A stretch of 53,567 nucleotides of DNA. Origin: Calothrix anomala FACHB-343 (GTDB lineage Bacteria; Cyanobacteriota; Cyanobacteriia; Cyanobacteriales; Nostocaceae). Under the pieces are notes generated by a model that made no database searches, had not been told where the DNA came from, and saw nothing but the letters and a program-made list of their open reading frames with translations. A program made the position numbers and the translations under genes. The stretch spans positions 1 through 53,567 of the forward strand of contig NZ_JACJQG010000071.1 of the NCBI RefSeq assembly GCF_014696435.1, given 5' to 3'. Shown piece after piece: positions 1 to 53,567 of this stretch. Numbering within the stretch: the stretch's first letter is position 1; the number at the start of each line of letters is the position of its first letter.

Positions 1-29
1 TAGAAGTTATTCTTATTTAGCTGGAATAA

Positions 30-812
30 GCTCTACTAGAAGCTAGTTCTTATGTACTATATCTATCCGGTTTTTTGGGTGTGACAGTTCTGGGTGCGGA
101 AGATAGGATCGATACTATCTATTCTGGTGGTTTAGTCAGTAGCGCATTGAAATCATCTCAGTTAAAGCAGAAATTTCAAGTTAGCCCCGAAGAAAAAGCT
201 TACCAAGCAAGTTGGTTACAACGTTTAGGTTTGTCAGCAGAGGAATTTAAGAAACAAAGGAGAAACGGAATACCTAAAGGAGTTGTGCTCGCAAGTGCAA
301 GGCGCGATCAATTTGCCATCGATACCAGCTTTAATGACTTTAATGCAGGACTATTTACTTATACTTTGACACAGTATCTCTGGCAGCAAAGTGGGAATCC
401 AACTTTGGGTGAATCATTTGTGAATATTGCTCGCAATGTCAAGGCTTTGAGTTTTGAGCAAGGTAATTTGCAAGAGCCTGTACTTTTTGTTAAACCCAAC
501 AGCGATTATCAGCAACGTCCCATGTATTTTATTGGAGTACAAACACCGAGGGCAGAAGGGGTAATTACTCAAGTTAAAGAAAATCAAATAGAAATTTGGC
601 TTGGTGGTGCTAATCCAAAAAATTTGGAGAACTTGAATAAAAGTGCGCTTTTTGAAATCATCAATGCTGAAGGTCAGCAGCAAGGAATAGTTAAGCTTGA
701 AAGTCGTAAAGGATTGGTGGGATATGCAAAATTGCTAGCATCTCCAACATCTGTATCACTAAAACCTGGACTGTTATTACGTGAGAAAGTTCGAGCCACA
801 CCTTCAAGATGA
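30..812 (+). pseudogene. Headless caspase-like (C14) protein fragment
   Basis: The frame is open from base 30, just after a TAA at 27-29, and the first usable start is a TTG at 75. The roughly 245-aa product aligns throughout with residues about 185-420 of the neighbouring caspase-like protein (912-3179). Both have the QFA-D-FNDF/FSDF segment, the FTY-LTQYLWQ segment and the following beta-rich region. The catalytic half is absent: there is no HFSGHG histidine motif and no DCCYSG-type cysteine motif. There is no Shine-Dalgarno sequence. I read it as the C-terminal part of a decayed or truncated paralogue whose N-terminal half is lost, or lies upstream in another frame outside the window. An independent short protein is possible but less likely. 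Confidence 0.6.
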
Positions 813-846
813 TCGGTTGATTCCTAAATGTGAATTGAAATAAATG

Positions 847-869
847 AGGTTAGGTAAATTACCTAACCT
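847..869. terminator. Hairpin between convergent genes
   Basis: A perfect 9-bp inverted repeat (AGGTTAGGT / ACCTAACCT) with a 5-base AAATT loop lies between the convergent ends of the caspase fragment (stop at 812) and the intact caspase-like gene (stop at 912). There is no long T-run, so use as a bidirectional terminator is inferred from position. Confidence 0.45.
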
Positions 870-911
870 TCCACAAATGAAATAATAATACTGTAAGTTT
901 ACTCAATTTTA

Positions 912-3179
912 CTAACTCACTACTTCAAATGGAATCGACATTACGGCTAACTTCGTAGTATCAACTCCACGTTCTCCCTCTGGAAGTTGGATATTTTCCA
1001 CAATAATTCCACCGCGAGTGCTTCTGTCTAAATCATCAAGCAAGTTATTAGTTAAGTCTAAAAATTCATCTCCGGTTGCTGTGATGAGGCTGCGTTTACC
1101 AGCTTGTCCTTGGGAAACTGCGATCGCTTGGAGTTTCTCGAGTAAATCCCGTAATGGTGTGGGACTGGCAATAATCAGTATTTCTGAAAAGCCCAGTGGT
1201 TCACCAATATTTATTTTTGTTCCTGTTCGTTGATGTTCAGCTTTGGGGATTAATAGTTCACTTCCAGCTTCTATTGATGCGGCTAATATCGGTTCTTCTG
1301 ACCAATCATAAGGGAAGAGATTTCCTATGTCTCCAGCACTATCTATACCTAAAATAGTGACGTAAAGGGGTACTGATTCTTTATTGTGAACATGGAAGGC
1401 AATTGTTGTTTTCAAGGGTAATTTTGGTATACCGGAATCGGAAATATTTACTGGCTTAATTGGTGTTGATTCGTTTCCAGTATCATTATTTGTTTTGGCT
1501 CCACGAGGTGTAAAAGTATTGGCGAGAGGTTCTTGACTATCAGCAATAATCATGGAGACAGAAATATTTATTTTTGATGTATTTTTATTGCCAAGAATGT
1601 TTTTAACAACTCTAGCAGCCCAGAATGATTTAAGTTTTGGTTGTAAGCGTTGCACTGCGGCATTTAAGGTTTCTCCGGCATCATAAAAGGAATTAACAAT
1701 AATTGTGTCTAAGGTAGGTGTAAATAAACCAAAGCTACCAATTGCAGGTAAATTTGGGATTTTTTGTTTCTGTAATTCCTGATATTTGGCTTGAGTCATC
1801 CGACCAAATATATATTGCACTTCTTTTTGTCGCAGAGGTAAGGCTTCAATGCCAGGTATTTTTTGTAATGCTTGTTTCGCTTGAGCAATGATATTACTAT
1901 CAAGAGAACTATCATCAAGTCCAATTTGTAAAGTTATATCTTTAGGAATAGTGCGGATACGCTCTTGTAAAAAAGTTCCTTTTGCTAATGCCGTTTGTGT
2001 GCGTGTGTTGTTGAGTAATTTACCTTTAGCAAATAAGCCTTGACGGGATTCAATTTGTACATGTCCCCGTGCTTCCCCTTTTTCATCAATAATTGTTAAA
2101 GTTGCACTTTTATTGAAACCCTCTAGACTTTGGGGTTCAATTCCACCCAACCATAAATTTACTTGGTTGCCATTCACACCTGTAACTACGGCTTCTGCGG
2201 GAGTTGCTTTAGGAGGTAAAAAGTATAATGGAGAGTTGAGATTTTGGATGTTTCTTTCTATTTCTGCTTCTTGAAAACCGCCAGTATTCCATGCTATCGT
2301 GCGAGCATTATGGCGAACATAGGCGAAAGTTTTAGCAAAAGCTTCATTGCTGTTTACCTGCCAAAGATATTGAGTTAAAGCGTAAGTAAAAGCTCCAGCA
2401 CGAAAGTCACTAAATTGACCATCTACAGCAAATTGATCGGATTTCGCAGCTGTAATTACTATTCCCTTAGCAACATTTTGGCGGCGTTTGGTAATAAAAT
2501 CTTGTTGTGACAGTGGGATTCTTTCTAATAATTTACGCTGTGTTTCATATTCTTCTTTACTGGGTAAGAAATTACTTCCACCATCGCGGGAACGAACGGC
2601 AAAATTTCCCCGCTTTGTACCCCCTGAATAACAACAATCTAATACTACGGTGACATTTGTGGTTTGCAATGCATACATGAGTAAAAACAGTGTGCCTCCC
2701 ATAATATCTTGCACCACACCACCATTGGGAGGTAAAGAACTATCAACGGGGACAATTGTACCGTTAAGTCCACCAGGCATATCTTTATCTTTGACACGCG
2801 AACCATGTCCAGAAAAATGGAAAATTACGACATCACCGGGTTTGGCTTGCTTGATCAGGTGTTCGTCAAATGCTTGTAAAATACCTTGGCGTGTGGCTTG
2901 TGAGTCAGTTAAAGTCAGAATATTTTTTTCGTTAAAACCAAAGCGGTTGGTTAGTAACTCTTTTTGTAAGGATACATCGGTTAAGCAACCTCCTAGAGTA
3001 GGTATGCTGTTTTTATAATCGTTTATTCCCACCAGTAACGCCAGTTTGCGGGGTGTATCTTGTGCTAAAGCTTTTGCGTAACGTTCTCCTTGACGCATAA
3101 TGTCTAACTGGCTGATACCCATTGTGGCTAAAGCGGAACCAGCGAATTGGATAAATTGACGGCGTTTGATATAGGACAT
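912..3179 (-). CDS. Caspase-like (C14) protein with Tat-type leader and DUF4384
   Basis: 755-aa orthocaspase/metacaspase-like peptidase. Residues 1-25 contain KRRQFIQFAG followed by a hydrophobic run, a twin-arginine-type signal, so export is likely. The p20-like domain covers about residues 45-290, with the catalytic His in HFSGHGS (His125) and the catalytic Cys in the D-C-C-Y-S-G motif (Cys183). Both residues are present, so the enzyme should be active; the family usually cleaves after Arg or Lys. A DUF4384 domain lies near residues 585-690, where a phrase like VPLYVTILGID is followed by NLFPYDW. The ATG at 3179 lacks a clear Shine-Dalgarno sequence. The shared upstream element at 3212-3240 ends 32 bases before the start, so this gene belongs to the putative local regulon. 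Confidence 0.88.
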   Translation of the reverse strand: MSYIKRRQFIQFAGSALATMGISQLDIMRQGERYAKALAQDTPRKLALLVGINDYKNSIPTLGGCLTDVSLQKELLTNRFGFNEKNILTLTDSQATRQGILQAFDEHLIKQAKPGDVVIFHFSGHGSRVKDKDMPGGLNGTIVPVDSSLPPNGGVVQDIMGGTLFLLMYALQTTNVTVVLDCCYSGGTKRGNFAVRSRDGGSNFLPSKEEYETQRKLLERIPLSQQDFITKRRQNVAKGIVITAAKSDQFAVDGQFSDFRAGAFTYALTQYLWQVNSNEAFAKTFAYVRHNARTIAWNTGGFQEAEIERNIQNLNSPLYFLPPKATPAEAVVTGVNGNQVNLWLGGIEPQSLEGFNKSATLTIIDEKGEARGHVQIESRQGLFAKGKLLNNTRTQTALAKGTFLQERIRTIPKDITLQIGLDDSSLDSNIIAQAKQALQKIPGIEALPLRQKEVQYIFGRMTQAKYQELQKQKIPNLPAIGSFGLFTPTLDTIIVNSFYDAGETLNAAVQRLQPKLKSFWAARVVKNILGNKNTSKINISVSMIIADSQEPLANTFTPRGAKTNNDTGNESTPIKPVNISDSGIPKLPLKTTIAFHVHNKESVPLYVTILGIDSAGDIGNLFPYDWSEEPILAASIEAGSELLIPKAEHQRTGTKINIGEPLGFSEILIIASPTPLRDLLEKLQAIAVSQGQAGKRSLITATGDEFLDLTNNLLDDLDRSTRGGIIVENIQLPEGERGVDTTKLAVMSIPFEVVS

Positions 3180-3211
3180 GGTGATTTTAGATTTGGGATT
3201 GTTTGCAGATT

Positions 3212-3240
3212 TGTATTTCTGGGGTGTGGGAGGATATGCC
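3212..3240 (-). promoter_or_regulatory. Shared upstream element, site A (caspase-like gene)
   Basis: Read towards the caspase-like gene this is GGCATATCCT, 10 bases, AGAAATACA. The same two blocks with 10-11 bp spacing occur before five other start regions in the first 23 kb. The site ends 32 bases before the ATG at 3179, consistent with a promoter or operator. The recognising factor is unknown. Confidence 0.6.
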
Positions 3241-3306
3241 AGTTTTGACCTCTTTATATGTAAAGATAAAGGCTTTAAAATTTCCTATTTCGTTGCCAAG
3301 GGTAGG

Positions 3307-6267
3307 TCATTGAGATTCACCGATGAGGGTAAAAGCTGCCCATTGTGATGGATTTGAATATTTTTTCTTGGTGTCGAGCATGGCTTTTCTTAATGCTGTG
3401 GCTTTGTCCATTTTTTGTTGCAAATTTTGATAAAACTCGGTCATTAAAAATGCCGTTGAACCATCATCAACTGACCAGAGTGAGACGATGACACTGGGTA
3501 CTCCTGCACTGATAAAAGAGCGAGATAAACCGATAACACCATCCCCTGTAATTCTTCCTCTACCTGTATCGCAAGCGCTGAGAACTACTAAATTGGCTTT
3601 GAGTTTCAAGCCGAAAATTTCTTCTGCGGTTAGGAGTCCATCGCGTTTTTGCTCTTCTTTGCTGAGGGGGGATGAGAGGGAATTAGGATTTTCTGGTGTT
3701 AGAGCAATGGAACTATCTAAACCGCGAATATCATCAAATAATCCGTGGGTTGCAAAGTGAATAATTTGTGCTTTGGGTAAGCGTTGGACTACGGTGGATT
3801 CTGTGGCTTGTTTACCAATTAAGGGTTGAATTTTAAATAAATTAGCAATGGCTTTTGCTTCTTTTTCTGCTTCAGGTAAAGGTGATAATTTTTGTTGCTT
3901 GTCGCCAATTTTTATTGTTATTTTGGGCATGATGGGATTACCCACTATCAGCATATTATTAGTCTGTAGGGGTTGGTTGCCAAGTTTTTGATATTGTTTT
4001 TTAGTTAAATCTAAAACTTGAATTGATGGAGATGTGAGGATAGTATGTTTATCAATCAGGTACTTGCCGTTTTCGTCTTGCAATGCCGGGAAGGGAACTA
4101 GAAATAATGAGCTTTGCGGGATGAATACTACTTTATCGGTTTCTTTTGTGGGTAATAGATCAGCGATGGGTGAGATTAATATTTCGTGGAGTTTTTGTAA
4201 GCGTTTTTTCTGGGTTTCTGGATTTAGTGGAGGTGGGTTTTCCATTTTTGCACCTCTGACACCAATTGATTGGCGGCTTATTTGAACTAATTGTGCTAAA
4301 TTTGTCTTTTCTTTTTGCCATAATGGTTTGAGGTCTGCTTTACGGAATATGACTTCACCCGTGGGTTTGATGACCCAGATATATAGTGCTGATTCTTCGG
4401 TTTCTTCTTTACCTGCTATTTTGAAATCGTCATAAATAATGGAATATTGAATGAGGGTTGCATTTTGGAATTTGGCAGTTTGTTTAATCTCGGTAATATT
4501 GGGTGGTGTTGGGAATTGTTCCTTAGAGTTATTTGATAAACGGAAAGTAAGTAGTTCTGCAAATGCGCGTCCCCGCCCGCGTTCGGATATTTCTAAAGCA
4601 GCATCAATTTTATTTTGGGCAATCAGGACTTTTTGTAAAGTATTGTAAGTATTTCGTTGGGTTTCAAAAATTGAGACTTTCTCGTTATCCTTTAAGTCTC
4701 GACCTCGGAGAGATTCGTACACTTTTATGCCTTGAATTAAAGTATTCTCAGCTAAAGCAAGTTTTCCTTGTTTGTAGTAAGCATATCCTAGATTATTTAG
4801 TGAAATACCCTCTCCCCTAAGGTCTTTAATTTCTCGTGCAATTGCTAACGTTTGTTGATAGTAGTCAATCGCTTTGGAGTAGTCTCCCAAGGCATCATAG
4901 GCATTACCAAGATTCCCCAGTGATTGACTCTCACCTAAACGATCTTTAATTTCCTGTGCGATCGCCAAGCTTTGTTTATAGTGGTCAATCGCTTTGGGGT
5001 AGTCTCCCAACAAAGAGTAAGTGTTCCCGATATTTCCCAGTGATTGGCTCTCACCGAAACGGTCTTTAATTTCCTGTGCGATCGCCAACCTTTGTTGATG
5101 GTAGTCAATGGCTTTTGGGTAGTCTCCCAAGGATAAGTAGGCAATACCTAGATTTCCCAGTGCTATACTCTCACCTAGACGGTCTTTAATATCCCGTGCA
5201 ATCGCCAAGCTTTGTTGATGGTAGTCAATGGCTTTTGGGTAGTCTCCTAGAAAATAGTAAGCGTTACCGAGACCTCTCAGTGCAACACCCTCACCTTGAC
5301 GGTATTTAATTTTTCGTGCAATTAACAAGCTTTGTTGCTGGTATTCAATGGCTTTGGAGTAATCTCCCAAGGCACGGTAGACAATACCTAGATTTCCCAG
5401 TGAAATACCCTCACTTTGACGGTCTTGAATTTCCCGTGCGATTGCCAAACTTTGTTGATGGTAGTCAATCGCTTTAGGATAATCTCCCAAGGAATAGTAG
5501 GCAAGACCGAGACCTCCTAGTGATTGACCCTCACTTTGACGGTCTTGAATTTCCCGCGCGATTGCCAAGCTTTGTTGATGGTAGTTAATGGCTTTGGGGT
5601 AGTCTCCTAAGAAATAGTAGGCGTTAGCGAGACCTCCTAGTGCCTTATCCTCACCATTAGGGTCTTGAATTTCCCGAAATATAGCCAAGCTTTGTTGATG
5701 GTAGTCAATGGCTTTGGAGTAGTCTCCTAAGGAATAGTAGGCAAAACCGATATTTCCCAGTGAGTTACCCTCTCCCCTACGGTCTTTAATTTCTCGTTTA
5801 ATAGCCAAGCTTTGTTGATGGTAGTCAATGGCTTTGGAGTAGTCTCCCAAGGATAAATAGGCAACACCTAGATTTCCCAGTGATTGACCCTCACCTAAAC
5901 GGTCTTTTATTTCTCGTGCGATCGCCAACCTTTGTTGTTGGTAGTCAATGGCTTTGGGGTAGTCTCCCAAGGATAAGTAGGCAATACCTAGATTTCCCAG
6001 TGTATTACCCTCACCTTTACGGTCGTTTATTTCCCTGTAAATTTGTAGTGCTTGTTGCCAAGACTGCAATGCTGCTGTAAATTGACTGGTTTGAAACTGC
6101 TGATTACCCAGTTCCAACAATCTATCAGCTTCCGCTTTCCGTGCATCCACCGTCTGCGCCAAAACCCGCGATTCAGTAAACACCATCGACAAACTAGAAC
6201 CCAAGGAAGTCGAAACAACAGCCAACAGACAAACCAACACACCTAACCCAATTTTGCAGGAACGCAT
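3307..6267 (-). CDS. Exported TPR-CHAT protein, 986 aa
   Basis: The N-terminal signal peptide (MRSCKIGLGVLVCLLAVV) suggests export. Twelve 40-residue TPR units follow, roughly residues 45-540, mostly of the form LGNLG-AY-LGDYPKAIDYHQQSLAIA-EIKDR. The C-terminal CHAT (caspase-HetF-associated) peptidase domain carries His841 in FATHG and Cys899 in LSACDTG, so it looks catalytically intact. TPR units normally bind a protein ligand and CHAT cuts a substrate; both partners are unknown here. I chose the ATG at 6267 over the upstream ATGs at 6273 and 6294, because GGGGG lies 7 bases upstream and this start clears the preceding CHAT remnant. It is probably transcribed together with the TPR gene upstream, since no shared element lies directly before it. 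Confidence 0.9.
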   Translation of the reverse strand: MRSCKIGLGVLVCLLAVVSTSLGSSLSMVFTESRVLAQTVDARKAEADRLLELGNQQFQTSQFTAALQSWQQALQIYREINDRKGEGNTLGNLGIAYLSLGDYPKAIDYQQQRLAIAREIKDRLGEGQSLGNLGVAYLSLGDYSKAIDYHQQSLAIKREIKDRRGEGNSLGNIGFAYYSLGDYSKAIDYHQQSLAIFREIQDPNGEDKALGGLANAYYFLGDYPKAINYHQQSLAIAREIQDRQSEGQSLGGLGLAYYSLGDYPKAIDYHQQSLAIAREIQDRQSEGISLGNLGIVYRALGDYSKAIEYQQQSLLIARKIKYRQGEGVALRGLGNAYYFLGDYPKAIDYHQQSLAIARDIKDRLGESIALGNLGIAYLSLGDYPKAIDYHQQRLAIAQEIKDRFGESQSLGNIGNTYSLLGDYPKAIDHYKQSLAIAQEIKDRLGESQSLGNLGNAYDALGDYSKAIDYYQQTLAIAREIKDLRGEGISLNNLGYAYYKQGKLALAENTLIQGIKVYESLRGRDLKDNEKVSIFETQRNTYNTLQKVLIAQNKIDAALEISERGRGRAFAELLTFRLSNNSKEQFPTPPNITEIKQTAKFQNATLIQYSIIYDDFKIAGKEETEESALYIWVIKPTGEVIFRKADLKPLWQKEKTNLAQLVQISRQSIGVRGAKMENPPPLNPETQKKRLQKLHEILISPIADLLPTKETDKVVFIPQSSLFLVPFPALQDENGKYLIDKHTILTSPSIQVLDLTKKQYQKLGNQPLQTNNMLIVGNPIMPKITIKIGDKQQKLSPLPEAEKEAKAIANLFKIQPLIGKQATESTVVQRLPKAQIIHFATHGLFDDIRGLDSSIALTPENPNSLSSPLSKEEQKRDGLLTAEEIFGLKLKANLVVLSACDTGRGRITGDGVIGLSRSFISAGVPSVIVSLWSVDDGSTAFLMTEFYQNLQQKMDKATALRKAMLDTKKKYSNPSQWAAFTLIGESQ
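4801..6040 (-). repeat. 120-bp tandem repeat array inside the TPR region
   Basis: About ten near-identical 120-bp units are obvious as DNA. Phrases such as TAGTCAATGGCTTTGG and GGTAGTCTCC recur at exact 120-base spacing. Each unit is one TPR repeat of the CHAT protein. The high DNA identity implies recent duplication or ongoing gene conversion. Confidence 0.85.
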
Positions 6268-6280
6268 AGCCATACCCCCA

Positions 6281-6478
6281 CTACAACAAACCAACCAACG
6301 TAAAACCAGCCCAATCGCGAGGATTTGGATACTTTTTCATCGTTTCCAGCATCGCTTGACGTAACGCACCCGCTTTATCCGTATTTCTGCTTAAATTACC
6401 ATAAAACTCAGTTATCACAAATGCGAGTGCTACAGATTCCCCTCCAAACAGATGGGAATCTGGGCTTAATATTTGCAT
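6281..6478 (-). pseudogene. CHAT-domain C-terminal remnant
   Basis: A 65-codon frame encodes only the last part of a CHAT domain: ITEFYGNL, TDKAGALRQAML and WAGFTLVG. These match the C-termini of both neighbouring TPR-CHAT proteins (FYQQLQQNPDKAKALRQAML, WAAFTLIG). The catalytic His and Cys motifs are missing. Its ATG overlaps the stop of the upstream TPR gene by one base (TAATG). The simplest reading is that an ancestral TPR-CHAT gene lost its middle, leaving the small TPR gene plus this tail. Confidence 0.7.
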
Positions 6479-7137
6479 TAACTAATTTGCTTTAGCAGGT
6501 CAAGTGCTGTCTTCATATTCTCAGTTTTACCCTCTCTTTTATACAGTTCCGCAGCTTGTTTTAAATCTGCAACTGCTCCCTGTTTATTACCTAAATTCCC
6601 CTGAGCAATACCACGCCAAAAATAAGCATGGGCGAAGTCTGAATCTAATTTTATTGCTTGATTAAAATCTGCTAGTGACTGTTCGTAGTCTTTTAAGTAT
6701 AAGTAAGCATAACCTCTACCAAAGTATGAGTAATGGGAATTTGGCTCAATCCGAATTGCTTGATTAAAATCATCAACTGCGGGCTGATACTTTTCTAGTT
6801 GGATATATGCTAAACCTCGCAGTATATAAGCTCCATAATTATCTTTATATTGTTGTAAAATTTGATTACAATTCTCAATTACTTGGTCATAATTGCCTTT
6901 TTCTAGATACTCTGCCGCCTGATTTAATAAGGACTCAATATTGTTACTATTTCCAGAGTTGTATGTATGTGTAAATTGAGGGGTGATTGAGGGTAGCTGT
7001 AGTTGTTGCTTGAGTTGAGTTTGAGTTTGAGCAATCAGGATTGGTTCTGGTTGATTGAGATTTTCAGCCAAAACTTTGGGACTAGAAAGAATCGCACCTA
7101 ATACAGCCATGCCAAGTGCTAGTGTGAATTTTTTCAT
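6478..7137 (-). CDS. Small exported TPR protein, 219 aa
   Basis: The N-terminus MKKFTLALGMAVLGAILSS is a signal peptide. About four TPR-like units follow (residues 65-210), for example YGAYILRGLAYIQLEKYQPA and AHAYFWRGIAQGNLGNKQGA, with the classical 34-residue spacing and not the 40-residue type of its neighbours. The ATG at 7137 has AGGAAG about 6 bases upstream. The frame stays open to 7350, but that extension covers an intergenic region containing site B and gives an unlikely protein. The role is probably protein binding in the periplasm or at the membrane. The gene may be the N-terminal survivor of a former TPR-CHAT gene. Confidence 0.8.
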   Translation of the reverse strand: MKKFTLALGMAVLGAILSSPKVLAENLNQPEPILIAQTQTQLKQQLQLPSITPQFTHTYNSGNSNNIESLLNQAAEYLEKGNYDQVIENCNQILQQYKDNYGAYILRGLAYIQLEKYQPAVDDFNQAIRIEPNSHYSYFGRGYAYLYLKDYEQSLADFNQAIKLDSDFAHAYFWRGIAQGNLGNKQGAVADLKQAAELYKREGKTENMKTALDLLKQIS

Positions 7138-7263
7138 TTTTTCGCTTCCTAAATTATTGATGATTGTTGGGTGATGTTGGCAAAAGAAAACTAGATACTT
7201 TCGGCAGAGTGAATTACAATTGTTTTTTCCGTTCTGGAAGTATCTTTTGCTTTCTTGGTTATA

Positions 7264-7292
7264 TGTATTTCTGGGAGAAAGGAGGATATGCC
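7264..7292 (-). promoter_or_regulatory. Shared upstream element, site B (small TPR gene)
   Basis: Read towards the small TPR gene this is GGCATATCCT, 10 bases, AGAAATACA, identical in both blocks to site A although the spacer differs. It lies 126 bases before the ATG at 7137, in the 196-bp gap after the 904-aa TPR-CHAT gene. Confidence 0.58.
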
Positions 7293-7333
7293 AAAATTTT
7301 GCGGCTTGGTGAAATTTTTTTTTAAATTCCCGT

Positions 7334-10048
7334 TTATTCTGCGTTGCCAATTAGGGTGAAAGCCGCCCAGTGTATGGGATGGTGGTGTTTTTTCATGGTG
7401 CTTAACATTGCTTGACGTAGGGCTTTGGCTTTGTCAGGATTTTGCTGTAATTGCTGGTAAAATTCCACCATTAAATCTGAGGTGGAACTATCATCAACCG
7501 CCCACAGGGAAACAATTACACTCTCTGCTCCCGCAGTCAATAAGGAACGGGATAATCCCACGACTCCATCACCTGTGATTTCCCCGCCACCAGTATCGCA
7601 AGCACTTAAAACTACTAAGTCTGCGTTCAAATTTAAGTTAATTATTTCGGTTGTTTTCAGCAATCCTTCGTTGACACCAGGAGTATCGGCAGCAAGTGCG
7701 ATCGCACCTGGTATTCTTTCCCCAAAGCCATAAAGTAATCCATGTGTGGCTAAATGAATTATTTTGGCGGTTGATATTTTTTGCAGTACGGCAGATTTTG
7801 TTGCTTGTTTACCGATCAGAGGTTGAGTGTTGAGGATGGGGGCTATTTTATTCGCTTCTTTTTCTGTACCGGGTAAAGGACGTTGTTGTACGGGGGGAAT
7901 TCCTGTAATTGGCATAATTGGGTTCCCTACTAGTAATGTATCTCCCGGTTGCAGAGATGCAATATTTAATGTTTCTGTGTTTTTACGGGTGTAGTCTAAT
8001 ACCTGAATTGCTGGAGCAGTGAGGATGGTATGCTTTTCAATTAGGTATTTGTTGTTTGCATCCTTGAGCGCTGGGAAGGGAACGAGAAATAGGGATTCAT
8101 GGGGGATAAAAATTACGCGATCGCCTGGGTTTTTAGGAAGATGCTTGGCGATCGGTGTAATTAGGAGTTCGTGGAGTTGTTGTAAGTGTTTCTTTTGAGT
8201 TTCTGGACTTGGTAGGGGTGGGTTTTCAATTTCAGCACCACGTTGTTTTATAACACCAATAGATTGACGACTGGTTTCTACTAAATTTTTTAGAGGTGTT
8301 TTGAGGGATTTTAAATCTACTTGTTTAAATGCAATTTCTCCTGTGGGTTTAACTACCCAAATATAAAGTTTTGCATCCTTGGCTAAGAAATATTCCACAA
8401 GTGTAGCTTTTTGCTGTTGAGCAATTTTTTTAATTTGAGCAATGGATGGGATTGTGTTTAAAGATTCGTTACTTCTGGTTGATTTTGAGGTGATTAAGTC
8501 GATAATAGCTCTGGCTCTACCGCGTTCAGATATTTCTAATGCTTGTTCTATTTTGTTTTGGGCGATTAAAGCTTTTTGTAACCAGCGATAGGTAGTGGCT
8601 TGTTGTTGAAATATTGATATTTTTTGCTCATCATTTAATGTCGCCCGTAGTGACTCCCAAATTTTAATAGCAGCATATAGAGGTTTTTCCGCTTCGGAGT
8701 AATTACCTTGATCTATATAATTTACTCCAATATTATTGAGAGTTCCACCTTCGCCAGTATTATCACGAATTTGTTTACGAATAGGTAATGCTTGTTGATA
8801 ATAATCTAATGCCTTTTGGTACTTTTTTTGATTGTTATAAACTACTCCAATGTTGTTTAAATAAGTACCTTCACCTTCTTTATCACCAATTTGTTTAGCA
8901 ATGTTGAATGCTTGGTTACAATAATTTAATGCCTTTTGATACTCTCCTCTCCTGCGGTAAACTTCTCCAATATTACCAAGAGTAGTTTCTTCACCTGCTT
9001 TATCACCAATTTGTCTAGAAATAGTTAATGCTTGTTGATAATTATCTAATGCTTTTTGGTATTCTTCCTGATTGTCGTAGGCTACCCCAATATTACTGAT
9101 AATTATACCCTGTAGTCTTTTATCAAGAATTTGTCGAGCAATAGTTACAGCTTGCTGATAATTATCTAAGGCTCTTTTATATTGTCCCAAACTATTATAA
9201 ACCAACCCAATATTGTTAATCGTTGTACCTTCAAGTTCCTTGTCTTCCACTTGTCGAGCAACGGTTAAAGCTTGTTGATAATAATCTAATGCTTTTTGAT
9301 ACTGCCCCAGCCTGCGATAAACTAAACCAATATTATTAATAGTTGTACCTTCGCCAGCTTTATCATCAATTTGTCGAGCAATGATTAAGGCTTGCTGATA
9401 ATAATCTAATGCTTTTTGATACTGCCCTAGATTGTCATAAATTTTCCCGATATTGTGGAGAGTTGTACCTTCGCCAAATTTATCATCAATTTGTCGAGAA
9501 ATGGTTAAGGCTTGTTGATAATAATCTAATGCTTTTTGGTATTCTCCCAGATTATCGTAAACTTGTCCTATGTTGTCTAAAATTCTACCTTCGCCGAATT
9601 TATCATCGATTTGTCGAGCGATACTTAAAGCTTGTTGATAATAATCTAGTGCCTGTTTGTACTCACCCAGATTGTCGTAAACTGAACCAATATTGCTGAA
9701 AATTCTACTTTCAATTTCTTTATCACTAATTTCTCTACTAATTACTAGCGCTTTCTCGAATAACTCTAGGGCTTCTTTATATTTACCTTGGCGAAATAAT
9801 TTAAGTCCCTGTTTATTTAGTTTCCTTGATTCTTCTAGTCGCTGTTGCTGTGTCTGTCCTTGTGCTACTAATCTACTACTTATCCCACCCTCTACTTCCC
9901 TCATCTGCGGAGATGCTAAACCAACGGGAAACATCAGCGAAATTAACACGGTAACAAATATAGTCCGATAAACAAAGATTGATAACTTATTTTTGGCTTT
10001 ATAAAGCCTATTACCTCGGCGGTTAAAGCAATTCAGACTTTTACGCAT
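7334..10048 (-). CDS. TPR-CHAT protein, 904 aa
   Basis: A basic N-terminus is followed by a hydrophobic segment (SIFVYRTIFVTVLISLMFP), so it is exported or membrane-anchored. Ten TPR units of 40 residues follow (about 65-480), such as NNIGLVYRRLGQYQKALDYY. The C-terminal CHAT domain has His769 in LATHG and Cys817 in LSACDTG, so it is predicted to be active. The 120-bp periodicity is also visible in the DNA from about 8700 to 9700. The upstream element at 10082-10110 ends 33 bases before the ATG. Between the TPRs and the catalytic motifs there is the usual IAQNKIEQALEISERGRARA linker, as in the 986-aa paralogue. Confidence 0.9.
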   Translation of the reverse strand: MRKSLNCFNRRGNRLYKAKNKLSIFVYRTIFVTVLISLMFPVGLASPQMREVEGGISSRLVAQGQTQQQRLEESRKLNKQGLKLFRQGKYKEALELFEKALVISREISDKEIESRIFSNIGSVYDNLGEYKQALDYYQQALSIARQIDDKFGEGRILDNIGQVYDNLGEYQKALDYYQQALTISRQIDDKFGEGTTLHNIGKIYDNLGQYQKALDYYQQALIIARQIDDKAGEGTTINNIGLVYRRLGQYQKALDYYQQALTVARQVEDKELEGTTINNIGLVYNSLGQYKRALDNYQQAVTIARQILDKRLQGIIISNIGVAYDNQEEYQKALDNYQQALTISRQIGDKAGEETTLGNIGEVYRRRGEYQKALNYCNQAFNIAKQIGDKEGEGTYLNNIGVVYNNQKKYQKALDYYQQALPIRKQIRDNTGEGGTLNNIGVNYIDQGNYSEAEKPLYAAIKIWESLRATLNDEQKISIFQQQATTYRWLQKALIAQNKIEQALEISERGRARAIIDLITSKSTRSNESLNTIPSIAQIKKIAQQQKATLVEYFLAKDAKLYIWVVKPTGEIAFKQVDLKSLKTPLKNLVETSRQSIGVIKQRGAEIENPPLPSPETQKKHLQQLHELLITPIAKHLPKNPGDRVIFIPHESLFLVPFPALKDANNKYLIEKHTILTAPAIQVLDYTRKNTETLNIASLQPGDTLLVGNPIMPITGIPPVQQRPLPGTEKEANKIAPILNTQPLIGKQATKSAVLQKISTAKIIHLATHGLLYGFGERIPGAIALAADTPGVNEGLLKTTEIINLNLNADLVVLSACDTGGGEITGDGVVGLSRSLLTAGAESVIVSLWAVDDSSTSDLMVEFYQQLQQNPDKAKALRQAMLSTMKKHHHPIHWAAFTLIGNAE

Positions 10049-10081
10049 TTCTTCAGCCCTTGAAATCTTTCAGTAATTACT

Positions 10082-10110
10082 TGTATTTCTCAACCACCAG
10101 AGGTTATGCT
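10082..10110 (-). promoter_or_regulatory. Shared upstream element, site E (904-aa TPR-CHAT gene)
   Basis: Read towards the gene this is AGCATAACCT, 10 bases, AGAAATACA, with the same block spacing as sites A and B. It is located 33 bases before the ATG at 10048, nearly the same distance as site A from its gene. Confidence 0.58.
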
Positions 10111-10207
10111 TTTTTTAGCGTACCAAGCAAGTTATTGTTGAACCTTCTCCCTCAAGGAATTGAGCAAAAACAAGTAATGTGGGCATTTTTTCCCATGCTG
10201 ATCGATT

Positions 10208-10261
10208 TCATCCATCCAACAGTAGCGATACATGGTCAGTATCTAGCAACCAAAGGCTCAT
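10208..10261 (-). pseudogene. 17-codon stub of a VapC-like PIN toxin
   Basis: The ATG at 10261 overlaps the antitoxin stop (ATGA), the usual arrangement of a toxin-antitoxin pair. It opens with MSLWLLDTDHVSLLLDG and then meets TGA. The LLDTDHVSLL segment is the start of a PIN ribonuclease, including the first acidic metal ligand (LLDTD). I found no continuation of a PIN domain in any frame of the roughly 160 bases before the next gene. The toxin is therefore almost certainly inactive. Confidence 0.65.
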
Positions 10262-10596
10262 GCTGCACCATTGATATCTAACTCGCGCTCTGTCCGCAAT
10301 TCCTCAGCCAGCTCTGCAAACTCCTCATCTCCCTCAAACATACCAATAAAATCTGTCCAGGGATTATTTGGAACTTCTATGGTCAAAATCTCAATATTTG
10401 CTAGCCTTGCTTTAATTTTTTCCTGTAGAGATGCGTAGGCGTAGCCCATCGAAGATATCGCATCCTCACGAGTTTCAGCTTCGGCTACACAATCAGCTAA
10501 CTCTGTTACTGATGCGATAAAATGCCCTGAATCCAGCCGTTCAACTAGGATATGAAGAGGCAGGTTGTTTAAGCTTACAACAGATTGAAGATTCAT
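10258..10596 (-). CDS. HicB/VapB-like antitoxin, 112 aa
   Basis: From the ATG at 10596 the protein starts MNLQSVVSLNNLPLHILVER and continues into GHFIASVTELADCVAEAETREDAI, the beta-hairpin plus helix of HicB-like folds. The tail, NPWTDFIGMFEGDEEF followed by an acidic helix, is typical of cyanobacterial antitoxins paired with PIN toxins. The frame runs upstream to 10716, but those residues look unlike the family. The toxin gene that should follow is reduced to a 17-codon stub, leaving an orphan antitoxin. Part of the helix (MGYAYASLQ) is encoded by a short dispersed repeat. Confidence 0.65.
   Translation of the reverse strand: MNLQSVVSLNNLPLHILVERLDSGHFIASVTELADCVAEAETREDAISSMGYAYASLQEKIKARLANIEILTIEVPNNPWTDFIGMFEGDEEFAELAEELRTERELDINGAA
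10427..10449. repeat. Small dispersed repeat within the antitoxin gene
   Basis: The segment GATGCGTAGGCGTAGCCCATC resembles the GCGTAGC-type dispersed repeats scattered through this window. It is read in frame as part of the antitoxin (MGYAYAS). Confidence 0.4.
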
Positions 10597-10746
10597 AGAC
10601 AGCGATCGCAACTTCTTTTCCTCATAATAATCTCTATGCCAGCATTTATGATGTCGAAAGTTATATAAATGCCCAAACTCTTGTATAACAACAATTTGGG
10701 GCTTAATTTTAGGCATCTCAACCAGTTGAAAATTCTTAGCCTGTGG

Positions 10747-11421
10747 TTAATTCGGTTTACAAAAATCCTTAACAATCTCTTCCCGGATTTTGACTAACTC
10801 TGGTGAAGGTTTGTCCACCGAGTAAGCTTGCTGCAAAGCATCTGAGCGCAATGGCGGTTTTTGTGCTAAAAAATACTCCGCTTTTGCAAACGCTATCCCC
10901 TCAGCACTTGTTCCCTTAGCTTTTTCTTGCTGTTCCAAATTCTGTAAATCATTGGTAATGCGCTGTCTTTGTTGGGGTTCCATGATTTTAAACGCAATAT
11001 TTCCCGCCCAAGAATTCTCAATTGCTACTGACCAATGGTATTGTTGAGCGGGTAGCAATGGTTTCCCACTGTAGGTTGCATAAAGCTGTGCGATTTGGAT
11101 ATTGTCAGTTGCACTCGCATCGGGAATACCCTGAGAAAGTCCGATTTTTTTCAGATTCCCTTGCCAAATTATAAACGGGCGATCGCTCCAAATTGTTTCA
11201 CCACGATCTGGTGCAGCAATACAAACACCATTAATGATTGGACGTGGCGCTCCTTTACCCCTTCCCACTGGAGGGTTCCTCCGAAAAAGATTCCACCAAG
11301 AAAAAGACGGCTGTGCTGGACGCTTTTCTGCGTGGGATACTTGATTTGGCAAAACAGGGAGCAATGTAGCAGTTATTGCAGATATCAACAAGCTGGGTAA
11401 AATCCAGTTGTAATTATTCAT
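10747..11421 (-). CDS. DUF928-like exported protein, 224 aa
   Basis: Signal-like N-terminus (WILPSLLISAITATLLPVLP), then a basic stretch (RGKGAPRP), a lone Cys in NGVCIAAPDRGET, a beta-rich middle (YHWSVAIEN) and a long charged helical C-terminus. This layout matches DUF928 proteins, which I know as frequent partners of CHASE2-CHAT genes in cyanobacteria; the assignment is from memory. The start overlaps the stop of the CHASE2 gene by 8 bases (ATGAATAA), and a GGAGAAGGG ribosome site lies inside the upstream gene, so translation is probably coupled. Function unknown. Confidence 0.55.
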   Translation of the reverse strand: MNNYNWILPSLLISAITATLLPVLPNQVSHAEKRPAQPSFSWWNLFRRNPPVGRGKGAPRPIINGVCIAAPDRGETIWSDRPFIIWQGNLKKIGLSQGIPDASATDNIQIAQLYATYSGKPLLPAQQYHWSVAIENSWAGNIAFKIMEPQQRQRITNDLQNLEQQEKAKGTSAEGIAFAKAEYFLAQKPPLRSDALQQAYSVDKPSPELVKIREEIVKDFCKPN

Positions 11422-13948
11422 AAACCCTTCTCCGTAAAAAACCTGTTATGAAATATGTCCAAACAGTAGCAGATGGTAAAAACCAAGGTATTATAATCGC
11501 TAGGGGTGATATGTATATTTCTAAACTAATAATTCCATAAGCGACTGTTAGTAAAGAAAGTAGCATCAGCCATTGCCAGCGATAGTGGGAATGTTTGCGT
11601 AATAAATAGTAGAAATATTTCCCCATCAAAACAGCAATCCCCAATATCCAAACATCAGGAATAGGTATAACCAATCTCTGTGTGAGAAAATGATGCACCA
11701 TATAAGCATGAACTTCTCCACCAGGTATAATTCTGCTATTGTTTCCCTGTTGAAGTCGCCAAAAATCTAGTGCTGGAGGTACATCAAAATTATCTTCTTT
11801 ATCTATTGACATTCCCGCTTCATCATATCCTCCTGCTGCGATAATAACTACTTGTTTTTGTAGGTTTGCTAAGGGTGGATTTTTACTGTCTTTATCTAAT
11901 AATTGCCAAGCTGGGACAGATTCATATATTTGATTGGGAGGAATAGAAAAATCAATAATCGGATGCAGCCACATTTGAGAAATGATAGTACTGTAATCTG
12001 TGATTGGTTGCAAGCGAGAACGAGGTGAATTTAAAATCGTCTTATCTAGTGTATTCTGTTTATTCCGGTTGAGATAGCTATTTAACTGTTGCCAGAAATT
12101 GCTTGGACTATCTAGTTTTGGTTGGGGAATTTTGAGATTATTGTTACTATCTTTTCTGGAATCATCGAGAGAATATTTTAATTGATATGATAAAGCTAAT
12201 AAACCTGCAAAAGTGAAAGGGGTTGAATTATTATTTGATGATGGTAACAGTGTCATATAACAAGGTATACGCTGTATTTTATCACAAAATAAGATTTCAA
12301 TTTCCCCATCTAAACTCCAATTGAAACTAGCAATTTCTGGGATTACAGTTTGCCAAACTCCAGCATCAGATTCAGTTCCCGCGAAGATAAACCAAGTGGG
12401 ATTAGGTGATGCAATAACACCTTTTTTGATGGCTTGAGCTAAAATTTTATCATTTTCAGGTTGGTGTCTATCTAATATAAAATCAATCCCGATTATTTTC
12501 GCTTTTTTATCTGTTAGCCGATTGACTAAACTCGCAATATATTCGCGATTCATCGGTCTAGGGTTACTAATTTTACCTTGAGACTTTTTAATTGATTCGT
12601 CGTCTATTTTTACGAGTAATACAGGAGGAATTTCTTGCTGGCTAACCTTTCCTGTGAGTTGACGATAGAGAGATTGTACCCATAATCTGTGTCCTAATAA
12701 GTGATTTTGGATGGGAATTTGTAAGCTAATTAATAATAAAGCGGCAAGTGCGATCGCTTCTTTGCGAGTGGGAATAATTTTTTTAAGTCTTTGTTTAATC
12801 CCAAATGGTTCAACCTTAAATAAAGGTGCTTCTGGATGACGAAATAAAGAAGGAATTAAATAAGCACTGGGATATGTAAGGTTTTTCTCTGTCTTCAAAT
12901 ATTGAGATGCTAATAATAAAGCTTCGTGAACATCTTTAAATTCCGCCAAAGCTTGTAAAAAGTGTAGTAAAAATTCCCCTGCTACCGCATTATGAACGGG
13001 TTCGCGCATCACAGCAACTTGACTCAAACCCAAGTCAATTAGAGAGTTAGCAATATTCAACCCATTGCAGGAGTTAAAAATTGCAAATTGTAAACCACGT
13101 TTTACTGCGATACTTAATAATGGTGCAATTTCACTAATCGATAAAGTGACATTTTTAGCAATACTAATTTCTCCTCCTGTGATATTATTTTCATTACTAT
13201 GTCCAGCAAAAAATAAGATATCCCAACCTGATTCTGAGGTAAGAGCATCTTTGATTTTAGTTTTTAAATCTGGAATACTTGTTTCTGGCTGCAAACCTAC
13301 AAATTTGACATCAATTATATTTTTAAATTGACGCAGTGCTTCCTTCTCAGCTTTGAAATCCAAGCCAGTTTCATCACCTAAAATTGCTAATACTCTAACT
13401 TTACGAGTAAGCCGAAGATTTTTCTGTGCAAATCCTTGATGAATATTTACAGGAGTACGAACAATGCGAATTTTACCAGAAGAAAGTGCAAATTCTGTAC
13501 CAATTTCCCAGGATTCCCAAGGAAATCGTTCTAAATCTATGGTGTTACAAGTAACAAAAAGATTTGTAATCTGGGGTGATTGAGCAGGGTTTTCTATTTT
13601 TTCTTTTTCTTTTACTACATTAGCCAAAGCCATACGAATTTCATATAATTCTCCACAACGCAACCATTTATGAAATTCCAACAAAAATTTAGCTTCCGCT
13701 TGCACTAATTTTGCCTGCCAATCAGTCCCAGGAGTAGAAATTACACCACTATCTGCTATCCGTCCACGTACTGATTGTGTTTTGTAATTTTTGTAATAAT
13801 TTAGATAGGAACGTTGCCAATTTTGATAAAGTATGGTGAGATTTTGAGGATAGGAAATTGTCACATTTAGCTGCTGTCCTTTTCCCCAACTGAGTTGAAA
13901 TAAACAAAGTTTTTCAATGTGTTGAACTTTGAGATAAAAGTTGCTCAT
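11414..13948 (-). CDS. CHAT-CHASE2 membrane protein, 844 aa
   Basis: The N-terminal half is a CHAT domain (about residues 185-375) with His250 in FFAGHS and Cys294 in FNSCNG. A transmembrane segment (EAIALAALLLISLQIPI) follows, then a CHASE2-type extracytoplasmic sensor domain (about 415-750) with LVKIDDESIKK and KIIGIDFILDR. Three C-terminal transmembrane helices end at RRRVYE. Putative topology is a cytoplasmic CHAT peptidase connected to a periplasmic sensor, so an external signal could control proteolysis; this is inference from domain order. It differs from its neighbours, in which CHAT is C-terminal and the protein appears exported. A degenerate match to the shared element (GGCAT, 14 bases, AAATA) lies at 13971-13999. 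Confidence 0.85.
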   Translation of the reverse strand: MSNFYLKVQHIEKLCLFQLSWGKGQQLNVTISYPQNLTILYQNWQRSYLNYYKNYKTQSVRGRIADSGVISTPGTDWQAKLVQAEAKFLLEFHKWLRCGELYEIRMALANVVKEKEKIENPAQSPQITNLFVTCNTIDLERFPWESWEIGTEFALSSGKIRIVRTPVNIHQGFAQKNLRLTRKVRVLAILGDETGLDFKAEKEALRQFKNIIDVKFVGLQPETSIPDLKTKIKDALTSESGWDILFFAGHSNENNITGGEISIAKNVTLSISEIAPLLSIAVKRGLQFAIFNSCNGLNIANSLIDLGLSQVAVMREPVHNAVAGEFLLHFLQALAEFKDVHEALLLASQYLKTEKNLTYPSAYLIPSLFRHPEAPLFKVEPFGIKQRLKKIIPTRKEAIALAALLLISLQIPIQNHLLGHRLWVQSLYRQLTGKVSQQEIPPVLLVKIDDESIKKSQGKISNPRPMNREYIASLVNRLTDKKAKIIGIDFILDRHQPENDKILAQAIKKGVIASPNPTWFIFAGTESDAGVWQTVIPEIASFNWSLDGEIEILFCDKIQRIPCYMTLLPSSNNNSTPFTFAGLLALSYQLKYSLDDSRKDSNNNLKIPQPKLDSPSNFWQQLNSYLNRNKQNTLDKTILNSPRSRLQPITDYSTIISQMWLHPIIDFSIPPNQIYESVPAWQLLDKDSKNPPLANLQKQVVIIAAGGYDEAGMSIDKEDNFDVPPALDFWRLQQGNNSRIIPGGEVHAYMVHHFLTQRLVIPIPDVWILGIAVLMGKYFYYLLRKHSHYRWQWLMLLSLLTVAYGIISLEIYISPLAIIIPWFLPSATVWTYFITGFLRRRVYE

Positions 13949-13988
13949 GTGTGCTTGCTGATTGGTAGTGCGTTATTTATTAGTGAGG

Positions 13989-14012
13989 AGAGATGCCATT
14001 AATTGCATCTCT
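13989..14012. terminator. Hairpin downstream of the 1825-aa TPR-CHAT gene
   Basis: A perfect 8-bp inverted repeat (AGAGATGC / GCATCTCT) with an 8-base loop sits in the 72-bp gap between the end of the giant TPR-CHAT gene and the start of the CHAT-CHASE2 gene. There is no T-run on either side, so it may be an attenuator or operator and not a classical terminator. Confidence 0.35.
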
Positions 14013-14020
14013 GATGTTGT

Positions 14021-17000
14021 TTATAAACCGTTACCAATTAAAATAAATGGTGCCCAGTAGTAGGGGTGGGAGTAACTACTTTTTCGCTGTTCATTTCTGG
14101 GTAATGCACCTGGTTCTAAGTAAGCACCACGTTTATCACCATTTTCTACGGTAGAATTATCACCTTTGAGCATACTTAATTGTGCTTGACGTAATGCTTC
14201 AGATTTCGTCATTTTGCCAGTAGCAAGATTTTTATAAAATAACTGCATTAGTTGAGATGTACTAGGATCATCAACTTTCCACAGAGAAGCCATTACCGAT
14301 TTAGCACCTCGATTCATAAACTCGTAAGCAAGGGTGTTAATTTCTACACCGTCCTGAGCTTCATCTTGATTTGTAGAAGTAGCCAGGGCTGTTTGACAAG
14401 CTGACAAAACAACCAAATGAATATCCTTTAATCCTGTCAAGCTAGAAATCATATCCGGTGTTAATGGTGTACCAGTTCCCATTAAGATATAAGATTGTTC
14501 TGGAGTTGTTGAGTCAAATACACCGTGAGTAGCAAGGTGAAGAATTTTGTATTTGTTCAAATTATCTCGCAATGTTTCAAAATTGAAGATTTTATTTAAA
14601 TACTCTTTTCCTGGATAAATTCCTTGCTTATCGTTGGTATTTTCACGAACAATAGCGTCTAATTCCTTGGGTACATTTAATAAAGCACGGAAACTCTTAT
14701 TAGAATTAGGATTTGGATCGGGAGCAGGTTCCGATAATCCCATTGCTAAAAGGGGAGTATTTTGAATATTAGTAGGTAGCTTATCTTGCTCTTCAATCTT
14801 TTCTGTAGTGACATTATGAATTGTGTATTTTTCGATTAGGTATTGTTTCCCATCATGAAGTGCGCTCATGGGAATATAGCGAATTTCTCTATGTAGCGCA
14901 AAAATCAGATTTTTGACCTGATTATCCGTTAATTCCTTCTCTAAAGGTTTAATTAGCCATCTATAAAGTTGTTGGCTGATAGGCTGTATTTCGGCAATAT
15001 CTTTTACACTACAGTAATAACCTTCTGGTTCACATTTTCCGATTAACTCACGAAATTTTTTGACTGTATTTCTTAATTCCTTCCTTGATACTTGGACTTT
15101 CTCTGTTTTGACTAGCCCGTTTTGTCCATATACTTGTAACCACAATTCATTTTCTAGTACCAAGGGATAAATCATAACGCTGTTTGCGCGTGTTTCCTTT
15201 GCTTGGGCTTCAACAATTGCTTGGGCTTTTGCGAATCCTTTCGGATTAAAGAATTGTTCATCTTTAGCACGATTATCCTTAATTTCTTCTTCAATTTTCT
15301 TCAATTCTTTATTTACTTGTTGAATTGAAGCACTGAGCTTATTATTTAGCTCAGTGCGTTGACTGCAATTAGTTCTTTCGCATTCACTTATCTGAGTTGC
15401 TAAAGCAAGTGTTATTTTACCTTGTTCAGTAATCTTTGCTTCTGTGGGAGTAAGAGGGATATTTAATTTATCTTCTGCGACACTTCTAGAACCTCTTGCT
15501 TCTCGAATTTCTTGTTCTTCGATGAGTAACCGGATTTGGAATGCTTCTTTATATGCTCCTTGATCATTTAATAACCCTGCGAGTTGAGCATAGATATCCG
15601 ATACCTTCATTTGAGCGAAATCAATAGTTGAATTTAAGAAAGAGTTTTGTAATTCTTTGGGTAAGCCTTCAATACCACCACGAATTTCTTCTAGCCTATT
15701 CACAGATTTCTTATAATTTGCAATAGCAATATTAGGTTGATTTAAATCCTGATAAACCCGTCCTAATCCAGCATAAATACCTGCGTCTGCACCTTTTACT
15801 TGATTATCTGTTTTAATTGCTAAAGCTTGTTGATAAGCAACTATTGCTTGTTCTGTTCTGCCAAACTTACGATGTAAACTACCAATATTACTGAAAGCTA
15901 ACTTTTCCCAAACACTATTTTGGTTTTTTCTCGCAAAGTCCAAAAATGCTTGAGCAGATTCCATCGCTTTTGCATCATCTTTAGATTCACCATAGCCAGC
16001 ACTTAGAATTAATTTTGCTAAAGCTTCTAAGCGTGGTTCTTTAATATCTCTGAAAATAGCCAACGCTTTCGTTGCTGAATCTATCGTTTTATTCACTTCT
16101 CCTTGATAAAAGTAATTACTAGCTAGAGCTAATAAAAGTGTACCTTCACCCTGACGATTGTTGAATTGCTTCACTATCGTCAATGCTTGTTCATAATACT
16201 TAGCACTATTTTTGTAGTCTCCTAGTTTGCTATAAATCTCTCCCAAAAAATATAAGGTATCAACTTGAATGATAGGACTTTTGAGTTGCTCTGCAATTTT
16301 TAAACTTTGCTTTGTTAAATCTAAAGCTTGTCCATAATTATTCAGGGAACTGTAAATACTACCTAATGCTGTCAAAGCGTGGACTTCCAATAGTGGATTT
16401 TTTAGCTCATGGGCTGTTGTTAAACCTTGTTCAACTAATTGTTTACCTTTAGTATATTGACCAGTTAATCCGTATGCTTTACCTACAACAATTAAAACTT
16501 CTGCTTTTCTAACTGGATTATTTAACTTTTGAATTTTACTAAGTAAAGGTTCACCAAGAGCCGTCACTTGTTGATACTGTCCTGTGGCTTCATAAATAGT
16601 AGCTAAAGCCGCTATAGACTCGATTTCTAAGGTAAAATTATTAATTTGACGTGAAATACTTATTGCTTGCTCTGCTGTTTTAATACCCTTGTCATATTCT
16701 CCTTGGAATTTATATACTTTGCTGAGATATACTAAAATACCTGGTTCAAACAATAAATTTGACTGTTTTCTTGTTAAAGCTAAAGCTTGCTGTGCTGTCT
16801 CAAATGCTTTATTTGTATCACCTACATAAATGTAATTTTCAATAAGATTTAGCAAAACAATAATTTCATTCCCAACCATTTTGCTTTGTACTATTTGCAG
16901 ATTTTGTTGTGCTATCTCTAGAGATTTAATAAAGTTACCCTGGCTAAAGTAAATATCGCGTAAGTTATTTAAAGCATCTTCTTCCAGAGAGGGACTTTCT

Positions 17001-19498
17001 ACTCGCTTGGCTATAGCCAAAAGTTGCTGTGCAGATTCTAGGGCAGAAGTGTGATTTCCTTGTTGTGTGTAAGTATTACTGAGTTGTTTTAATGCTTGTG
17101 CTTCAACTTTAGGTTCTTTGATTTGTTGAGCGATAGTTAAGGCTTGCTTACATATATCGATTGCTTTAGGAAAATCTTTGAAGTCATCAGTATATAATTT
17201 AGCTAAGTCAATTAAAGCTTCTGCATAATATTCTTTTATACCTGATGCCTGAGCTTTTTTGACAGCTTGTTGGGCAAAATCTAAAGCTTGATTAGATTTA
17301 CCAAAGAGACTATAACTTGTTTGTAGACCTCCCAAAGCAGAAATTTCTGCTTGGACAGCATTATCCCGAACATTGGATGGTAATTTATCAATCTTTATTT
17401 GCTGGGCTATACGTAAAGCCTCATGATATGTTGCAACTGCCTTTTCATGCTCTCCCAAAACATTATAAGTACTAGCTACAGATTTTAAAGCAAATACTTC
17501 ACCCAATAAACCATAATCTTGTTGTGATTTTGATTTTTCTTCTCTTTTTATTTCTAAATATCGTTTATCTACTTCTAATTGTTTATGATGTTCTCCTTGA
17601 TATCGATAAATGTTGGCTAAGGTTCCTAAAGCTGTTGCTTCAGTGACTAAATCGTTCAGATCGCGAGCCATTTTGGCAGCCTGTTGTAAAGTTTCAACTG
17701 CCTTTTTATTTTCACGGATAAAAGCATAAGCAGCACCTAAATCAGCCAAAGTAGATGCTTGAATTTTTGGTTTATTTAGTTCTTTTGCAAGATTAATAAC
17801 TGATGGAGCTAGTTCTATGACACGAGAATATTCTACTTTCGCTTGACTATATAATTCTCTAACAAAGAAGTCTACAGCTTTAGAATTATGCCCTGCAATA
17901 ATTTTCTGCAAAGCAGTCAGTTGCCCTTCTTTATTTTGAAGCGTCTGATAAATCCTTAATGCTTGTTGAAATAATTCAATTGCTTGATCATCTTTATCTT
18001 GAAATAAATAAGTTTGACCGATAACAATTAGAAAATTTGCTTTAAATGCGTTATCTTCAATTGCTGATAGAAGTGGTAGTGCTTCCTGATAAAATGGAAG
18101 AGCGCTGTCATACATCTTTTGGTCTTTATAAGCATCTCCAATCTCTCCTAAAATACGAATTTCTAAAGATTTATCTTTTTCCTCTCGTGCAATACCTAAT
18201 GCCTGTTTGTAGATTTTAATTGCTTGTTCGTACTGATTTTGCTGGAAGTAGATATTTCCTAATTCTCTAAGAATACCTATTTTTAGAGAATTATTTTTTA
18301 ATTCTTGTGCTAAACTAAGTGCTTTTTGATAAGTTTCAATCGCTTGTGAATATTGTTTTTGTTGAAAATAAAAATCTCCAATTACTGCCAGAATATTGGC
18401 TTCTCGTGATTTATTTTTGGCTTCTCTAGCTACTACTAATGCTTGTTCATATATTTGACTAGCTTGCTTATACTGTTTTTGAATAAAATAAACATTCCCT
18501 ATCATCTTAAGAATATCTGCTTCCTTTGATTTATCTTTGAGTTCTCTCGCTACAGCTAATGCTTGCTGATAAAATTCAATAGATTTTCCATATTCTTTTT
18601 GAACAGAGTAAGTATCACCAATATTTTCATAGCTACTAGCTTCTAATGATTTATTTTGAATTTCTCGCGCTAGTATTAATGATTTTTGCCAATAATCCAC
18701 AGCACGAACATAATCTTCCTGACTGTTATAGTGCCATCCTAGATTAAATAAAACTCTCAACTCTCCGTCTTTATTTTTGAGAGTTTTACTTATTTTTAAT
18801 GACTGTTGATATGACTCAAATTCACGTTTGTAATCACGCAAATTACTATAAACTATTCCAATTCTAATTAATGTATATGCTTCCCGATAAGTATCTTTTA
18901 CTTCTTTATGAATAGCTAAAGCTTGCTGTAAAGTTTCCAAAGCTTTAGGATATTGCTCTTGATTACTGTAAGTAAATCCAATATTACTGAGAGTTTTACC
19001 TTCACCTTCTCTATCATTAACTTGCCGACGAATTGTTAAAGCTTGTTGGAAAAATTCTAATGCCTTAGTAGCATCAAAATTTAATCTATAGCTCGTGCCG
19101 ATATTATCCAAAACTTCGCCAATTGCAGCTTTATCCCCAATTACTTTATACAGATTTACAGATTGCTGCAAAACTTCCAAAGCTTGGGTAGGTTGATTCA
19201 ATCCGTTATAAACCTCACCCAATTTATTTAAAGTCGCAGCTTCCCCTGCTTTATCCACCAATTGTCGCCGAATCTCCAACACCCGTTGATAAGTCTGCAA
19301 TGCTTTGGGATATTCCCCACGACGAAACTGCTGTACACCTTCCTCAAACAACTTATCTGCATCTGCTTTAGTATCCGAACTTGTTGCAGTTTGCGCCAAA
19401 GTATGCTTAACTATCACATCATTCGCCGCTAAACCAACACCACAAGTCAGTGAAAACACTAAACTAACTAGGGCGAAACTCTTCAAACTCTTAGACAT
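14021..19498 (-). CDS. Giant exported TPR-CHAT protein, 1825 aa
   Basis: Signal peptide MSKSLKSFALVSLVFSLTCGVGLA. About 30 degenerate 40-residue TPR units (roughly residues 45-1330) are followed by a coiled-coil-like charged stretch (about 1340-1480) and a C-terminal CHAT domain with His1658 in LATHG and Cys1701 in LSACQT. Unlike the two smaller paralogues, its repeats have diverged at DNA level, pointing to an older array. The ATG at 19498 has AGAGGAA 7 bases upstream. The shared element at 19547-19576 ends 48 bases before the start. An insert between strand and helix near residue 1720 (NQDEAQDGVEINTLAYEF) matches the HetF-type CHAT subgroup, in my reading. Substrate unknown. Confidence 0.9.
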   Translation of the reverse strand: MSKSLKSFALVSLVFSLTCGVGLAANDVIVKHTLAQTATSSDTKADADKLFEEGVQQFRRGEYPKALQTYQRVLEIRRQLVDKAGEAATLNKLGEVYNGLNQPTQALEVLQQSVNLYKVIGDKAAIGEVLDNIGTSYRLNFDATKALEFFQQALTIRRQVNDREGEGKTLSNIGFTYSNQEQYPKALETLQQALAIHKEVKDTYREAYTLIRIGIVYSNLRDYKREFESYQQSLKISKTLKNKDGELRVLFNLGWHYNSQEDYVRAVDYWQKSLILAREIQNKSLEASSYENIGDTYSVQKEYGKSIEFYQQALAVARELKDKSKEADILKMIGNVYFIQKQYKQASQIYEQALVVAREAKNKSREANILAVIGDFYFQQKQYSQAIETYQKALSLAQELKNNSLKIGILRELGNIYFQQNQYEQAIKIYKQALGIAREEKDKSLEIRILGEIGDAYKDQKMYDSALPFYQEALPLLSAIEDNAFKANFLIVIGQTYLFQDKDDQAIELFQQALRIYQTLQNKEGQLTALQKIIAGHNSKAVDFFVRELYSQAKVEYSRVIELAPSVINLAKELNKPKIQASTLADLGAAYAFIRENKKAVETLQQAAKMARDLNDLVTEATALGTLANIYRYQGEHHKQLEVDKRYLEIKREEKSKSQQDYGLLGEVFALKSVASTYNVLGEHEKAVATYHEALRIAQQIKIDKLPSNVRDNAVQAEISALGGLQTSYSLFGKSNQALDFAQQAVKKAQASGIKEYYAEALIDLAKLYTDDFKDFPKAIDICKQALTIAQQIKEPKVEAQALKQLSNTYTQQGNHTSALESAQQLLAIAKRVESPSLEEDALNNLRDIYFSQGNFIKSLEIAQQNLQIVQSKMVGNEIIVLLNLIENYIYVGDTNKAFETAQQALALTRKQSNLLFEPGILVYLSKVYKFQGEYDKGIKTAEQAISISRQINNFTLEIESIAALATIYEATGQYQQVTALGEPLLSKIQKLNNPVRKAEVLIVVGKAYGLTGQYTKGKQLVEQGLTTAHELKNPLLEVHALTALGSIYSSLNNYGQALDLTKQSLKIAEQLKSPIIQVDTLYFLGEIYSKLGDYKNSAKYYEQALTIVKQFNNRQGEGTLLLALASNYFYQGEVNKTIDSATKALAIFRDIKEPRLEALAKLILSAGYGESKDDAKAMESAQAFLDFARKNQNSVWEKLAFSNIGSLHRKFGRTEQAIVAYQQALAIKTDNQVKGADAGIYAGLGRVYQDLNQPNIAIANYKKSVNRLEEIRGGIEGLPKELQNSFLNSTIDFAQMKVSDIYAQLAGLLNDQGAYKEAFQIRLLIEEQEIREARGSRSVAEDKLNIPLTPTEAKITEQGKITLALATQISECERTNCSQRTELNNKLSASIQQVNKELKKIEEEIKDNRAKDEQFFNPKGFAKAQAIVEAQAKETRANSVMIYPLVLENELWLQVYGQNGLVKTEKVQVSRKELRNTVKKFRELIGKCEPEGYYCSVKDIAEIQPISQQLYRWLIKPLEKELTDNQVKNLIFALHREIRYIPMSALHDGKQYLIEKYTIHNVTTEKIEEQDKLPTNIQNTPLLAMGLSEPAPDPNPNSNKSFRALLNVPKELDAIVRENTNDKQGIYPGKEYLNKIFNFETLRDNLNKYKILHLATHGVFDSTTPEQSYILMGTGTPLTPDMISSLTGLKDIHLVVLSACQTALATSTNQDEAQDGVEINTLAYEFMNRGAKSVMASLWKVDDPSTSQLMQLFYKNLATGKMTKSEALRQAQLSMLKGDNSTVENGDKRGAYLEPGALPRNEQRKSSYSHPYYWAPFILIGNGL

Positions 19499-19546
19499 TG
19501 GTTATTCCTCTTGATATGGCTACAGAAGATTGTTTGCTCAATCTCT

Positions 19547-19576
19547 TATATTTCTGAGGACAAACCAGGTTATGCC
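19547..19576 (-). promoter_or_regulatory. Shared upstream element, site C (1825-aa TPR-CHAT gene)
   Basis: Read towards the gene this is GGCATAACCT, 11 bases, AGAAATATA. It lies 48 bases before the ATG at 19498. The A/T-rich bases after it (TATAAGAG) could act as a -10 box. The remaining gap (19577-19778) shows no other recognisable element besides one HIP1 site. Confidence 0.58.
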
Positions 19577-19778
19577 AAAATTTAAAAATGACCTCAGCAT
19601 CATTACGATACCTTGATGTGGTAGACCGTATAAATACTGGATATCGCTAGCTATTTAAAGATATTGTGAAGACAAGTCAAAGCATACCAGACATTCGCAA
19701 CAATTACCCGCTTATTGCAATTATCCAGTTAAGAGTAGTATTGTGAGAGCGATCGCTCAATTCTAATATCCAATCGCG

Positions 19779-21173
19779 TCAATTCCGTAACCGCTCCAAA
19801 TTAAACGCAAAGGGTGGTAAAGTTACCTCAACGCCATCCATCAAACTCACACTCACCAAAAACTTCTCATCCCAATTACCAACCACACGGGTAAATATAT
19901 AAGAATCTTCACTCTCTGCATTTAATCCCGGTTCATCCAAAATACCTGTTTGGTCGCTGACCCTAAGTTTAATCTCAGACGGTAAACTACTTAAAGCAGG
20001 TGCGCCCAAAATTAGTAACAAACTCCACTCTGGCTTTTCTGATTCCGATAGTAAATGCCAAGTCACAGCATACAACCGCAAAGGTATCCCAGCCAAAAGT
20101 AAATCTTGATACGCACCCCGCGCTTGTACTGGAATTTCTAAACCCCTCTGTCGTAATTGAGTGGCTATTACCTCAAATTCTTCCTCTGGACTACGTATTG
20201 GGCGCATTTGGGAAGCATCTGCAAAACTGGGTAACAGCACCCAAGAAAGTGAAGCTGCTAAATCATCCAACTCATCCCATAACCAACGTCCAGCATTTAA
20301 AGCAGGTTGGGTAATTAATTTAATTACATCTTGTAGAGATTTAAAAGTAGCTGTTGATTCTGGGTTGGTACTACCCATCTCTAAATTCTTTGTAGCTGCT
20401 TGTGTTTGTAATGTGTAAACCCAATTGATCAATTCTGGACTAGTTAAAACAGCAGCAGCTTGTTCCCAAGTTAAAACTTCAGATAATTCCCGTTTCGGTG
20501 ATTGTAACTGAGGTAATAATTCCACCAACTGATTTTGTATGTTTGCTAAAATCGCACTACGATTTGTAGGAATTGCAGGTAAAGAGATTGCTGATGATTC
20601 CAAACATCGCAGATACAGCAATAGACGGTCTGGATGATTATCAAAACAGGATATTGGAAGTTGATAATTCCAATCTGACTGTAAAGAACTTATCTGTAAA
20701 TTCTCTTGTAATTCTTCATAGCTTAAAAAAGCATAAATATTCGCTGCTTCTTGTTCTTCCAACACCTCCACTAAAACATAAAAGTGGGGAATAAACTCTG
20801 GTAAATCTACAACTACTTTGGGAATATTCACCATTTCATCGCTCAAGCTACCAGTAGCAATTAAACAGATTTTAAATTCCCCTACTTGTAAATTAGCAAC
20901 GCCACTAATAAAATTTGCTAAAACAGGTTGTAGAATTGTACATTGCTCGCGATTAATAGTTAAAGATTCTGCTCTTTCTTGTAGCCATTGCTCAAAAGCT
21001 GATAAAGCTAAATAATCAAGATAAGCTTGCCATTGCTTAGATTCATTAATAATTTGATTACTGAGGATTGCAGCTTGGTCAATCTCATCAGGTGAGAGAA
21101 TAACTGCTGAAGTTGGTAAAGCATCAAAATCAAGGTAAGACATGGGAGGAAGATTACTTAATAAATTTGTCAT
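19779..21173 (-). CDS. DUF1822 family protein, 464 aa
   Basis: The N-terminal region, with ILSPDEIDQAAILSNQI, WQAYLDYLALSAFEQWLQER and VDLPEFIPHFYVLVEVLEEQ, is characteristic of the cyanobacterial DUF1822 family. The C-terminal part (KPEWSLLLILGAP onward) is a beta-rich domain. The family function is unknown, but members recur next to a sigma-like gene and CHASE2-CHAT genes. No signal peptide, so cytoplasmic. Only 9 bases separate it from the stop of the sigma-like gene upstream, so the two are surely one transcript. No clear ribosome site is present; an internal Met at residue 11 is an alternative start. Confidence 0.75.
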   Translation of the reverse strand: MTNLLSNLPPMSYLDFDALPTSAVILSPDEIDQAAILSNQIINESKQWQAYLDYLALSAFEQWLQERAESLTINREQCTILQPVLANFISGVANLQVGEFKICLIATGSLSDEMVNIPKVVVDLPEFIPHFYVLVEVLEEQEAANIYAFLSYEELQENLQISSLQSDWNYQLPISCFDNHPDRLLLYLRCLESSAISLPAIPTNRSAILANIQNQLVELLPQLQSPKRELSEVLTWEQAAAVLTSPELINWVYTLQTQAATKNLEMGSTNPESTATFKSLQDVIKLITQPALNAGRWLWDELDDLAASLSWVLLPSFADASQMRPIRSPEEEFEVIATQLRQRGLEIPVQARGAYQDLLLAGIPLRLYAVTWHLLSESEKPEWSLLLILGAPALSSLPSEIKLRVSDQTGILDEPGLNAESEDSYIFTRVVGNWDEKFLVSVSLMDGVEVTLPPFAFNLERLRN

Positions 21174-21182
21174 AATTTTGTT

Positions 21183-22601
21183 TTAATTTGTTTTTCTAGA
21201 ATGGAGATATTCACATAACCGTTCGGCGAAAATATCAGCTTTTAGGTGAGCTTTCATTGTTCTTGATTGAATCTCGGAATTTTCCAGCATTTGGCTAATT
21301 TCATTAAACAGAAAGCTTGTCAATCGCTCGTCCAGGTTTTTCAAAGCTTGGATATCAACATATACTTTAGCCTTTTCTTTGAGAGAGTCCTTTAAAATTA
21401 CCAACATTTCCTGTTGGACATCAGTCCGCAAGTCTTTTAACTTTAATAACTTGGTTACCGAATCTTGCGCTCTCAATCCCAGAAATTCAGCAATTTCTTT
21501 CATTGCCAATTTTTGACATTGAGATAGTTCCAAAGCAGTTAAAAACATCTTAGATTTATCGCCTTTTTTGCGTTCTAAATATCTGACTCGTGATTCTGTA
21601 ACTTGAGCTAAAGCCTGTTGCAAGCCAAGTTGAAATTCATGGCGATAAAACTGCAAAAATTCTGCTTGTTCGTCGTTTTCTTCTACAATATTATTAGTTT
21701 CAGGAGCCGGGATTTCTTCTATCAAAGAATTATACTTGCTTCCATACACAGCGTCTAGAGAACTTATCTGTACAGAACCACCCCGAACATAAATTCGATA
21801 CTCACGCAATTGAGCAGCTAGCTTTTGTAGTTTCTGACTCAAAACCTCAATTTCAAAAAGTTGACCTGTATGCTTTTGAATATCTTGGGCAATATCTTGT
21901 AATTGTTGAGTATCAGGCGCAATACATTTACTCCTGAGACCTTTTCTTCGTTGTTGCAGCCTTTGCAAACGGTAGACATTATGATAACTTTCTAAAATAG
22001 ATTGCGCTTCTTTAATTGCTGCGTTGCTAAAACCACTCTGCCTAAAAATATGAAATTCTTTGAAAATGCGCTCTAATTGTTTAGGTTGAGTATCATTTAG
22101 AATCGCCCAATCACTAATTAAATAAACACCGCATTCTAATAAAAATTTATTCAATTCAGGCTGTTGCTTTAATTTCATCATCGCCCAAGTAGTCAGACTA
22201 CTTTGTTGCGAATCAAAACTCTGAAGAATTTTTTGCGAGAAGCATTTATAGGAACTTAATTTTGATAATTTACCATCATCATCTAGAACATAAGGGAACA
22301 AATCCCTAGCCGTAAAATTATGGTTTTGACCAAATTTTCTTTCTAATTGCAGACATCCTTGCTCGAGAATCCAAGATAGAAAACACAGCAAACAACGTTC
22401 TGCGAACAAAGCAGTCTCGCCAGAACTATGGCGATATAAATCTAGCAATTGACGCTGGATGTCTGCATCTGGTACATCATCTGGTGTCAAATGCTCAAAT
22501 ACTTGTGCGTAAAACGACTTTGCAGCAGGTATCTGTTGAATTCTCCGGTTACCTCCCGCATCAATCCTCACCAATTGCCAATATCTTGAAGCCCCGCTCA
22601 T
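21183..22601 (-). CDS. Sigma-region-4-like DNA-binding protein, 472 aa
   Basis: 472 aa, largely helical, no membrane segment. Residues 365-405 (LELSQCQKLAMKEIAEFLGL then RAQDSVTKLLKLKDLRTDV) look like the helix-turn-helix of sigma-70 region 4. The middle (about 200-290) is Arg/Lys-rich (YRLQRLQQRRKGLRSK), as in sigma region 3-like segments. I recall similar proteins preceding DUF1822 in other cyanobacteria, sometimes labelled sigma factor; that label is not proved here. It heads an operon with DUF1822 and diverges from the HNH-like gene. Between them lie two copies, in opposite orientation, of the element found before the caspase and CHAT genes. An atypical sigma factor or activator controlling this locus, including itself, is the inferred role. 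Confidence 0.6.
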   Translation of the reverse strand: MSGASRYWQLVRIDAGGNRRIQQIPAAKSFYAQVFEHLTPDDVPDADIQRQLLDLYRHSSGETALFAERCLLCFLSWILEQGCLQLERKFGQNHNFTARDLFPYVLDDDGKLSKLSSYKCFSQKILQSFDSQQSSLTTWAMMKLKQQPELNKFLLECGVYLISDWAILNDTQPKQLERIFKEFHIFRQSGFSNAAIKEAQSILESYHNVYRLQRLQQRRKGLRSKCIAPDTQQLQDIAQDIQKHTGQLFEIEVLSQKLQKLAAQLREYRIYVRGGSVQISSLDAVYGSKYNSLIEEIPAPETNNIVEENDEQAEFLQFYRHEFQLGLQQALAQVTESRVRYLERKKGDKSKMFLTALELSQCQKLAMKEIAEFLGLRAQDSVTKLLKLKDLRTDVQQEMLVILKDSLKEKAKVYVDIQALKNLDERLTSFLFNEISQMLENSEIQSRTMKAHLKADIFAERLCEYLHSRKTN

Positions 22602-22717
22602 AAGTATTTGTATTTATTGGTCATTGTTAATTGTCACATTGCCGATGCTCCTCAACGCAAGTCCAACGATTTTTTGAGATTCCATACTGAGTACCTGATT
22701 TAACAGTTATTGGGAAA

Positions 22718-22912
22718 GGCAGAGGGCAGGAGGCAGAAGGCAGAAGGGAATTCTGCTTCCTGCCACGGCAGTTACTCCTAACCCTGCGTACCTGTCATGC
22801 CCCCTCTGCCGGCGACCTTAAGGAACAAGGGTTTAAAACTTCCAACAGGAGGGGTGTTACTCCGACTCCGATCTGAATAAAACCTTCTGCCCTCTGCCCT
22901 CTGCCTTCTGCC
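22718..22912. repeat. Intergenic inverted-repeat element (GGCAGAGGGCAG type)
   Basis: Purine-rich arm 22718-22747 and pyrimidine-rich arm 22883-22912 are inverted repeats with 26 of 30 matches. They enclose about 135 bp with no ORF. Each arm is itself built of degenerate GGCAGAAGG units. This is a miniature-repeat type common between genes in filamentous cyanobacteria. Confidence 0.6.
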
Positions 22913-22938
22913 TTTTTAAACTTGAGCCTTCATTTTTT

Positions 22939-22967
22939 AGTACTTCTGAGGAAATCGACCTTATGCA
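22939..22967 (-). promoter_or_regulatory. Shared upstream element, site D1 (sigma-like gene)
   Basis: Read towards the sigma-like gene this is TGCATAAGGT, 10 bases, AGAAGTACT, a weaker match with the same spacing. It lies 337 bases before the ATG at 22601, separated by the inverted-repeat element, which may have been inserted later between promoter and gene. Confidence 0.42.
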
Positions 22968-22997
22968 ATTTTGCACCAGTCTTGACTGCTGAAAAAT

Positions 22998-23026
22998 TGC
23001 ATATCCTCCAAATGCTGAGAAATACA
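22998..23026 (+). promoter_or_regulatory. Shared upstream element, site D2 (HNH-like gene)
   Basis: On the plus strand this is TGCATATCCT, 10 bases, AGAAATACA, matching the consensus in both blocks. It faces the divergent gene at 23421 and forms an inverted pair with D1 30 bp away. A divergent control region is the natural reading. Confidence 0.55.
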
Positions 23027-23104
23027 CATATCTAGCAAAATTAATTCCCAGTCCGCACTTATGAGACGCTTGATTTTTAGTCTAATTTTCGCAGGTAGAG
23101 GTGA

Positions 23105-23124
23105 GGGCGCTTATACTTGCGCCC
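23105..23124. other. Short GC hairpin in the divergent intergenic region
   Basis: GGGCGC and GCGCCC form a 6-bp stem with an 8-base TTATACTT loop. It lies in the 819-bp gap between the sigma-like gene and the HNH-like gene. Apart from this hairpin, the inverted-repeat element and sites D1/D2, I see nothing recognisable in that gap. Confidence 0.35.
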
Positions 23125-23420
23125 CTATGAGATCAACAATCTCAATACCCAGATATTATCCACTTGTTGCGATCGCCTATCTACCTTGAAGGAAATGCTT
23201 GTTGTGGCTAATGATACAACTATGGGTACATAGCTACAGAAACTGATAAAATCGACTCATATTTTAATTTTTGGCTGGTAAAAACCAAAATTTATCAATT
23301 GTTTACAATTTATGGAAAAATCTTGGCAGAAATTTCGTGATTAATACTCTTGTGGTTTTTTACGATCAACATACAAGCTGGACTAAACACTTATTACTAT
23401 TTTCGACAGTTTACTACAAT

Positions 23421-24464
23421 ATGGATTTCATCAACCAAGCACAAAAGTTAGCATCTCAGGTTAGAGAGAAAGTTCAGGAAGTGGCAACTAATGCAACTAA
23501 CAGTCTAGATGAAGTGGTTGATGGAATTAAGAATACTACTGTAGAGATTACCACTTCAAGCATTAATGCAGTCGCTGATTTGCAAGGATTATCAACTACA
23601 GCAGCACAGCAAGGTCTTCAAACTGTACAAAATGTTACCAAGGCATTTGAAGCAGCTGCTATTGGGGCTACTACCTCTAGTCTAGTGATAGCTGATGCTC
23701 TGCAAAACTTGCCTTCGACAGCCACAGAATTAGCAGCAGAAATGCCCAAGATTGCCAATAGGTTGAGGTATCGTGCTGGTTTAAGAGTTGGTGACTCTCC
23801 GCGATCGGACTCCGATGTCATCAAGCTTTTTGAGAAAATTCCTGGTACATCCAAGCTAGGAGCTAATGAAAGAACTATTCGTCAATTTCTCAGTGATAAA
23901 CATGGTAGTCATATCATTCCACGCTCGCAGGGTGGCTCAAATGGGGCTGAAAATATTCTTTGGGAAGTAGGTGTTGATAATCTCCGTCGCGGCGCGGAAG
24001 TTATGACTGTTGGGGAGCAGTTCTATATCCGGGTTTACAATGCAGTAGATTCTATCGTCAGCAATTCTCTTACAATTGCTAGACTTGGCATTACTGCAAC
24101 AGGAACCGCCATTCTCACCCAGGTAATAGTGACAGCGATTTCATATTCTTTGGATCTTTACCGAGGCGACATCACTGTTGAAGAATATAAAACTTTAATT
24201 TTAGAAACGGCAAAAGCAGCAGGTATTGCTACACCAATTGTTTTTCTGGTGTTGGTAGCTGTGTTGGCTCTATTTCCAGAGTTTACAGTTATATTGTCAG
24301 CACCAGTGGTGATTGCAGGTTTCAATGCCTTATTTGGTATGAGTATTGCTGTACCAATCGTTCAATCTTTGGTTCGCCATACCCAAGCTGGTGGTTTTGG
24401 CAATGAAGCTGCTGAAGCTTACAAAGGTTTGTTTGGTGATTCTGGTGATTCTGCACTTGCTTGA
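23421..24464 (+). CDS. Membrane protein with HNH-like motif, 347 aa
   Basis: From the ATG at 23421 (a TTG at 23271 would add 50 unlikely residues), residues 1-110 are amphipathic, Ala/Thr-rich helices resembling a coiled or pore-type segment. Residues 161-195 read HGSHIIPRSQGGSNGAENIL and then NLRRGAEVM. The H-I-x-P, G-G-S, E-N-I and NLRRG pattern is the beta-beta-alpha metal signature of HNH/His-Me nucleases. Three hydrophobic segments follow (about 217-242, 269-295 and 296-318). I do not know a named family with this layout. The upstream site D2 links it to the caspase/CHAT genes. An effector with a nuclease centre tethered to the membrane is one hypothesis; a structural HNH-like fold without activity is another. 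Confidence 0.55.
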   Translation: MDFINQAQKLASQVREKVQEVATNATNSLDEVVDGIKNTTVEITTSSINAVADLQGLSTTAAQQGLQTVQNVTKAFEAAAIGATTSSLVIADALQNLPSTATELAAEMPKIANRLRYRAGLRVGDSPRSDSDVIKLFEKIPGTSKLGANERTIRQFLSDKHGSHIIPRSQGGSNGAENILWEVGVDNLRRGAEVMTVGEQFYIRVYNAVDSIVSNSLTIARLGITATGTAILTQVIVTAISYSLDLYRGDITVEEYKTLILETAKAAGIATPIVFLVLVAVLALFPEFTVILSAPVVIAGFNALFGMSIAVPIVQSLVRHTQAGGFGNEAAEAYKGLFGDSGDSALA

Positions 24465-24518
24465 CTGACAAAAATACTTTGTTGTGAGGTAATAAAACAA
24501 AGAAGTTTTATGCTTTGA

Positions 24519-25562
24519 TTAATTGCTGGGAGTCCAAATAAACTCTCCGGTTTTATTAATATAGCCAGCCTTGCCATCAAGATATACTAAAGCCAGTTCA
24601 TTTGTAAAACTCAGAGCTAAATCAAATTGTGGCTGAATTAATATTTTACCTTGAGTATCAATATAGCCATATTTATTATCAAGTTTGACAGCAGCTAATC
24701 CTTCAGCAAATGAGGTTACCCTATCAAATTTAGGAGCAATAATCCTCTCTCCACGAGGATTAATATAACCCCATTTTTTACCGCTTTTTACTACTGCTAA
24801 ATTTCCAGTAAATTCCCAAGCTTCATCAAATTTTGCTAAAATAACAATTTTACCAGATTTATTAATGTAACCATATTTATCTCCAATTTTTACTACTGCT
24901 AATCCTTGTGAAAATCTTAAAGTTTCTTCAAACTTGGGTTGTATAACTATATTTCCTAGAGAATTTATATAGCCCCATTTATTATTAATTTTTACTGCTG
25001 CTAATCCTTCGTTAAAATGTAGCGCTTGTTCATACTGCGGCTGAATGACTAACTTACCGCTCAAGTCTATATAACCCCACTTCTCATCTATCTTCACTGC
25101 TGCTAACCCATTCTTAAAAGCTAAAGCTTCCTCAAATTGAGGTGGAATTACTAATTTCCCATTGGTATTAATGTAGCCATATTTATCTTTAACTACAACT
25201 AAGGCAAGTCTATTAGAGAACGCAAAAGCTAAACGAAATTGTGGAGGTATAATCAGTTTCCCAGTTGGTTCGATATACCCATATTTATCATTAATTTTAA
25301 TCTGCGCTCGCTCGTCGATAAAGCTCCAAGCTAAATCAAACTGCGGCTCGATAACTATCTTCCCAGTTTTGTCAATAAAACCATAATTGCCATTTTTGAC
25401 AATACGAAATAGTGGACTTGTCACAAGTTGAGATTTTGAACTTTGACTGGTTAATTTATTTTGTCTAACAATAAGACTAAATGCTTGTACTTTTTGAATA
25501 TCCAAGTCAACCATATAATTTATCATCATTAAACAGAGAATAGTCCAAGTATATTTATACAT
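24519..25562 (-). CDS. WG-repeat protein, 347 aa
   Basis: A hydrophobic leader (WTILCLMMINYMVDLD) precedes eight and a half WG repeats of 34 residues, each like KYGYINTNGKLVIPPQFEEA followed by F-x-N-G-L-A-x-V-K. WG (beta-propeller-like) repeats probably bind protein or peptide; the ligand is unknown. It ends convergently, 54 bp from the HNH-like gene. A second, better conserved WG protein lies at 31286-32428. No clear ribosome site; internal Met codons at residues 12, 13 and 17 are possible starts. Confidence 0.85.
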   Translation of the reverse strand: MYKYTWTILCLMMINYMVDLDIQKVQAFSLIVRQNKLTSQSSKSQLVTSPLFRIVKNGNYGFIDKTGKIVIEPQFDLAWSFIDERAQIKINDKYGYIEPTGKLIIPPQFRLAFAFSNRLALVVVKDKYGYINTNGKLVIPPQFEEALAFKNGLAAVKIDEKWGYIDLSGKLVIQPQYEQALHFNEGLAAVKINNKWGYINSLGNIVIQPKFEETLRFSQGLAVVKIGDKYGYINKSGKIVILAKFDEAWEFTGNLAVVKSGKKWGYINPRGERIIAPKFDRVTSFAEGLAAVKLDNKYGYIDTQGKILIQPQFDLALSFTNELALVYLDGKAGYINKTGEFIWTPSN

Positions 25563-25852
25563 TTTTATCTGCTAGCCTTGAGTTAAACTATAACTACCAC
25601 TATAAGTTAATATTTACTTAATAAATCAACTAGAAAGATTTGCTCCAAATGCACTTCAACAGAACCATGTAGAAGATATTTGGTTATCAGGAAAAAGACT
25701 GATTTAAGAGTTTTATTTTTTCTATCATTCCTTCTCTGTTGTCAAGGTTTTATTTGAGTTGTCGCTTAACTGCCAAATTTTTGACTTCCCTAAGCTGCAT
25801 GAATGTGGTGTTTTCTCATGAATTATTTAGGATTGCTATATGTGCGTCGATG

Positions 25853-26296
25853 TCAATAGGAACCTATTTGTTTTACTTCTCCGTTCATACTCAAAGTTTG
25901 GATAATATCAAATGGATTGTAATGTCCTCTTGCCCAGCCTCCATTTTGGAAAATAAAAGATAGATAAATCCATTCCTTATGAGCATCTTGGATGACAAGG
26001 TTATCGCCCTCTTGGGGTGTATAGTCAACATCAAAGCAATTTCTGTCATTGAGATTGAGCAAAACCCAATCGTCTGTTAGTCCCTTGCCTATATCCGCCG
26101 CAGGAAGCTCGTATAGCCCTTCCATCAGTGGCTCGTCGTCGCTTTTATATCTTTTAAATGTAGATAAATACCATCGATACACCTTGGGAGTCGTTGCTTG
26201 CTCCTGTTTGTATCGCCTCGAATTTTTGTTATGCACAATGGGTTTTTCTTTGTCCTTGCAAATGCATAAAATGAAACCTTTATCAAAGTCGCACAT
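25853..26296 (-). CDS. Unrecognised 147-aa cytoplasmic protein
   Basis: Not recognised. It is soluble with a Cys-containing N-terminus (MCDFDKGFILCICKDKEKPI) and a central segment LTDDWVLLNLNDRNCFDVDY, then QEGDNLVIQ and WIYLSFIFQNGGWARGHYNP. The alternation of aromatic strands suggests a compact beta-sheet domain. Size, lack of a partner and the surrounding unknown small genes are compatible with an immunity-type protein, but no family was identified. The 290 bp between it and the WG gene upstream (25563-25852) contain no convincing gene. Confidence 0.55.
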   Translation of the reverse strand: MCDFDKGFILCICKDKEKPIVHNKNSRRYKQEQATTPKVYRWYLSTFKRYKSDDEPLMEGLYELPAADIGKGLTDDWVLLNLNDRNCFDVDYTPQEGDNLVIQDAHKEWIYLSFIFQNGGWARGHYNPFDIIQTLSMNGEVKQIGSY

Positions 26297-26436
26297 AATT
26301 GTAGATACTAAGGTTTGAAGTTTTTTACTATGCTCACTTTAATTCTTTAAAGTTATAGTATTTCGTTCCATCCGCTTCAGCAAAGTGTTAGCCCTCTTTG
26401 CACTCCTTGCTCCTGATTCATTAACAATTTGATTTA

Positions 26437-26760
26437 TTACCAAAAAACCGCAATTAAAAGAAATGGACTAGCAAAAATACAGGTAATAATAGCTACTAAA
26501 TATGGAAGCCATTGTAAATTCTGACTAAGTGTACGTTGAAGAACGTATAAAAACCCGAACAGAATTATTAAGAATACTAAAAGACCGACAAGAGTTGCTA
26601 TGCCGTCATTTTCATACATTGGCACTCCCACATCAGAATAGTTCTTGCCCCGTAAAGCTTCACGAGTTGCTGCACAAGCCAATCCTGATACAAAGACAGC
26701 GACGATTGATAAACCAGTAGACAGGAGATGTTTAAGAGCTAAGAAAATGTATCTCCACAT
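26437..26760 (-). CDS. Small membrane protein, 107 aa
   Basis: Start chosen at the ATG 26760 (MWRYIFLALKHLLS), which has GGGGGG 9 bases upstream; the longer frame to 26907 adds a Ser-rich, unlikely N-terminus. Three predicted membrane helices: LLSTGLSIVAVFVSGLACAA, GIATLVGLLVFLIILFGFLY and LVAIITCIFASPFLLIAVFW. No family recognised. It lies between the 147-aa gene and a dispersed-repeat region. Confidence 0.55.
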   Translation of the reverse strand: MWRYIFLALKHLLSTGLSIVAVFVSGLACAATREALRGKNYSDVGVPMYENDGIATLVGLLVFLIILFGFLYVLQRTLSQNLQWLPYLVAIITCIFASPFLLIAVFW

Positions 26761-26932
26761 TACCGTTTTCCCCCCTGCACTACTGAAACTACGGCTTTGT
26801 CTACTAGCATCTGAAAATAGCCAATTTTGATAGGCGAGCGACTTAAACATTATCCATATAAAACTATGGGAGTGGTTATTTTGTATTGGTGGGATTGTAT
26901 TAAGCAATTTCCCTTTTGGAGATGTTACGTGT

Positions 26933-27006
26933 TGGCGTTAGCTTCGCTATACTGCGTAAACGCATAGCGTGTCGCTTGCGACTCAGCCTCTCGGAACGAG
27001 AATCGC
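26933..27006. repeat. Small dispersed palindromic repeat
   Basis: A run of GCGTTAGCTTCGC, GCGTAAACGC, AGCGTGTCGC and AGCCTCTCGG units, able to form several short stems. The same modules (GCGTTAGCTTC, TAGCGTGTCGCTT, CGACTCAGC) recur at 33995-34073, 34968-35021 and 42327-42371. Confidence 0.65.
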
Positions 27007-27109
27007 TTTTGGTAAAAATTTAATCATCAAAATCAATAATCAGTCCAGTGGGTACAATTCTATTGGGATTAATAATTGGACTTTGGGGATAAGTACACCT
27101 GTTACCAGG

Positions 27110-28139
27110 CTAAACTTCCAATTCCTTCATGATTTGCAACCACTTATCTGGTGTCGGCAGGGCTTGTTGGAGAAATTTGCTTGTCAGATTGCTAGCATTA
27201 GCTTGATATAGTAGGGTGGCATAGGTAAAACAACGAGCTGGTTTTTTGAACCCATCGTTACCATAAACAGAAATCAATTCCGCCAGTCTTTCCTCCACTT
27301 TCAAGATTATTTTGGGAGCAAGGGCAAGTAAATCGTACATCCACTGTTCCTTTTGGGCAATAAAAGCCGATAATTCTGAATTTGCCGAATTTCTAAACTC
27401 ATCACAAATCGCCTGAATTTTTTCCCACTTATAACTACCCCAGGGTTTAGCCTTCATCACTGGCAATTGCCATTTAACTATCTCTTCTTGCCAATAGTCT
27501 TTAGCTGCTTGTACTTGAACAATTTCAAAACTAGGTAAAATTAGGGCTGTCAATGTCCCACCATGACAGGCTCCAGTATCAATACCGTAGGTTTTTTGGG
27601 GAATTATGAGGGGATTATCTCCAACAACGCGATGACCAAAAATTACTGGCTTTACACCAGTATATAACTGACTCCAAGAAGTATCTCCGTAGCGTTTTCC
27701 CAGGTGTTTTTCACCCGCAGTGCAACCACATAAAACCTCTTCCCTTTGTTCCTCGATGGGTATATCATTTTCTACCGCAGCATGAACGAAAATTGCCGAT
27801 TCGGTTTCATGATAATAGGGTAGATGACTAATCCATTCTAAAAATTCGTCATAGCTGTCGCCAAATTGTAATTTGACAATTTCCTGGGAGTAGGAAAGAG
27901 TTTGCCTGAGATGTTTGCGTTCGTGATTACCCATCAATACGATGGTATTAGGACGATTTTTGAGAAAGTCATACACATTGACTGAATCAGCCCCCCGATT
28001 CGGCTGAAGCCGACGCTACGCGAACGACAATATCCCCCAAGGAGACTAAACAATCTTCTTCTGTAATTTCTACTTTGGCTAATAGTTGAAGCAATTCTGC
28101 ATAGCAACCATGAATATCGCCAACTACAATTGTTCGCAT
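27110..28139 (-). pseudogene. Metallophosphoesterase frameshifted by a 25-bp repeat insertion
   Basis: Starting at ATG 28139 (GGAG close upstream), the protein begins MRTIVVGDIHGCYAEL, with the GDIHG metal motif, and continues to SLGDIV. There 25 extra bases (28000-28024) break the frame, and a TGA follows soon after. Removing exactly these 25 bases restores VDRGADSVNVYDFLKNRPNT, LMGNHERKH and the rest of a PPP-type serine/threonine phosphatase, 334 codons with no other disruption. The downstream part could only be made from the GTG at 27976, lacking the first metal ligands. So the gene is probably dead, but recently so, since the remainder is intact. Confidence 0.85.
28000..28024. repeat. 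25-bp dispersed-repeat insertion inside the phosphatase gene
   Basis: Contains CGGCTGAAGCCG (a short palindrome) and ACGCTACGCGAA, modules seen in other dispersed repeats of this window. The site is defined exactly because the flanking bases rejoin into the conserved GDIVDRG motif when it is removed. Confidence 0.8.
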
Positions 28140-28215
28140 AACTCCAGTTCAATCGAATAAATTTAGTGTAGTATGTATACTACAAGAGTAGCATACGGGC
28201 AAAAGTTGTGAAGAT

Positions 28216-28605
28216 ATGGAAAGCCAGCAGATGATAAGTAAAAAGGTTGTTAATTTTATCAGTGGACACCTTGATATAACTCAAGCAGAATTTGAGATGC
28301 ATTACCGTCCTTTGATTGATCGCGCGATCGCTCAAAACGAATGTTTTGTTGTTGGAGATGCTCCCGGTGCGGACACCCTAGCGCAACAATATCTTTGGGG
28401 ACGGACAGAGGCAGTAATTGTTTATCATATGTTTACCAGTCCTCGCAACAATCCAGGATTTTCAACCCGTGGTGGATTTCACAGTGATGTAGAGCGAGAT
28501 ACACAAATGACGTTGGATTCTGATCGAGATATAGCTTGGGTAAGACCTGGAAGAGAGCGATCGGGTACACAAGCAAACTGCGATCGACGAAGTTTACTAA
28601 TATAG
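28216..28605 (+). CDS. SLOG-like small protein, 129 aa
   Basis: Residues 10-20 (KVVNFISGHLD) and 44-60 (FVVGDAPGADTLAQQYL) recall the Rossmann-like SLOG fold, in which a glycine-rich G-x-x-G-A-D loop binds a nucleotide or nucleotide-derived ligand. The C-terminal part (SDVERDTQMTLDSDRDIAWV) fits the same fold. An internal ATG at 28231 is an alternative start. It is divergent from the broken phosphatase. SLOG proteins often act as sensors in defence or conflict systems; that role is only a possibility here. Confidence 0.55.
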   Translation: MESQQMISKKVVNFISGHLDITQAEFEMHYRPLIDRAIAQNECFVVGDAPGADTLAQQYLWGRTEAVIVYHMFTSPRNNPGFSTRGGFHSDVERDTQMTLDSDRDIAWVRPGRERSGTQANCDRRSLLI

Positions 28606-28763
28606 TTTGACGTAAAGAAGCATACCATCATTAAAATACTGAAAATCCTAATAATAATGGCTTTTAGCAACTGTCAACTGCCTGCTTATCAAAATTAATA
28701 ATCAGTTCAGTAAGTAGAATTAATGATGTGATTTTCGCCTGTGGAATAAATAGTTAGGTAAAA

Positions 28764-29180
28764 ATGCAGTATATATCTTCGGCAGTTTATTTTTCTATTT
28801 TGGTAATGATGGTAATAACGCCATTTGCAATGCCCTTTCTGTTAAGGCGGAAGGGTTATGTGAATAGTTTGCTATTAAGCAGTTTTCTATCTTTGATGAC
28901 GTGCGTACTTCTAGTTACTTTGTTGGCATATTTACCAGATTTATATGCCGAGATGCGGCTTGATTATCTGGGTTTTGATTTTAATGGCTGGTCAGACGAA
29001 GACCGACTCAGAAAGATTGCTCCAGAATTCAGAGACGAAGCAATAAAACTTTATCGATCGATAATGGGCATTGGGTGGACTTTGAAAGCTATTACTGGGG
29101 CAGTTTTGCTCATTCCTTATCAAATTGTTGCTTCTGGCTTAGTTTTCATGGTGAGTCAGTCGAAAAAACATGGCAGTTAG
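28764..29180 (+). CDS. Small membrane protein, 138 aa
   Basis: No family recognised. Three hydrophobic segments: AVYFSILVMMVITPFAMPFL, LLSSFLSLMTCVLLVTLLAYLP and AITGAVLLIPYQIVASGLVF. Between the last two lies a hydrophilic loop of about 55 residues (GWSDEDRLRKIAPEFRD). It is the first of a run of same-strand small membrane genes (28764-31221). Confidence 0.55.
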   Translation: MQYISSAVYFSILVMMVITPFAMPFLLRRKGYVNSLLLSSFLSLMTCVLLVTLLAYLPDLYAEMRLDYLGFDFNGWSDEDRLRKIAPEFRDEAIKLYRSIMGIGWTLKAITGAVLLIPYQIVASGLVFMVSQSKKHGS

Positions 29181-29256
29181 CACCTAACCATACCTGAAAG
29201 TGGCCGCGAGGGCGGTGGCTGTTATGCTAATAATTTCTTTCAGTAAATGCAAGACA

Positions 29257-29826
29257 ATGTATCATCGAAATTTCAAACTTCTGCTTTTTCTGACTACCCC
29301 ATTTCTTGGTGTTGGAATTCTATTTTTACCAACCATTCCAACTTTGGAAGATGCTAAATTTCTATTGTATATAATTATATGGCTACTAAGTTTCATTTTT
29401 GGTTTTTTATTGTTTAAGAAGCCTCAAGATTTACCATTGACAAAAAAGCGAACTTTTATTTTTCTATATTTATTATTATCGAGTGTGCTATTTTTGTTTG
29501 TCTCATTTATCGTTTTGATATCGTCTGCATTTGATGCTCCAAACATTGAAACTGTGGCATCTAAAGACTATCCTACAACCGTATATTTATACAATTATAC
29601 ATGTTCTCCACCAGATACTTCTACAGGCTGTGACACATACCACGGGGAATTAAAATTTAGACTTGGTTTTACTCCTTTTGTAATTACAAAGTTTAATTGT
29701 GATTGTCTTTTTGGTTCACCCGATCGCGTTGGTGAGTGGGTAACGATTCCCTTGGAAGCAAACCGAAATTCAACAGCATCTGCGATTAAAATTAACTTAA
29801 AAACTGGCGAATTTCTTCCAAAATGA
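29257..29826 (+). CDS. Membrane protein with C-terminal extracytoplasmic domain, 189 aa
   Basis: The start is taken at ATG 29257 (MYHRNFKLLLFLTTPFLGVG); the frame opens 57 bases earlier with a GTG, which gives an improbable Ala/Val stretch. Three membrane helices cover about residues 8-95, then a roughly 85-residue Cys-containing domain (YNYTCSPPDTSTGCDTYHGE, FNCDCLFGSPDRVGEW). The four or five cysteines suggest disulfides outside the cytoplasm. Not recognised. The stop overlaps the next (decayed) ORF by ATGA. Confidence 0.55.
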   Translation: MYHRNFKLLLFLTTPFLGVGILFLPTIPTLEDAKFLLYIIIWLLSFIFGFLLFKKPQDLPLTKKRTFIFLYLLLSSVLFLFVSFIVLISSAFDAPNIETVASKDYPTTVYLYNYTCSPPDTSTGCDTYHGELKFRLGFTPFVITKFNCDCLFGSPDRVGEWVTIPLEANRNSTASAIKINLKTGEFLPK

Positions 29827-30057
29827 ACTGCAAAACTTTAATTTACGATCCGAGTAAGCAAGAGGCAATTACTTTAACTGTTGATAAAAAGCGTTATAAA
29901 TTGGTACGTTGAGATGTTGCCGATACACCCCAGATGTTGTTAGAGTCTTCTTTGGAACGATATACACAATTCAGCTTGCTTACCATCATCTGTAGCACTT
30001 CGTGAACAAACTTTCTCTATCAGCAACACAAAGTTAGAACAGCATTATCCCTTGTAA
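29823..30057 (+). pseudogene. Decayed small gene (nonsense plus frameshift), about 78 aa
   Basis: The ATG overlaps the previous stop (ATGA). The frame reads MNCKTLIYDPSKQEAITLTV then DKKRYKLVR and stops at TGA. In the same frame it continues DVADTPQMLLESSLERYTQF, and after a one-base shift SVALREQTFSISNTKLEQHY ends at a TAA three bases before the next gene. The TGA may replace a TGG (Trp). The pieces together give one compact protein-like sequence of about 78 residues, so I read this as a pseudogene. Family not recognised. Confidence 0.45.
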
Positions 30058-30060
30058 TCA

Positions 30061-30525
30061 ATGAAAAAACTTATTCAAATCTCAATTATTACAATTCTAT
30101 CACTAGGTTTGACATATCATTTATTACGTATCGCTTTTCCCATAACCTATATAGTTGACTGTACTCAAGCTCATAAAATCACCAAAATATCCGATAACTT
30201 TATCAGTGCAATTGGTGATCCATCTGCAAAAGAAGTAGAAATTATCGCACAAAGGTATATCACAAAAGCCTTTTGTTTAAATGATTTAAAGGGTGATTCT
30301 AGCTTCAGCCCTAAACCATATTTTTTTAATGTATCAAACTTAAGTTCTAAGTATCAAATTATTGGTTATGGTGGTGCTGGTTTTCGTAGTCCAGGCAATT
30401 TACAAGTAAAATTTGACAACGGGACTCTCCTAAATTTTTGCTTTAGCATGATGGTAATTAACTGCAACCAAGCGCAAGAATGCGATTGTCCTCATGATTT
30501 TAACTGGGAACCCAAACCAAAGTAA
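30061..30525 (+). CDS. Exported or anchored protein of unknown function, 154 aa
   Basis: The N-terminal hydrophobic helix (IQISIITILSLGLTYHLLRIAF) acts as an anchor or uncleaved signal. The remaining 125 residues are soluble, with four or five cysteines (VDCTQAHKI, KAFCLNDL, INCNQAQECDCPHDF) probably forming disulfides. Not recognised. It starts directly after the decayed gene and is followed 69 bases later by another membrane gene. Confidence 0.5.
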   Translation: MKKLIQISIITILSLGLTYHLLRIAFPITYIVDCTQAHKITKISDNFISAIGDPSAKEVEIIAQRYITKAFCLNDLKGDSSFSPKPYFFNVSNLSSKYQIIGYGGAGFRSPGNLQVKFDNGTLLNFCFSMMVINCNQAQECDCPHDFNWEPKPK

Positions 30526-30594
30526 TCGCATCACAACTCAGGAAAATTATCGCAATAATGCAACGCTTGCTAGAATGAAAATTTTCAATTAACT

Positions 30595-31221
30595 ATGGAT
30601 AATCTTCAGATAAAAATTCTTGGCAAAATAGCAATATGTATAACCTTATTGATTGGTGTCGCTATTCTAATTATTAGTATTTACCCTGGTGCATTAAATA
30701 GTTTCTTTTTTCCAGTCATGCTGGTGTCAATTGTTTGTGTACCAATATTTGCAGTATTGGCAATTCTCTTCTGGGGATTGAGAACTTTAGGAAGACGGGA
30801 TTTGAAAAGTATTAGACTTAGAAGGCACACTTTTGTACCCTGGAGAGAAGTTGCTATCATTGCAGGTATAGTTTTAGTTTGTTATGTCCTGCTCAAGTTC
30901 TACATTCCCCGTCGTTTAGCGTTTATTATATCGCAATCGGCGTTTGAACAAGTTCGGGTACAACTTCCTATTTCTGCAAAAGGAAAAATCACATTAAACC
31001 GCAAACTTGGTTTATATGAAGTTGATGAATACGCGATCGACTCCCGTGGTGGTGCATATTTTCGTGTTTTTTCGGGTGGTGATGGTCTAAGTCCTGATAC
31101 CATATCCTATGGTTTTGCTTATCAACCGAATAGTGAAGGAAGTCCATTTGGTGCTGCTAAGTACCAAGTATTTTACTTGTACGGTGATTGGTATTGGTTT
31201 CGTGTATCCGATGATTTTTAG
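30595..31221 (+). CDS. Membrane protein of unknown function, 208 aa
   Basis: Three membrane helices: IAICITLLIGVAILIISIYP, FFPVMLVSIVCVPIFAVLAI and VAIIAGIVLVCYVLLKFYIP. A C-terminal domain of about 100 residues ends YGDWYWFRVSDDF. The overall layout and the end (YWYYVTIGD) resemble the protein at 40320-40952, which also has three helices followed by a domain of similar size, so the two may be distant relatives. No named family identified. Confidence 0.55.
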   Translation: MDNLQIKILGKIAICITLLIGVAILIISIYPGALNSFFFPVMLVSIVCVPIFAVLAILFWGLRTLGRRDLKSIRLRRHTFVPWREVAIIAGIVLVCYVLLKFYIPRRLAFIISQSAFEQVRVQLPISAKGKITLNRKLGLYEVDEYAIDSRGGAYFRVFSGGDGLSPDTISYGFAYQPNSEGSPFGAAKYQVFYLYGDWYWFRVSDDF

Positions 31222-31285
31222 GGATGACAATTAAGCTAGTTTTGAGCTATGGATAAGTGACATTACTACTTATGAAGTCACAAAT

Positions 31286-32428
31286 ATGAAATCTCATATT
31301 CACCATCCCTTGATTTTGCTAGTAGCAATAACTGGGATAACATTGTTTTCAACTCCATCTATATCTAGTGATACTCATCAATCAATATCTTCTATCACAG
31401 TTAAGTCTGCAAAAGAGAATTCATTACCCCAGTTATGGGATGTAAAAATCAACGGGAAATATGGATATATCGATCGCACTGGGAAATTAGTAGTTAAACC
31501 CCAGTTTGATTATGCTTCGTCGTTTTATGAGGGATTAGCTCAAGTCCAAGTAGGTGAGAAATGGGGATATATTGACCACACAGGTAAATTGGTCATCAAG
31601 CCACAGTTTGATGATGGCGATCGCTTCTTGAATGGGTTTGCTAAAGTCGAAGTTGGTAAAAAGTGGGGAATCATAGACAGTAATGGTAAGTTTGTGGTTA
31701 AACCACAGTTTGATAATCTTGAATATTTTGTCAATGGTTTTGCTTTGGTTGCTATCGGTAAAAAATGGGGATTCGTTGATAATAAGGGTAAATTAGCCAT
31801 CAAACCTCAATTTGATAGTGCTTGGTCATTCTTTGAGAATTTAGCAGCAGTTCAAATTGGTAAAAAATGGGGATTTGTTGATAACAGAGGTAAATTAGTA
31901 ATTCAACCTCAGTTTGATACTGCTTGGTCATTTTCTAAGGGGTTAGCAGTAGTACAAGTTGGTAAAAAATGGGGATTTATTAATCCAAAAGGTCAATTAG
32001 TCATTAAACCTCAATTTGATGCAGCTTGGTCATTTCATGAAGATTTAGCAGCAGTTCAAATTGGAGGTAAATGGGGATATATTGACCGCACTGGTAAATT
32101 AGTCATTAAACCCCAGTTTGATATGACTTGGCTTTTTGAGAATGGTTTAGCACAAGTAATAGTTGGCGGAAAATCGGGTTATATTGACCGTACAGGGAAA
32201 TTAGCGATCGCACCACAGTTTGATAAGATTGGTTATTTCTCCGAGGGATTAGCAGATGTACAAATTGGAGGTAAATGGGGATATATCGATCGCACTGGAA
32301 AATTAGTCATTAAACCCCAGTTTGATAGTGCTTATTCCTTCTCTAATGGGTTAGCAGAAGTGCAAGTTGGAGAAGCATCTGGATATATCGATCGCACTGG
32401 TAAATATATTTGGCAACCAACCCAGTAA
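31286..32428 (+). CDS. Exported WG-repeat protein, 380 aa
   Basis: Signal peptide (PLILLVAITGITLFSTPSIS), then nine complete 34-residue WG repeats and a partial tenth, with units like KWGYIDRTGKLVIKPQFD, then a variable SF-x-x-GLA-x-V segment. Repeats are highly alike at protein and partly at DNA level, so the array expanded recently. Probably a secreted or periplasmic binding protein; ligand unknown. It lies 65 bp after the preceding membrane gene and may be co-transcribed. Start and signal are clear, with no in-frame Met nearer the signal. Confidence 0.88.
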   Translation: MKSHIHHPLILLVAITGITLFSTPSISSDTHQSISSITVKSAKENSLPQLWDVKINGKYGYIDRTGKLVVKPQFDYASSFYEGLAQVQVGEKWGYIDHTGKLVIKPQFDDGDRFLNGFAKVEVGKKWGIIDSNGKFVVKPQFDNLEYFVNGFALVAIGKKWGFVDNKGKLAIKPQFDSAWSFFENLAAVQIGKKWGFVDNRGKLVIQPQFDTAWSFSKGLAVVQVGKKWGFINPKGQLVIKPQFDAAWSFHEDLAAVQIGGKWGYIDRTGKLVIKPQFDMTWLFENGLAQVIVGGKSGYIDRTGKLAIAPQFDKIGYFSEGLADVQIGGKWGYIDRTGKLVIKPQFDSAYSFSNGLAEVQVGEASGYIDRTGKYIWQPTQ

Positions 32429-32477
32429 TTATATAATTTTCGACAAATTTGAGTCTGAAATATTATGAGATAATGAG

Positions 32478-32795
32478 ATGACAATAGAGATGGGAATTCT
32501 CCAAATTAATACCGGGAATTATGAGGTGATTCCTGTTGCAACTAGCGAAATATTTTCCCAATTTTGGTTGCCTGCTTGTAAGTCTCTTGGTTTACAATTT
32601 ATTAGCCATTTTCATGATGGGTCTTTAAATGTCGTCTTAGCAGAAGATGTTCCTAAAATTTTAGAAGAATTAATTTGTTTACATTCTTATACTTTAGAAC
32701 AAGAAGATTTAGCTTTTATGAGGGAGAGGATAGAACGTATAATCCAGGTATTTCAAACAACAGATGCTAAATTTTATGAATATGATTTTGGATAA
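32478..32795 (+). CDS. Unrecognised 105-aa soluble protein
   Basis: No family recognised. Small alpha/beta protein: GILQINTGNYEVIPVATSEI, then FWLPACKSLGLQFISHFHDG, and a C-terminal helical part rich in Glu/Arg (DLAFMRERIERIIQVFQ). The ATG at 32478 has weak purine-rich context; Met5 is an alternative. It faces the SUKH operon convergently. Size and position suit a small immunity or accessory protein, but this is only contextual. Confidence 0.5.
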   Translation: MTIEMGILQINTGNYEVIPVATSEIFSQFWLPACKSLGLQFISHFHDGSLNVVLAEDVPKILEELICLHSYTLEQEDLAFMRERIERIIQVFQTTDAKFYEYDFG

Positions 32796-32897
32796 TTGAT
32801 GGAAAGTTGAAAATTGATATTTTATTATTGCATCTGTGAAAGAATATTTGGCAGATGATTAGGTAAAGTAAGAATTTTTCTCCAGATGATGGGTCAT

Positions 32898-34190
32898 TTA
32901 GGGATACAATATATGATATACATATTCCAGCCTTTCTAAAATTCGTTGCGTTCGCAGTTCGGCTTGCTCTGCATTAAAGTCAAAGTTGTACCGCATCTTA
33001 CCCATATTCTCAATTCGCCATTGGTTGATTTTATAATCTATTTCATCGCTCATCTTCACTTGCTCATTTGTGAGTTCAGGATCGATATTGAGTCCAATAG
33101 TTTCTGCAAGGAGTCTGGCAAAATTCACCGAATGAAAGTATGGATAATCTCGAATTAATTCCCCAGAGCGAAGAAAAGCCAGTAATCCTTCAATTGGAGA
33201 TAACCCATATTGAATATCATCTAGAAAATCCTTGAGCCATTGTTCTGGAGAAAACTCACAAAAACGAATCCAATCCCCCTGAATTTCAACCTCGTATCCT
33301 TCCTGGGTGAGAAACAAATCCCGCACAGGATTATCCCAATCGACAATTCGTAACAACCCTGAATATTGCCGATTTCCTGGATTTGTGAGCCAATCCTTCG
33401 ACTTTGCTGCTTTCAACTTTGCGAGAAACTCAGGTAAAGGCTGATTCCATAGTTCCACAGAATTGTTTGCCATAACTTCCTCAGCCGACCAGTAATGTCC
33501 TAGCCGTTCCCAATTACCACCATTGCAAACTTCTAGCAAAAACGTTCTGTAAACGTCAGGTAGTCGAATTCCATGTTGTGCTTCTAACGCGCTCAACTTT
33601 GCTTCAGAACCAATTGGCGGATTAGTCGTGATTTGGGCATAGCGATTGTATGGATCGAATTTTCGCAATCGAGCGAGGGTAACGTGAATTCGTTCGGGAA
33701 TGGTCAACCATTTTCGCAGGGGTAATTGGCAACCGAAATGACGCTCCACTGTAAAAATGTCTTGATCGTACACTCTCACCCTTCCTTTCGCGTCGTGAGA
33801 GAACTGAATTTGTAACTGAGTCAATGCCTGACACAATTGCTCTGCCTCAGCATCAGTCTGAAATAGCCCCACAAGATGGGGATGCTTGATTCTCTTAATC
33901 TCCCGATACATAAACTCACAAGCTTCAGCCTCATCCGTAAATTCAAACAGCAGATGTTGAACCTTACCACGCTCGGCATAAACAACTTGCCAGCGTTCGC
34001 GTACCACTCCGTGGAAGCAAGCTACGCGTAGCGTGTCGCTTCTGCGACTCAGCGACTCCTGCGGAGTATCGCGCGTTTGAATCAAGCAAATCTCATCATC
34101 ACCCATTTGGCGAATCTGATACAGGCGACAGCCTTCGCCCCAAAGTTTGAGATCGAGTAACTCTGCATTCAGATATCTGACTTCCCACAT
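32898..34190 (-). CDS. SMI1/KNR4 (SUKH) protein with N-terminal extension, 430 aa
   Basis: The SUKH core starts near residue 195: NPPIGSEAKLSALEAQHGIR, LPDVYRTFLLEVCNGGNWE, then SAEEVMANNS and FLTQEGYEVEIQGDW. SUKH domains are best known as immunity proteins against polymorphic toxins. The N-terminal 180 residues are a separate region (WEVRYLNAEL to VGLFQ), interrupted by about 25 residues from a dispersed repeat. The start is set at ATG 34190 because GAGGTG lies about 6 bases upstream; the frame extends 6 codons further. It is the last gene of a four-gene minus-strand group with overlaps upstream. Confidence 0.75.
   Translation of the reverse strand: MWEVRYLNAELLDLKLWGEGCRLYQIRQMGDDEICLIQTRDTPQESLSRRSDTLRVACFHGVVRERWQVVYAERGKVQHLLFEFTDEAEACEFMYREIKRIKHPHLVGLFQTDAEAEQLCQALTQLQIQFSHDAKGRVRVYDQDIFTVERHFGCQLPLRKWLTIPERIHVTLARLRKFDPYNRYAQITTNPPIGSEAKLSALEAQHGIRLPDVYRTFLLEVCNGGNWERLGHYWSAEEVMANNSVELWNQPLPEFLAKLKAAKSKDWLTNPGNRQYSGLLRIVDWDNPVRDLFLTQEGYEVEIQGDWIRFCEFSPEQWLKDFLDDIQYGLSPIEGLLAFLRSGELIRDYPYFHSVNFARLLAETIGLNIDPELTNEQVKMSDEIDYKINQWRIENMGKMRYNFDFNAEQAELRTQRILERLEYVYHILYP
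33995..34073. repeat. Dispersed palindromic repeat inserted in frame in the 430-aa SUKH gene
   Basis: About 75 bases contain CGTACCACTCCGTGG, GCTACGCGTAGCGTGTCGCT, TCTGCGACTCAGCGACTCC and TGCGGAGTATCGCG, all modules found elsewhere in the window. They are translated as a low-complexity stretch (TPQESLSRRSDTLRVACFHG) that breaks an otherwise ordinary domain. Confidence 0.65.
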
Positions 34191-34220
34191 GCACTCACCT
34201 CTTACCATTTGGTATGATTA

Positions 34221-35687
34221 TTACTTCGCTTGTTCTGCCCGAAAAAGCCGGAGGAATCCCCCATCAAACCATTCCCTATAGTGAAATCGCAGTTCCCCGG
34301 ATAGTAGCATCTGACCTCGACAGTAGAGAAAGTAGGTTTCCTTTGGGAAATAACTTTGCAAAGGGAGCAATCCTTTTTTCAACGCTGCGCGATCGCCATT
34401 TTGCCAGAGCCTTGCAAGGTGAGATGCTAAACAGTTCAAGAAAAATTCAGCTTTAGGCAAGGAAGGATCTGTTCCTAAAGTTACCAACTCATCTTCTCTT
34501 CCTCTCCAATCAACAGACATTTCCCAATCTTCAACGGGAGGTAAGCAGGATGTCTGCGAAGCCCAGATAACTAACTCTAGGTAGGTCGGCTCATTCACGT
34601 TGGTAAATAAGGTATTCGCATTTATCGGCATTGTAATTTCTAAAACCGTCAACAAGCCGATCGCATTAGGATACACATTTCCCGTCACCAGTCGATATTG
34701 CTTCCCATTGGCTTCAAAGGGAATCGTATAGGGGTATTGCAATTTTGCTTTTTGAAAATGCTGTAAGCAAAGCTGATGAAAGTCAGGTTGAGGTAGTGGT
34801 GGATCAAAAAACATCCAATCTAAACACAAACTATTTTTTTCTTGGCTCACAGAAGCACCATCTAAATAACGCCATAGCTTTTCAGCTTGAATGACGCAGC
34901 GTTGCAGATTTGGATAAGCAACTAGACGAGCAAGAATTTCTGGCGAGATTTCACGGTTGAGTAGGTTCGCGTTCACGAAGTGACTCCGTTGCGTTAGCTT
35001 CCCGCAGGGTAGGAGTATCGCCATCTGATGCAGCAGTTCATATCGAATTGCTGCAACCTGATTGGGCGTATATAGGCGGGCTTGTTCTGCAAAAAATAGT
35101 AGATATATACTCGCAACTTCCTCAATCTCAGACAAAATCTGCGGGATTAGTAAAGAGTGAGTAGGACTCGCAGCAGACGCAAAGCGTAAATTCCACTGGG
35201 TTTCATTGAGCAGTTCAATTCCCTCGATTTCTTGCAGATTGCTCCAATTCCACGCAACCTGCATCACCTTCAATGCAGTTCCATAGGGAATACCGTACAT
35301 TGGATAGTAACTCCCTGGATGCCATAAACAAATCGGTTCATTGTAAGACTCGCCATGAATTTGAAACAGCTGATCGATCAGTTCCCAAATCGCCCAATTT
35401 TGATAACCTTGCGGTAGTTTCCAACTGCGATCGCGAATCAACTGTTGACAATCCCTGACAAAGAAGCGATTATCCTCATTTTCATACATTTCACGCGCCT
35501 GAAAGCACTGCCAAAAAGTATCATGATGGGCATGATGTGCCAAAAACTGAATCAGAAGCGAATTGTCATATCGGGTTATGGCTTTGCGACTGTGGCAACC
35601 AGAGAATAACACACCTGAATCGCTTTGTGCGATCGCTAGTGTATACCCATCAATTAGAACAAAGGTTTTTCCATGCTTATCTCTCAT
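34221..35687 (-). CDS. Member of an unnamed SUKH-associated family, 488 aa
   Basis: Full-length member of a family with two more copies at 41143 and 42419. Shared landmarks are LLNREI/LLNCEI, YPNLQRCVIQAEKLWRYLDG, LCLDWMFFDPPLP, GKQYRLVTG, PTYLELVIWAS and TDPSLPKAEFFLNCL. The function is not known to me; it is soluble, with no catalytic motif evident. Compared with the 42419 paralogue, residues about 220-240 (ILLPCGKLTQRSHFVNAN) are extra and coincide exactly with a dispersed repeat. It overlaps the upstream SUKH gene by 11 bases, so it is translationally coupled. The next gene downstream is also SUKH. Confidence 0.65.
   Translation of the reverse strand: MRDKHGKTFVLIDGYTLAIAQSDSGVLFSGCHSRKAITRYDNSLLIQFLAHHAHHDTFWQCFQAREMYENEDNRFFVRDCQQLIRDRSWKLPQGYQNWAIWELIDQLFQIHGESYNEPICLWHPGSYYPMYGIPYGTALKVMQVAWNWSNLQEIEGIELLNETQWNLRFASAASPTHSLLIPQILSEIEEVASIYLLFFAEQARLYTPNQVAAIRYELLHQMAILLPCGKLTQRSHFVNANLLNREISPEILARLVAYPNLQRCVIQAEKLWRYLDGASVSQEKNSLCLDWMFFDPPLPQPDFHQLCLQHFQKAKLQYPYTIPFEANGKQYRLVTGNVYPNAIGLLTVLEITMPINANTLFTNVNEPTYLELVIWASQTSCLPPVEDWEMSVDWRGREDELVTLGTDPSLPKAEFFLNCLASHLARLWQNGDRAALKKGLLPLQSYFPKETYFLYCRGQMLLSGELRFHYREWFDGGFLRLFRAEQAK
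34968..35021. repeat. Dispersed repeat inserted in frame in the 488-aa gene
   Basis: About 51 bases: TTCACGAAGTGACTCC, GCGTTAGCTTCCCGCAGGGT, AGGAGTATCGCC. Two paralogues in this window lack the corresponding 17 residues, which places the insertion and shows that the frame was preserved. Confidence 0.75.
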
Positions 35688-36408
35688 CCAGCAACTCTCG
35701 TTTTCTTTCTAAAACAATTGCGGGACAATTTTCAATAAACTGCTTCAACCTAGCCTCGGACAAACCCATTAAATATCCTTGGAAAAGAAGATATGGACTT
35801 TGCTGAGAATTCAAGATTGAGATCGATTTTTCAATTTCATAAATCTCATTATTTAAAAAATTGAGATGCATTTGTAACCATTGCTTCGGCGTATAGCGTT
35901 CCATCACAACATAGGTCAACAACGGTTGTAAGCAGATTTGAATTTTCACTTCATGTCCTTCTTGTGTCAAAAATAACCCGTAAGTCTCTTGTTCTGGAGG
36001 ATACAACCCAATTCGTAATAGTCCAGGGAGCGCGTTAATCTTCAGGAGATAGGGTAACTCGACTGCATCAGATTGTTTTCCTGTTGACAGAAATTGACTA
36101 ACGAAATCAGGCGGTGACTGGTGCCATAACTGGATAGAATTATGTTGCATGATTTCATCAATTGTCATCCAGCAGTCGCGCTCGGCACAATCCCAACACC
36201 CTCCATTTCCCACCTCTAGCAAAAAAGCAGCATAGGCGAATGGTAGCTGAATTTCCAATGCTTTTAGAATCGCCATTGAGCCAAGCGGTGGATTTAAGTC
36301 TATTGCCAAACACATTCCATCTGGATCGAGGTATTTCAAGCGATCCAACGCCAAACGAATCTCCCTAGCAACTTCAATCATTGCAGTTTGATGGGCGGTT
36401 AAATGCAT
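35677..36408 (-). CDS. SMI1/KNR4 (SUKH) protein, 243 aa
   Basis: SUKH landmarks: NPPLGSMAILKALEIQLPFA, YAAFLLEVGNGGCWDCAE and FLTQEGHEVKIQ, matching the other SUKH protein in this operon (LEVCNGGNWE, FLTQEGYEVEIQ). The C-terminus adds about 60 residues, ending LDER. The start ATG at 36408 overlaps the upstream gene by 10 bases, and the 3' end overlaps the next gene by 11 bases, so the operon order is 36902 to 32898. Probable role by family: binding and neutralising a toxin; the cognate toxin is not in this window. Confidence 0.75.
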   Translation of the reverse strand: MHLTAHQTAMIEVAREIRLALDRLKYLDPDGMCLAIDLNPPLGSMAILKALEIQLPFAYAAFLLEVGNGGCWDCAERDCWMTIDEIMQHNSIQLWHQSPPDFVSQFLSTGKQSDAVELPYLLKINALPGLLRIGLYPPEQETYGLFLTQEGHEVKIQICLQPLLTYVVMERYTPKQWLQMHLNFLNNEIYEIEKSISILNSQQSPYLLFQGYLMGLSEARLKQFIENCPAIVLERKRELLDER

Positions 36409-36902
36409 AGCTCTAACCCAGAGACTTGCTCCAAAAACATAGTAGCAAAGGATTCACAACGAGGCATGATTTTTGGAAGTTCAACCCGTAGCATTGCGAT
36501 CGCCGCATCAACATCCTCACAATCACAATATAAGTGTTCTAGATGATACCCTAGTACAGCTTCGGGGGTTTCTGTACTCCCACAGCAGTTGTGAGCAACC
36601 CAAGCAATGAAGGATTTTGTTGCGCTATCGCATTCGATATCCAACAAATAAGCTCGAATAAAAAATTCCTCTGAGTAGCCAAGGGCAATTGGAAGCGTTT
36701 CAATTAATCCTTGTTTGATGCACACTTTAGCACCTTTAGTGGCAATTTCCAGTAAATCATCAGCAGGTTTTTCAATCGCCAGAATCTGAGCATCAGCCCA
36801 AGCAATGAGGTTCTGCTCGGAAACAATGCCAATATTCCAAAGGGTGAGTGCGATCTCTAAAGGACTTGGATTTTCTAGTGGCATACTCCTCACATCTTCC
36901 AA
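36399..36902 (-). CDS. Unrecognised 167-aa operon leader protein
   Basis: No named family recognised. It is soluble and acidic, with helical segments PSPLEIALTLWNIGIVSEQN, LIAWADAQILAIEKPADDLL and EAVLGYHLEHLYCDCEDVDA. It heads the SUKH/unknown operon and overlaps the next gene by 10 bases. Met7 (36884) is an alternative start, but GAGGAG is only one base from it. Helical repeats of this kind could be a HEAT-like immunity protein; low certainty. Confidence 0.55.
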   Translation of the reverse strand: MEDVRSMPLENPSPLEIALTLWNIGIVSEQNLIAWADAQILAIEKPADDLLEIATKGAKVCIKQGLIETLPIALGYSEEFFIRAYLLDIECDSATKSFIAWVAHNCCGSTETPEAVLGYHLEHLYCDCEDVDAAIAMLRVELPKIMPRCESFATMFLEQVSGLELCI

Positions 36903-37069
36903 GTAAAAATTGTAAGATTAAATACTCAGTATAACGCTAAGAGTATTAATTCAGTGTTAAAAGCAAACAAAAATACTGTAGCTATATCGCCCAGATGTTT
37001 GATTTTCCTGTATGTATACGTAAATTTGCAAGATATTAAGTTAACCTAAATTAGAATTTATTAGCTCAA

Positions 37070-37495
37070 ATGTTCCCAAAACTAAGATGGCGATTGCTGC
37101 TTTTCATATTTCCTTTGGTGGTGGTTGGAATTTATCTGCTGCAACCGACTCCCCCCGCACCTTGTGGAAGCCTGAAGAAATTTGGCGCGCTCGAGGAAGG
37201 AGAACGCTGTATCATCAATCGTAACGTTACCCTAGAAGGCAATCTCAAAAGACTTCCCAATCAACTAACCGTCAAAGGCAACCTAACTATTAGCGGTACG
37301 TACATTGAAGAACTGCCCAATGCAATGGTAGTTGAAGGAAACCTTTTTTTGTACAAAACTAGCATTGCCAAACTTCCCCCAGATTTGCAGGTTCAAGGAA
37401 GTTTCGATCAATATAGTGGATTTGGTTCTCCAGGAGTTAAATGTAATGCAATCCCTAAAACTGCTTTTATCAAAGGGAATCGCAACTGTCACTAA
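37070..37495 (+). CDS. Anchored leucine-rich-like repeat protein, 141 aa
   Basis: The N-terminal membrane anchor (WRLLLFIFPLVVVGIYLLQP) is followed by a short domain of strand repeats of about 21 residues: LEGNLKRLPNQLTVKGNL, ISGTYIEELPNAMVVEGNL and YKTSIAKLPPDLQVQGS. This is an LRR-like solenoid. There is a single Cys pair region (CGSLKKF, GERCIINRN). A surface or periplasmic location is likely. Family and function unknown. It is divergent from the SUKH operon, with 167 bp between starts. Confidence 0.6.
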   Translation: MFPKLRWRLLLFIFPLVVVGIYLLQPTPPAPCGSLKKFGALEEGERCIINRNVTLEGNLKRLPNQLTVKGNLTISGTYIEELPNAMVVEGNLFLYKTSIAKLPPDLQVQGSFDQYSGFGSPGVKCNAIPKTAFIKGNRNCH

Positions 37496-37569
37496 TTACG
37501 ATCGCAATAGACTGCAAATCAAATCGCTTACTAATTGGATTCATCAATTTAGTCCAATTTTAAAGAACA

Positions 37570-38004
37570 ATGTTACAATCCTGGCGAATCAAACCCAGGA
37601 AATCAATCGTGCCTAAACAATTCTGTAATCTCAAGTGGTTGAGATTTAATCCTACCTCTTTCACCCTGTTTGCGATTTTATTTGCGATAGTTGTGATAAT
37701 TGCACTCTTCTTCCGAGATGATTGGATTAGACCGTTACTGGGCGACGTTTTAATTGTCATGGTGATTGCTTACTTTGTTCATGCTTTTATTGCAGTTCCA
37801 CTACGGAAGGTTGCTATTGGAACTCTCATCTTTGCCTACTTGATTGAGTTGCTTCAGTTTCTTAATCTCATCGATATTTTAGGCTGGCGAAACTCCCAGC
37901 TAGCTCATTTAACAATTGGATCTACTTTCGACTGGCGAGATTTGGTTGCTTATACGCTGGGGATTGCGATCGTTTTCCTCACTGCCAATCGTTTGAAGTC
38001 ATAA
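37570..38004 (+). CDS. DUF2809 family membrane protein, 144 aa
   Basis: Four predicted membrane helices, with landmarks IRPLLGDVLIVMVIAYFVHA, FAYLIELLQFLN, STFDWRDLVAYTLGIAIVF. The DVLIV, F-IE-LQ and W-DL-AY-LG pattern fits DUF2809, a small integral membrane family of unknown function. It starts 74 bp after the LRR-like gene. Its last bases lie at the start of the duplicated segment described at 38001-38291. Confidence 0.7.
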   Translation: MLQSWRIKPRKSIVPKQFCNLKWLRFNPTSFTLFAILFAIVVIIALFFRDDWIRPLLGDVLIVMVIAYFVHAFIAVPLRKVAIGTLIFAYLIELLQFLNLIDILGWRNSQLAHLTIGSTFDWRDLVAYTLGIAIVFLTANRLKS

Positions 38005-38291
38005 ACTACTATTATTTTCCTCTTTATCGTAAATTCAAGGGTTTAAGATTCCTACGTCTACACATAGTATCAGTTGATTTGGGGTTTAAATCCCCGACTC
38101 CAACTGTCTTTAATGCGTGAATAATTATTGAGCTTTAGTACAAGTTTTGAATTTTTTAGCTTTAGCTTCCCGCAGGGTATTTTGAATTGTTAACGAGTAT
38201 TCATGATTGCTTTGATATGGCGTAAACGTCCCAGATTTAAACGATTTAGGCATTGCTTTCTTCTGGTTTGACTACCAAAAAACTGTGACTA
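38001..38291. repeat. Direct duplication of the 3' end of the LprI-like gene
   Basis: Bases 38001-38029 and 38194-38291 together repeat 39024-39147 in direct orientation, with roughly 95 percent identity over about 127 bp. The copy includes the last codons and stop of the LprI-like gene (39047-40255). The copy is interrupted by a 164-bp insert. The two copies flank the membrane gene at 38375-38968. No other gene is seen in the 370-bp gap 38005-38374. Confidence 0.75.
38030..38193. mobile_element. MITE-like 164-bp insert
   Basis: The insert splits a duplicated segment precisely. It has imperfect terminal inverted repeats (TAAATTCAA at one end, TTGAATTGTTA at the other) and a CG dinucleotide on both sides that may be a target duplication. 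Inside are the dispersed-repeat module TTAGCTTCCCGCAGGGTA and the GGGGTTTAAATCCCCGACT hairpin-type sequence. No ORF. Confidence 0.55.
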
Positions 38292-38374
38292 TTATCAGAA
38301 TTATATTTGATGATAGCTAATATCTCCAACTTGGTTTTCTGGATTGTTTATATATTTTCACGAAAATTTTCTAT

Positions 38375-38968
38375 ATGAATACTCAAAAGAATATCAATAT
38401 TTCTCCCATAAATCGTCCCACTTTCTACATATACATACTATCTATATTCGGTTTTATATCCTTGATATGCTTGATTTGGTTATCGGCAAATTCTAAATAT
38501 TCACTCAGAGGAGGCTTATTTAGTAGTTTTTTCTTGACGATTTTAGTCTTAATTATTTCTATTACAGCATTGATTCTAATTTTTAAATCAAATTTGTCTC
38601 GGTGGTTAAAATTCATATTGTCTATACCTCAATTCTTGGGGATAATGCCCTTAACTTTATTTATTGTTCAATTGTTTATAGTAATTTTTATTTTTGGAAC
38701 AGGATGTAGAACTGACTTTGTTTCTCCTAGTGGGAAAAAATCTATCGCAATTAGCGAGACATGTTATATGGACTGTCATCATGCTGTTTTTAGACATTAT
38801 TGGCTATTGGAAAAAGAAATCGGCTCAATTTCCAATAATTCCCAGAGAAGATGCAAGACAGAGGATGATTTCCAAGTAATTTGGAATTCTGATGAAACTG
38901 CAATTAGATTGAAAGAAAATAATAATTATCCTCAATCTCAATTAAAAGGAAGTTTATTAATAGATTGA
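38375..38968 (+). CDS. Membrane protein with extracytoplasmic C-terminus, 197 aa
   Basis: Four hydrophobic segments in residues 20-115 (IYILSIFGFISLICLIWL, FFLTILVLIISITALILI, LSIPQFLGIMPLTLFIVQLF and LFIVIFIFGTG). A Cys-rich domain follows (CRTDFVSPSG, ETCYMDCHHAVF). Strong A/T bias and no recognised family. It lies between two direct copies of the LprI-like 3' end, so it may have been brought in or could be lost by recombination between the copies. Confidence 0.55.
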   Translation: MNTQKNINISPINRPTFYIYILSIFGFISLICLIWLSANSKYSLRGGLFSSFFLTILVLIISITALILIFKSNLSRWLKFILSIPQFLGIMPLTLFIVQLFIVIFIFGTGCRTDFVSPSGKKSIAISETCYMDCHHAVFRHYWLLEKEIGSISNNSQRRCKTEDDFQVIWNSDETAIRLKENNNYPQSQLKGSLLID

Positions 38969-39046
38969 CTTGAATTGCAAGAGGGAGCAACGCTATTTGA
39001 TATCGAAAAATTTCTAGGAAGTAATAAACTAGTATTATTTGCCTCT

Positions 39047-40255
39047 TTATCGAGTATTCATCATTGCTTTGATATGGCGTAAACGTCCCAGATTTAAACG
39101 ATTTAGGCATTGCTTGCTTCTGGTTTGACTACCAAAAAACAGTGACTCAAACTTGCAGTACTGAGTTTGATAACGTTCCCAAAGAGCTTGAGTGGTATCT
39201 TGCCCAGATGTAACTGGGGCTTGCTGCGGCTCGTCTTCTGGATCGTATACAGCTATCCCCTTTAGATCCGCAATGCGATCGTTATTTAGCCGAGCTAAAC
39301 AGCGATGATAGAGCATCGGTGCCATAGAACTTTCTTTAAAAGGCTCAACCAACTCAGTACAATGTGCTTCACGATAGTCTTGCCAGTGCTTCTGTGCGAT
39401 CGCAAATGTTGGCTGATACTGCTTCGATAGTCTTTCTGCCCAATCGCCATAAATGCTTGATTGCAAAAGCTGAGTTGTTTTCGACCAATAGACCGCGCAT
39501 CGATTTAACCCCAACTGCGTCTTATCCACACAATTTAGCTCTGGAATTCCAGGTCGTACAGAACCCTTGAAGAGAGCTAAACCACTAGCAGGTGCTGCCA
39601 AAAGTTCTTCAAGTTGACGAATTCGAGCCTCTCTGAGACGCTGATGACATTGAGCCAATCTCAGGGTGTTCAGGGAGAATAGAGCTTTTTCGATCTGGCA
39701 ATACTGAGTTTGATATTGCTCCCAGTGGCGTTGCACCGATGAATTTCTCAATTTGAGTCGATCGAGTAAGGATTCAAATCGAGGATCGCGAGATTGGAAG
39801 GTTATAATCTCACCACCTCTGTGCAATTCTAGAATGCGATCGTTATTTAATCGCGCCAAACAGACAGATGTTGCAAATGGAAAGTCTGGCGTGTTGCGTA
39901 AGCGTTGAGTTAACTGTTGGCAGTGTTGTGTTTGAAACTGATGCCAGGATTTATCCGCGATCGCCAGTTGATGTTGAAGGGGTGGAATAAGTTGCGACTC
40001 AACATCTTGATAAACCAATGATTTGAGCAAATGGGTTACTTCTACCCAACGCTTTGCACAGCGATATTCACCCGCTTCAACCTGTCGAACACAGTCCGGT
40101 TGCAAAACCCCAGCAAATCCTAATATCACGGTTGGATAAGGTAGAGGAGTCTGTGGCTTGGCATCTGACGCAGGGATAGCTTTGCTCGGTTCCACACCAA
40201 GCTGAGTTGCAAATAAAATGACACTCGCAAATATCGCAATCTTAAATTTCATCAT
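39047..40255 (-). CDS. Exported LprI/DUF1311-like protein with four repeats, 402 aa
   Basis: Signal peptide (MKFKIAIFASVILFATQLG). Four copies of a unit resembling the LprI (lysozyme-inhibitor-like, DUF1311) domain: KSWHQFQTQHC ... CLARLNNDRI, HWEQYQTQYC ... CHQRLREARI, KHWQDYREAHC ... CLARLNNDRI and LWERYQTQYC ... CLNRLNLGRL. Each has the W-x-x-Y/F, C, C and R pattern of the family, and Cys pairs should form disulfides. Possible periplasmic inhibitor or binding role. GGAAA lies just upstream of the tandem ATGs. Its 3' end is partly duplicated at 38001-38291. Confidence 0.75.
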   Translation of the reverse strand: MMKFKIAIFASVILFATQLGVEPSKAIPASDAKPQTPLPYPTVILGFAGVLQPDCVRQVEAGEYRCAKRWVEVTHLLKSLVYQDVESQLIPPLQHQLAIADKSWHQFQTQHCQQLTQRLRNTPDFPFATSVCLARLNNDRILELHRGGEIITFQSRDPRFESLLDRLKLRNSSVQRHWEQYQTQYCQIEKALFSLNTLRLAQCHQRLREARIRQLEELLAAPASGLALFKGSVRPGIPELNCVDKTQLGLNRCAVYWSKTTQLLQSSIYGDWAERLSKQYQPTFAIAQKHWQDYREAHCTELVEPFKESSMAPMLYHRCLARLNNDRIADLKGIAVYDPEDEPQQAPVTSGQDTTQALWERYQTQYCKFESLFFGSQTRSKQCLNRLNLGRLRHIKAMMNTR

Positions 40256-40319
40256 TTTCCATAATTAACAATCCTCAGTAGCCTTCAACCACTATCCCTG
40301 GCATTTAAATTGTATGAGC

Positions 40320-40952
40320 TTAATCTCCAATCGTGACATAATACCAATAGGAATTGATTGCACGTTCTACCCTTAATCGATATCCTAAAAATAAATTTTG
40401 ATCGGGAAGTTTAGCCTGTTCACTATACACAAATCCCTGTGCCCCCCCAAAGACCCTAGCTGTAAAGAACAAAATGTATAATCCATTCTGTCCCCGTTGT
40501 GTTTGAATTTCTTTGCTTATTGAAGTGTGATGGTAAGCTGGCGGTAAAGCAGCAAGATTGTTCATACCTCCACGAATTTGATTTGACTGCACCAACGCAA
40601 TTACTTGTTGCCGACTTGCCAAATTTTGATAAAAATTCGCCGTTAGCCAAAACTGTTCAAACGGGACGATAATCCCAATTACCAATCCTAATAACTGTAG
40701 TAACAGTGGAAAAGAACGTCGCCACCGTTGATTTAGAAATGAGCCTTTCTGGATGGCACGCACCCAAAAGTAAATCGCCCAAATTAATCCAATTAATGCT
40801 GCGATCACACCTGAGATCCAGAGCAATGGTAAGAAAAACCATGTCAGCCAATCTAACCAAACAAAGTGCAATAATCGTATTAACCACAGTCCTAAGCTAA
40901 CGCAAATGATGTAGCGGGCAATCCCTGACTGCCAAACTGAGCGTTTTTTCAT
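40320..40952 (-). CDS. Membrane protein of unknown function, 210 aa
   Basis: About three membrane segments (IICVSLGLWLIRLLHFVWL, FFLPLLWISGVIAALIGLIW, LLLQLLGLVIGIIVPF) and a C-terminal domain ending YWYYVTIGD. The layout and end resemble the 208-aa protein at 30595-31221 (YWFRVSDDF), suggesting a shared distant family. Not recognised by name. The gene is upstream of the LprI-like gene on the same strand (64 bp gap), so they may be co-transcribed. Confidence 0.55.
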   Translation of the reverse strand: MKKRSVWQSGIARYIICVSLGLWLIRLLHFVWLDWLTWFFLPLLWISGVIAALIGLIWAIYFWVRAIQKGSFLNQRWRRSFPLLLQLLGLVIGIIVPFEQFWLTANFYQNLASRQQVIALVQSNQIRGGMNNLAALPPAYHHTSISKEIQTQRGQNGLYILFFTARVFGGAQGFVYSEQAKLPDQNLFLGYRLRVERAINSYWYYVTIGD

Positions 40953-41142
40953 AGCTAGCCCTGTGAACGGTTCACTCTATAAGTAATATGCAATCCAGTA
41001 TAAAAAATATAGTGACTTTGTTGATTCTGAATTGAACTCAGTATATTCTCGTAAATATTAGAAGTGAACTTGTAGTTAAATTGAAGTTTGAAATATGAGG
41101 CGTATGATTTGAGCCAGTTCATAGGGGAGTAGTAACAGAATA

Positions 41143-41892
41143 ATGGAAGAAATAGAATACCCTGACTGGACAATTGATCGGCAATGCGCGTTACAGAAAC
41201 TGGAAAATATCGCTAAGGATTACATTCATTACTTTACATATCAAGCAAGAGACTATCAACCAATGGTGGTGATTTGGTCGCGTGATGAATTGTTAAAAGG
41301 ATTAGATGCCCTTCATTTACTCAATTGTGAGATCGATCAACTGATTTTTGAGCGGATTTCTCAAAATTATCCTCATCTGAGTCAATGTGTTCATGCTGCT
41401 GAATGCTTGTGGTATACCAATCCGGAGATTTCAATCCAGGAAAGCGATGTGAGCTTGGATTGGATGATGTTTAGTTTGTTTGGGTTGATTGATGATGAAA
41501 TTCGCTATTGCTGTCTGGAAATACTCAGAGCCGCAAAACTAAATCAGCCTCGGACATTACTTGCTGAGTTACAAGGACAACAATACCGTCTGATTACCGA
41601 TTGGGATAACAAGCAGATTAAGCTGATGACAGCAGTTCCACTAAATGTCCTTCGCAATCCATTTATGCGTGAAACAACGCCTCAAAATCAATATGCACCA
41701 ACCTACTTGGAGTTAGTGACCAGGGCATCTTGCGACAGTTTGCCGATGAATTGGGATATTTTGGTAGATTGGGGTGCGCTGGGGTTGCTAGAGGAACTGG
41801 AAGACCTCAGCACCGATCCTTCATTGCCCGGTGCTGAATATCTCAAATATTGCCTAGAACAATATTATTTTTTACTAAAATTGAGACGGTGA
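41143..41892 (+). CDS. Internally shortened paralogue of the unnamed family, 249 aa
   Basis: Starts MEEIEYPDWTIDRQ, like the 42419 paralogue (MEYPDWTIYQR), then jumps directly to QKLENIAKDYIHYFTYQA, which corresponds to residue about 190 of that paralogue (RKLETIAADYMQFFANQG). The rest matches: LLNCEI, YPHLSQCVHAAECLWY, DVSLDWMMF, GQQYRLIT, PTYLELVTRAS, TDPSLPGAEYLKYCL. So this copy has a deletion of about 170 residues near its N-terminus but keeps the C-terminal half. It could be functional or a remnant. Family function unknown. Confidence 0.55.
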   Translation: MEEIEYPDWTIDRQCALQKLENIAKDYIHYFTYQARDYQPMVVIWSRDELLKGLDALHLLNCEIDQLIFERISQNYPHLSQCVHAAECLWYTNPEISIQESDVSLDWMMFSLFGLIDDEIRYCCLEILRAAKLNQPRTLLAELQGQQYRLITDWDNKQIKLMTAVPLNVLRNPFMRETTPQNQYAPTYLELVTRASCDSLPMNWDILVDWGALGLLEELEDLSTDPSLPGAEYLKYCLEQYYFLLKLRR

Positions 41893-41897
41893 AATGG

Positions 41898-42374
41898 ATG
41901 ATGAGAAAAATTGCGGTAGAATTTTTGGATGATAATTCTGAAATTGAAATAGCCTGCTATGGTGCAGATTCTGATTGGGTCTGTCGATTAACCGATCCCC
42001 TCACTCAGCCAAAGGGATCTGTATCCGATGCATTTGCGCCATTTCCGGACTTGGGATTTCTTTGGTTTCGAGAGGTTGATCGCTTGTGGGTCGTTTCTGG
42101 TATGGTAAATCGCTCCGTCTTTCAGGATGAAGCCTGGTTCGATGATTTGCTATACCGCATTAGCGACGAAATATACTTGCGGGATTACTCGCCAGCAAGG
42201 CGAATTGAGTTTGTGAGTGTTGATGTAACAGTCATGTTTGATGGTGAGCGAGGAAGGGAGAGATTTCGAGGAGGAGAAGTGGAGAAAAAGTGGCAGTGTC
42301 AACAAGCAATTACCCCTTTAGAAAAAGACGTTCGCGTAGCGTGTGCGTTCCCCGCAGGGGTTGCCAAAGGCTAG
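41898..42374 (+). CDS. Unrecognised 158-aa protein ending in a dispersed repeat
   Basis: Start at ATG 41898 or 41901 (MRKIAVEFLDDNSEIEIACY), six bases after the preceding stop; the frame opens at 41850 but would overlap the previous gene. Landmarks: DPLTQPKGSVSDAFAPFPDL, GFLWFREVDRLWVVSGMVNR and YLRDYSPARRIEFVSVDVTV. The last 14 residues (VRVACAFPAGVAKG) come from a dispersed repeat, so the original C-terminus has been replaced. No family recognised. It lies between two members of the unnamed family and may be their partner. Confidence 0.45.
   Translation: MMRKIAVEFLDDNSEIEIACYGADSDWVCRLTDPLTQPKGSVSDAFAPFPDLGFLWFREVDRLWVVSGMVNRSVFQDEAWFDDLLYRISDEIYLRDYSPARRIEFVSVDVTVMFDGERGRERFRGGEVEKKWQCQQAITPLEKDVRVACAFPAGVAKG
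42327..42371. repeat. Dispersed repeat at the 3' end of the 158-aa gene
   Basis: Contains AGACGTTCGCGTAGCGTGTG and TTCCCCGCAGGGGTTGCC. The TTCGCGTAGCGT module is shared with the insertion in the phosphatase gene. Confidence 0.6.
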
Positions 42375-42418
42375 CACTCAGCAGCCGCAGGTGAATCGTT
42401 ATCGGAAGTATAGAACTG

Positions 42419-43525
42419 ATGGAATACCCGGACTGGACAATCTATCAGCGATTGTTAATTGATGATTACCCCCTCGTCGTCTTGGCAAAAGATAATAAGT
42501 TGCGCTTTATATCTGAAGGATATTACCAAAACATCATCGAATTTTTATTACCCTTGGCAGAACCAGGTGAGGATTTTGTCTTTGAGTCCGGTTTAACGCG
42601 AGTTGAGAGCATCCATAATCAATTGCATCAGGCGTTTGTCAGTGGGCAAGAATTCGGTAATGGAGTCATTTATTTCCAGCTTAGGTCAATTTTGGAATAT
42701 GATGTAGCGATCAAGGGTTCAGAATTCCAGCAAGAAATCGAGCGATATCAGCAACGAACAGGATATCCAGCAACTGAACCTTTCTGGTATGTAAATCCAA
42801 ACTTTGCAGGTTGGGATGGTTGCGGTCACTATATCCCGCAAAGTAGCATTAACAAAATCATTCAAGTTACTCAACAGATTAAAGCAGGAGAGTTCAACTT
42901 TCCTTTATGTGTAAAGCTTTTTTCTGAAGATGAGTGGGATTTACGGTTTGGCTGGGCTGAGGTAACTGGGTTCGTCCCTAGCGTTCTCCGAAAATTAGAA
43001 ACAATTGCTGCGGATTACATGCAGTTTTTTGCCAATCAAGGGCACCTATATCAACCCAGCTTAGTAGAACCCTGTCGCACAAAATTGCTTCAGGAACTTG
43101 CTGCTGTCGGATTGCTCAATTGCGAAATACCTGAAAGCGTCTATTCCCAACTAATGGGCACTTATCCTCATCTGAGACGATGCGTTGATGAGGCTGAATT
43201 TCTTTGGATGGTAGGGGATATGCCAATTCAGGAATTTGATTTAAGTTTGGACTGGATGGTCTTCGATCCGCTTTACCCAGACGGTATGGATTATGCTGAG
43301 TTTCGCGATACTCCAAAGGAGTCGCTACGCGATACTCCAAAGGAGTCGCTTCGCGATACTCCAAAGGAGTCGCTTCGCGATCGCGCTTTAGCCGTCTTCA
43401 GAACTGCCCAACTGGAACAACCTGAAACCTTACGAATGGAAATACATGGCAATCAGTATCAACTGGTTACTGGATGGGAAGGAGGGCGAATTAAACTGCT
43501 CAACTCCATCGAGCTGATGTCCTAA
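42419..43525 (+). CDS. Paralogue of the unnamed family, C-terminally shortened, 368 aa
   Basis: Begins MEYPDWTIYQRLLIDDYPLV and keeps the whole N-terminal part, the LLNCEI, YPHLRRCVDEAEFLW, DLSLDWMVFDP and NQYQLVTGWEGGRIKLLNSI segments. It stops (IELMS) where its relatives continue with about 80-150 further residues. A triple 24-bp repeat adds about 25 residues (RDTPKESL three times) between DWMVFDP and FRTAQLEQPETL. It has a different truncation from the copy at 41143, so only the 488-aa member is full length. Confidence 0.6.
   Translation: MEYPDWTIYQRLLIDDYPLVVLAKDNKLRFISEGYYQNIIEFLLPLAEPGEDFVFESGLTRVESIHNQLHQAFVSGQEFGNGVIYFQLRSILEYDVAIKGSEFQQEIERYQQRTGYPATEPFWYVNPNFAGWDGCGHYIPQSSINKIIQVTQQIKAGEFNFPLCVKLFSEDEWDLRFGWAEVTGFVPSVLRKLETIAADYMQFFANQGHLYQPSLVEPCRTKLLQELAAVGLLNCEIPESVYSQLMGTYPHLRRCVDEAEFLWMVGDMPIQEFDLSLDWMVFDPLYPDGMDYAEFRDTPKESLRDTPKESLRDTPKESLRDRALAVFRTAQLEQPETLRMEIHGNQYQLVTGWEGGRIKLLNSIELMS
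43304..43375. repeat. Three tandem 24-bp repeats, in frame
   Basis: Unit CGCGATACTCCAAAGGAGTC plus GCTA or GCTT, three copies, followed by CGCGATCGCG. Each unit contains the inverted repeat ACTCC/GGAGT and is translated RDTPKESL. The 249-aa paralogue lacks this stretch, so it is an insertion and expansion. Confidence 0.8.
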
Positions 43526-43560
43526 ATTATAGAAAATTGCTTCGCATTTTTGGCTTGTAG

Positions 43561-44061
43561 ATGAACGTAAACGCTTTACCCATCGATCCGAGCGATCGCT
43601 ATATTTTTCTGTTGGATTTGTGGGATGAACCTTGGACAGATGAGAATGCAGAAGTTATTCGATATGCACTCTTTCACGATCCAGAACCTTCGATTTGTTC
43701 TTTGTGTCCTCAAATTCTCAGTTCTTGGGGCGATCGTAGCTGTGACACCCGCAATGCTTTTTTGCGCTATGTTGAAGCACCATTAGATTTTCGGGTGCTG
43801 AATGAGGTACTAACAGCGAGTGGTGCGTTGGGCTTTGGAGACGATGAAATGGTAAATGCGATCGCAACTCATATTTGCAGTACCGAATACTGTGTCCCGT
43901 TAAATGTCATTGATGCCCTAAATCAATTAAATAACCCGACTCCAACCGTTCTAGATGCCTTGGAAAGGGCGACGACGATTCCCAACAACTACTATGCGGA
44001 TGAAATGATTCGCCGTACTGCTGCGGAAACCTTAAGCAAGTTGAGGGAGAAATATCGCTAA
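43561..44061 (+). CDS. HEAT-like 166-aa protein
   Basis: Not recognised by name. Helical segments (WTDENAEVIRYALFHDPEPS, CDTRNAFLRYVEAPLDFRVL, DDEMVNAIATHICS and PTVLDALERATTIP) and the final RRTAAETLSKLREKY look like short HEAT-type repeats. It follows the 42419 family member after 35 bp on the same strand and is probably part of the same unit. The likely role is protein binding; the partner is unknown. Confidence 0.5.
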   Translation: MNVNALPIDPSDRYIFLLDLWDEPWTDENAEVIRYALFHDPEPSICSLCPQILSSWGDRSCDTRNAFLRYVEAPLDFRVLNEVLTASGALGFGDDEMVNAIATHICSTEYCVPLNVIDALNQLNNPTPTVLDALERATTIPNNYYADEMIRRTAAETLSKLREKYR

Positions 44062-44406
44062 CAAGTTTATGCTTTTTCATTGAAAATGGTCAGACAACCT
44101 TGAATTGATGTATTTGTATGAAAATTTTCATCTATTTGGCTTATTATTGCCTTGGTACTGCTTTTTGCTGTATTGATCGCGTTCTGCATATGTTTTAGAT
44201 CCGTGGGAATCAAAGGTTAATATAAAACCCTTTCTTTTAGTAGAAGTTATCAACAGTAATGACAGTTATCTTGAAAGAAATACTCGCTAATCACAAATGA
44301 AGCTTAATTCATTGCCCTATTTCTGTAAGAATTTACGGTTTGGAAACCAAAAAATCAACAGCCAAGCGAGTAGAAAGATATAAACTACGGTAACTAGGTA
44401 AGACTC
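44062..44406. other. 345-bp gap without recognisable gene
   Basis: A/T-rich intergenic DNA between the HEAT-like gene and the BON-domain gene. I saw no ORF with protein-like composition, no repeat module and no strong hairpin. Confidence 0.6.
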
Positions 44407-44808
44407 ATGAGTTGGCTAAAAAGAGTTTGTGAACAAGAAACAAGCAGCCTACTAAAAACAAGGGACGCTGGGCAATCGGAGACGAGTATGAGTCCTGGGC
44501 TGACTGGTAAATACGATCAAGCTCGACGCGAGAAGGCTGGAGAGCATCAACCTCCTCCACCTCCTGAATATATGGGACTTGAGGGTGAATACGATCAACT
44601 AGGCTTAGCTAAGCGTGTGGCTGAGGCTTTCGAGCAAGCACCACATATCGATGAAATTGAAACTCTACAAATCTGTCAAGATGGTAATACTATTGTCCTC
44701 AAGGGTTCTGTGTCAAGCCAGGACATCCTAAATGCTCTCGAAGATGTAGCCGCCAAAGTAGATGGCACTAAAGGAGTAGACACTACCGAGGTGACAATCG
44801 CCGCCTAA
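44407..44808 (+). CDS. BON-domain protein, 133 aa
   Basis: The C-terminal half (about 67-131) fits a BON domain: LAKRVAEAFEQAPHIDEIET, then GNTIVLKGSVSSQDILNALE and GVDTTEVTI. BON domains associate with phospholipid or other membrane ligands. The N-terminal half is a low-complexity linker (GEHQPPPPPEYMGLEGEYDQ). No signal peptide is visible, so it is cytoplasmic or peripheral. It stands alone, convergent with the repeat protein gene at 45020. Confidence 0.75.
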   Translation: MSWLKRVCEQETSSLLKTRDAGQSETSMSPGLTGKYDQARREKAGEHQPPPPPEYMGLEGEYDQLGLAKRVAEAFEQAPHIDEIETLQICQDGNTIVLKGSVSSQDILNALEDVAAKVDGTKGVDTTEVTIAA

Positions 44809-45019
44809 GCTTTTGCGATGATCGTTCAAGTTTTTGTCATTAAGAAATACAAGAGTTTTCTCTAAAAGACTGTCAAGAAACAACTTTTACAATCTTGCTA
44901 GTAGTTAGTTTCAATCTCTATGAGGGATTTAAGTTAGTTGCAACTTGAGCAATTGTTTTGGCTGATTAATTCTGAGTGATGTAGCGATTGCTAAGAAAAA
45001 CTCGTTGAATTTGATGATT

Positions 45020-45427
45020 TTAATCCATATAGCTAGTGGGCATTTGCGTTTCAACAGCGTTCTCTGAAATTGGACGGCTACCATCTATTTCTAGAGTATC
45101 TTGAACTTGAAAATTATTCTTAGCAATCGGACGTTGACCGTCTATATCGAGAATTTCTTCCACCTCTAAATCATTAGGATCAATTGGACGTTTGCCATCT
45201 ACTGTTAACATCTCATGCTCTGAAAAATCACTCTTAGCAATCGGGCGTTGACCATCTATATCAATTGTTTTTTCTGAATAATTTTCAGCCTTGGCAATTG
45301 GACGCTGCCCATCTATATTCAAAGTTTCCTTAATTTCAATATTACTGGGATCAACTGGGCGCTGCCCATCTATATTAATTGTTTTAGGCGTTTGTGCCAA
45401 GTCACTAGATGATGATTCTGAAGGCAT
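45020..45427 (-). CDS. IDGQRPI-repeat protein, 135 aa
   Basis: Made almost entirely of six units of about 19-21 residues, each ending in a motif like LNIDGQRPIAK: TINIDGQRPV, TLNIDGQRPI, TIDIDGQRPI, MLTVDGKRPI, ILDIDGQRPI and TLEIDGSRPI. Between the motifs lie acidic linkers (SNIEIKE, ENYSEK, NDLEVEE). No signal peptide, no Cys. I recall cyanobacterial proteins with GNRPI-type repeats but no assigned function. It could be a scaffold of repeated short recognition peptides. Confidence 0.7.
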   Translation of the reverse strand: MPSESSSSDLAQTPKTINIDGQRPVDPSNIEIKETLNIDGQRPIAKAENYSEKTIDIDGQRPIAKSDFSEHEMLTVDGKRPIDPNDLEVEEILDIDGQRPIAKNNFQVQDTLEIDGSRPISENAVETQMPTSYMD

Positions 45428-45602
45428 AAATTTTAGTATCTTCTAATCGAAAGATATGTTTTTCAAAAAACTTTAATGAGATGATTAATTACTTTAGTGA
45501 ATTAAAATTTAAAAATCTTCTACCATAAAAGATAATATATCTCTAACTTAGGATTGATTAAATATCTTTCTAAAAGTGCATTTCGATGAATAATTCAGCA
45601 CC

Positions 45603-45632
45603 AGGAGCGGAGCCGGAGACGCTCCGCCAAGG
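45603..45632. repeat. Palindromic dispersed repeat
   Basis: GGAGCGGAGCCGGAGACGCT followed by CCGCCAAGG can fold on GGAGCG / CGCTCC. It lies just downstream of the GNAT gene end. Confidence 0.55.
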
Positions 45633-45641
45633 CCTCAGAAG

Positions 45642-46136
45642 TCAGAATTTCTTTTCAAGATAGTGAACTTCAAGATCATCTTCCCGTTGCCCTAAATCAA
45701 TCCATCCATGCTTGAGATAAAATCTCATTGCCACTCGATTCGTAGGACTGACGTTCAAGCGAGCTGAGTGACAACCCAGACGCTTGAAAAAATCAGATGC
45801 GTGTTGATCTAACTGCTGACCAAAACCCTGACCTCGAAACTCTGGAGTCAGGTAAAACAAATTGACGTAGCCAACGCTTGAATCGTGTTGACAACGCATC
45901 ATCTCAATTTGCCCAATAATTTGCTCTTGTTTCCAAACATGTACACAACTGTTCGGGATTTGTGTCATTCGCTGTCTGAGCCACTGCAAATATTTCTCAG
46001 ATCCGCTTCCATCCTCTTTATAGAACCGAGCGGCTGAACCAAAGCTGCAAATGAAAGAGTCTGCTCTGAACTGAACGCATAAATTTTGATCCCGCTCTAG
46101 GTTGATCGGTTTGAACTCAAGCTTAGAAGATTGCAA
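45642..46136 (-). CDS. GNAT-family N-acetyltransferase, 164 aa
   Basis: GNAT fold: VYLTPEFRGQGFGQQL-type acetyl-CoA loop (actual FYLTPEFRGQGFGQQLDQHA), preceded by IIGQIEMM and followed by LNVSPTNRVAMRFYLKHGWI. The R-G-Q-G-F-G segment is the pyrophosphate-binding motif A. The substrate is not predictable. Single gene, no operon partners. The N-terminal 40 residues (LRDQNLCVQFRADSF-type) are normal for the family. Confidence 0.85.
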   Translation of the reverse strand: MQSSKLEFKPINLERDQNLCVQFRADSFICSFGSAARFYKEDGSGSEKYLQWLRQRMTQIPNSCVHVWKQEQIIGQIEMMRCQHDSSVGYVNLFYLTPEFRGQGFGQQLDQHASDFFKRLGCHSARLNVSPTNRVAMRFYLKHGWIDLGQREDDLEVHYLEKKF

Positions 46137-46323
46137 TGTTGTTTCTCCTGGCTAGATTTGTGCGTTGTTTCGGCAACTAACTGACTGTAACGTCGTCTTT
46201 GCCAACATTACTAAAAATTTGAACTCAAAATAATAATTTAACTTGCTCGCTTTTTTAGTGATGCTTTATCCGAGCAAATGCATCACTTGGGTCAGTTTTA
46301 TCTAAATAGAATACATTCGCCAG

Positions 46324-46465
46324 AAACCAGAATTCAGTATAAATTCTGTGCGAGTAGCGGATGAATTGCAGGGGTCTAATACCCCTGCAATTCTTGAAGA
46401 TTTAGCTGTCTACAATTACTGGCATGTCTGAATCCCCCATTAATTCTGAATTCTGAATTCTTCTT
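46324..46465. mobile_element. MITE-like element, short copy
   Basis: Begins CCAGAATTCAG and ends CTGAATTCTTC, with the internal sequence ATTCTGTGCGAGTAGCGGAT and a CAGGGGTCTAATACCCCTG hairpin. The interior and ends match the larger element at 49299-49508, so both belong to one family. It lies in the 392-bp gap after the GNAT gene; the rest of that gap shows no gene. Confidence 0.6.
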
Positions 46466-46528
46466 TAACATCTTTTCTAAGTTACTGTAAAATTGAAGGC
46501 TAATTTCATCAGTTATGCTTTTTAGCCG

Positions 46529-46618
46529 ATGAAAATACTCAATGAATGTGAAAATATGGTAAACATTCGAGCCGAAATAGTCAGGCTAGACCGTCAACTT
46601 GTTGCACTAATTAGTTAG
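46529..46618 (+). pseudogene. Chorismate-mutase-like N-terminal stub, 29 codons
   Basis: Reads MKILNECENMVNIRAEIVRL then DRQLVALIS and stops at TAG. The C-x-x-M/A-x-I-R-x-E-I-D-x-L-D-x-Q-L-V-x-L-I-S pattern is the first helix of AroQ-class chorismate mutases (PchB-like). The stop sits where relatives have K-R, and CGT follows it (a Lys codon to TAG change is plausible). No remainder of the enzyme is found downstream, so it is truncated as well as interrupted. Confidence 0.6.
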
Positions 46619-46635
46619 CGTTTATAAGTCACCCT

Positions 46636-46947
46636 ATGTCACATGAACAAGAGCCAGACTTTTATTTATCTATTCAAGAGAACCTAAAACAGCTTTCTGC
46701 TCAATTGGGGTCTCCTTTGGACGAAACATCAGTCATGCAAATATATCAAAATGCATCCGAACTACTGAGCCACCTTTCCCCATCACCCCTGACTTTTGCC
46801 CGTGTTGCAGGAACACTACTGGTTTACCAACTCCAAAACACAGAACCCGAAGAAATAAAGTGGTTCAATACCCAAGTAAAACAATGTTTGGATGAAGAAG
46901 AAGTTGAGGAATTGATTGAATCCATCTATCGCACTGATACTTTGTAA
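46636..46947 (+). CDS. Unrecognised 103-aa acidic protein
   Basis: Small soluble acidic helical protein: FYLSIQENLKQLSAQLGSPL, QNASELLSHLSPSPLTFARV and NTQVKQCLDEEEVEELIESI. No membrane segment and no recognised family. The ATG at 46636 has no clear ribosome site. It starts 17 bp after the chorismate-mutase stub, so the two could once have shared a transcript. Confidence 0.5.
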   Translation: MSHEQEPDFYLSIQENLKQLSAQLGSPLDETSVMQIYQNASELLSHLSPSPLTFARVAGTLLVYQLQNTEPEEIKWFNTQVKQCLDEEEVEELIESIYRTDTL

Positions 46948-47017
46948 TTGCTCCGTCAATGAAATGTATCTTTTAGACTAGAAAATAGTTTGATCAACAA
47001 TTGTTGTTAACAAAACA

Positions 47018-47203
47018 ATGAAAATCTTCAGGTTGGTTGTATCTGCTTTGTTATTACTCAGCTCACCTGCTATGGCAGTTGAATAAAAAGGGTATTCCAT
47101 TGATGGTCAAAAGCTGCCTGCTAGAGCCTATTATTATGCGATTGGTGGAGTCTACAACGTTCAGGTCTGCCATAGTAGCTGTTGTACTTCACTGCTTAAC
47201 TGA
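47018..47203 (+). pseudogene. Small secreted-protein gene with in-frame stop
   Basis: The ATG at 47018 opens a signal peptide, MKIFRLVVSALLLLSSPAMA, then Val-Glu and an in-frame TAA at 47084. The same frame continues KGYSIDGQKLPARAYYYAIG, then VYNVQVCHSSC, to a TGA at 47203. The residues after the stop look genuine (Tyr-rich, with Cys), so a single nonsense change is the likely lesion. A frame on the same strand (47037-47288) overlaps it but looks like a shadow; a later frameshift of the real gene into it cannot be excluded. Confidence 0.5.
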
Positions 47204-47331
47204 CTGTGGCAAAGTACCAGAGGTTTTACGGTTAGAGCATTTGATTACCGCTGCTATCATTACTAGAGAAAGCGGAAGTTCAGCTTAAATGATTTTCAAT
47301 GTTCACAGTTAACCGTCAAAATCGATATTTT

Positions 47332-48105
47332 TCACATTGTTATATTGTTATATAGATATTTATCAACCTCTACAAAATAGGTATAAGGTTCGCTGTCTAA
47401 ACCCGAATTATATAAAATTTCAATATTTTCGGACTCTAATTTAGATTTTTGATTATTTATATATCTAATTAATTGACCTTGAGAATTTAATATTCTGTGG
47501 ATTGGATAATCATCAGAAGATGTTTTTTTAAGATATATCGGCAGCGCTCGCAGATAACTGTTATCTACACCAATTGCTGCAATTATCTGTTTGTAAGTTA
47601 CTACTTTGCCTAATGGTACTTTAACTATAAAGTCTAGAAAGCGTTCATAAGGTTGTTCAGATAATGCTGGAAATTTATGAGCCTGAATCCGAAAATTATT
47701 GCCGACACGAATTCTACCTGAATTGATAACTACACCTAAAATACCTCTTTTAGCTTGAATAGTTTTTAAGGAATCAACTAAATAGGCTATGCGCTTACAA
47801 GGTTCACAATGGAAAGTTAAACGAATCCCTGCACCACTCTCAAAATTTATCAGAGCACCAGGAGTAAAAGTTGCAGAATCAACCCCTGCTATAACTAGAT
47901 TTTCTCTTAATTCTCCTGGGGAAATTGCTAATTCTCTAATATCTTCATACCTCACAACTAAAATTTGTCTAGGGCTGATAGGATTAGCATTAATATCTCC
48001 TTCTATACCATAACCTACTTTTAAGTTGAGTTCTTCTACTTCATGCATGACTGAACCATGCTGATGCTTAATAAAAAGATGTTTAATTGAACTTTTGCTA
48101 GACAT
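47332..48105 (-). CDS. MOSC-alkyltransferase-like fusion protein, 257 aa
   Basis: N-terminal MOSC domain (about residues 1-140): VGYGIEGDINANPISPRQIL, LVIAGVDSATFTPG and a Cys pair in FHCEPCKRI. The C-terminal domain (about 150-215) resembles the DNA-binding half of O6-alkylguanine transferases: IVKVPLGKVVTYKQIIAAIG, LRALPIYL and YPIHRILNSQGQLI. The active-site motif PCHR is replaced by PIHR, so no alkyl transfer is expected; this is an alkyltransferase-like (ATL) type that would bind damaged bases. Start taken at ATG 48105 (weak ribosome site). dinB lies 56 bp upstream on the same strand, so a shared role in DNA damage is plausible. Confidence 0.75.
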   Translation of the reverse strand: MSSKSSIKHLFIKHQHGSVMHEVEELNLKVGYGIEGDINANPISPRQILVVRYEDIRELAISPGELRENLVIAGVDSATFTPGALINFESGAGIRLTFHCEPCKRIAYLVDSLKTIQAKRGILGVVINSGRIRVGNNFRIQAHKFPALSEQPYERFLDFIVKVPLGKVVTYKQIIAAIGVDNSYLRALPIYLKKTSSDDYPIHRILNSQGQLIRYINNQKSKLESENIEILYNSGLDSEPYTYFVEVDKYLYNNITM

Positions 48106-48161
48106 ATAGAATTTGGACGCGCAGCGCCCAACCTTGGGTAACAATTTCCGATCAAGTATTA

Positions 48162-49247
48162 TTAATATATGAAATTTGTATTGTTAAACAAAGGTAATTG
48201 AATTACTTCAAATGTTTTGTGATTATCCAGATTGGACAATGAAATTCCTAACAACCTGATCCTACGGTTTTCCAATTCAATTGAATCAAATAAGACGAGT
48301 GCAGTTTCAAAAATTATATCTCCTTTGTTAATGGCTGACAAAAGAGTTTTACTGCGTGTGATTTGATGGTAATCAGAGAACTTGACTTTCAATGTCAGGG
48401 TGCGTCCCCCATCTGAGTGCTGTTGCAAGCGTTGCTCCACAATTTGAGCAATTTGTTCGAGTTCCTGTAGCATCTGATGCCGCTCGCTTAAATCCCAAGT
48501 AAAAGAAGTTTCTGCACCAATCGACTTGCGAACTCGATTCGGCTCAACGGAGCCGTCATCCTCTGCTCTGGCAATTTTGTAGTAATGATGCCCCACCTTA
48601 CCAAAATGTTGTGTTAGTTCCCAAAGCGAACGCGCCTTTAAATCTGCACCAGTATGAATGCCCAGAGCGTGCATTTTCGCTGCCGTTACCTCTCCTATGC
48701 CGTGTAACTTCTCAATTGCTAACCCTTCTACAAAGGCGATCGCATCCTCAGGTAAAATCACCGTGAGTCCATTGGGTTTGTTTTGCCCCGATGCCATCTT
48801 TGCCAAGAACTTGTTAATTGACACACCTGCTGTTGCCGTTAAGTGAGTTTGCTCTAGTATTGCGGCTTTGATGTACCTAGCAATAGTCGAAGCGTAGCTG
48901 ATGTTTTGCTTATTCTTAGTTACGTCTAAATAAGCTTCATCTAAGGCTACACCTTCTACTAAATCGGTGTAACGTTTAAATATGTCGTGGATTTGCTGTG
49001 AAATTTCTCGGTAAACTTCAAATCTTGGTTTAACAAAGATTAGTCCAGGACAAAGAGCGATCGCAACCACTGAAGGCATCGCTGAGTGAATGCCAAAAGC
49101 TCTAGCTTCGTAACTAGCGGCGGCTACCACACCGCGTTGATTGGGACTGCCACCAACTACTAATGGTTTTCCTCGGTAGCTGGGATGATCCCGTTGCTCT
49201 ACTGATGCGTAAAAGGCATCCATGTCAACATGAATAATCTTCCTCAT
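48162..49247 (-). CDS. dinB: DNA polymerase IV
   Basis: Y-family translesion polymerase, 361 aa, normal length. Motifs: HVDMDAFYASVEQ (metal ligands Asp8 and Asp10, steric gate Phe12-Tyr13), VVAAASYEARAFGI and ALDEAYLDVT (catalytic Asp103-Glu104). It has helix-hairpin-helix LHGIGEVTAAKM and a little-finger region. The C-terminus contains QLPLF, a canonical beta-clamp-binding motif. The role is error-prone bypass of DNA lesions. It heads a probable two-gene unit with the MOSC-ATL gene. Confidence 0.95.
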   Translation of the reverse strand: MRKIIHVDMDAFYASVEQRDHPSYRGKPLVVGGSPNQRGVVAAASYEARAFGIHSAMPSVVAIALCPGLIFVKPRFEVYREISQQIHDIFKRYTDLVEGVALDEAYLDVTKNKQNISYASTIARYIKAAILEQTHLTATAGVSINKFLAKMASGQNKPNGLTVILPEDAIAFVEGLAIEKLHGIGEVTAAKMHALGIHTGADLKARSLWELTQHFGKVGHHYYKIARAEDDGSVEPNRVRKSIGAETSFTWDLSERHQMLQELEQIAQIVEQRLQQHSDGGRTLTLKVKFSDYHQITRSKTLLSAINKGDIIFETALVLFDSIELENRRIRLLGISLSNLDNHKTFEVIQLPLFNNTNFIY

Positions 49248-49298
49248 CCATTTACTGACCGAAAAAACATAGATTTACGGCGAAATATGCTTTTTTAT

Positions 49299-49508
49299 TG
49301 AACAGAATTCAGGAGTCAGAAGTCAGAATACAGGAAAGGTATTCTGTGCGAGTGGCTGATGAATAACCGGGTTTAAGACCCCCACCAAATCTACGATTTG
49401 GTGGTCTTCTCCCAAGGGGAGACGCACTCGTGTTCAATCAGTCGCGGGTCTGAATCCCCGACTTATTGATTCTGACGGATGTATTCTGACTCCTGAATTC
49501 TTCTTCAA
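49299..49508. mobile_element. MITE-like element, about 200 bp
   Basis: The ends are inverted repeats: GAATTCAGGAGTCAGA at 49305-49320 and its exact complement at 49485-49500, with further matches outside (TTGAA... / ...TTCAA). Inside there is a perfect hairpin CCACCAAATC-TAC-GATTTGGTGG (49382-49404) and the ATTCTGTGCGAGTGGCTGAT stretch shared with 46324-46465. No ORF. It occupies part of the gap 49248-49850, which holds no gene. Confidence 0.7.
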
Positions 49509-49573
49509 CCAAAATTTTGCTCCTCAAGCGCTTTGTGTTTTGCATACCTTGTTTGCAGAAGTTCAATCCTATG

Positions 49574-49591
49574 GTACTAACTTTATAGTAC
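49574..49591. promoter_or_regulatory. Perfect inverted repeat GTACTA-N6-TAGTAC
   Basis: GTACTA and TAGTAC are exact inverted repeats around a 6-base spacer. The element lies 259 bases before the reductase start and about 330 bases from dinB. It looks like a dimeric-regulator operator. It does not match closely the LexA box known in cyanobacteria, so the factor is unidentified. Confidence 0.3.
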
Positions 49592-49789
49592 ATAGGCACT
49601 ATATCAGCCAGAAGAGATGCCTAAAATCATGTGCTAGGTATATTACATGTACTTTCACTTAGTTTTAAAATTAACTGGCAGTAGGGGAAGAGCCTCTGTG
49701 CCCTCAGAGATTGTATGCTCGCTGTGACTATTGTTCAAGATTTTATTAGTTCTGTAGATAGTATTTGACCGTAAACTGGGGGTGAGTGC

Positions 49790-49825
49790 GTAGCCGCAAG
49801 GCGGCTTGTCGTAGACATCGCTGTT
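49790..49825. repeat. Dispersed GCGTAGCCGCAAGGC-type repeat
   Basis: GCGTAGCCGCAAGGCGGCTT contains the palindrome AGCCGCAAGGCGGCT and is followed by GTCGTAGACATCGC. It lies just before the ribosome site of the reductase gene and may form a hairpin in the leader. Confidence 0.5.
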
Positions 49826-49850
49826 GCTCAAGAATGAGGGGGGTGTAGAG

Positions 49851-51206
49851 ATGGAAACCGCAGATTTAATCGTCATTGGTAGCGGACAAGGTGGCATTCC
49901 TTTAGCCACAGATTTTGCCAAAGCGGGACACAAAGTTGTACTTTTTGAACGAGATGCGTTAGGTGGCAGTTGCGTTAACTATGGATGTACTCCTTCTAAA
50001 GCGTTTTTAGCAGCTGCCCATGCCGCAGGACGCGCCCGTCAGGCTGCTAAACTGGGGATTAACACTCAGGTTCAGGTTGACTTTCCTAGAGTGATGGAGC
50101 GAGTTAGAGGTATTCGCGCTCGCTTTAATCAAGGAGTTCGTCAGCGTTTAGAGAATGCCAGAGTGCAAGTAGTTTGCGCTGAAGCCTCGTTCACTGGAGA
50201 ACGCATCGTCACAAGCAAAGATGTCACCGTTCAAGCACCACTGATTGTCATCAATACTGGTACATCTTCAGCGATCCCAGATATACCTGGTTTAGCCGGA
50301 ACTCCCTATCTCACCAATCGCAACTTCTTTGATTTAAAGGAACTACCGAAGCGATTATTAGTGATAGGTGCAGGTTATATTGGGCTGGAATTAGGACAAG
50401 GTTTAGCTCGTTTAGGAAGTGAAACTCATCTGATTGTGCGCGGCGATCGCGTGTTGGCACAAGAAGAAGCAGATGTTAGTCAAACCTTGGCAGCAGCATT
50501 ACAGCTTGATGGCATTTCTGTGCATTTTCAGGTCAATGTAGAACAAGTTGACTACAACAATAATATATTTACGCTCACCCTGAGTAACGGCGAAAGCCTT
50601 GCGGGTGAGGCTTTAATGGTGGTGATTGGGCGCAAACCCAACACGGATGCATTGAATGTTGCCGCCGCAGGGGTAGAACTGGATAAAAAAGGCTTTATCA
50701 AAATCAATGACCAATTTCAGACAACAACTCAAGGAATTTACGCCATCGGCGATGCAGCAGGACAACCAGCCTTTACCCATGTTTCTTGGGAAGATTACCG
50801 TCGCTTAAAAGCCATTTTATGTGGAGAACAACGCACCCGCAGCGATCGCGTTCTCGGTTATGCCGTGTACACAGAACCACAAGTCGGACGAGTTGGGATG
50901 ACGCTAGAGCAAGCAACCAAGCAAGGCATTAACGCCCGTGCTGTTACCCTACCAATAGATCAAATTGCTCGTGGGATTGAATGGGGACATGACTTAGGGT
51001 TTTACCGGATGGTAATCGATCGCGATACCAACAAAATCTTAGGCGCAACCCTGGTTGGCTATGAAACAGCAGAACTAGTGCATGTATTTTTATCACTGAT
51101 GGAAGCGGATGCAACTTGGCAGGTGTTAGAACAATCGGTGCATATCCATCCAACCTACGGTGAGGCATTACCCAGTCTGGCACGACTCCTGATTGAAGAC
51201 GATTGA
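49851..51206 (+). CDS. Flavoprotein disulfide reductase (mercuric/lipoamide reductase-like), 451 aa
   Basis: Class I pyridine nucleotide-disulfide oxidoreductase. FAD motif VIGSGQGGIPLA, redox-active disulfide GGSCVNYGCTPSK (Cys41 and Cys46), NAD(P) motif VIGAGYIGLELGQGL, second FAD motif YAIGDAAGQPAF and a C-terminal dimer-interface motif HIHPTYGEALPS with the His and Glu that act as general base. It lacks the N-terminal HMA domain and the C-terminal Cys pair of true mercuric reductases, so the substrate is uncertain. Start at ATG 49851, with GGGGGG 10 bases upstream; the frame opens at 49824 with an unlikely extension. It overlaps the cold-shock ORF. Confidence 0.9.
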   Translation: METADLIVIGSGQGGIPLATDFAKAGHKVVLFERDALGGSCVNYGCTPSKAFLAAAHAAGRARQAAKLGINTQVQVDFPRVMERVRGIRARFNQGVRQRLENARVQVVCAEASFTGERIVTSKDVTVQAPLIVINTGTSSAIPDIPGLAGTPYLTNRNFFDLKELPKRLLVIGAGYIGLELGQGLARLGSETHLIVRGDRVLAQEEADVSQTLAAALQLDGISVHFQVNVEQVDYNNNIFTLTLSNGESLAGEALMVVIGRKPNTDALNVAAAGVELDKKGFIKINDQFQTTTQGIYAIGDAAGQPAFTHVSWEDYRRLKAILCGEQRTRSDRVLGYAVYTEPQVGRVGMTLEQATKQGINARAVTLPIDQIARGIEWGHDLGFYRMVIDRDTNKILGATLVGYETAELVHVFLSLMEADATWQVLEQSVHIHPTYGEALPSLARLLIEDD

Positions 51207-51384
51207 CTTCAAAACAGGTAATGGCATGATTGCTACAGATGAGGGTGGAGATGATGTGTTCTTCAACTTTACTGCCATTCCTGGAGAGGGATATCGCACC
51301 CTGGGTGCAGGTACGCTCGTACAGTTTGAAATTGTTTCCAATCCGTTTGGAATAACTGCTCGCAATGTCCAGCGTGTAAAATGA
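51193..51384 (+). CDS. Cold-shock-domain-like small protein, 63 aa (TTG start?)
   Basis: FKTGNGMIATDEGGDDVFFN, then FTAIPGEGYRTLGAGTLVQF and ARNVQRV fit a cold-shock fold: GNGMI corresponds to the RNP1 region and DVFFNFTAI to DVFVHFSAI. The usual G-x-V-K-W-F beginning is missing, and the only start is a TTG at 51193 overlapping the reductase stop by 14 bases. So it may be translationally coupled, or may be a 5'-truncated gene. RNP aromatic positions partly differ (Met for Phe), so nucleic-acid binding might be weakened. Confidence 0.6.
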   Translation: MKTIDFKTGNGMIATDEGGDDVFFNFTAIPGEGYRTLGAGTLVQFEIVSNPFGITARNVQRVK

Positions 51385-51861
51385 ACTACTTACGCATATA
51401 AAATATTTAGCACATTAATCTGGGAGATATTGCTGAAGTTTGGCGACGGGTAGTTTAATTGCTTCGTGACTATTTGGATGTGACAGCGATCGCTGGTACA
51501 ATCCATTACCGAGATAGTAGTAGTACATATTACCCAGCTATGCCTGTAGATAAGTCGCTCCCAGTAAATCTTCATCTCCAGCTTAGTTTCGCTAGGTGGA
51601 CAACGTAAGTGTTCAACCGCAGATTTTACAGATGACGTAATACTTGCGCGAGCACAGTTACAATCACTAACAGTACTCTATGAGCGTAATTGCACTCTGC
51701 TTTTGATCTGTTAATCATGAATTGCTCCCTTCAACAGACCGAACAGATTAGCTTGTTTTCACTACTTGTGAAGGAATGTCCAATCACTCACCATAGATGA
51801 GACGCACAATTTTTAGCTACATCTGTTTTTCTGCTATCAAGCTTTTGGCACCGAGATCAAC
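51385..51861. other. 477-bp gap with a possible gene remnant
   Basis: Within this gap, bases 51426-51587 on the plus strand read (with one TAA) DIAEVWRRVV, stop, LLRDYLDVTAIAGTIHYRDS and YYPAMPVDKSLPVNLHLQ. It looks protein-like but has no start codon and one stop, so it may be a decayed gene. Nothing else recognisable was seen. Confidence 0.3.
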
Positions 51862-52134
51862 ATGAAACCTATCAAAAAACCGGAACTACTGATTGTCAAA
51901 AAGTCTGTTACTTCACAGCCAGCAATTGAGGAAGTTGCGCCTATCGAGACAGTCTCTGCTGATGAACCTATCATTGACCAGCAGCCAGATTTGGAGGTAG
52001 AAAGCCAATCAAGAGAATCTCTTCACATCTACGCTCCAGTGCAAAACTATCCAGTTCTCCAGTCTGTGGGCAATACTGGTTGGCAGGTTTCTGACATCTG
52101 GCGAGATTTACGTGTTGATAATTTTTGTGATTGA
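51862..52134 (+). CDS. Small acidic protein with conserved C-terminal motif, 90 aa
   Basis: A basic start (MKPIKKPELLIVKK) and a long acidic middle (IEEVAPIETVSADEPIIDQQ) precede a C-terminal segment, YPVLQSVGNTGWQVSDIWRD then LRVDNF. The same segment ends the 84-aa protein at 53100 (PVVQSVGNTGWQVSEIWKDI, RLDNF). No membrane segment or Cys except one near the end. Not recognised. Probably two copies of one gene, since the middle diverges but the ends are conserved. Confidence 0.65.
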   Translation: MKPIKKPELLIVKKSVTSQPAIEEVAPIETVSADEPIIDQQPDLEVESQSRESLHIYAPVQNYPVLQSVGNTGWQVSDIWRDLRVDNFCD

Positions 52135-52152
52135 TATCTTCTCTATGGTTAC

Positions 52153-52186
52153 TTGCAACAACTATTGTACTTTTGTATAGTTGCAA
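52153..52186 (+). terminator. Hairpin after the 90-aa gene
   Basis: TTGCAAC and GTTGCAA form a 7-bp stem around 20 bases, starting 18 bp after the stop at 52134. There is no long T-run. Attenuation or transcript stabilisation is also possible. Confidence 0.4.
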
Positions 52187-52238
52187 TATAGGACTAGTTT
52201 TGATTTCTAAAACAACTCCGTACATTTGAACAGACATA

Positions 52239-52763
52239 CTAATCAAAATCCGCGTATTGAGGAGGGCTAACTCCAATGCGCTTGCTAATTCTGGGATATT
52301 TGCCCGCAGGGGCCTTGTCTAAGATTTTTGTGACGTTAATCTGGTGCCACCAATCATCCCCAAAATCGAACCAGTAACCAAAAGCCTCATCAATTGATAA
52401 GCCCACTTCAGCAATTGAAGTACTAGAAACATCGCCTGTAGGCGTTGGTGTCAAACCGGAACTGGAAAATGCTTGTTTCAAACCGTACCTTCTGGCATTT
52501 GGATCTTGCGGGCCATTTCCGCCAATTTGAAATTCATACATATGCTCTTCTTCGCGGTCGAATGCCTTGAAGATGATTTTATGAAGCTCCTCCAAAGTAT
52601 TGCTGCCTTTAATCTCAATGGTTCGAGACACCTCTGGATTATCAGCAATAAATTCTTCGGTCATTGGGCCGTCAATTATAAATACATCCAGCACATATAG
52701 CCCGTTCGCAGAAGAGTTAACCACTTTTTTGGAAACGTTTTCTGATTTCTTAGTTTTAGCCAT
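52239..52763 (-). CDS. Plasmid pRiA4b ORF-3-like protein, 174 aa
   Basis: The motif FDFGDDWWHQINVTKIL, together with TLEELHKIIFKAFDREEEHM, YEFQIGG and GLSIDEAFGYW, matches the pRiA4b ORF-3 (TnpR passenger-like) family, whose function is unknown; members are often near mobile elements. The start at ATG 52763 is chosen because AGGAG lies 3-4 bases upstream; the frame to 52805 adds 14 residues. The N-terminal 20 residues are Lys/Ser-rich. Confidence 0.8.
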   Translation of the reverse strand: MAKTKKSENVSKKVVNSSANGLYVLDVFIIDGPMTEEFIADNPEVSRTIEIKGSNTLEELHKIIFKAFDREEEHMYEFQIGGNGPQDPNARRYGLKQAFSSSGLTPTPTGDVSSTSIAEVGLSIDEAFGYWFDFGDDWWHQINVTKILDKAPAGKYPRISKRIGVSPPQYADFD

Positions 52764-52805
52764 AATCTCCTGAGTGATGCTGATGGGAGCATTTTTGTCA
52801 AGCAA

Positions 52806-53099
52806 TCTTACTAGAGAGCCTCTCTAAATAATAGTTTTTAACAAGTACACTTAAACAAGTAGACTTTGCGTTGCTGCTAATAGGGGAAATGAGAGGATAC
52901 TATCATTATTGAGCAAACTGCTGGGATTTTTCACTCTTTTACTGTATCCTAGTTAATCCGAGTTAAATTTTTCCCGCTATACCTCATAAAATATTCTTAT
53001 GGATTTGTCTGAAGATTTTTAAATCACAACTTTAGTCGCTTTGTTAATCTATGTAAAAATTGTCATTGCCTAAAATTTAGAAAATCTAAATAGAGCCAG
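52806..53099. other. 294-bp gap, nothing recognised
   Basis: A/T-rich sequence between the pRiA4b-like gene and the 84-aa gene. No ORF, hairpin or repeat that I could support. Confidence 0.5.
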
Positions 53100-53354
53100 A
53101 TGAGACTAATCAAAAAATCTGAAAAACTCCTCCTCAACAAGATAAAGGGTATGGAGGAAATAGAAGAAACAAACATTCAAGACGATATTATTGATGCGCC
53201 AGAATCGATAGCACTGGAAAACCAAATACTGGATGTAGAAAGTCGAGAACCTAATTATATCCCTTTGCGAGATAATCCTGTAGTCCAATCAGTTGGCAAT
53301 ACAGGCTGGCAGGTTTCTGAAATTTGGAAAGATATTAGATTGGATAATTTCTAG
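53100..53354 (+). CDS. Small acidic protein with conserved C-terminal motif, 84 aa
   Basis: Paralogue of the 90-aa protein at 51862. Start MRLIKKSEKLLLNKIKGMEE parallels the basic start of the other copy, followed by an acidic middle (ETNIQDDIIDAPESIALENQ). The end is NPVVQSVGNTGWQVSEIWKD then IRLDNF. 22 of the last 26 residues agree with the other copy, while the middle does not. This pattern suggests that the C-terminus is the working part, for example a recognition tail. Function unknown. The final 213 bp of the window (53355-53567) contain no recognisable gene. Confidence 0.65.
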   Translation: MRLIKKSEKLLLNKIKGMEEIEETNIQDDIIDAPESIALENQILDVESREPNYIPLRDNPVVQSVGNTGWQVSEIWKDIRLDNF

Positions 53355-53567
53355 TGATTGCTATTAAGCACACGATAATCAGCCACATTGACGCTTCAGG
53401 AAAATTTTCCACAAGCTTCTACTATTATATTAGTTTATAGAACTATTTCGACTACTGCAATCTAACTTGAAAATCAAACTTTGGCTAAAACCCAACAAGA
53501 GTATGTGGCTGAAGTCGTTGGATGGCGACAGCCAAAATTCAAACATTGATTAAGGGGTTTAAATTGC

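Follow-up and report, generated by a model that had tools for sequence, protein, structure and literature searches.

Candidate sigma-type promoters shared by caspase, CHAT and subtilase genes of a Calothrix anomala cluster that also encodes their likely reader

Six copies of a two-block element within a 53,567-nt window of Calothrix anomala FACHB-343 (the whole stretch of DNA that was analysed) are best read, from their sequence, as sigma-type -35/-10 promoters, and a candidate dedicated sigma factor is encoded in the same cluster. We consider it highly probable that these sites are read by the product of the gene at 21183-22601 and drive both that gene and a set of protease genes. The original prediction had proposed a regulon for this locus; that interpretation is supported here and refined by the promoter reading.

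All six sites were located where they had been predicted, five on the minus strand and one, 22998-23026, on the plus strand. The element is present in the window far above chance expectation: 100 shuffles of the window gave no match, and the 9.24-Mb genome has six copies of the exact core GCATAWCCT-N9-12-AGAAATA, five of them in the window, and no match for the reversed pattern. A relaxed core finds eight sites genome-wide (reversed, 0), on contigs C114, C68 and C134, and all eight precede a caspase, TPR-CHAT, TPR or subtilase-start/HNH gene, instead of the random scatter through the genome that the original prediction had named as fatal to a regulon. At up to three mismatches to the full pattern, the genome gave 12 matches vs. 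6 reversed at spacer 10 and 11 vs. 0 at spacer 11, control counts from which it follows that most three-mismatch matches are noise. The consensus first proposed holds exactly for 3212-3240 and 7264-7292 and was drawn too tightly for the other four sites (one mismatch in three of them, five in 22939-22967).

The site at 3212-3240 (minus strand; GGCATATCCT-N10-AGAAATACA) lies 32 nt before a caspase gene (912-3179, minus strand; Peptidase_C14, with SGHG and DCCYSG motifs and a Tat-like N-terminus, KRRQFIQFAGSA), whose product scores 46.8 against NCBIfam caspase_w_EACC1, below the cut-off of 140; the caspase genes of three related loci (L087, L127 and L129) are likewise preceded by a site with the same core. 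The other exact match, 7264-7292 (minus strand), falls within the longest, TTG-started ORF of an exported-looking TPR gene. The start used in its 219-aa plasmid orthologues, from which we inferred that of the present gene (6478-7137, minus strand), puts the site about 127 nt upstream, and in L127 and L129 the site is kept 127 nt before the annotated TPR start. No site of its own was found for the TPR-CHAT gene at 3307-6294 (minus strand; HFATHG and LSACDTG), which is possibly co-transcribed with the TPR gene. A plus-strand near-match at 4780-4809, antisense within this TPR-CHAT ORF, was taken as a chance product of TPR coding; L131 has a near-match resembling it, and a site in genome G305 (C26) is of almost identical sequence. 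None of these three was counted as a promoter, and the one in G305 remains in the 183-site family set described below.

Two further minus-strand sites each carry one mismatch. That at 10082-10110 (A for the first G) lies 33 nt before the gene of a 904-aa TPR-CHAT protein (7334-10048, minus strand; HLATHG and LSACDTG), with the same core in L087 and L127 and a second block of AGACATA, one change, in L129. That at 19547-19576 (AGAAATATA, spacer 11) lies 48 nt before the gene of an 1825-aa TPR-CHAT protein (14021-19498, minus strand; HLATHG and LSACQT), and its core is identical in L087, L089, L127, L128 and L129. By coordinates, then, the predicted gaps of 32-48 nt to the start are reproduced at three sites. 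Also on the minus strand are the genes of a CHAT-CHASE2 membrane sensor-like protein (11414-13948), in which CHAT His/Cys motifs were sought and not found, and of its small partner, which has a signal-peptide-like N-terminus (10747-11421).

The site at 22939-22967 (minus strand; TGCATAAGGT-N10-AGAAGTACT, also read as GCATAAGGT-N10-AGAAGTA) is a putative promoter for autoregulation of the sigma gene. Too weak by itself, it was accepted as real on the strength of its conservation upstream of all six sigma orthologues that were aligned, that of the window among them; comparable variants occur upstream of other sigma genes. Between this promoter and the sigma gene lies a small inverted-repeat insertion with 33-nt arms (22715-22915), which is missing from L127, L088 and L089. 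The plus-strand site at 22998-23026 (one mismatch, T for the first G) lies 34 nt before the truncated start of an S8 subtilase (23061-23096, plus strand; the remnant MRRLIFSLIFAG, then unrelated sequence and a stop), and its counterpart precedes an S8 gene in L128, L129 and L088. All sites had been thought to point at a gene of the locus, which is the case for the five on the minus strand; the sixth fits the truncated subtilase start, and an HNH target is not clear. The HNH gene is weakened as a target both by that placement and by the orthologous HNH gene of L127, which is without the site. Its product (23421-24464, plus strand) is HNH-like with, in our reading, membrane-like segments, and the L127 orthologue starts at the same Met.

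Among relatives the architecture is fixed as GCATA-N4-(N10-11)-AGA-NN-TA, with 75 distinct sites at spacer 10 and 28 at spacer 11 and none in either reversed control, and 118 distinct cores display GCATA and AGA..TA. At up to two mismatches the loci compared gave 107 site readings vs. 5 reversed, a count that includes orthologous loci and the overlapping L090/L118 and in which, as in the distinct-site counts, some sites are read in two registers (spacer 10 and 12). The blocks and the distance between them are constant and the spacers variable, which marks a binding element, as had been argued, rather than a mobile repeat. An ORF start lies within 300 nt of 32 of the 40 non-redundant sites and the other eight have none. 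A small hand-picked test set comprised 33 sites in nine locus groups, from which close orthologues, the sites of the sigma genes themselves and many site-poor loci were omitted. An unsupervised search for 5+5-mer dyads per locus had too little sequence to give a clear result beyond a few forms (GCATA..AGAAA in close orthologues and TGCAT..GAGA in a few), and a third conserved block sought among the relatives' distinct sites was not found.

The geometry, as predicted from sequence, is that of a -35/-10 promoter. Two blocks at fixed spacing fit operators too, and the element could be a conventional transcription factor operator upstream of an ordinary promoter, with the 472-aa protein encoded at 21183-22601 as the factor or unrelated; the lack of a Sigma70 model match in that protein and weak HTH matches in some members of its family point the same way. 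We regard this as quite unlikely, given that neither block repeats the other, that the second block can end as little as 22-27 nt before the ORF start and no further conserved -10 follows it, and that the profile homologues of the 472-aa protein are sigma factors.

That protein (P0001; gene on the minus strand) is the likeliest reader of the element as judged from sequence comparison. It has no Pfam or NCBIfam match above cut-off, Pfam Sigma70 included, and direct profile comparison with recognised sigma factors gave a probability of only 0.8. Profile comparison does link it to the sigma factors that precede DUF1822 genes, and through an intermediate family, over both sigma2 and sigma4, to known sigma factors (probability 98.6 for the first step and 97.0 for the second). 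Searched against the sequences of PDB chains, the sigma profile returned six weak matches, none of them a sigma factor (best E 0.036). Foldseek gave nothing below E 0.001; its top two matches (weak, E 0.37 and 0.39) are to chains from transcription initiation complexes, and a consistent list in the fold comparison was obtained only after realignment. Computationally, -35/-10 promoters were found before the regulon genes and before the sigma gene itself. ECF (group 4) sigma factors are short proteins with sigma2 and sigma4 only; the candidate, at 472 aa and with further helical regions, was not assigned to them. Directly 3' of its gene lies that of a DUF1822 protein (19779-21173, minus strand; Pfam PF08852, E 2.6e-57; structure model), a possible sigma partner. 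In L131, a paralogue of the sigma candidate adjoins GCATACCCC sites.

Across 218 family genomes (183 sites), the motif and the sigma gene co-occur (p=1.2e-16), with the sigma gene not detected in 12 of the 58 motif-bearing genomes. Genomes G055, G081 and G205 have well-placed sites before TPR/TPR-CHAT genes, along with DUF1822 genes and no detected relative of P0001, as would be expected if the promoters were read by another sigma factor (e.g., another DUF1822-linked one) and the neighboring gene merely travelled with the cluster. This is unlikely: within the genus, sites are found only alongside a close copy of the sigma gene, that gene bears its own variant site, and the genome's eight sites lie off the contigs of its other DUF1822-linked sigma factors. 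It is most improbable that the sites are under no common control and are alike simply through duplication or spread of cassette and promoter together with the genes. Identical copies at C68 and C134, the modularity of the cluster and several transposases inside one plasmid relative would suit such an origin, but flanks and spacers differ while the blocks are kept, and unrelated proteins follow the sites: besides caspase, CHAT and subtilase genes they precede genes for an aspartyl protease and a 2OG-dioxygenase. Sites were also seen before genes for an exo/endonuclease/phosphatase-family protein and before two response-regulator-like genes just under the Pfam cut-off. The cluster or a relative of it occurs on plasmids of Tolypothrix PCC 7712, Calothrix brevissima NIES-22 and Nostoc HK-01; 16 of 18 plasmid records with a sigma relative label it hypothetical, and two have no annotation there.

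We favor, on the comparisons above, promoters read by a DUF1822-linked sigma factor that has diverged strongly, with GCATAWCCT as the probable -35 and AGARATA(tA), 10-11 bp away, as the probable -10. The candidate would bind RNA polymerase and the sites, transcribing its own gene through the consistently different variant GCATAAGGT...AGARKTA, and the caspase, TPR-CHAT, subtilase and helper TPR genes in the cluster and elsewhere in the genome. Many of the products have export-signal-like N-termini and may be exported. The CHAT-CHASE2 membrane protein may sense a signal that, relayed through the DUF1822 protein or proteolysis, would free the sigma factor; the entire arsenal would then be turned on by positive feedback, for defense or programmed cell death. 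We give about even chances to the broader proposition that this is an unrecognized, self-amplifying family of cyanobacterial sigma factors, often on transmissible plasmids and each with a slightly shifted promoter code, that command insulated caspase/CHAT/subtilase arsenals across replicons; if so, bacterial programmed death or immunity would have in this family a layer of transcriptional command.

Caspase-like and CHAT protease genes are numerous in the source genome and its relatives, and no description of a promoter element common to them was found in the literature searched. With a promoter code defined and a candidate sigma gene named, common control of the proteases becomes testable in plasmid-bearing strains, further members of the arsenal can be revealed by the promoter rather than by homology, and a function is proposed for a protein family mostly annotated as hypothetical. 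Possible cell-death or defense genes would thus form one coordinated circuit, its reader encoded in an often plasmid-borne cluster.

Of the systems that we compared, the SigJ regulon of Nostoc punctiforme likewise involves an alternative sigma factor, from filamentous cyanobacteria, whose consensus promoter was drawn from upstream-region comparison; as described in the relevant part of that report, its J-box combines an extended -10 (GGGaAtacT) and a weak -35 (PMC6495340). It was rejected on sequence, as the present element has another -10 and its -35, GCATAWCCT, is strong. The genome's own DUF1822-linked sigma factors of about 400 aa also stand before DUF1822 and are homologous to the candidate over nearly the full length by profile comparison, but keep a weak Sigma70_r2 signal that it lacks, and none of the eight motif sites is on their contigs. 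EACC2-caspase genes lie beside an ECF sigma factor and DUF1822, the sigma factor being proposed to regulate many genes (eLife 2021, PMC8195603). Caspase, sigma candidate and DUF1822 are neighbors here also, but the present cluster has a promoter element, which the pertinent section of that account does not give, includes TPR-CHAT and subtilase genes, and has a sigma candidate missed by the domain searches used. Neither Cas7-11 nor Csx30 was found when 20 ORFs of the window were scanned with Pfam and eight with PADLOC, libraries that may omit the models. The Craspase/CASP-sigma locus of Type III-E CRISPR, as portrayed in the sections of PMC10028731 that concern it, joins a TPR-CHAT protease to a sigma factor and has sigma motifs upstream of several of its genes, with positive autoregulation of the locus proposed. 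The Calothrix cluster brings the same three together in one locus, but with several CHAT proteins, export-signal-like N-termini and a long, diverged sigma candidate beside DUF1822.

The original prediction placed six copies of GGCATAWCCT, 10-11 bases and AGAAATACA before the caspase/CHAT/HNH-locus genes of the window; two of these match exactly, three have one mismatch and the sixth (22939-22967) has five. Five of the six sites lie on the minus strand and one (22998-23026) on the plus strand. A search of the genome (9.24 Mb in 144 contigs) with the trimmed core GCATAWCCT-N9-12-AGAAATA gave six matches, five of them inside the window, and none with the reversed pattern; the relaxed core (AGARATA, spacer 10-11) gave eight sites, and again none when reversed. 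Three of the eight fall outside the window: one (C134:68878) is 34 nt upstream of a 1249-aa TPR-CHAT gene, and two of identical sequence (C68:164512 and C134:8163) are each 68 nt upstream of a 168-aa TPR gene. All eight genome sites thus stand before the same kind of gene, the plus-strand site being counted by its subtilase start and the HNH gene.

That plus-strand site lies directly upstream of an S8 subtilase gene in the plasmid clusters L128 and L129 and in the compared stretch L088, and in the window the first subtilase codons (MRRLIFSLIFAG) appear 34 nt past it, followed by unrelated sequence. The HNH-like gene is further downstream (ATG at 23421; the longest ORF starts at TTG 23271), and a third plasmid cluster, L127, has the HNH gene without the plus-strand site. 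Since the site precedes a subtilase start and the L127 gene does without it, the HNH gene is no more than a possible target. The HNH-like protein (23271-24464) has membrane-like segments and in PADLOC resembles ZorA weakly (E 0.0046).

Across 46 sequences (40 stretches of genomes, five of plasmids and the window itself), the loose core GCATA-N4-spacer-AGA-NN-TA was found at 75 distinct sites with a spacer of 10, 28 with 11, 17 with 12 (in part the same sites read in another register) and seven with 13; the remaining spacers tested between 3 and 24 gave zero to five sites each, and the reversed control none at 10 and 11 and at most three at any spacer. In 118 distinct cores the information content falls into two blocks, with nothing comparable outside them, and there is a weak T-A step 9-10 nt downstream of the core; provided that this step marks the transcript start, the first G of GCATA would be at -35.

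When the upstream regions of ORFs were scanned with a matrix built from 62 sites, a score of at least 10 was reached by 65 of 108 caspase, CHAT, TPR, exported-TPR, S8 and HNH genes, by 15 of 33 putative sigma genes (18 scored under 10), by 3/28 DUF1822 and 3/23 CHASE2 genes, by none of the 22 small-partner or six WG-repeat genes, and by nine of the 382 genes left unclassified. With the sequence reversed the count was 0/602; the reverse complement gave 27 matches, which are probably the sites of divergent neighbors. On the gene maps the CHASE2, small-partner and DUF1822 genes are mostly close behind another gene, so that none of them would be expected to carry its own site. Among upstream matches scoring at least 12, 58 of 92 end 20-100 nt ahead of the ORF start used, starts having been assigned mechanically, so that some of these distances are wrong.

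The motif also occurs together with the candidate sigma gene (21183-22601, minus strand, 472-aa product). In the order sample the relaxed motif is present in 29 of 291 genomes (reversed control, two sites); with sigma relatives called at E 1e-80, 19 genomes have both, 10 the motif only, 19 the sigma gene only and 243 neither (p=1.2e-12), and at E 1e-3 the counts are 22, 7, 72 and 190 (p=4.8e-7). The 218 family genomes at E 1e-60 give 46, 12, 29 and 131 (p=1.2e-16), and the 189 outside the first sample p=1.4e-13, all of these values being inflated by kinship among the genomes. In the family, 170 of 183 motif sites are in sigma-gene-bearing genomes (reversed control, four sites), and every genome with at least three sites (27/27) has the gene. 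Within the genus, the genomes with a close copy carry eight (G000, the window's own), six (G302), 12 (G304) and six (G305) sites; the five without one (G303 and G306-G309, of which four have a distant relative and nothing closer) carry no motif site.

Seven of the 29 motif-bearing order genomes gave no sigma-gene relative, profile search included. G055 has a well-placed site ahead of a TPR-CHAT gene, G081 and G205 have one site each before TPR genes, and G284 has two, which precede other kinds of ORF by 54 and 77 nt; the G043 site is within a gene on the opposite strand, and in G142 and G286 there is no ORF start near the site. DUF1822 genes are present in six of the seven (none in G142), and the G205 and G284 assemblies are 88% and 76% complete. 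Real sites without the sigma gene could reflect lost plasmids, incomplete assemblies or another DUF1822-linked sigma factor.

The weak sixth site is kept ahead of the sigma gene in all six aligned orthologues (window, L127, L128, L129, L088 and L089); in the window, L128 and L129 an inverted-repeat insertion of roughly 200 bp (window 22715-22915, with 33-nt arms of the GGCAGAAGGCAGAGG type), absent from L127, L088 and L089, lies between the two. A variant of the same kind, GCATAAGGT-N10-AGARTTA, is found at the sigma genes of L090, L091, L092, L098, L120 and L122, other variants at those of L096, L097, L102, L104, L105, L117, L119 and L131, and an effector-type site at that of L100; the sigma-gene variant is not universal in the family. 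The promoter sites of effectors and sigma genes tend to fall into two classes, related yet distinct. A 23-codon ORF (window 22614-22685, minus strand, where it reads MESQKIVGLALRSIGNVTINNDQ), open in all six orthologues compared, ends 12 nt upstream of the sigma start and is possibly a leader peptide.

Sites also differ between sigma lineages: at the Tolypothrix plasmid locus L131 (sigma 44% identical) five of seven upstream sites have GCATACCCC, and at L106 two of three have GCATAGCAA. Within nine locus groups (33 sites), site likeness exceeds every one of 20,000 shuffles in a small test on hand-chosen groups. The sequences suggest that each sigma paralogue may have drifted together with its promoters. 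Two long TPR genes (L131:22767-26501 and L128:13123-16872) share an identical GCATACCCC-type site; they are on two Tolypothrix PCC 7712 plasmids, one of which has the matching sigma lineage. ORFs of about 955 aa in L126 (6867-9734; G065:C1) and G147 (C24:41985-43466) have sigma homology only in their second half, which suggests that they may be fusions. The G000 genome has 20 DUF1822 matches, several directly behind proteins of 215-404 aa that can be recognised only weakly as sigma factors; these DUF1822-linked sigma factors are a large under-annotated family.

On the minus strand the 472-aa protein is followed by DUF1822, a 1825-aa TPR-CHAT, CHAT-CHASE2, a small protein, TPR-CHAT, an exported-looking TPR, TPR-CHAT and the caspase; a 152-aa ORF among these genes (10258-10716) has no family match. 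HxATHG and LSAC motifs occur in all three TPR-CHAT proteins, SGHG and DCCYSG in the caspase. Judged by eye, the caspase N-terminus resembles a Tat signal, and those of several other locus proteins resemble export signals. An ORF at the window edge (75-812, plus strand) matches only the C-terminal part of a caspase domain, below the cut-off (E 6.2e-4). Close copies of the 472-aa protein (91-94%) are found in clusters on plasmids of Calothrix brevissima and Aulosira laxa (both typed as conjugative) and Tolypothrix PCC 7712 (mobilizable); related clusters are carried by plasmids of Nostoc HK-01 (50%) and Tolypothrix PCC 7712 (44%). The G220 and G304 copies are on contigs of 6.8 and >7.3 Mb, and the cluster is therefore not invariably plasmid-borne.

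In the literature on DUF1822, sigma factors, EACC2, caspases and CHAT in cyanobacteria, judged by titles and the text available from five papers (PMC8195603, PMC10028731, PMC6495340, PMC11119718 and PMC9679502), with most subscription journals and preprints outside this scope, we found no description of the element. The survey of cyanobacterial sigma factors through Pfam domains has neither DUF1822 nor CHAT in its main text (PMC11119718), DUF1822 genes are listed among differences between strains (PMC9679502), and the J-box comes from PMC6495340. The portions available of PMC8195603 give no promoter element for the neighborhoods of EACC2-caspases; they describe these as adjoined by ECF sigma and DUF1822 genes, with control of many genes proposed. 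In the system of PMC10028731, as far as the available text goes, a TPR-CHAT protease acts on the inhibitor of a sigma factor, and the sigma motifs are in its own locus.
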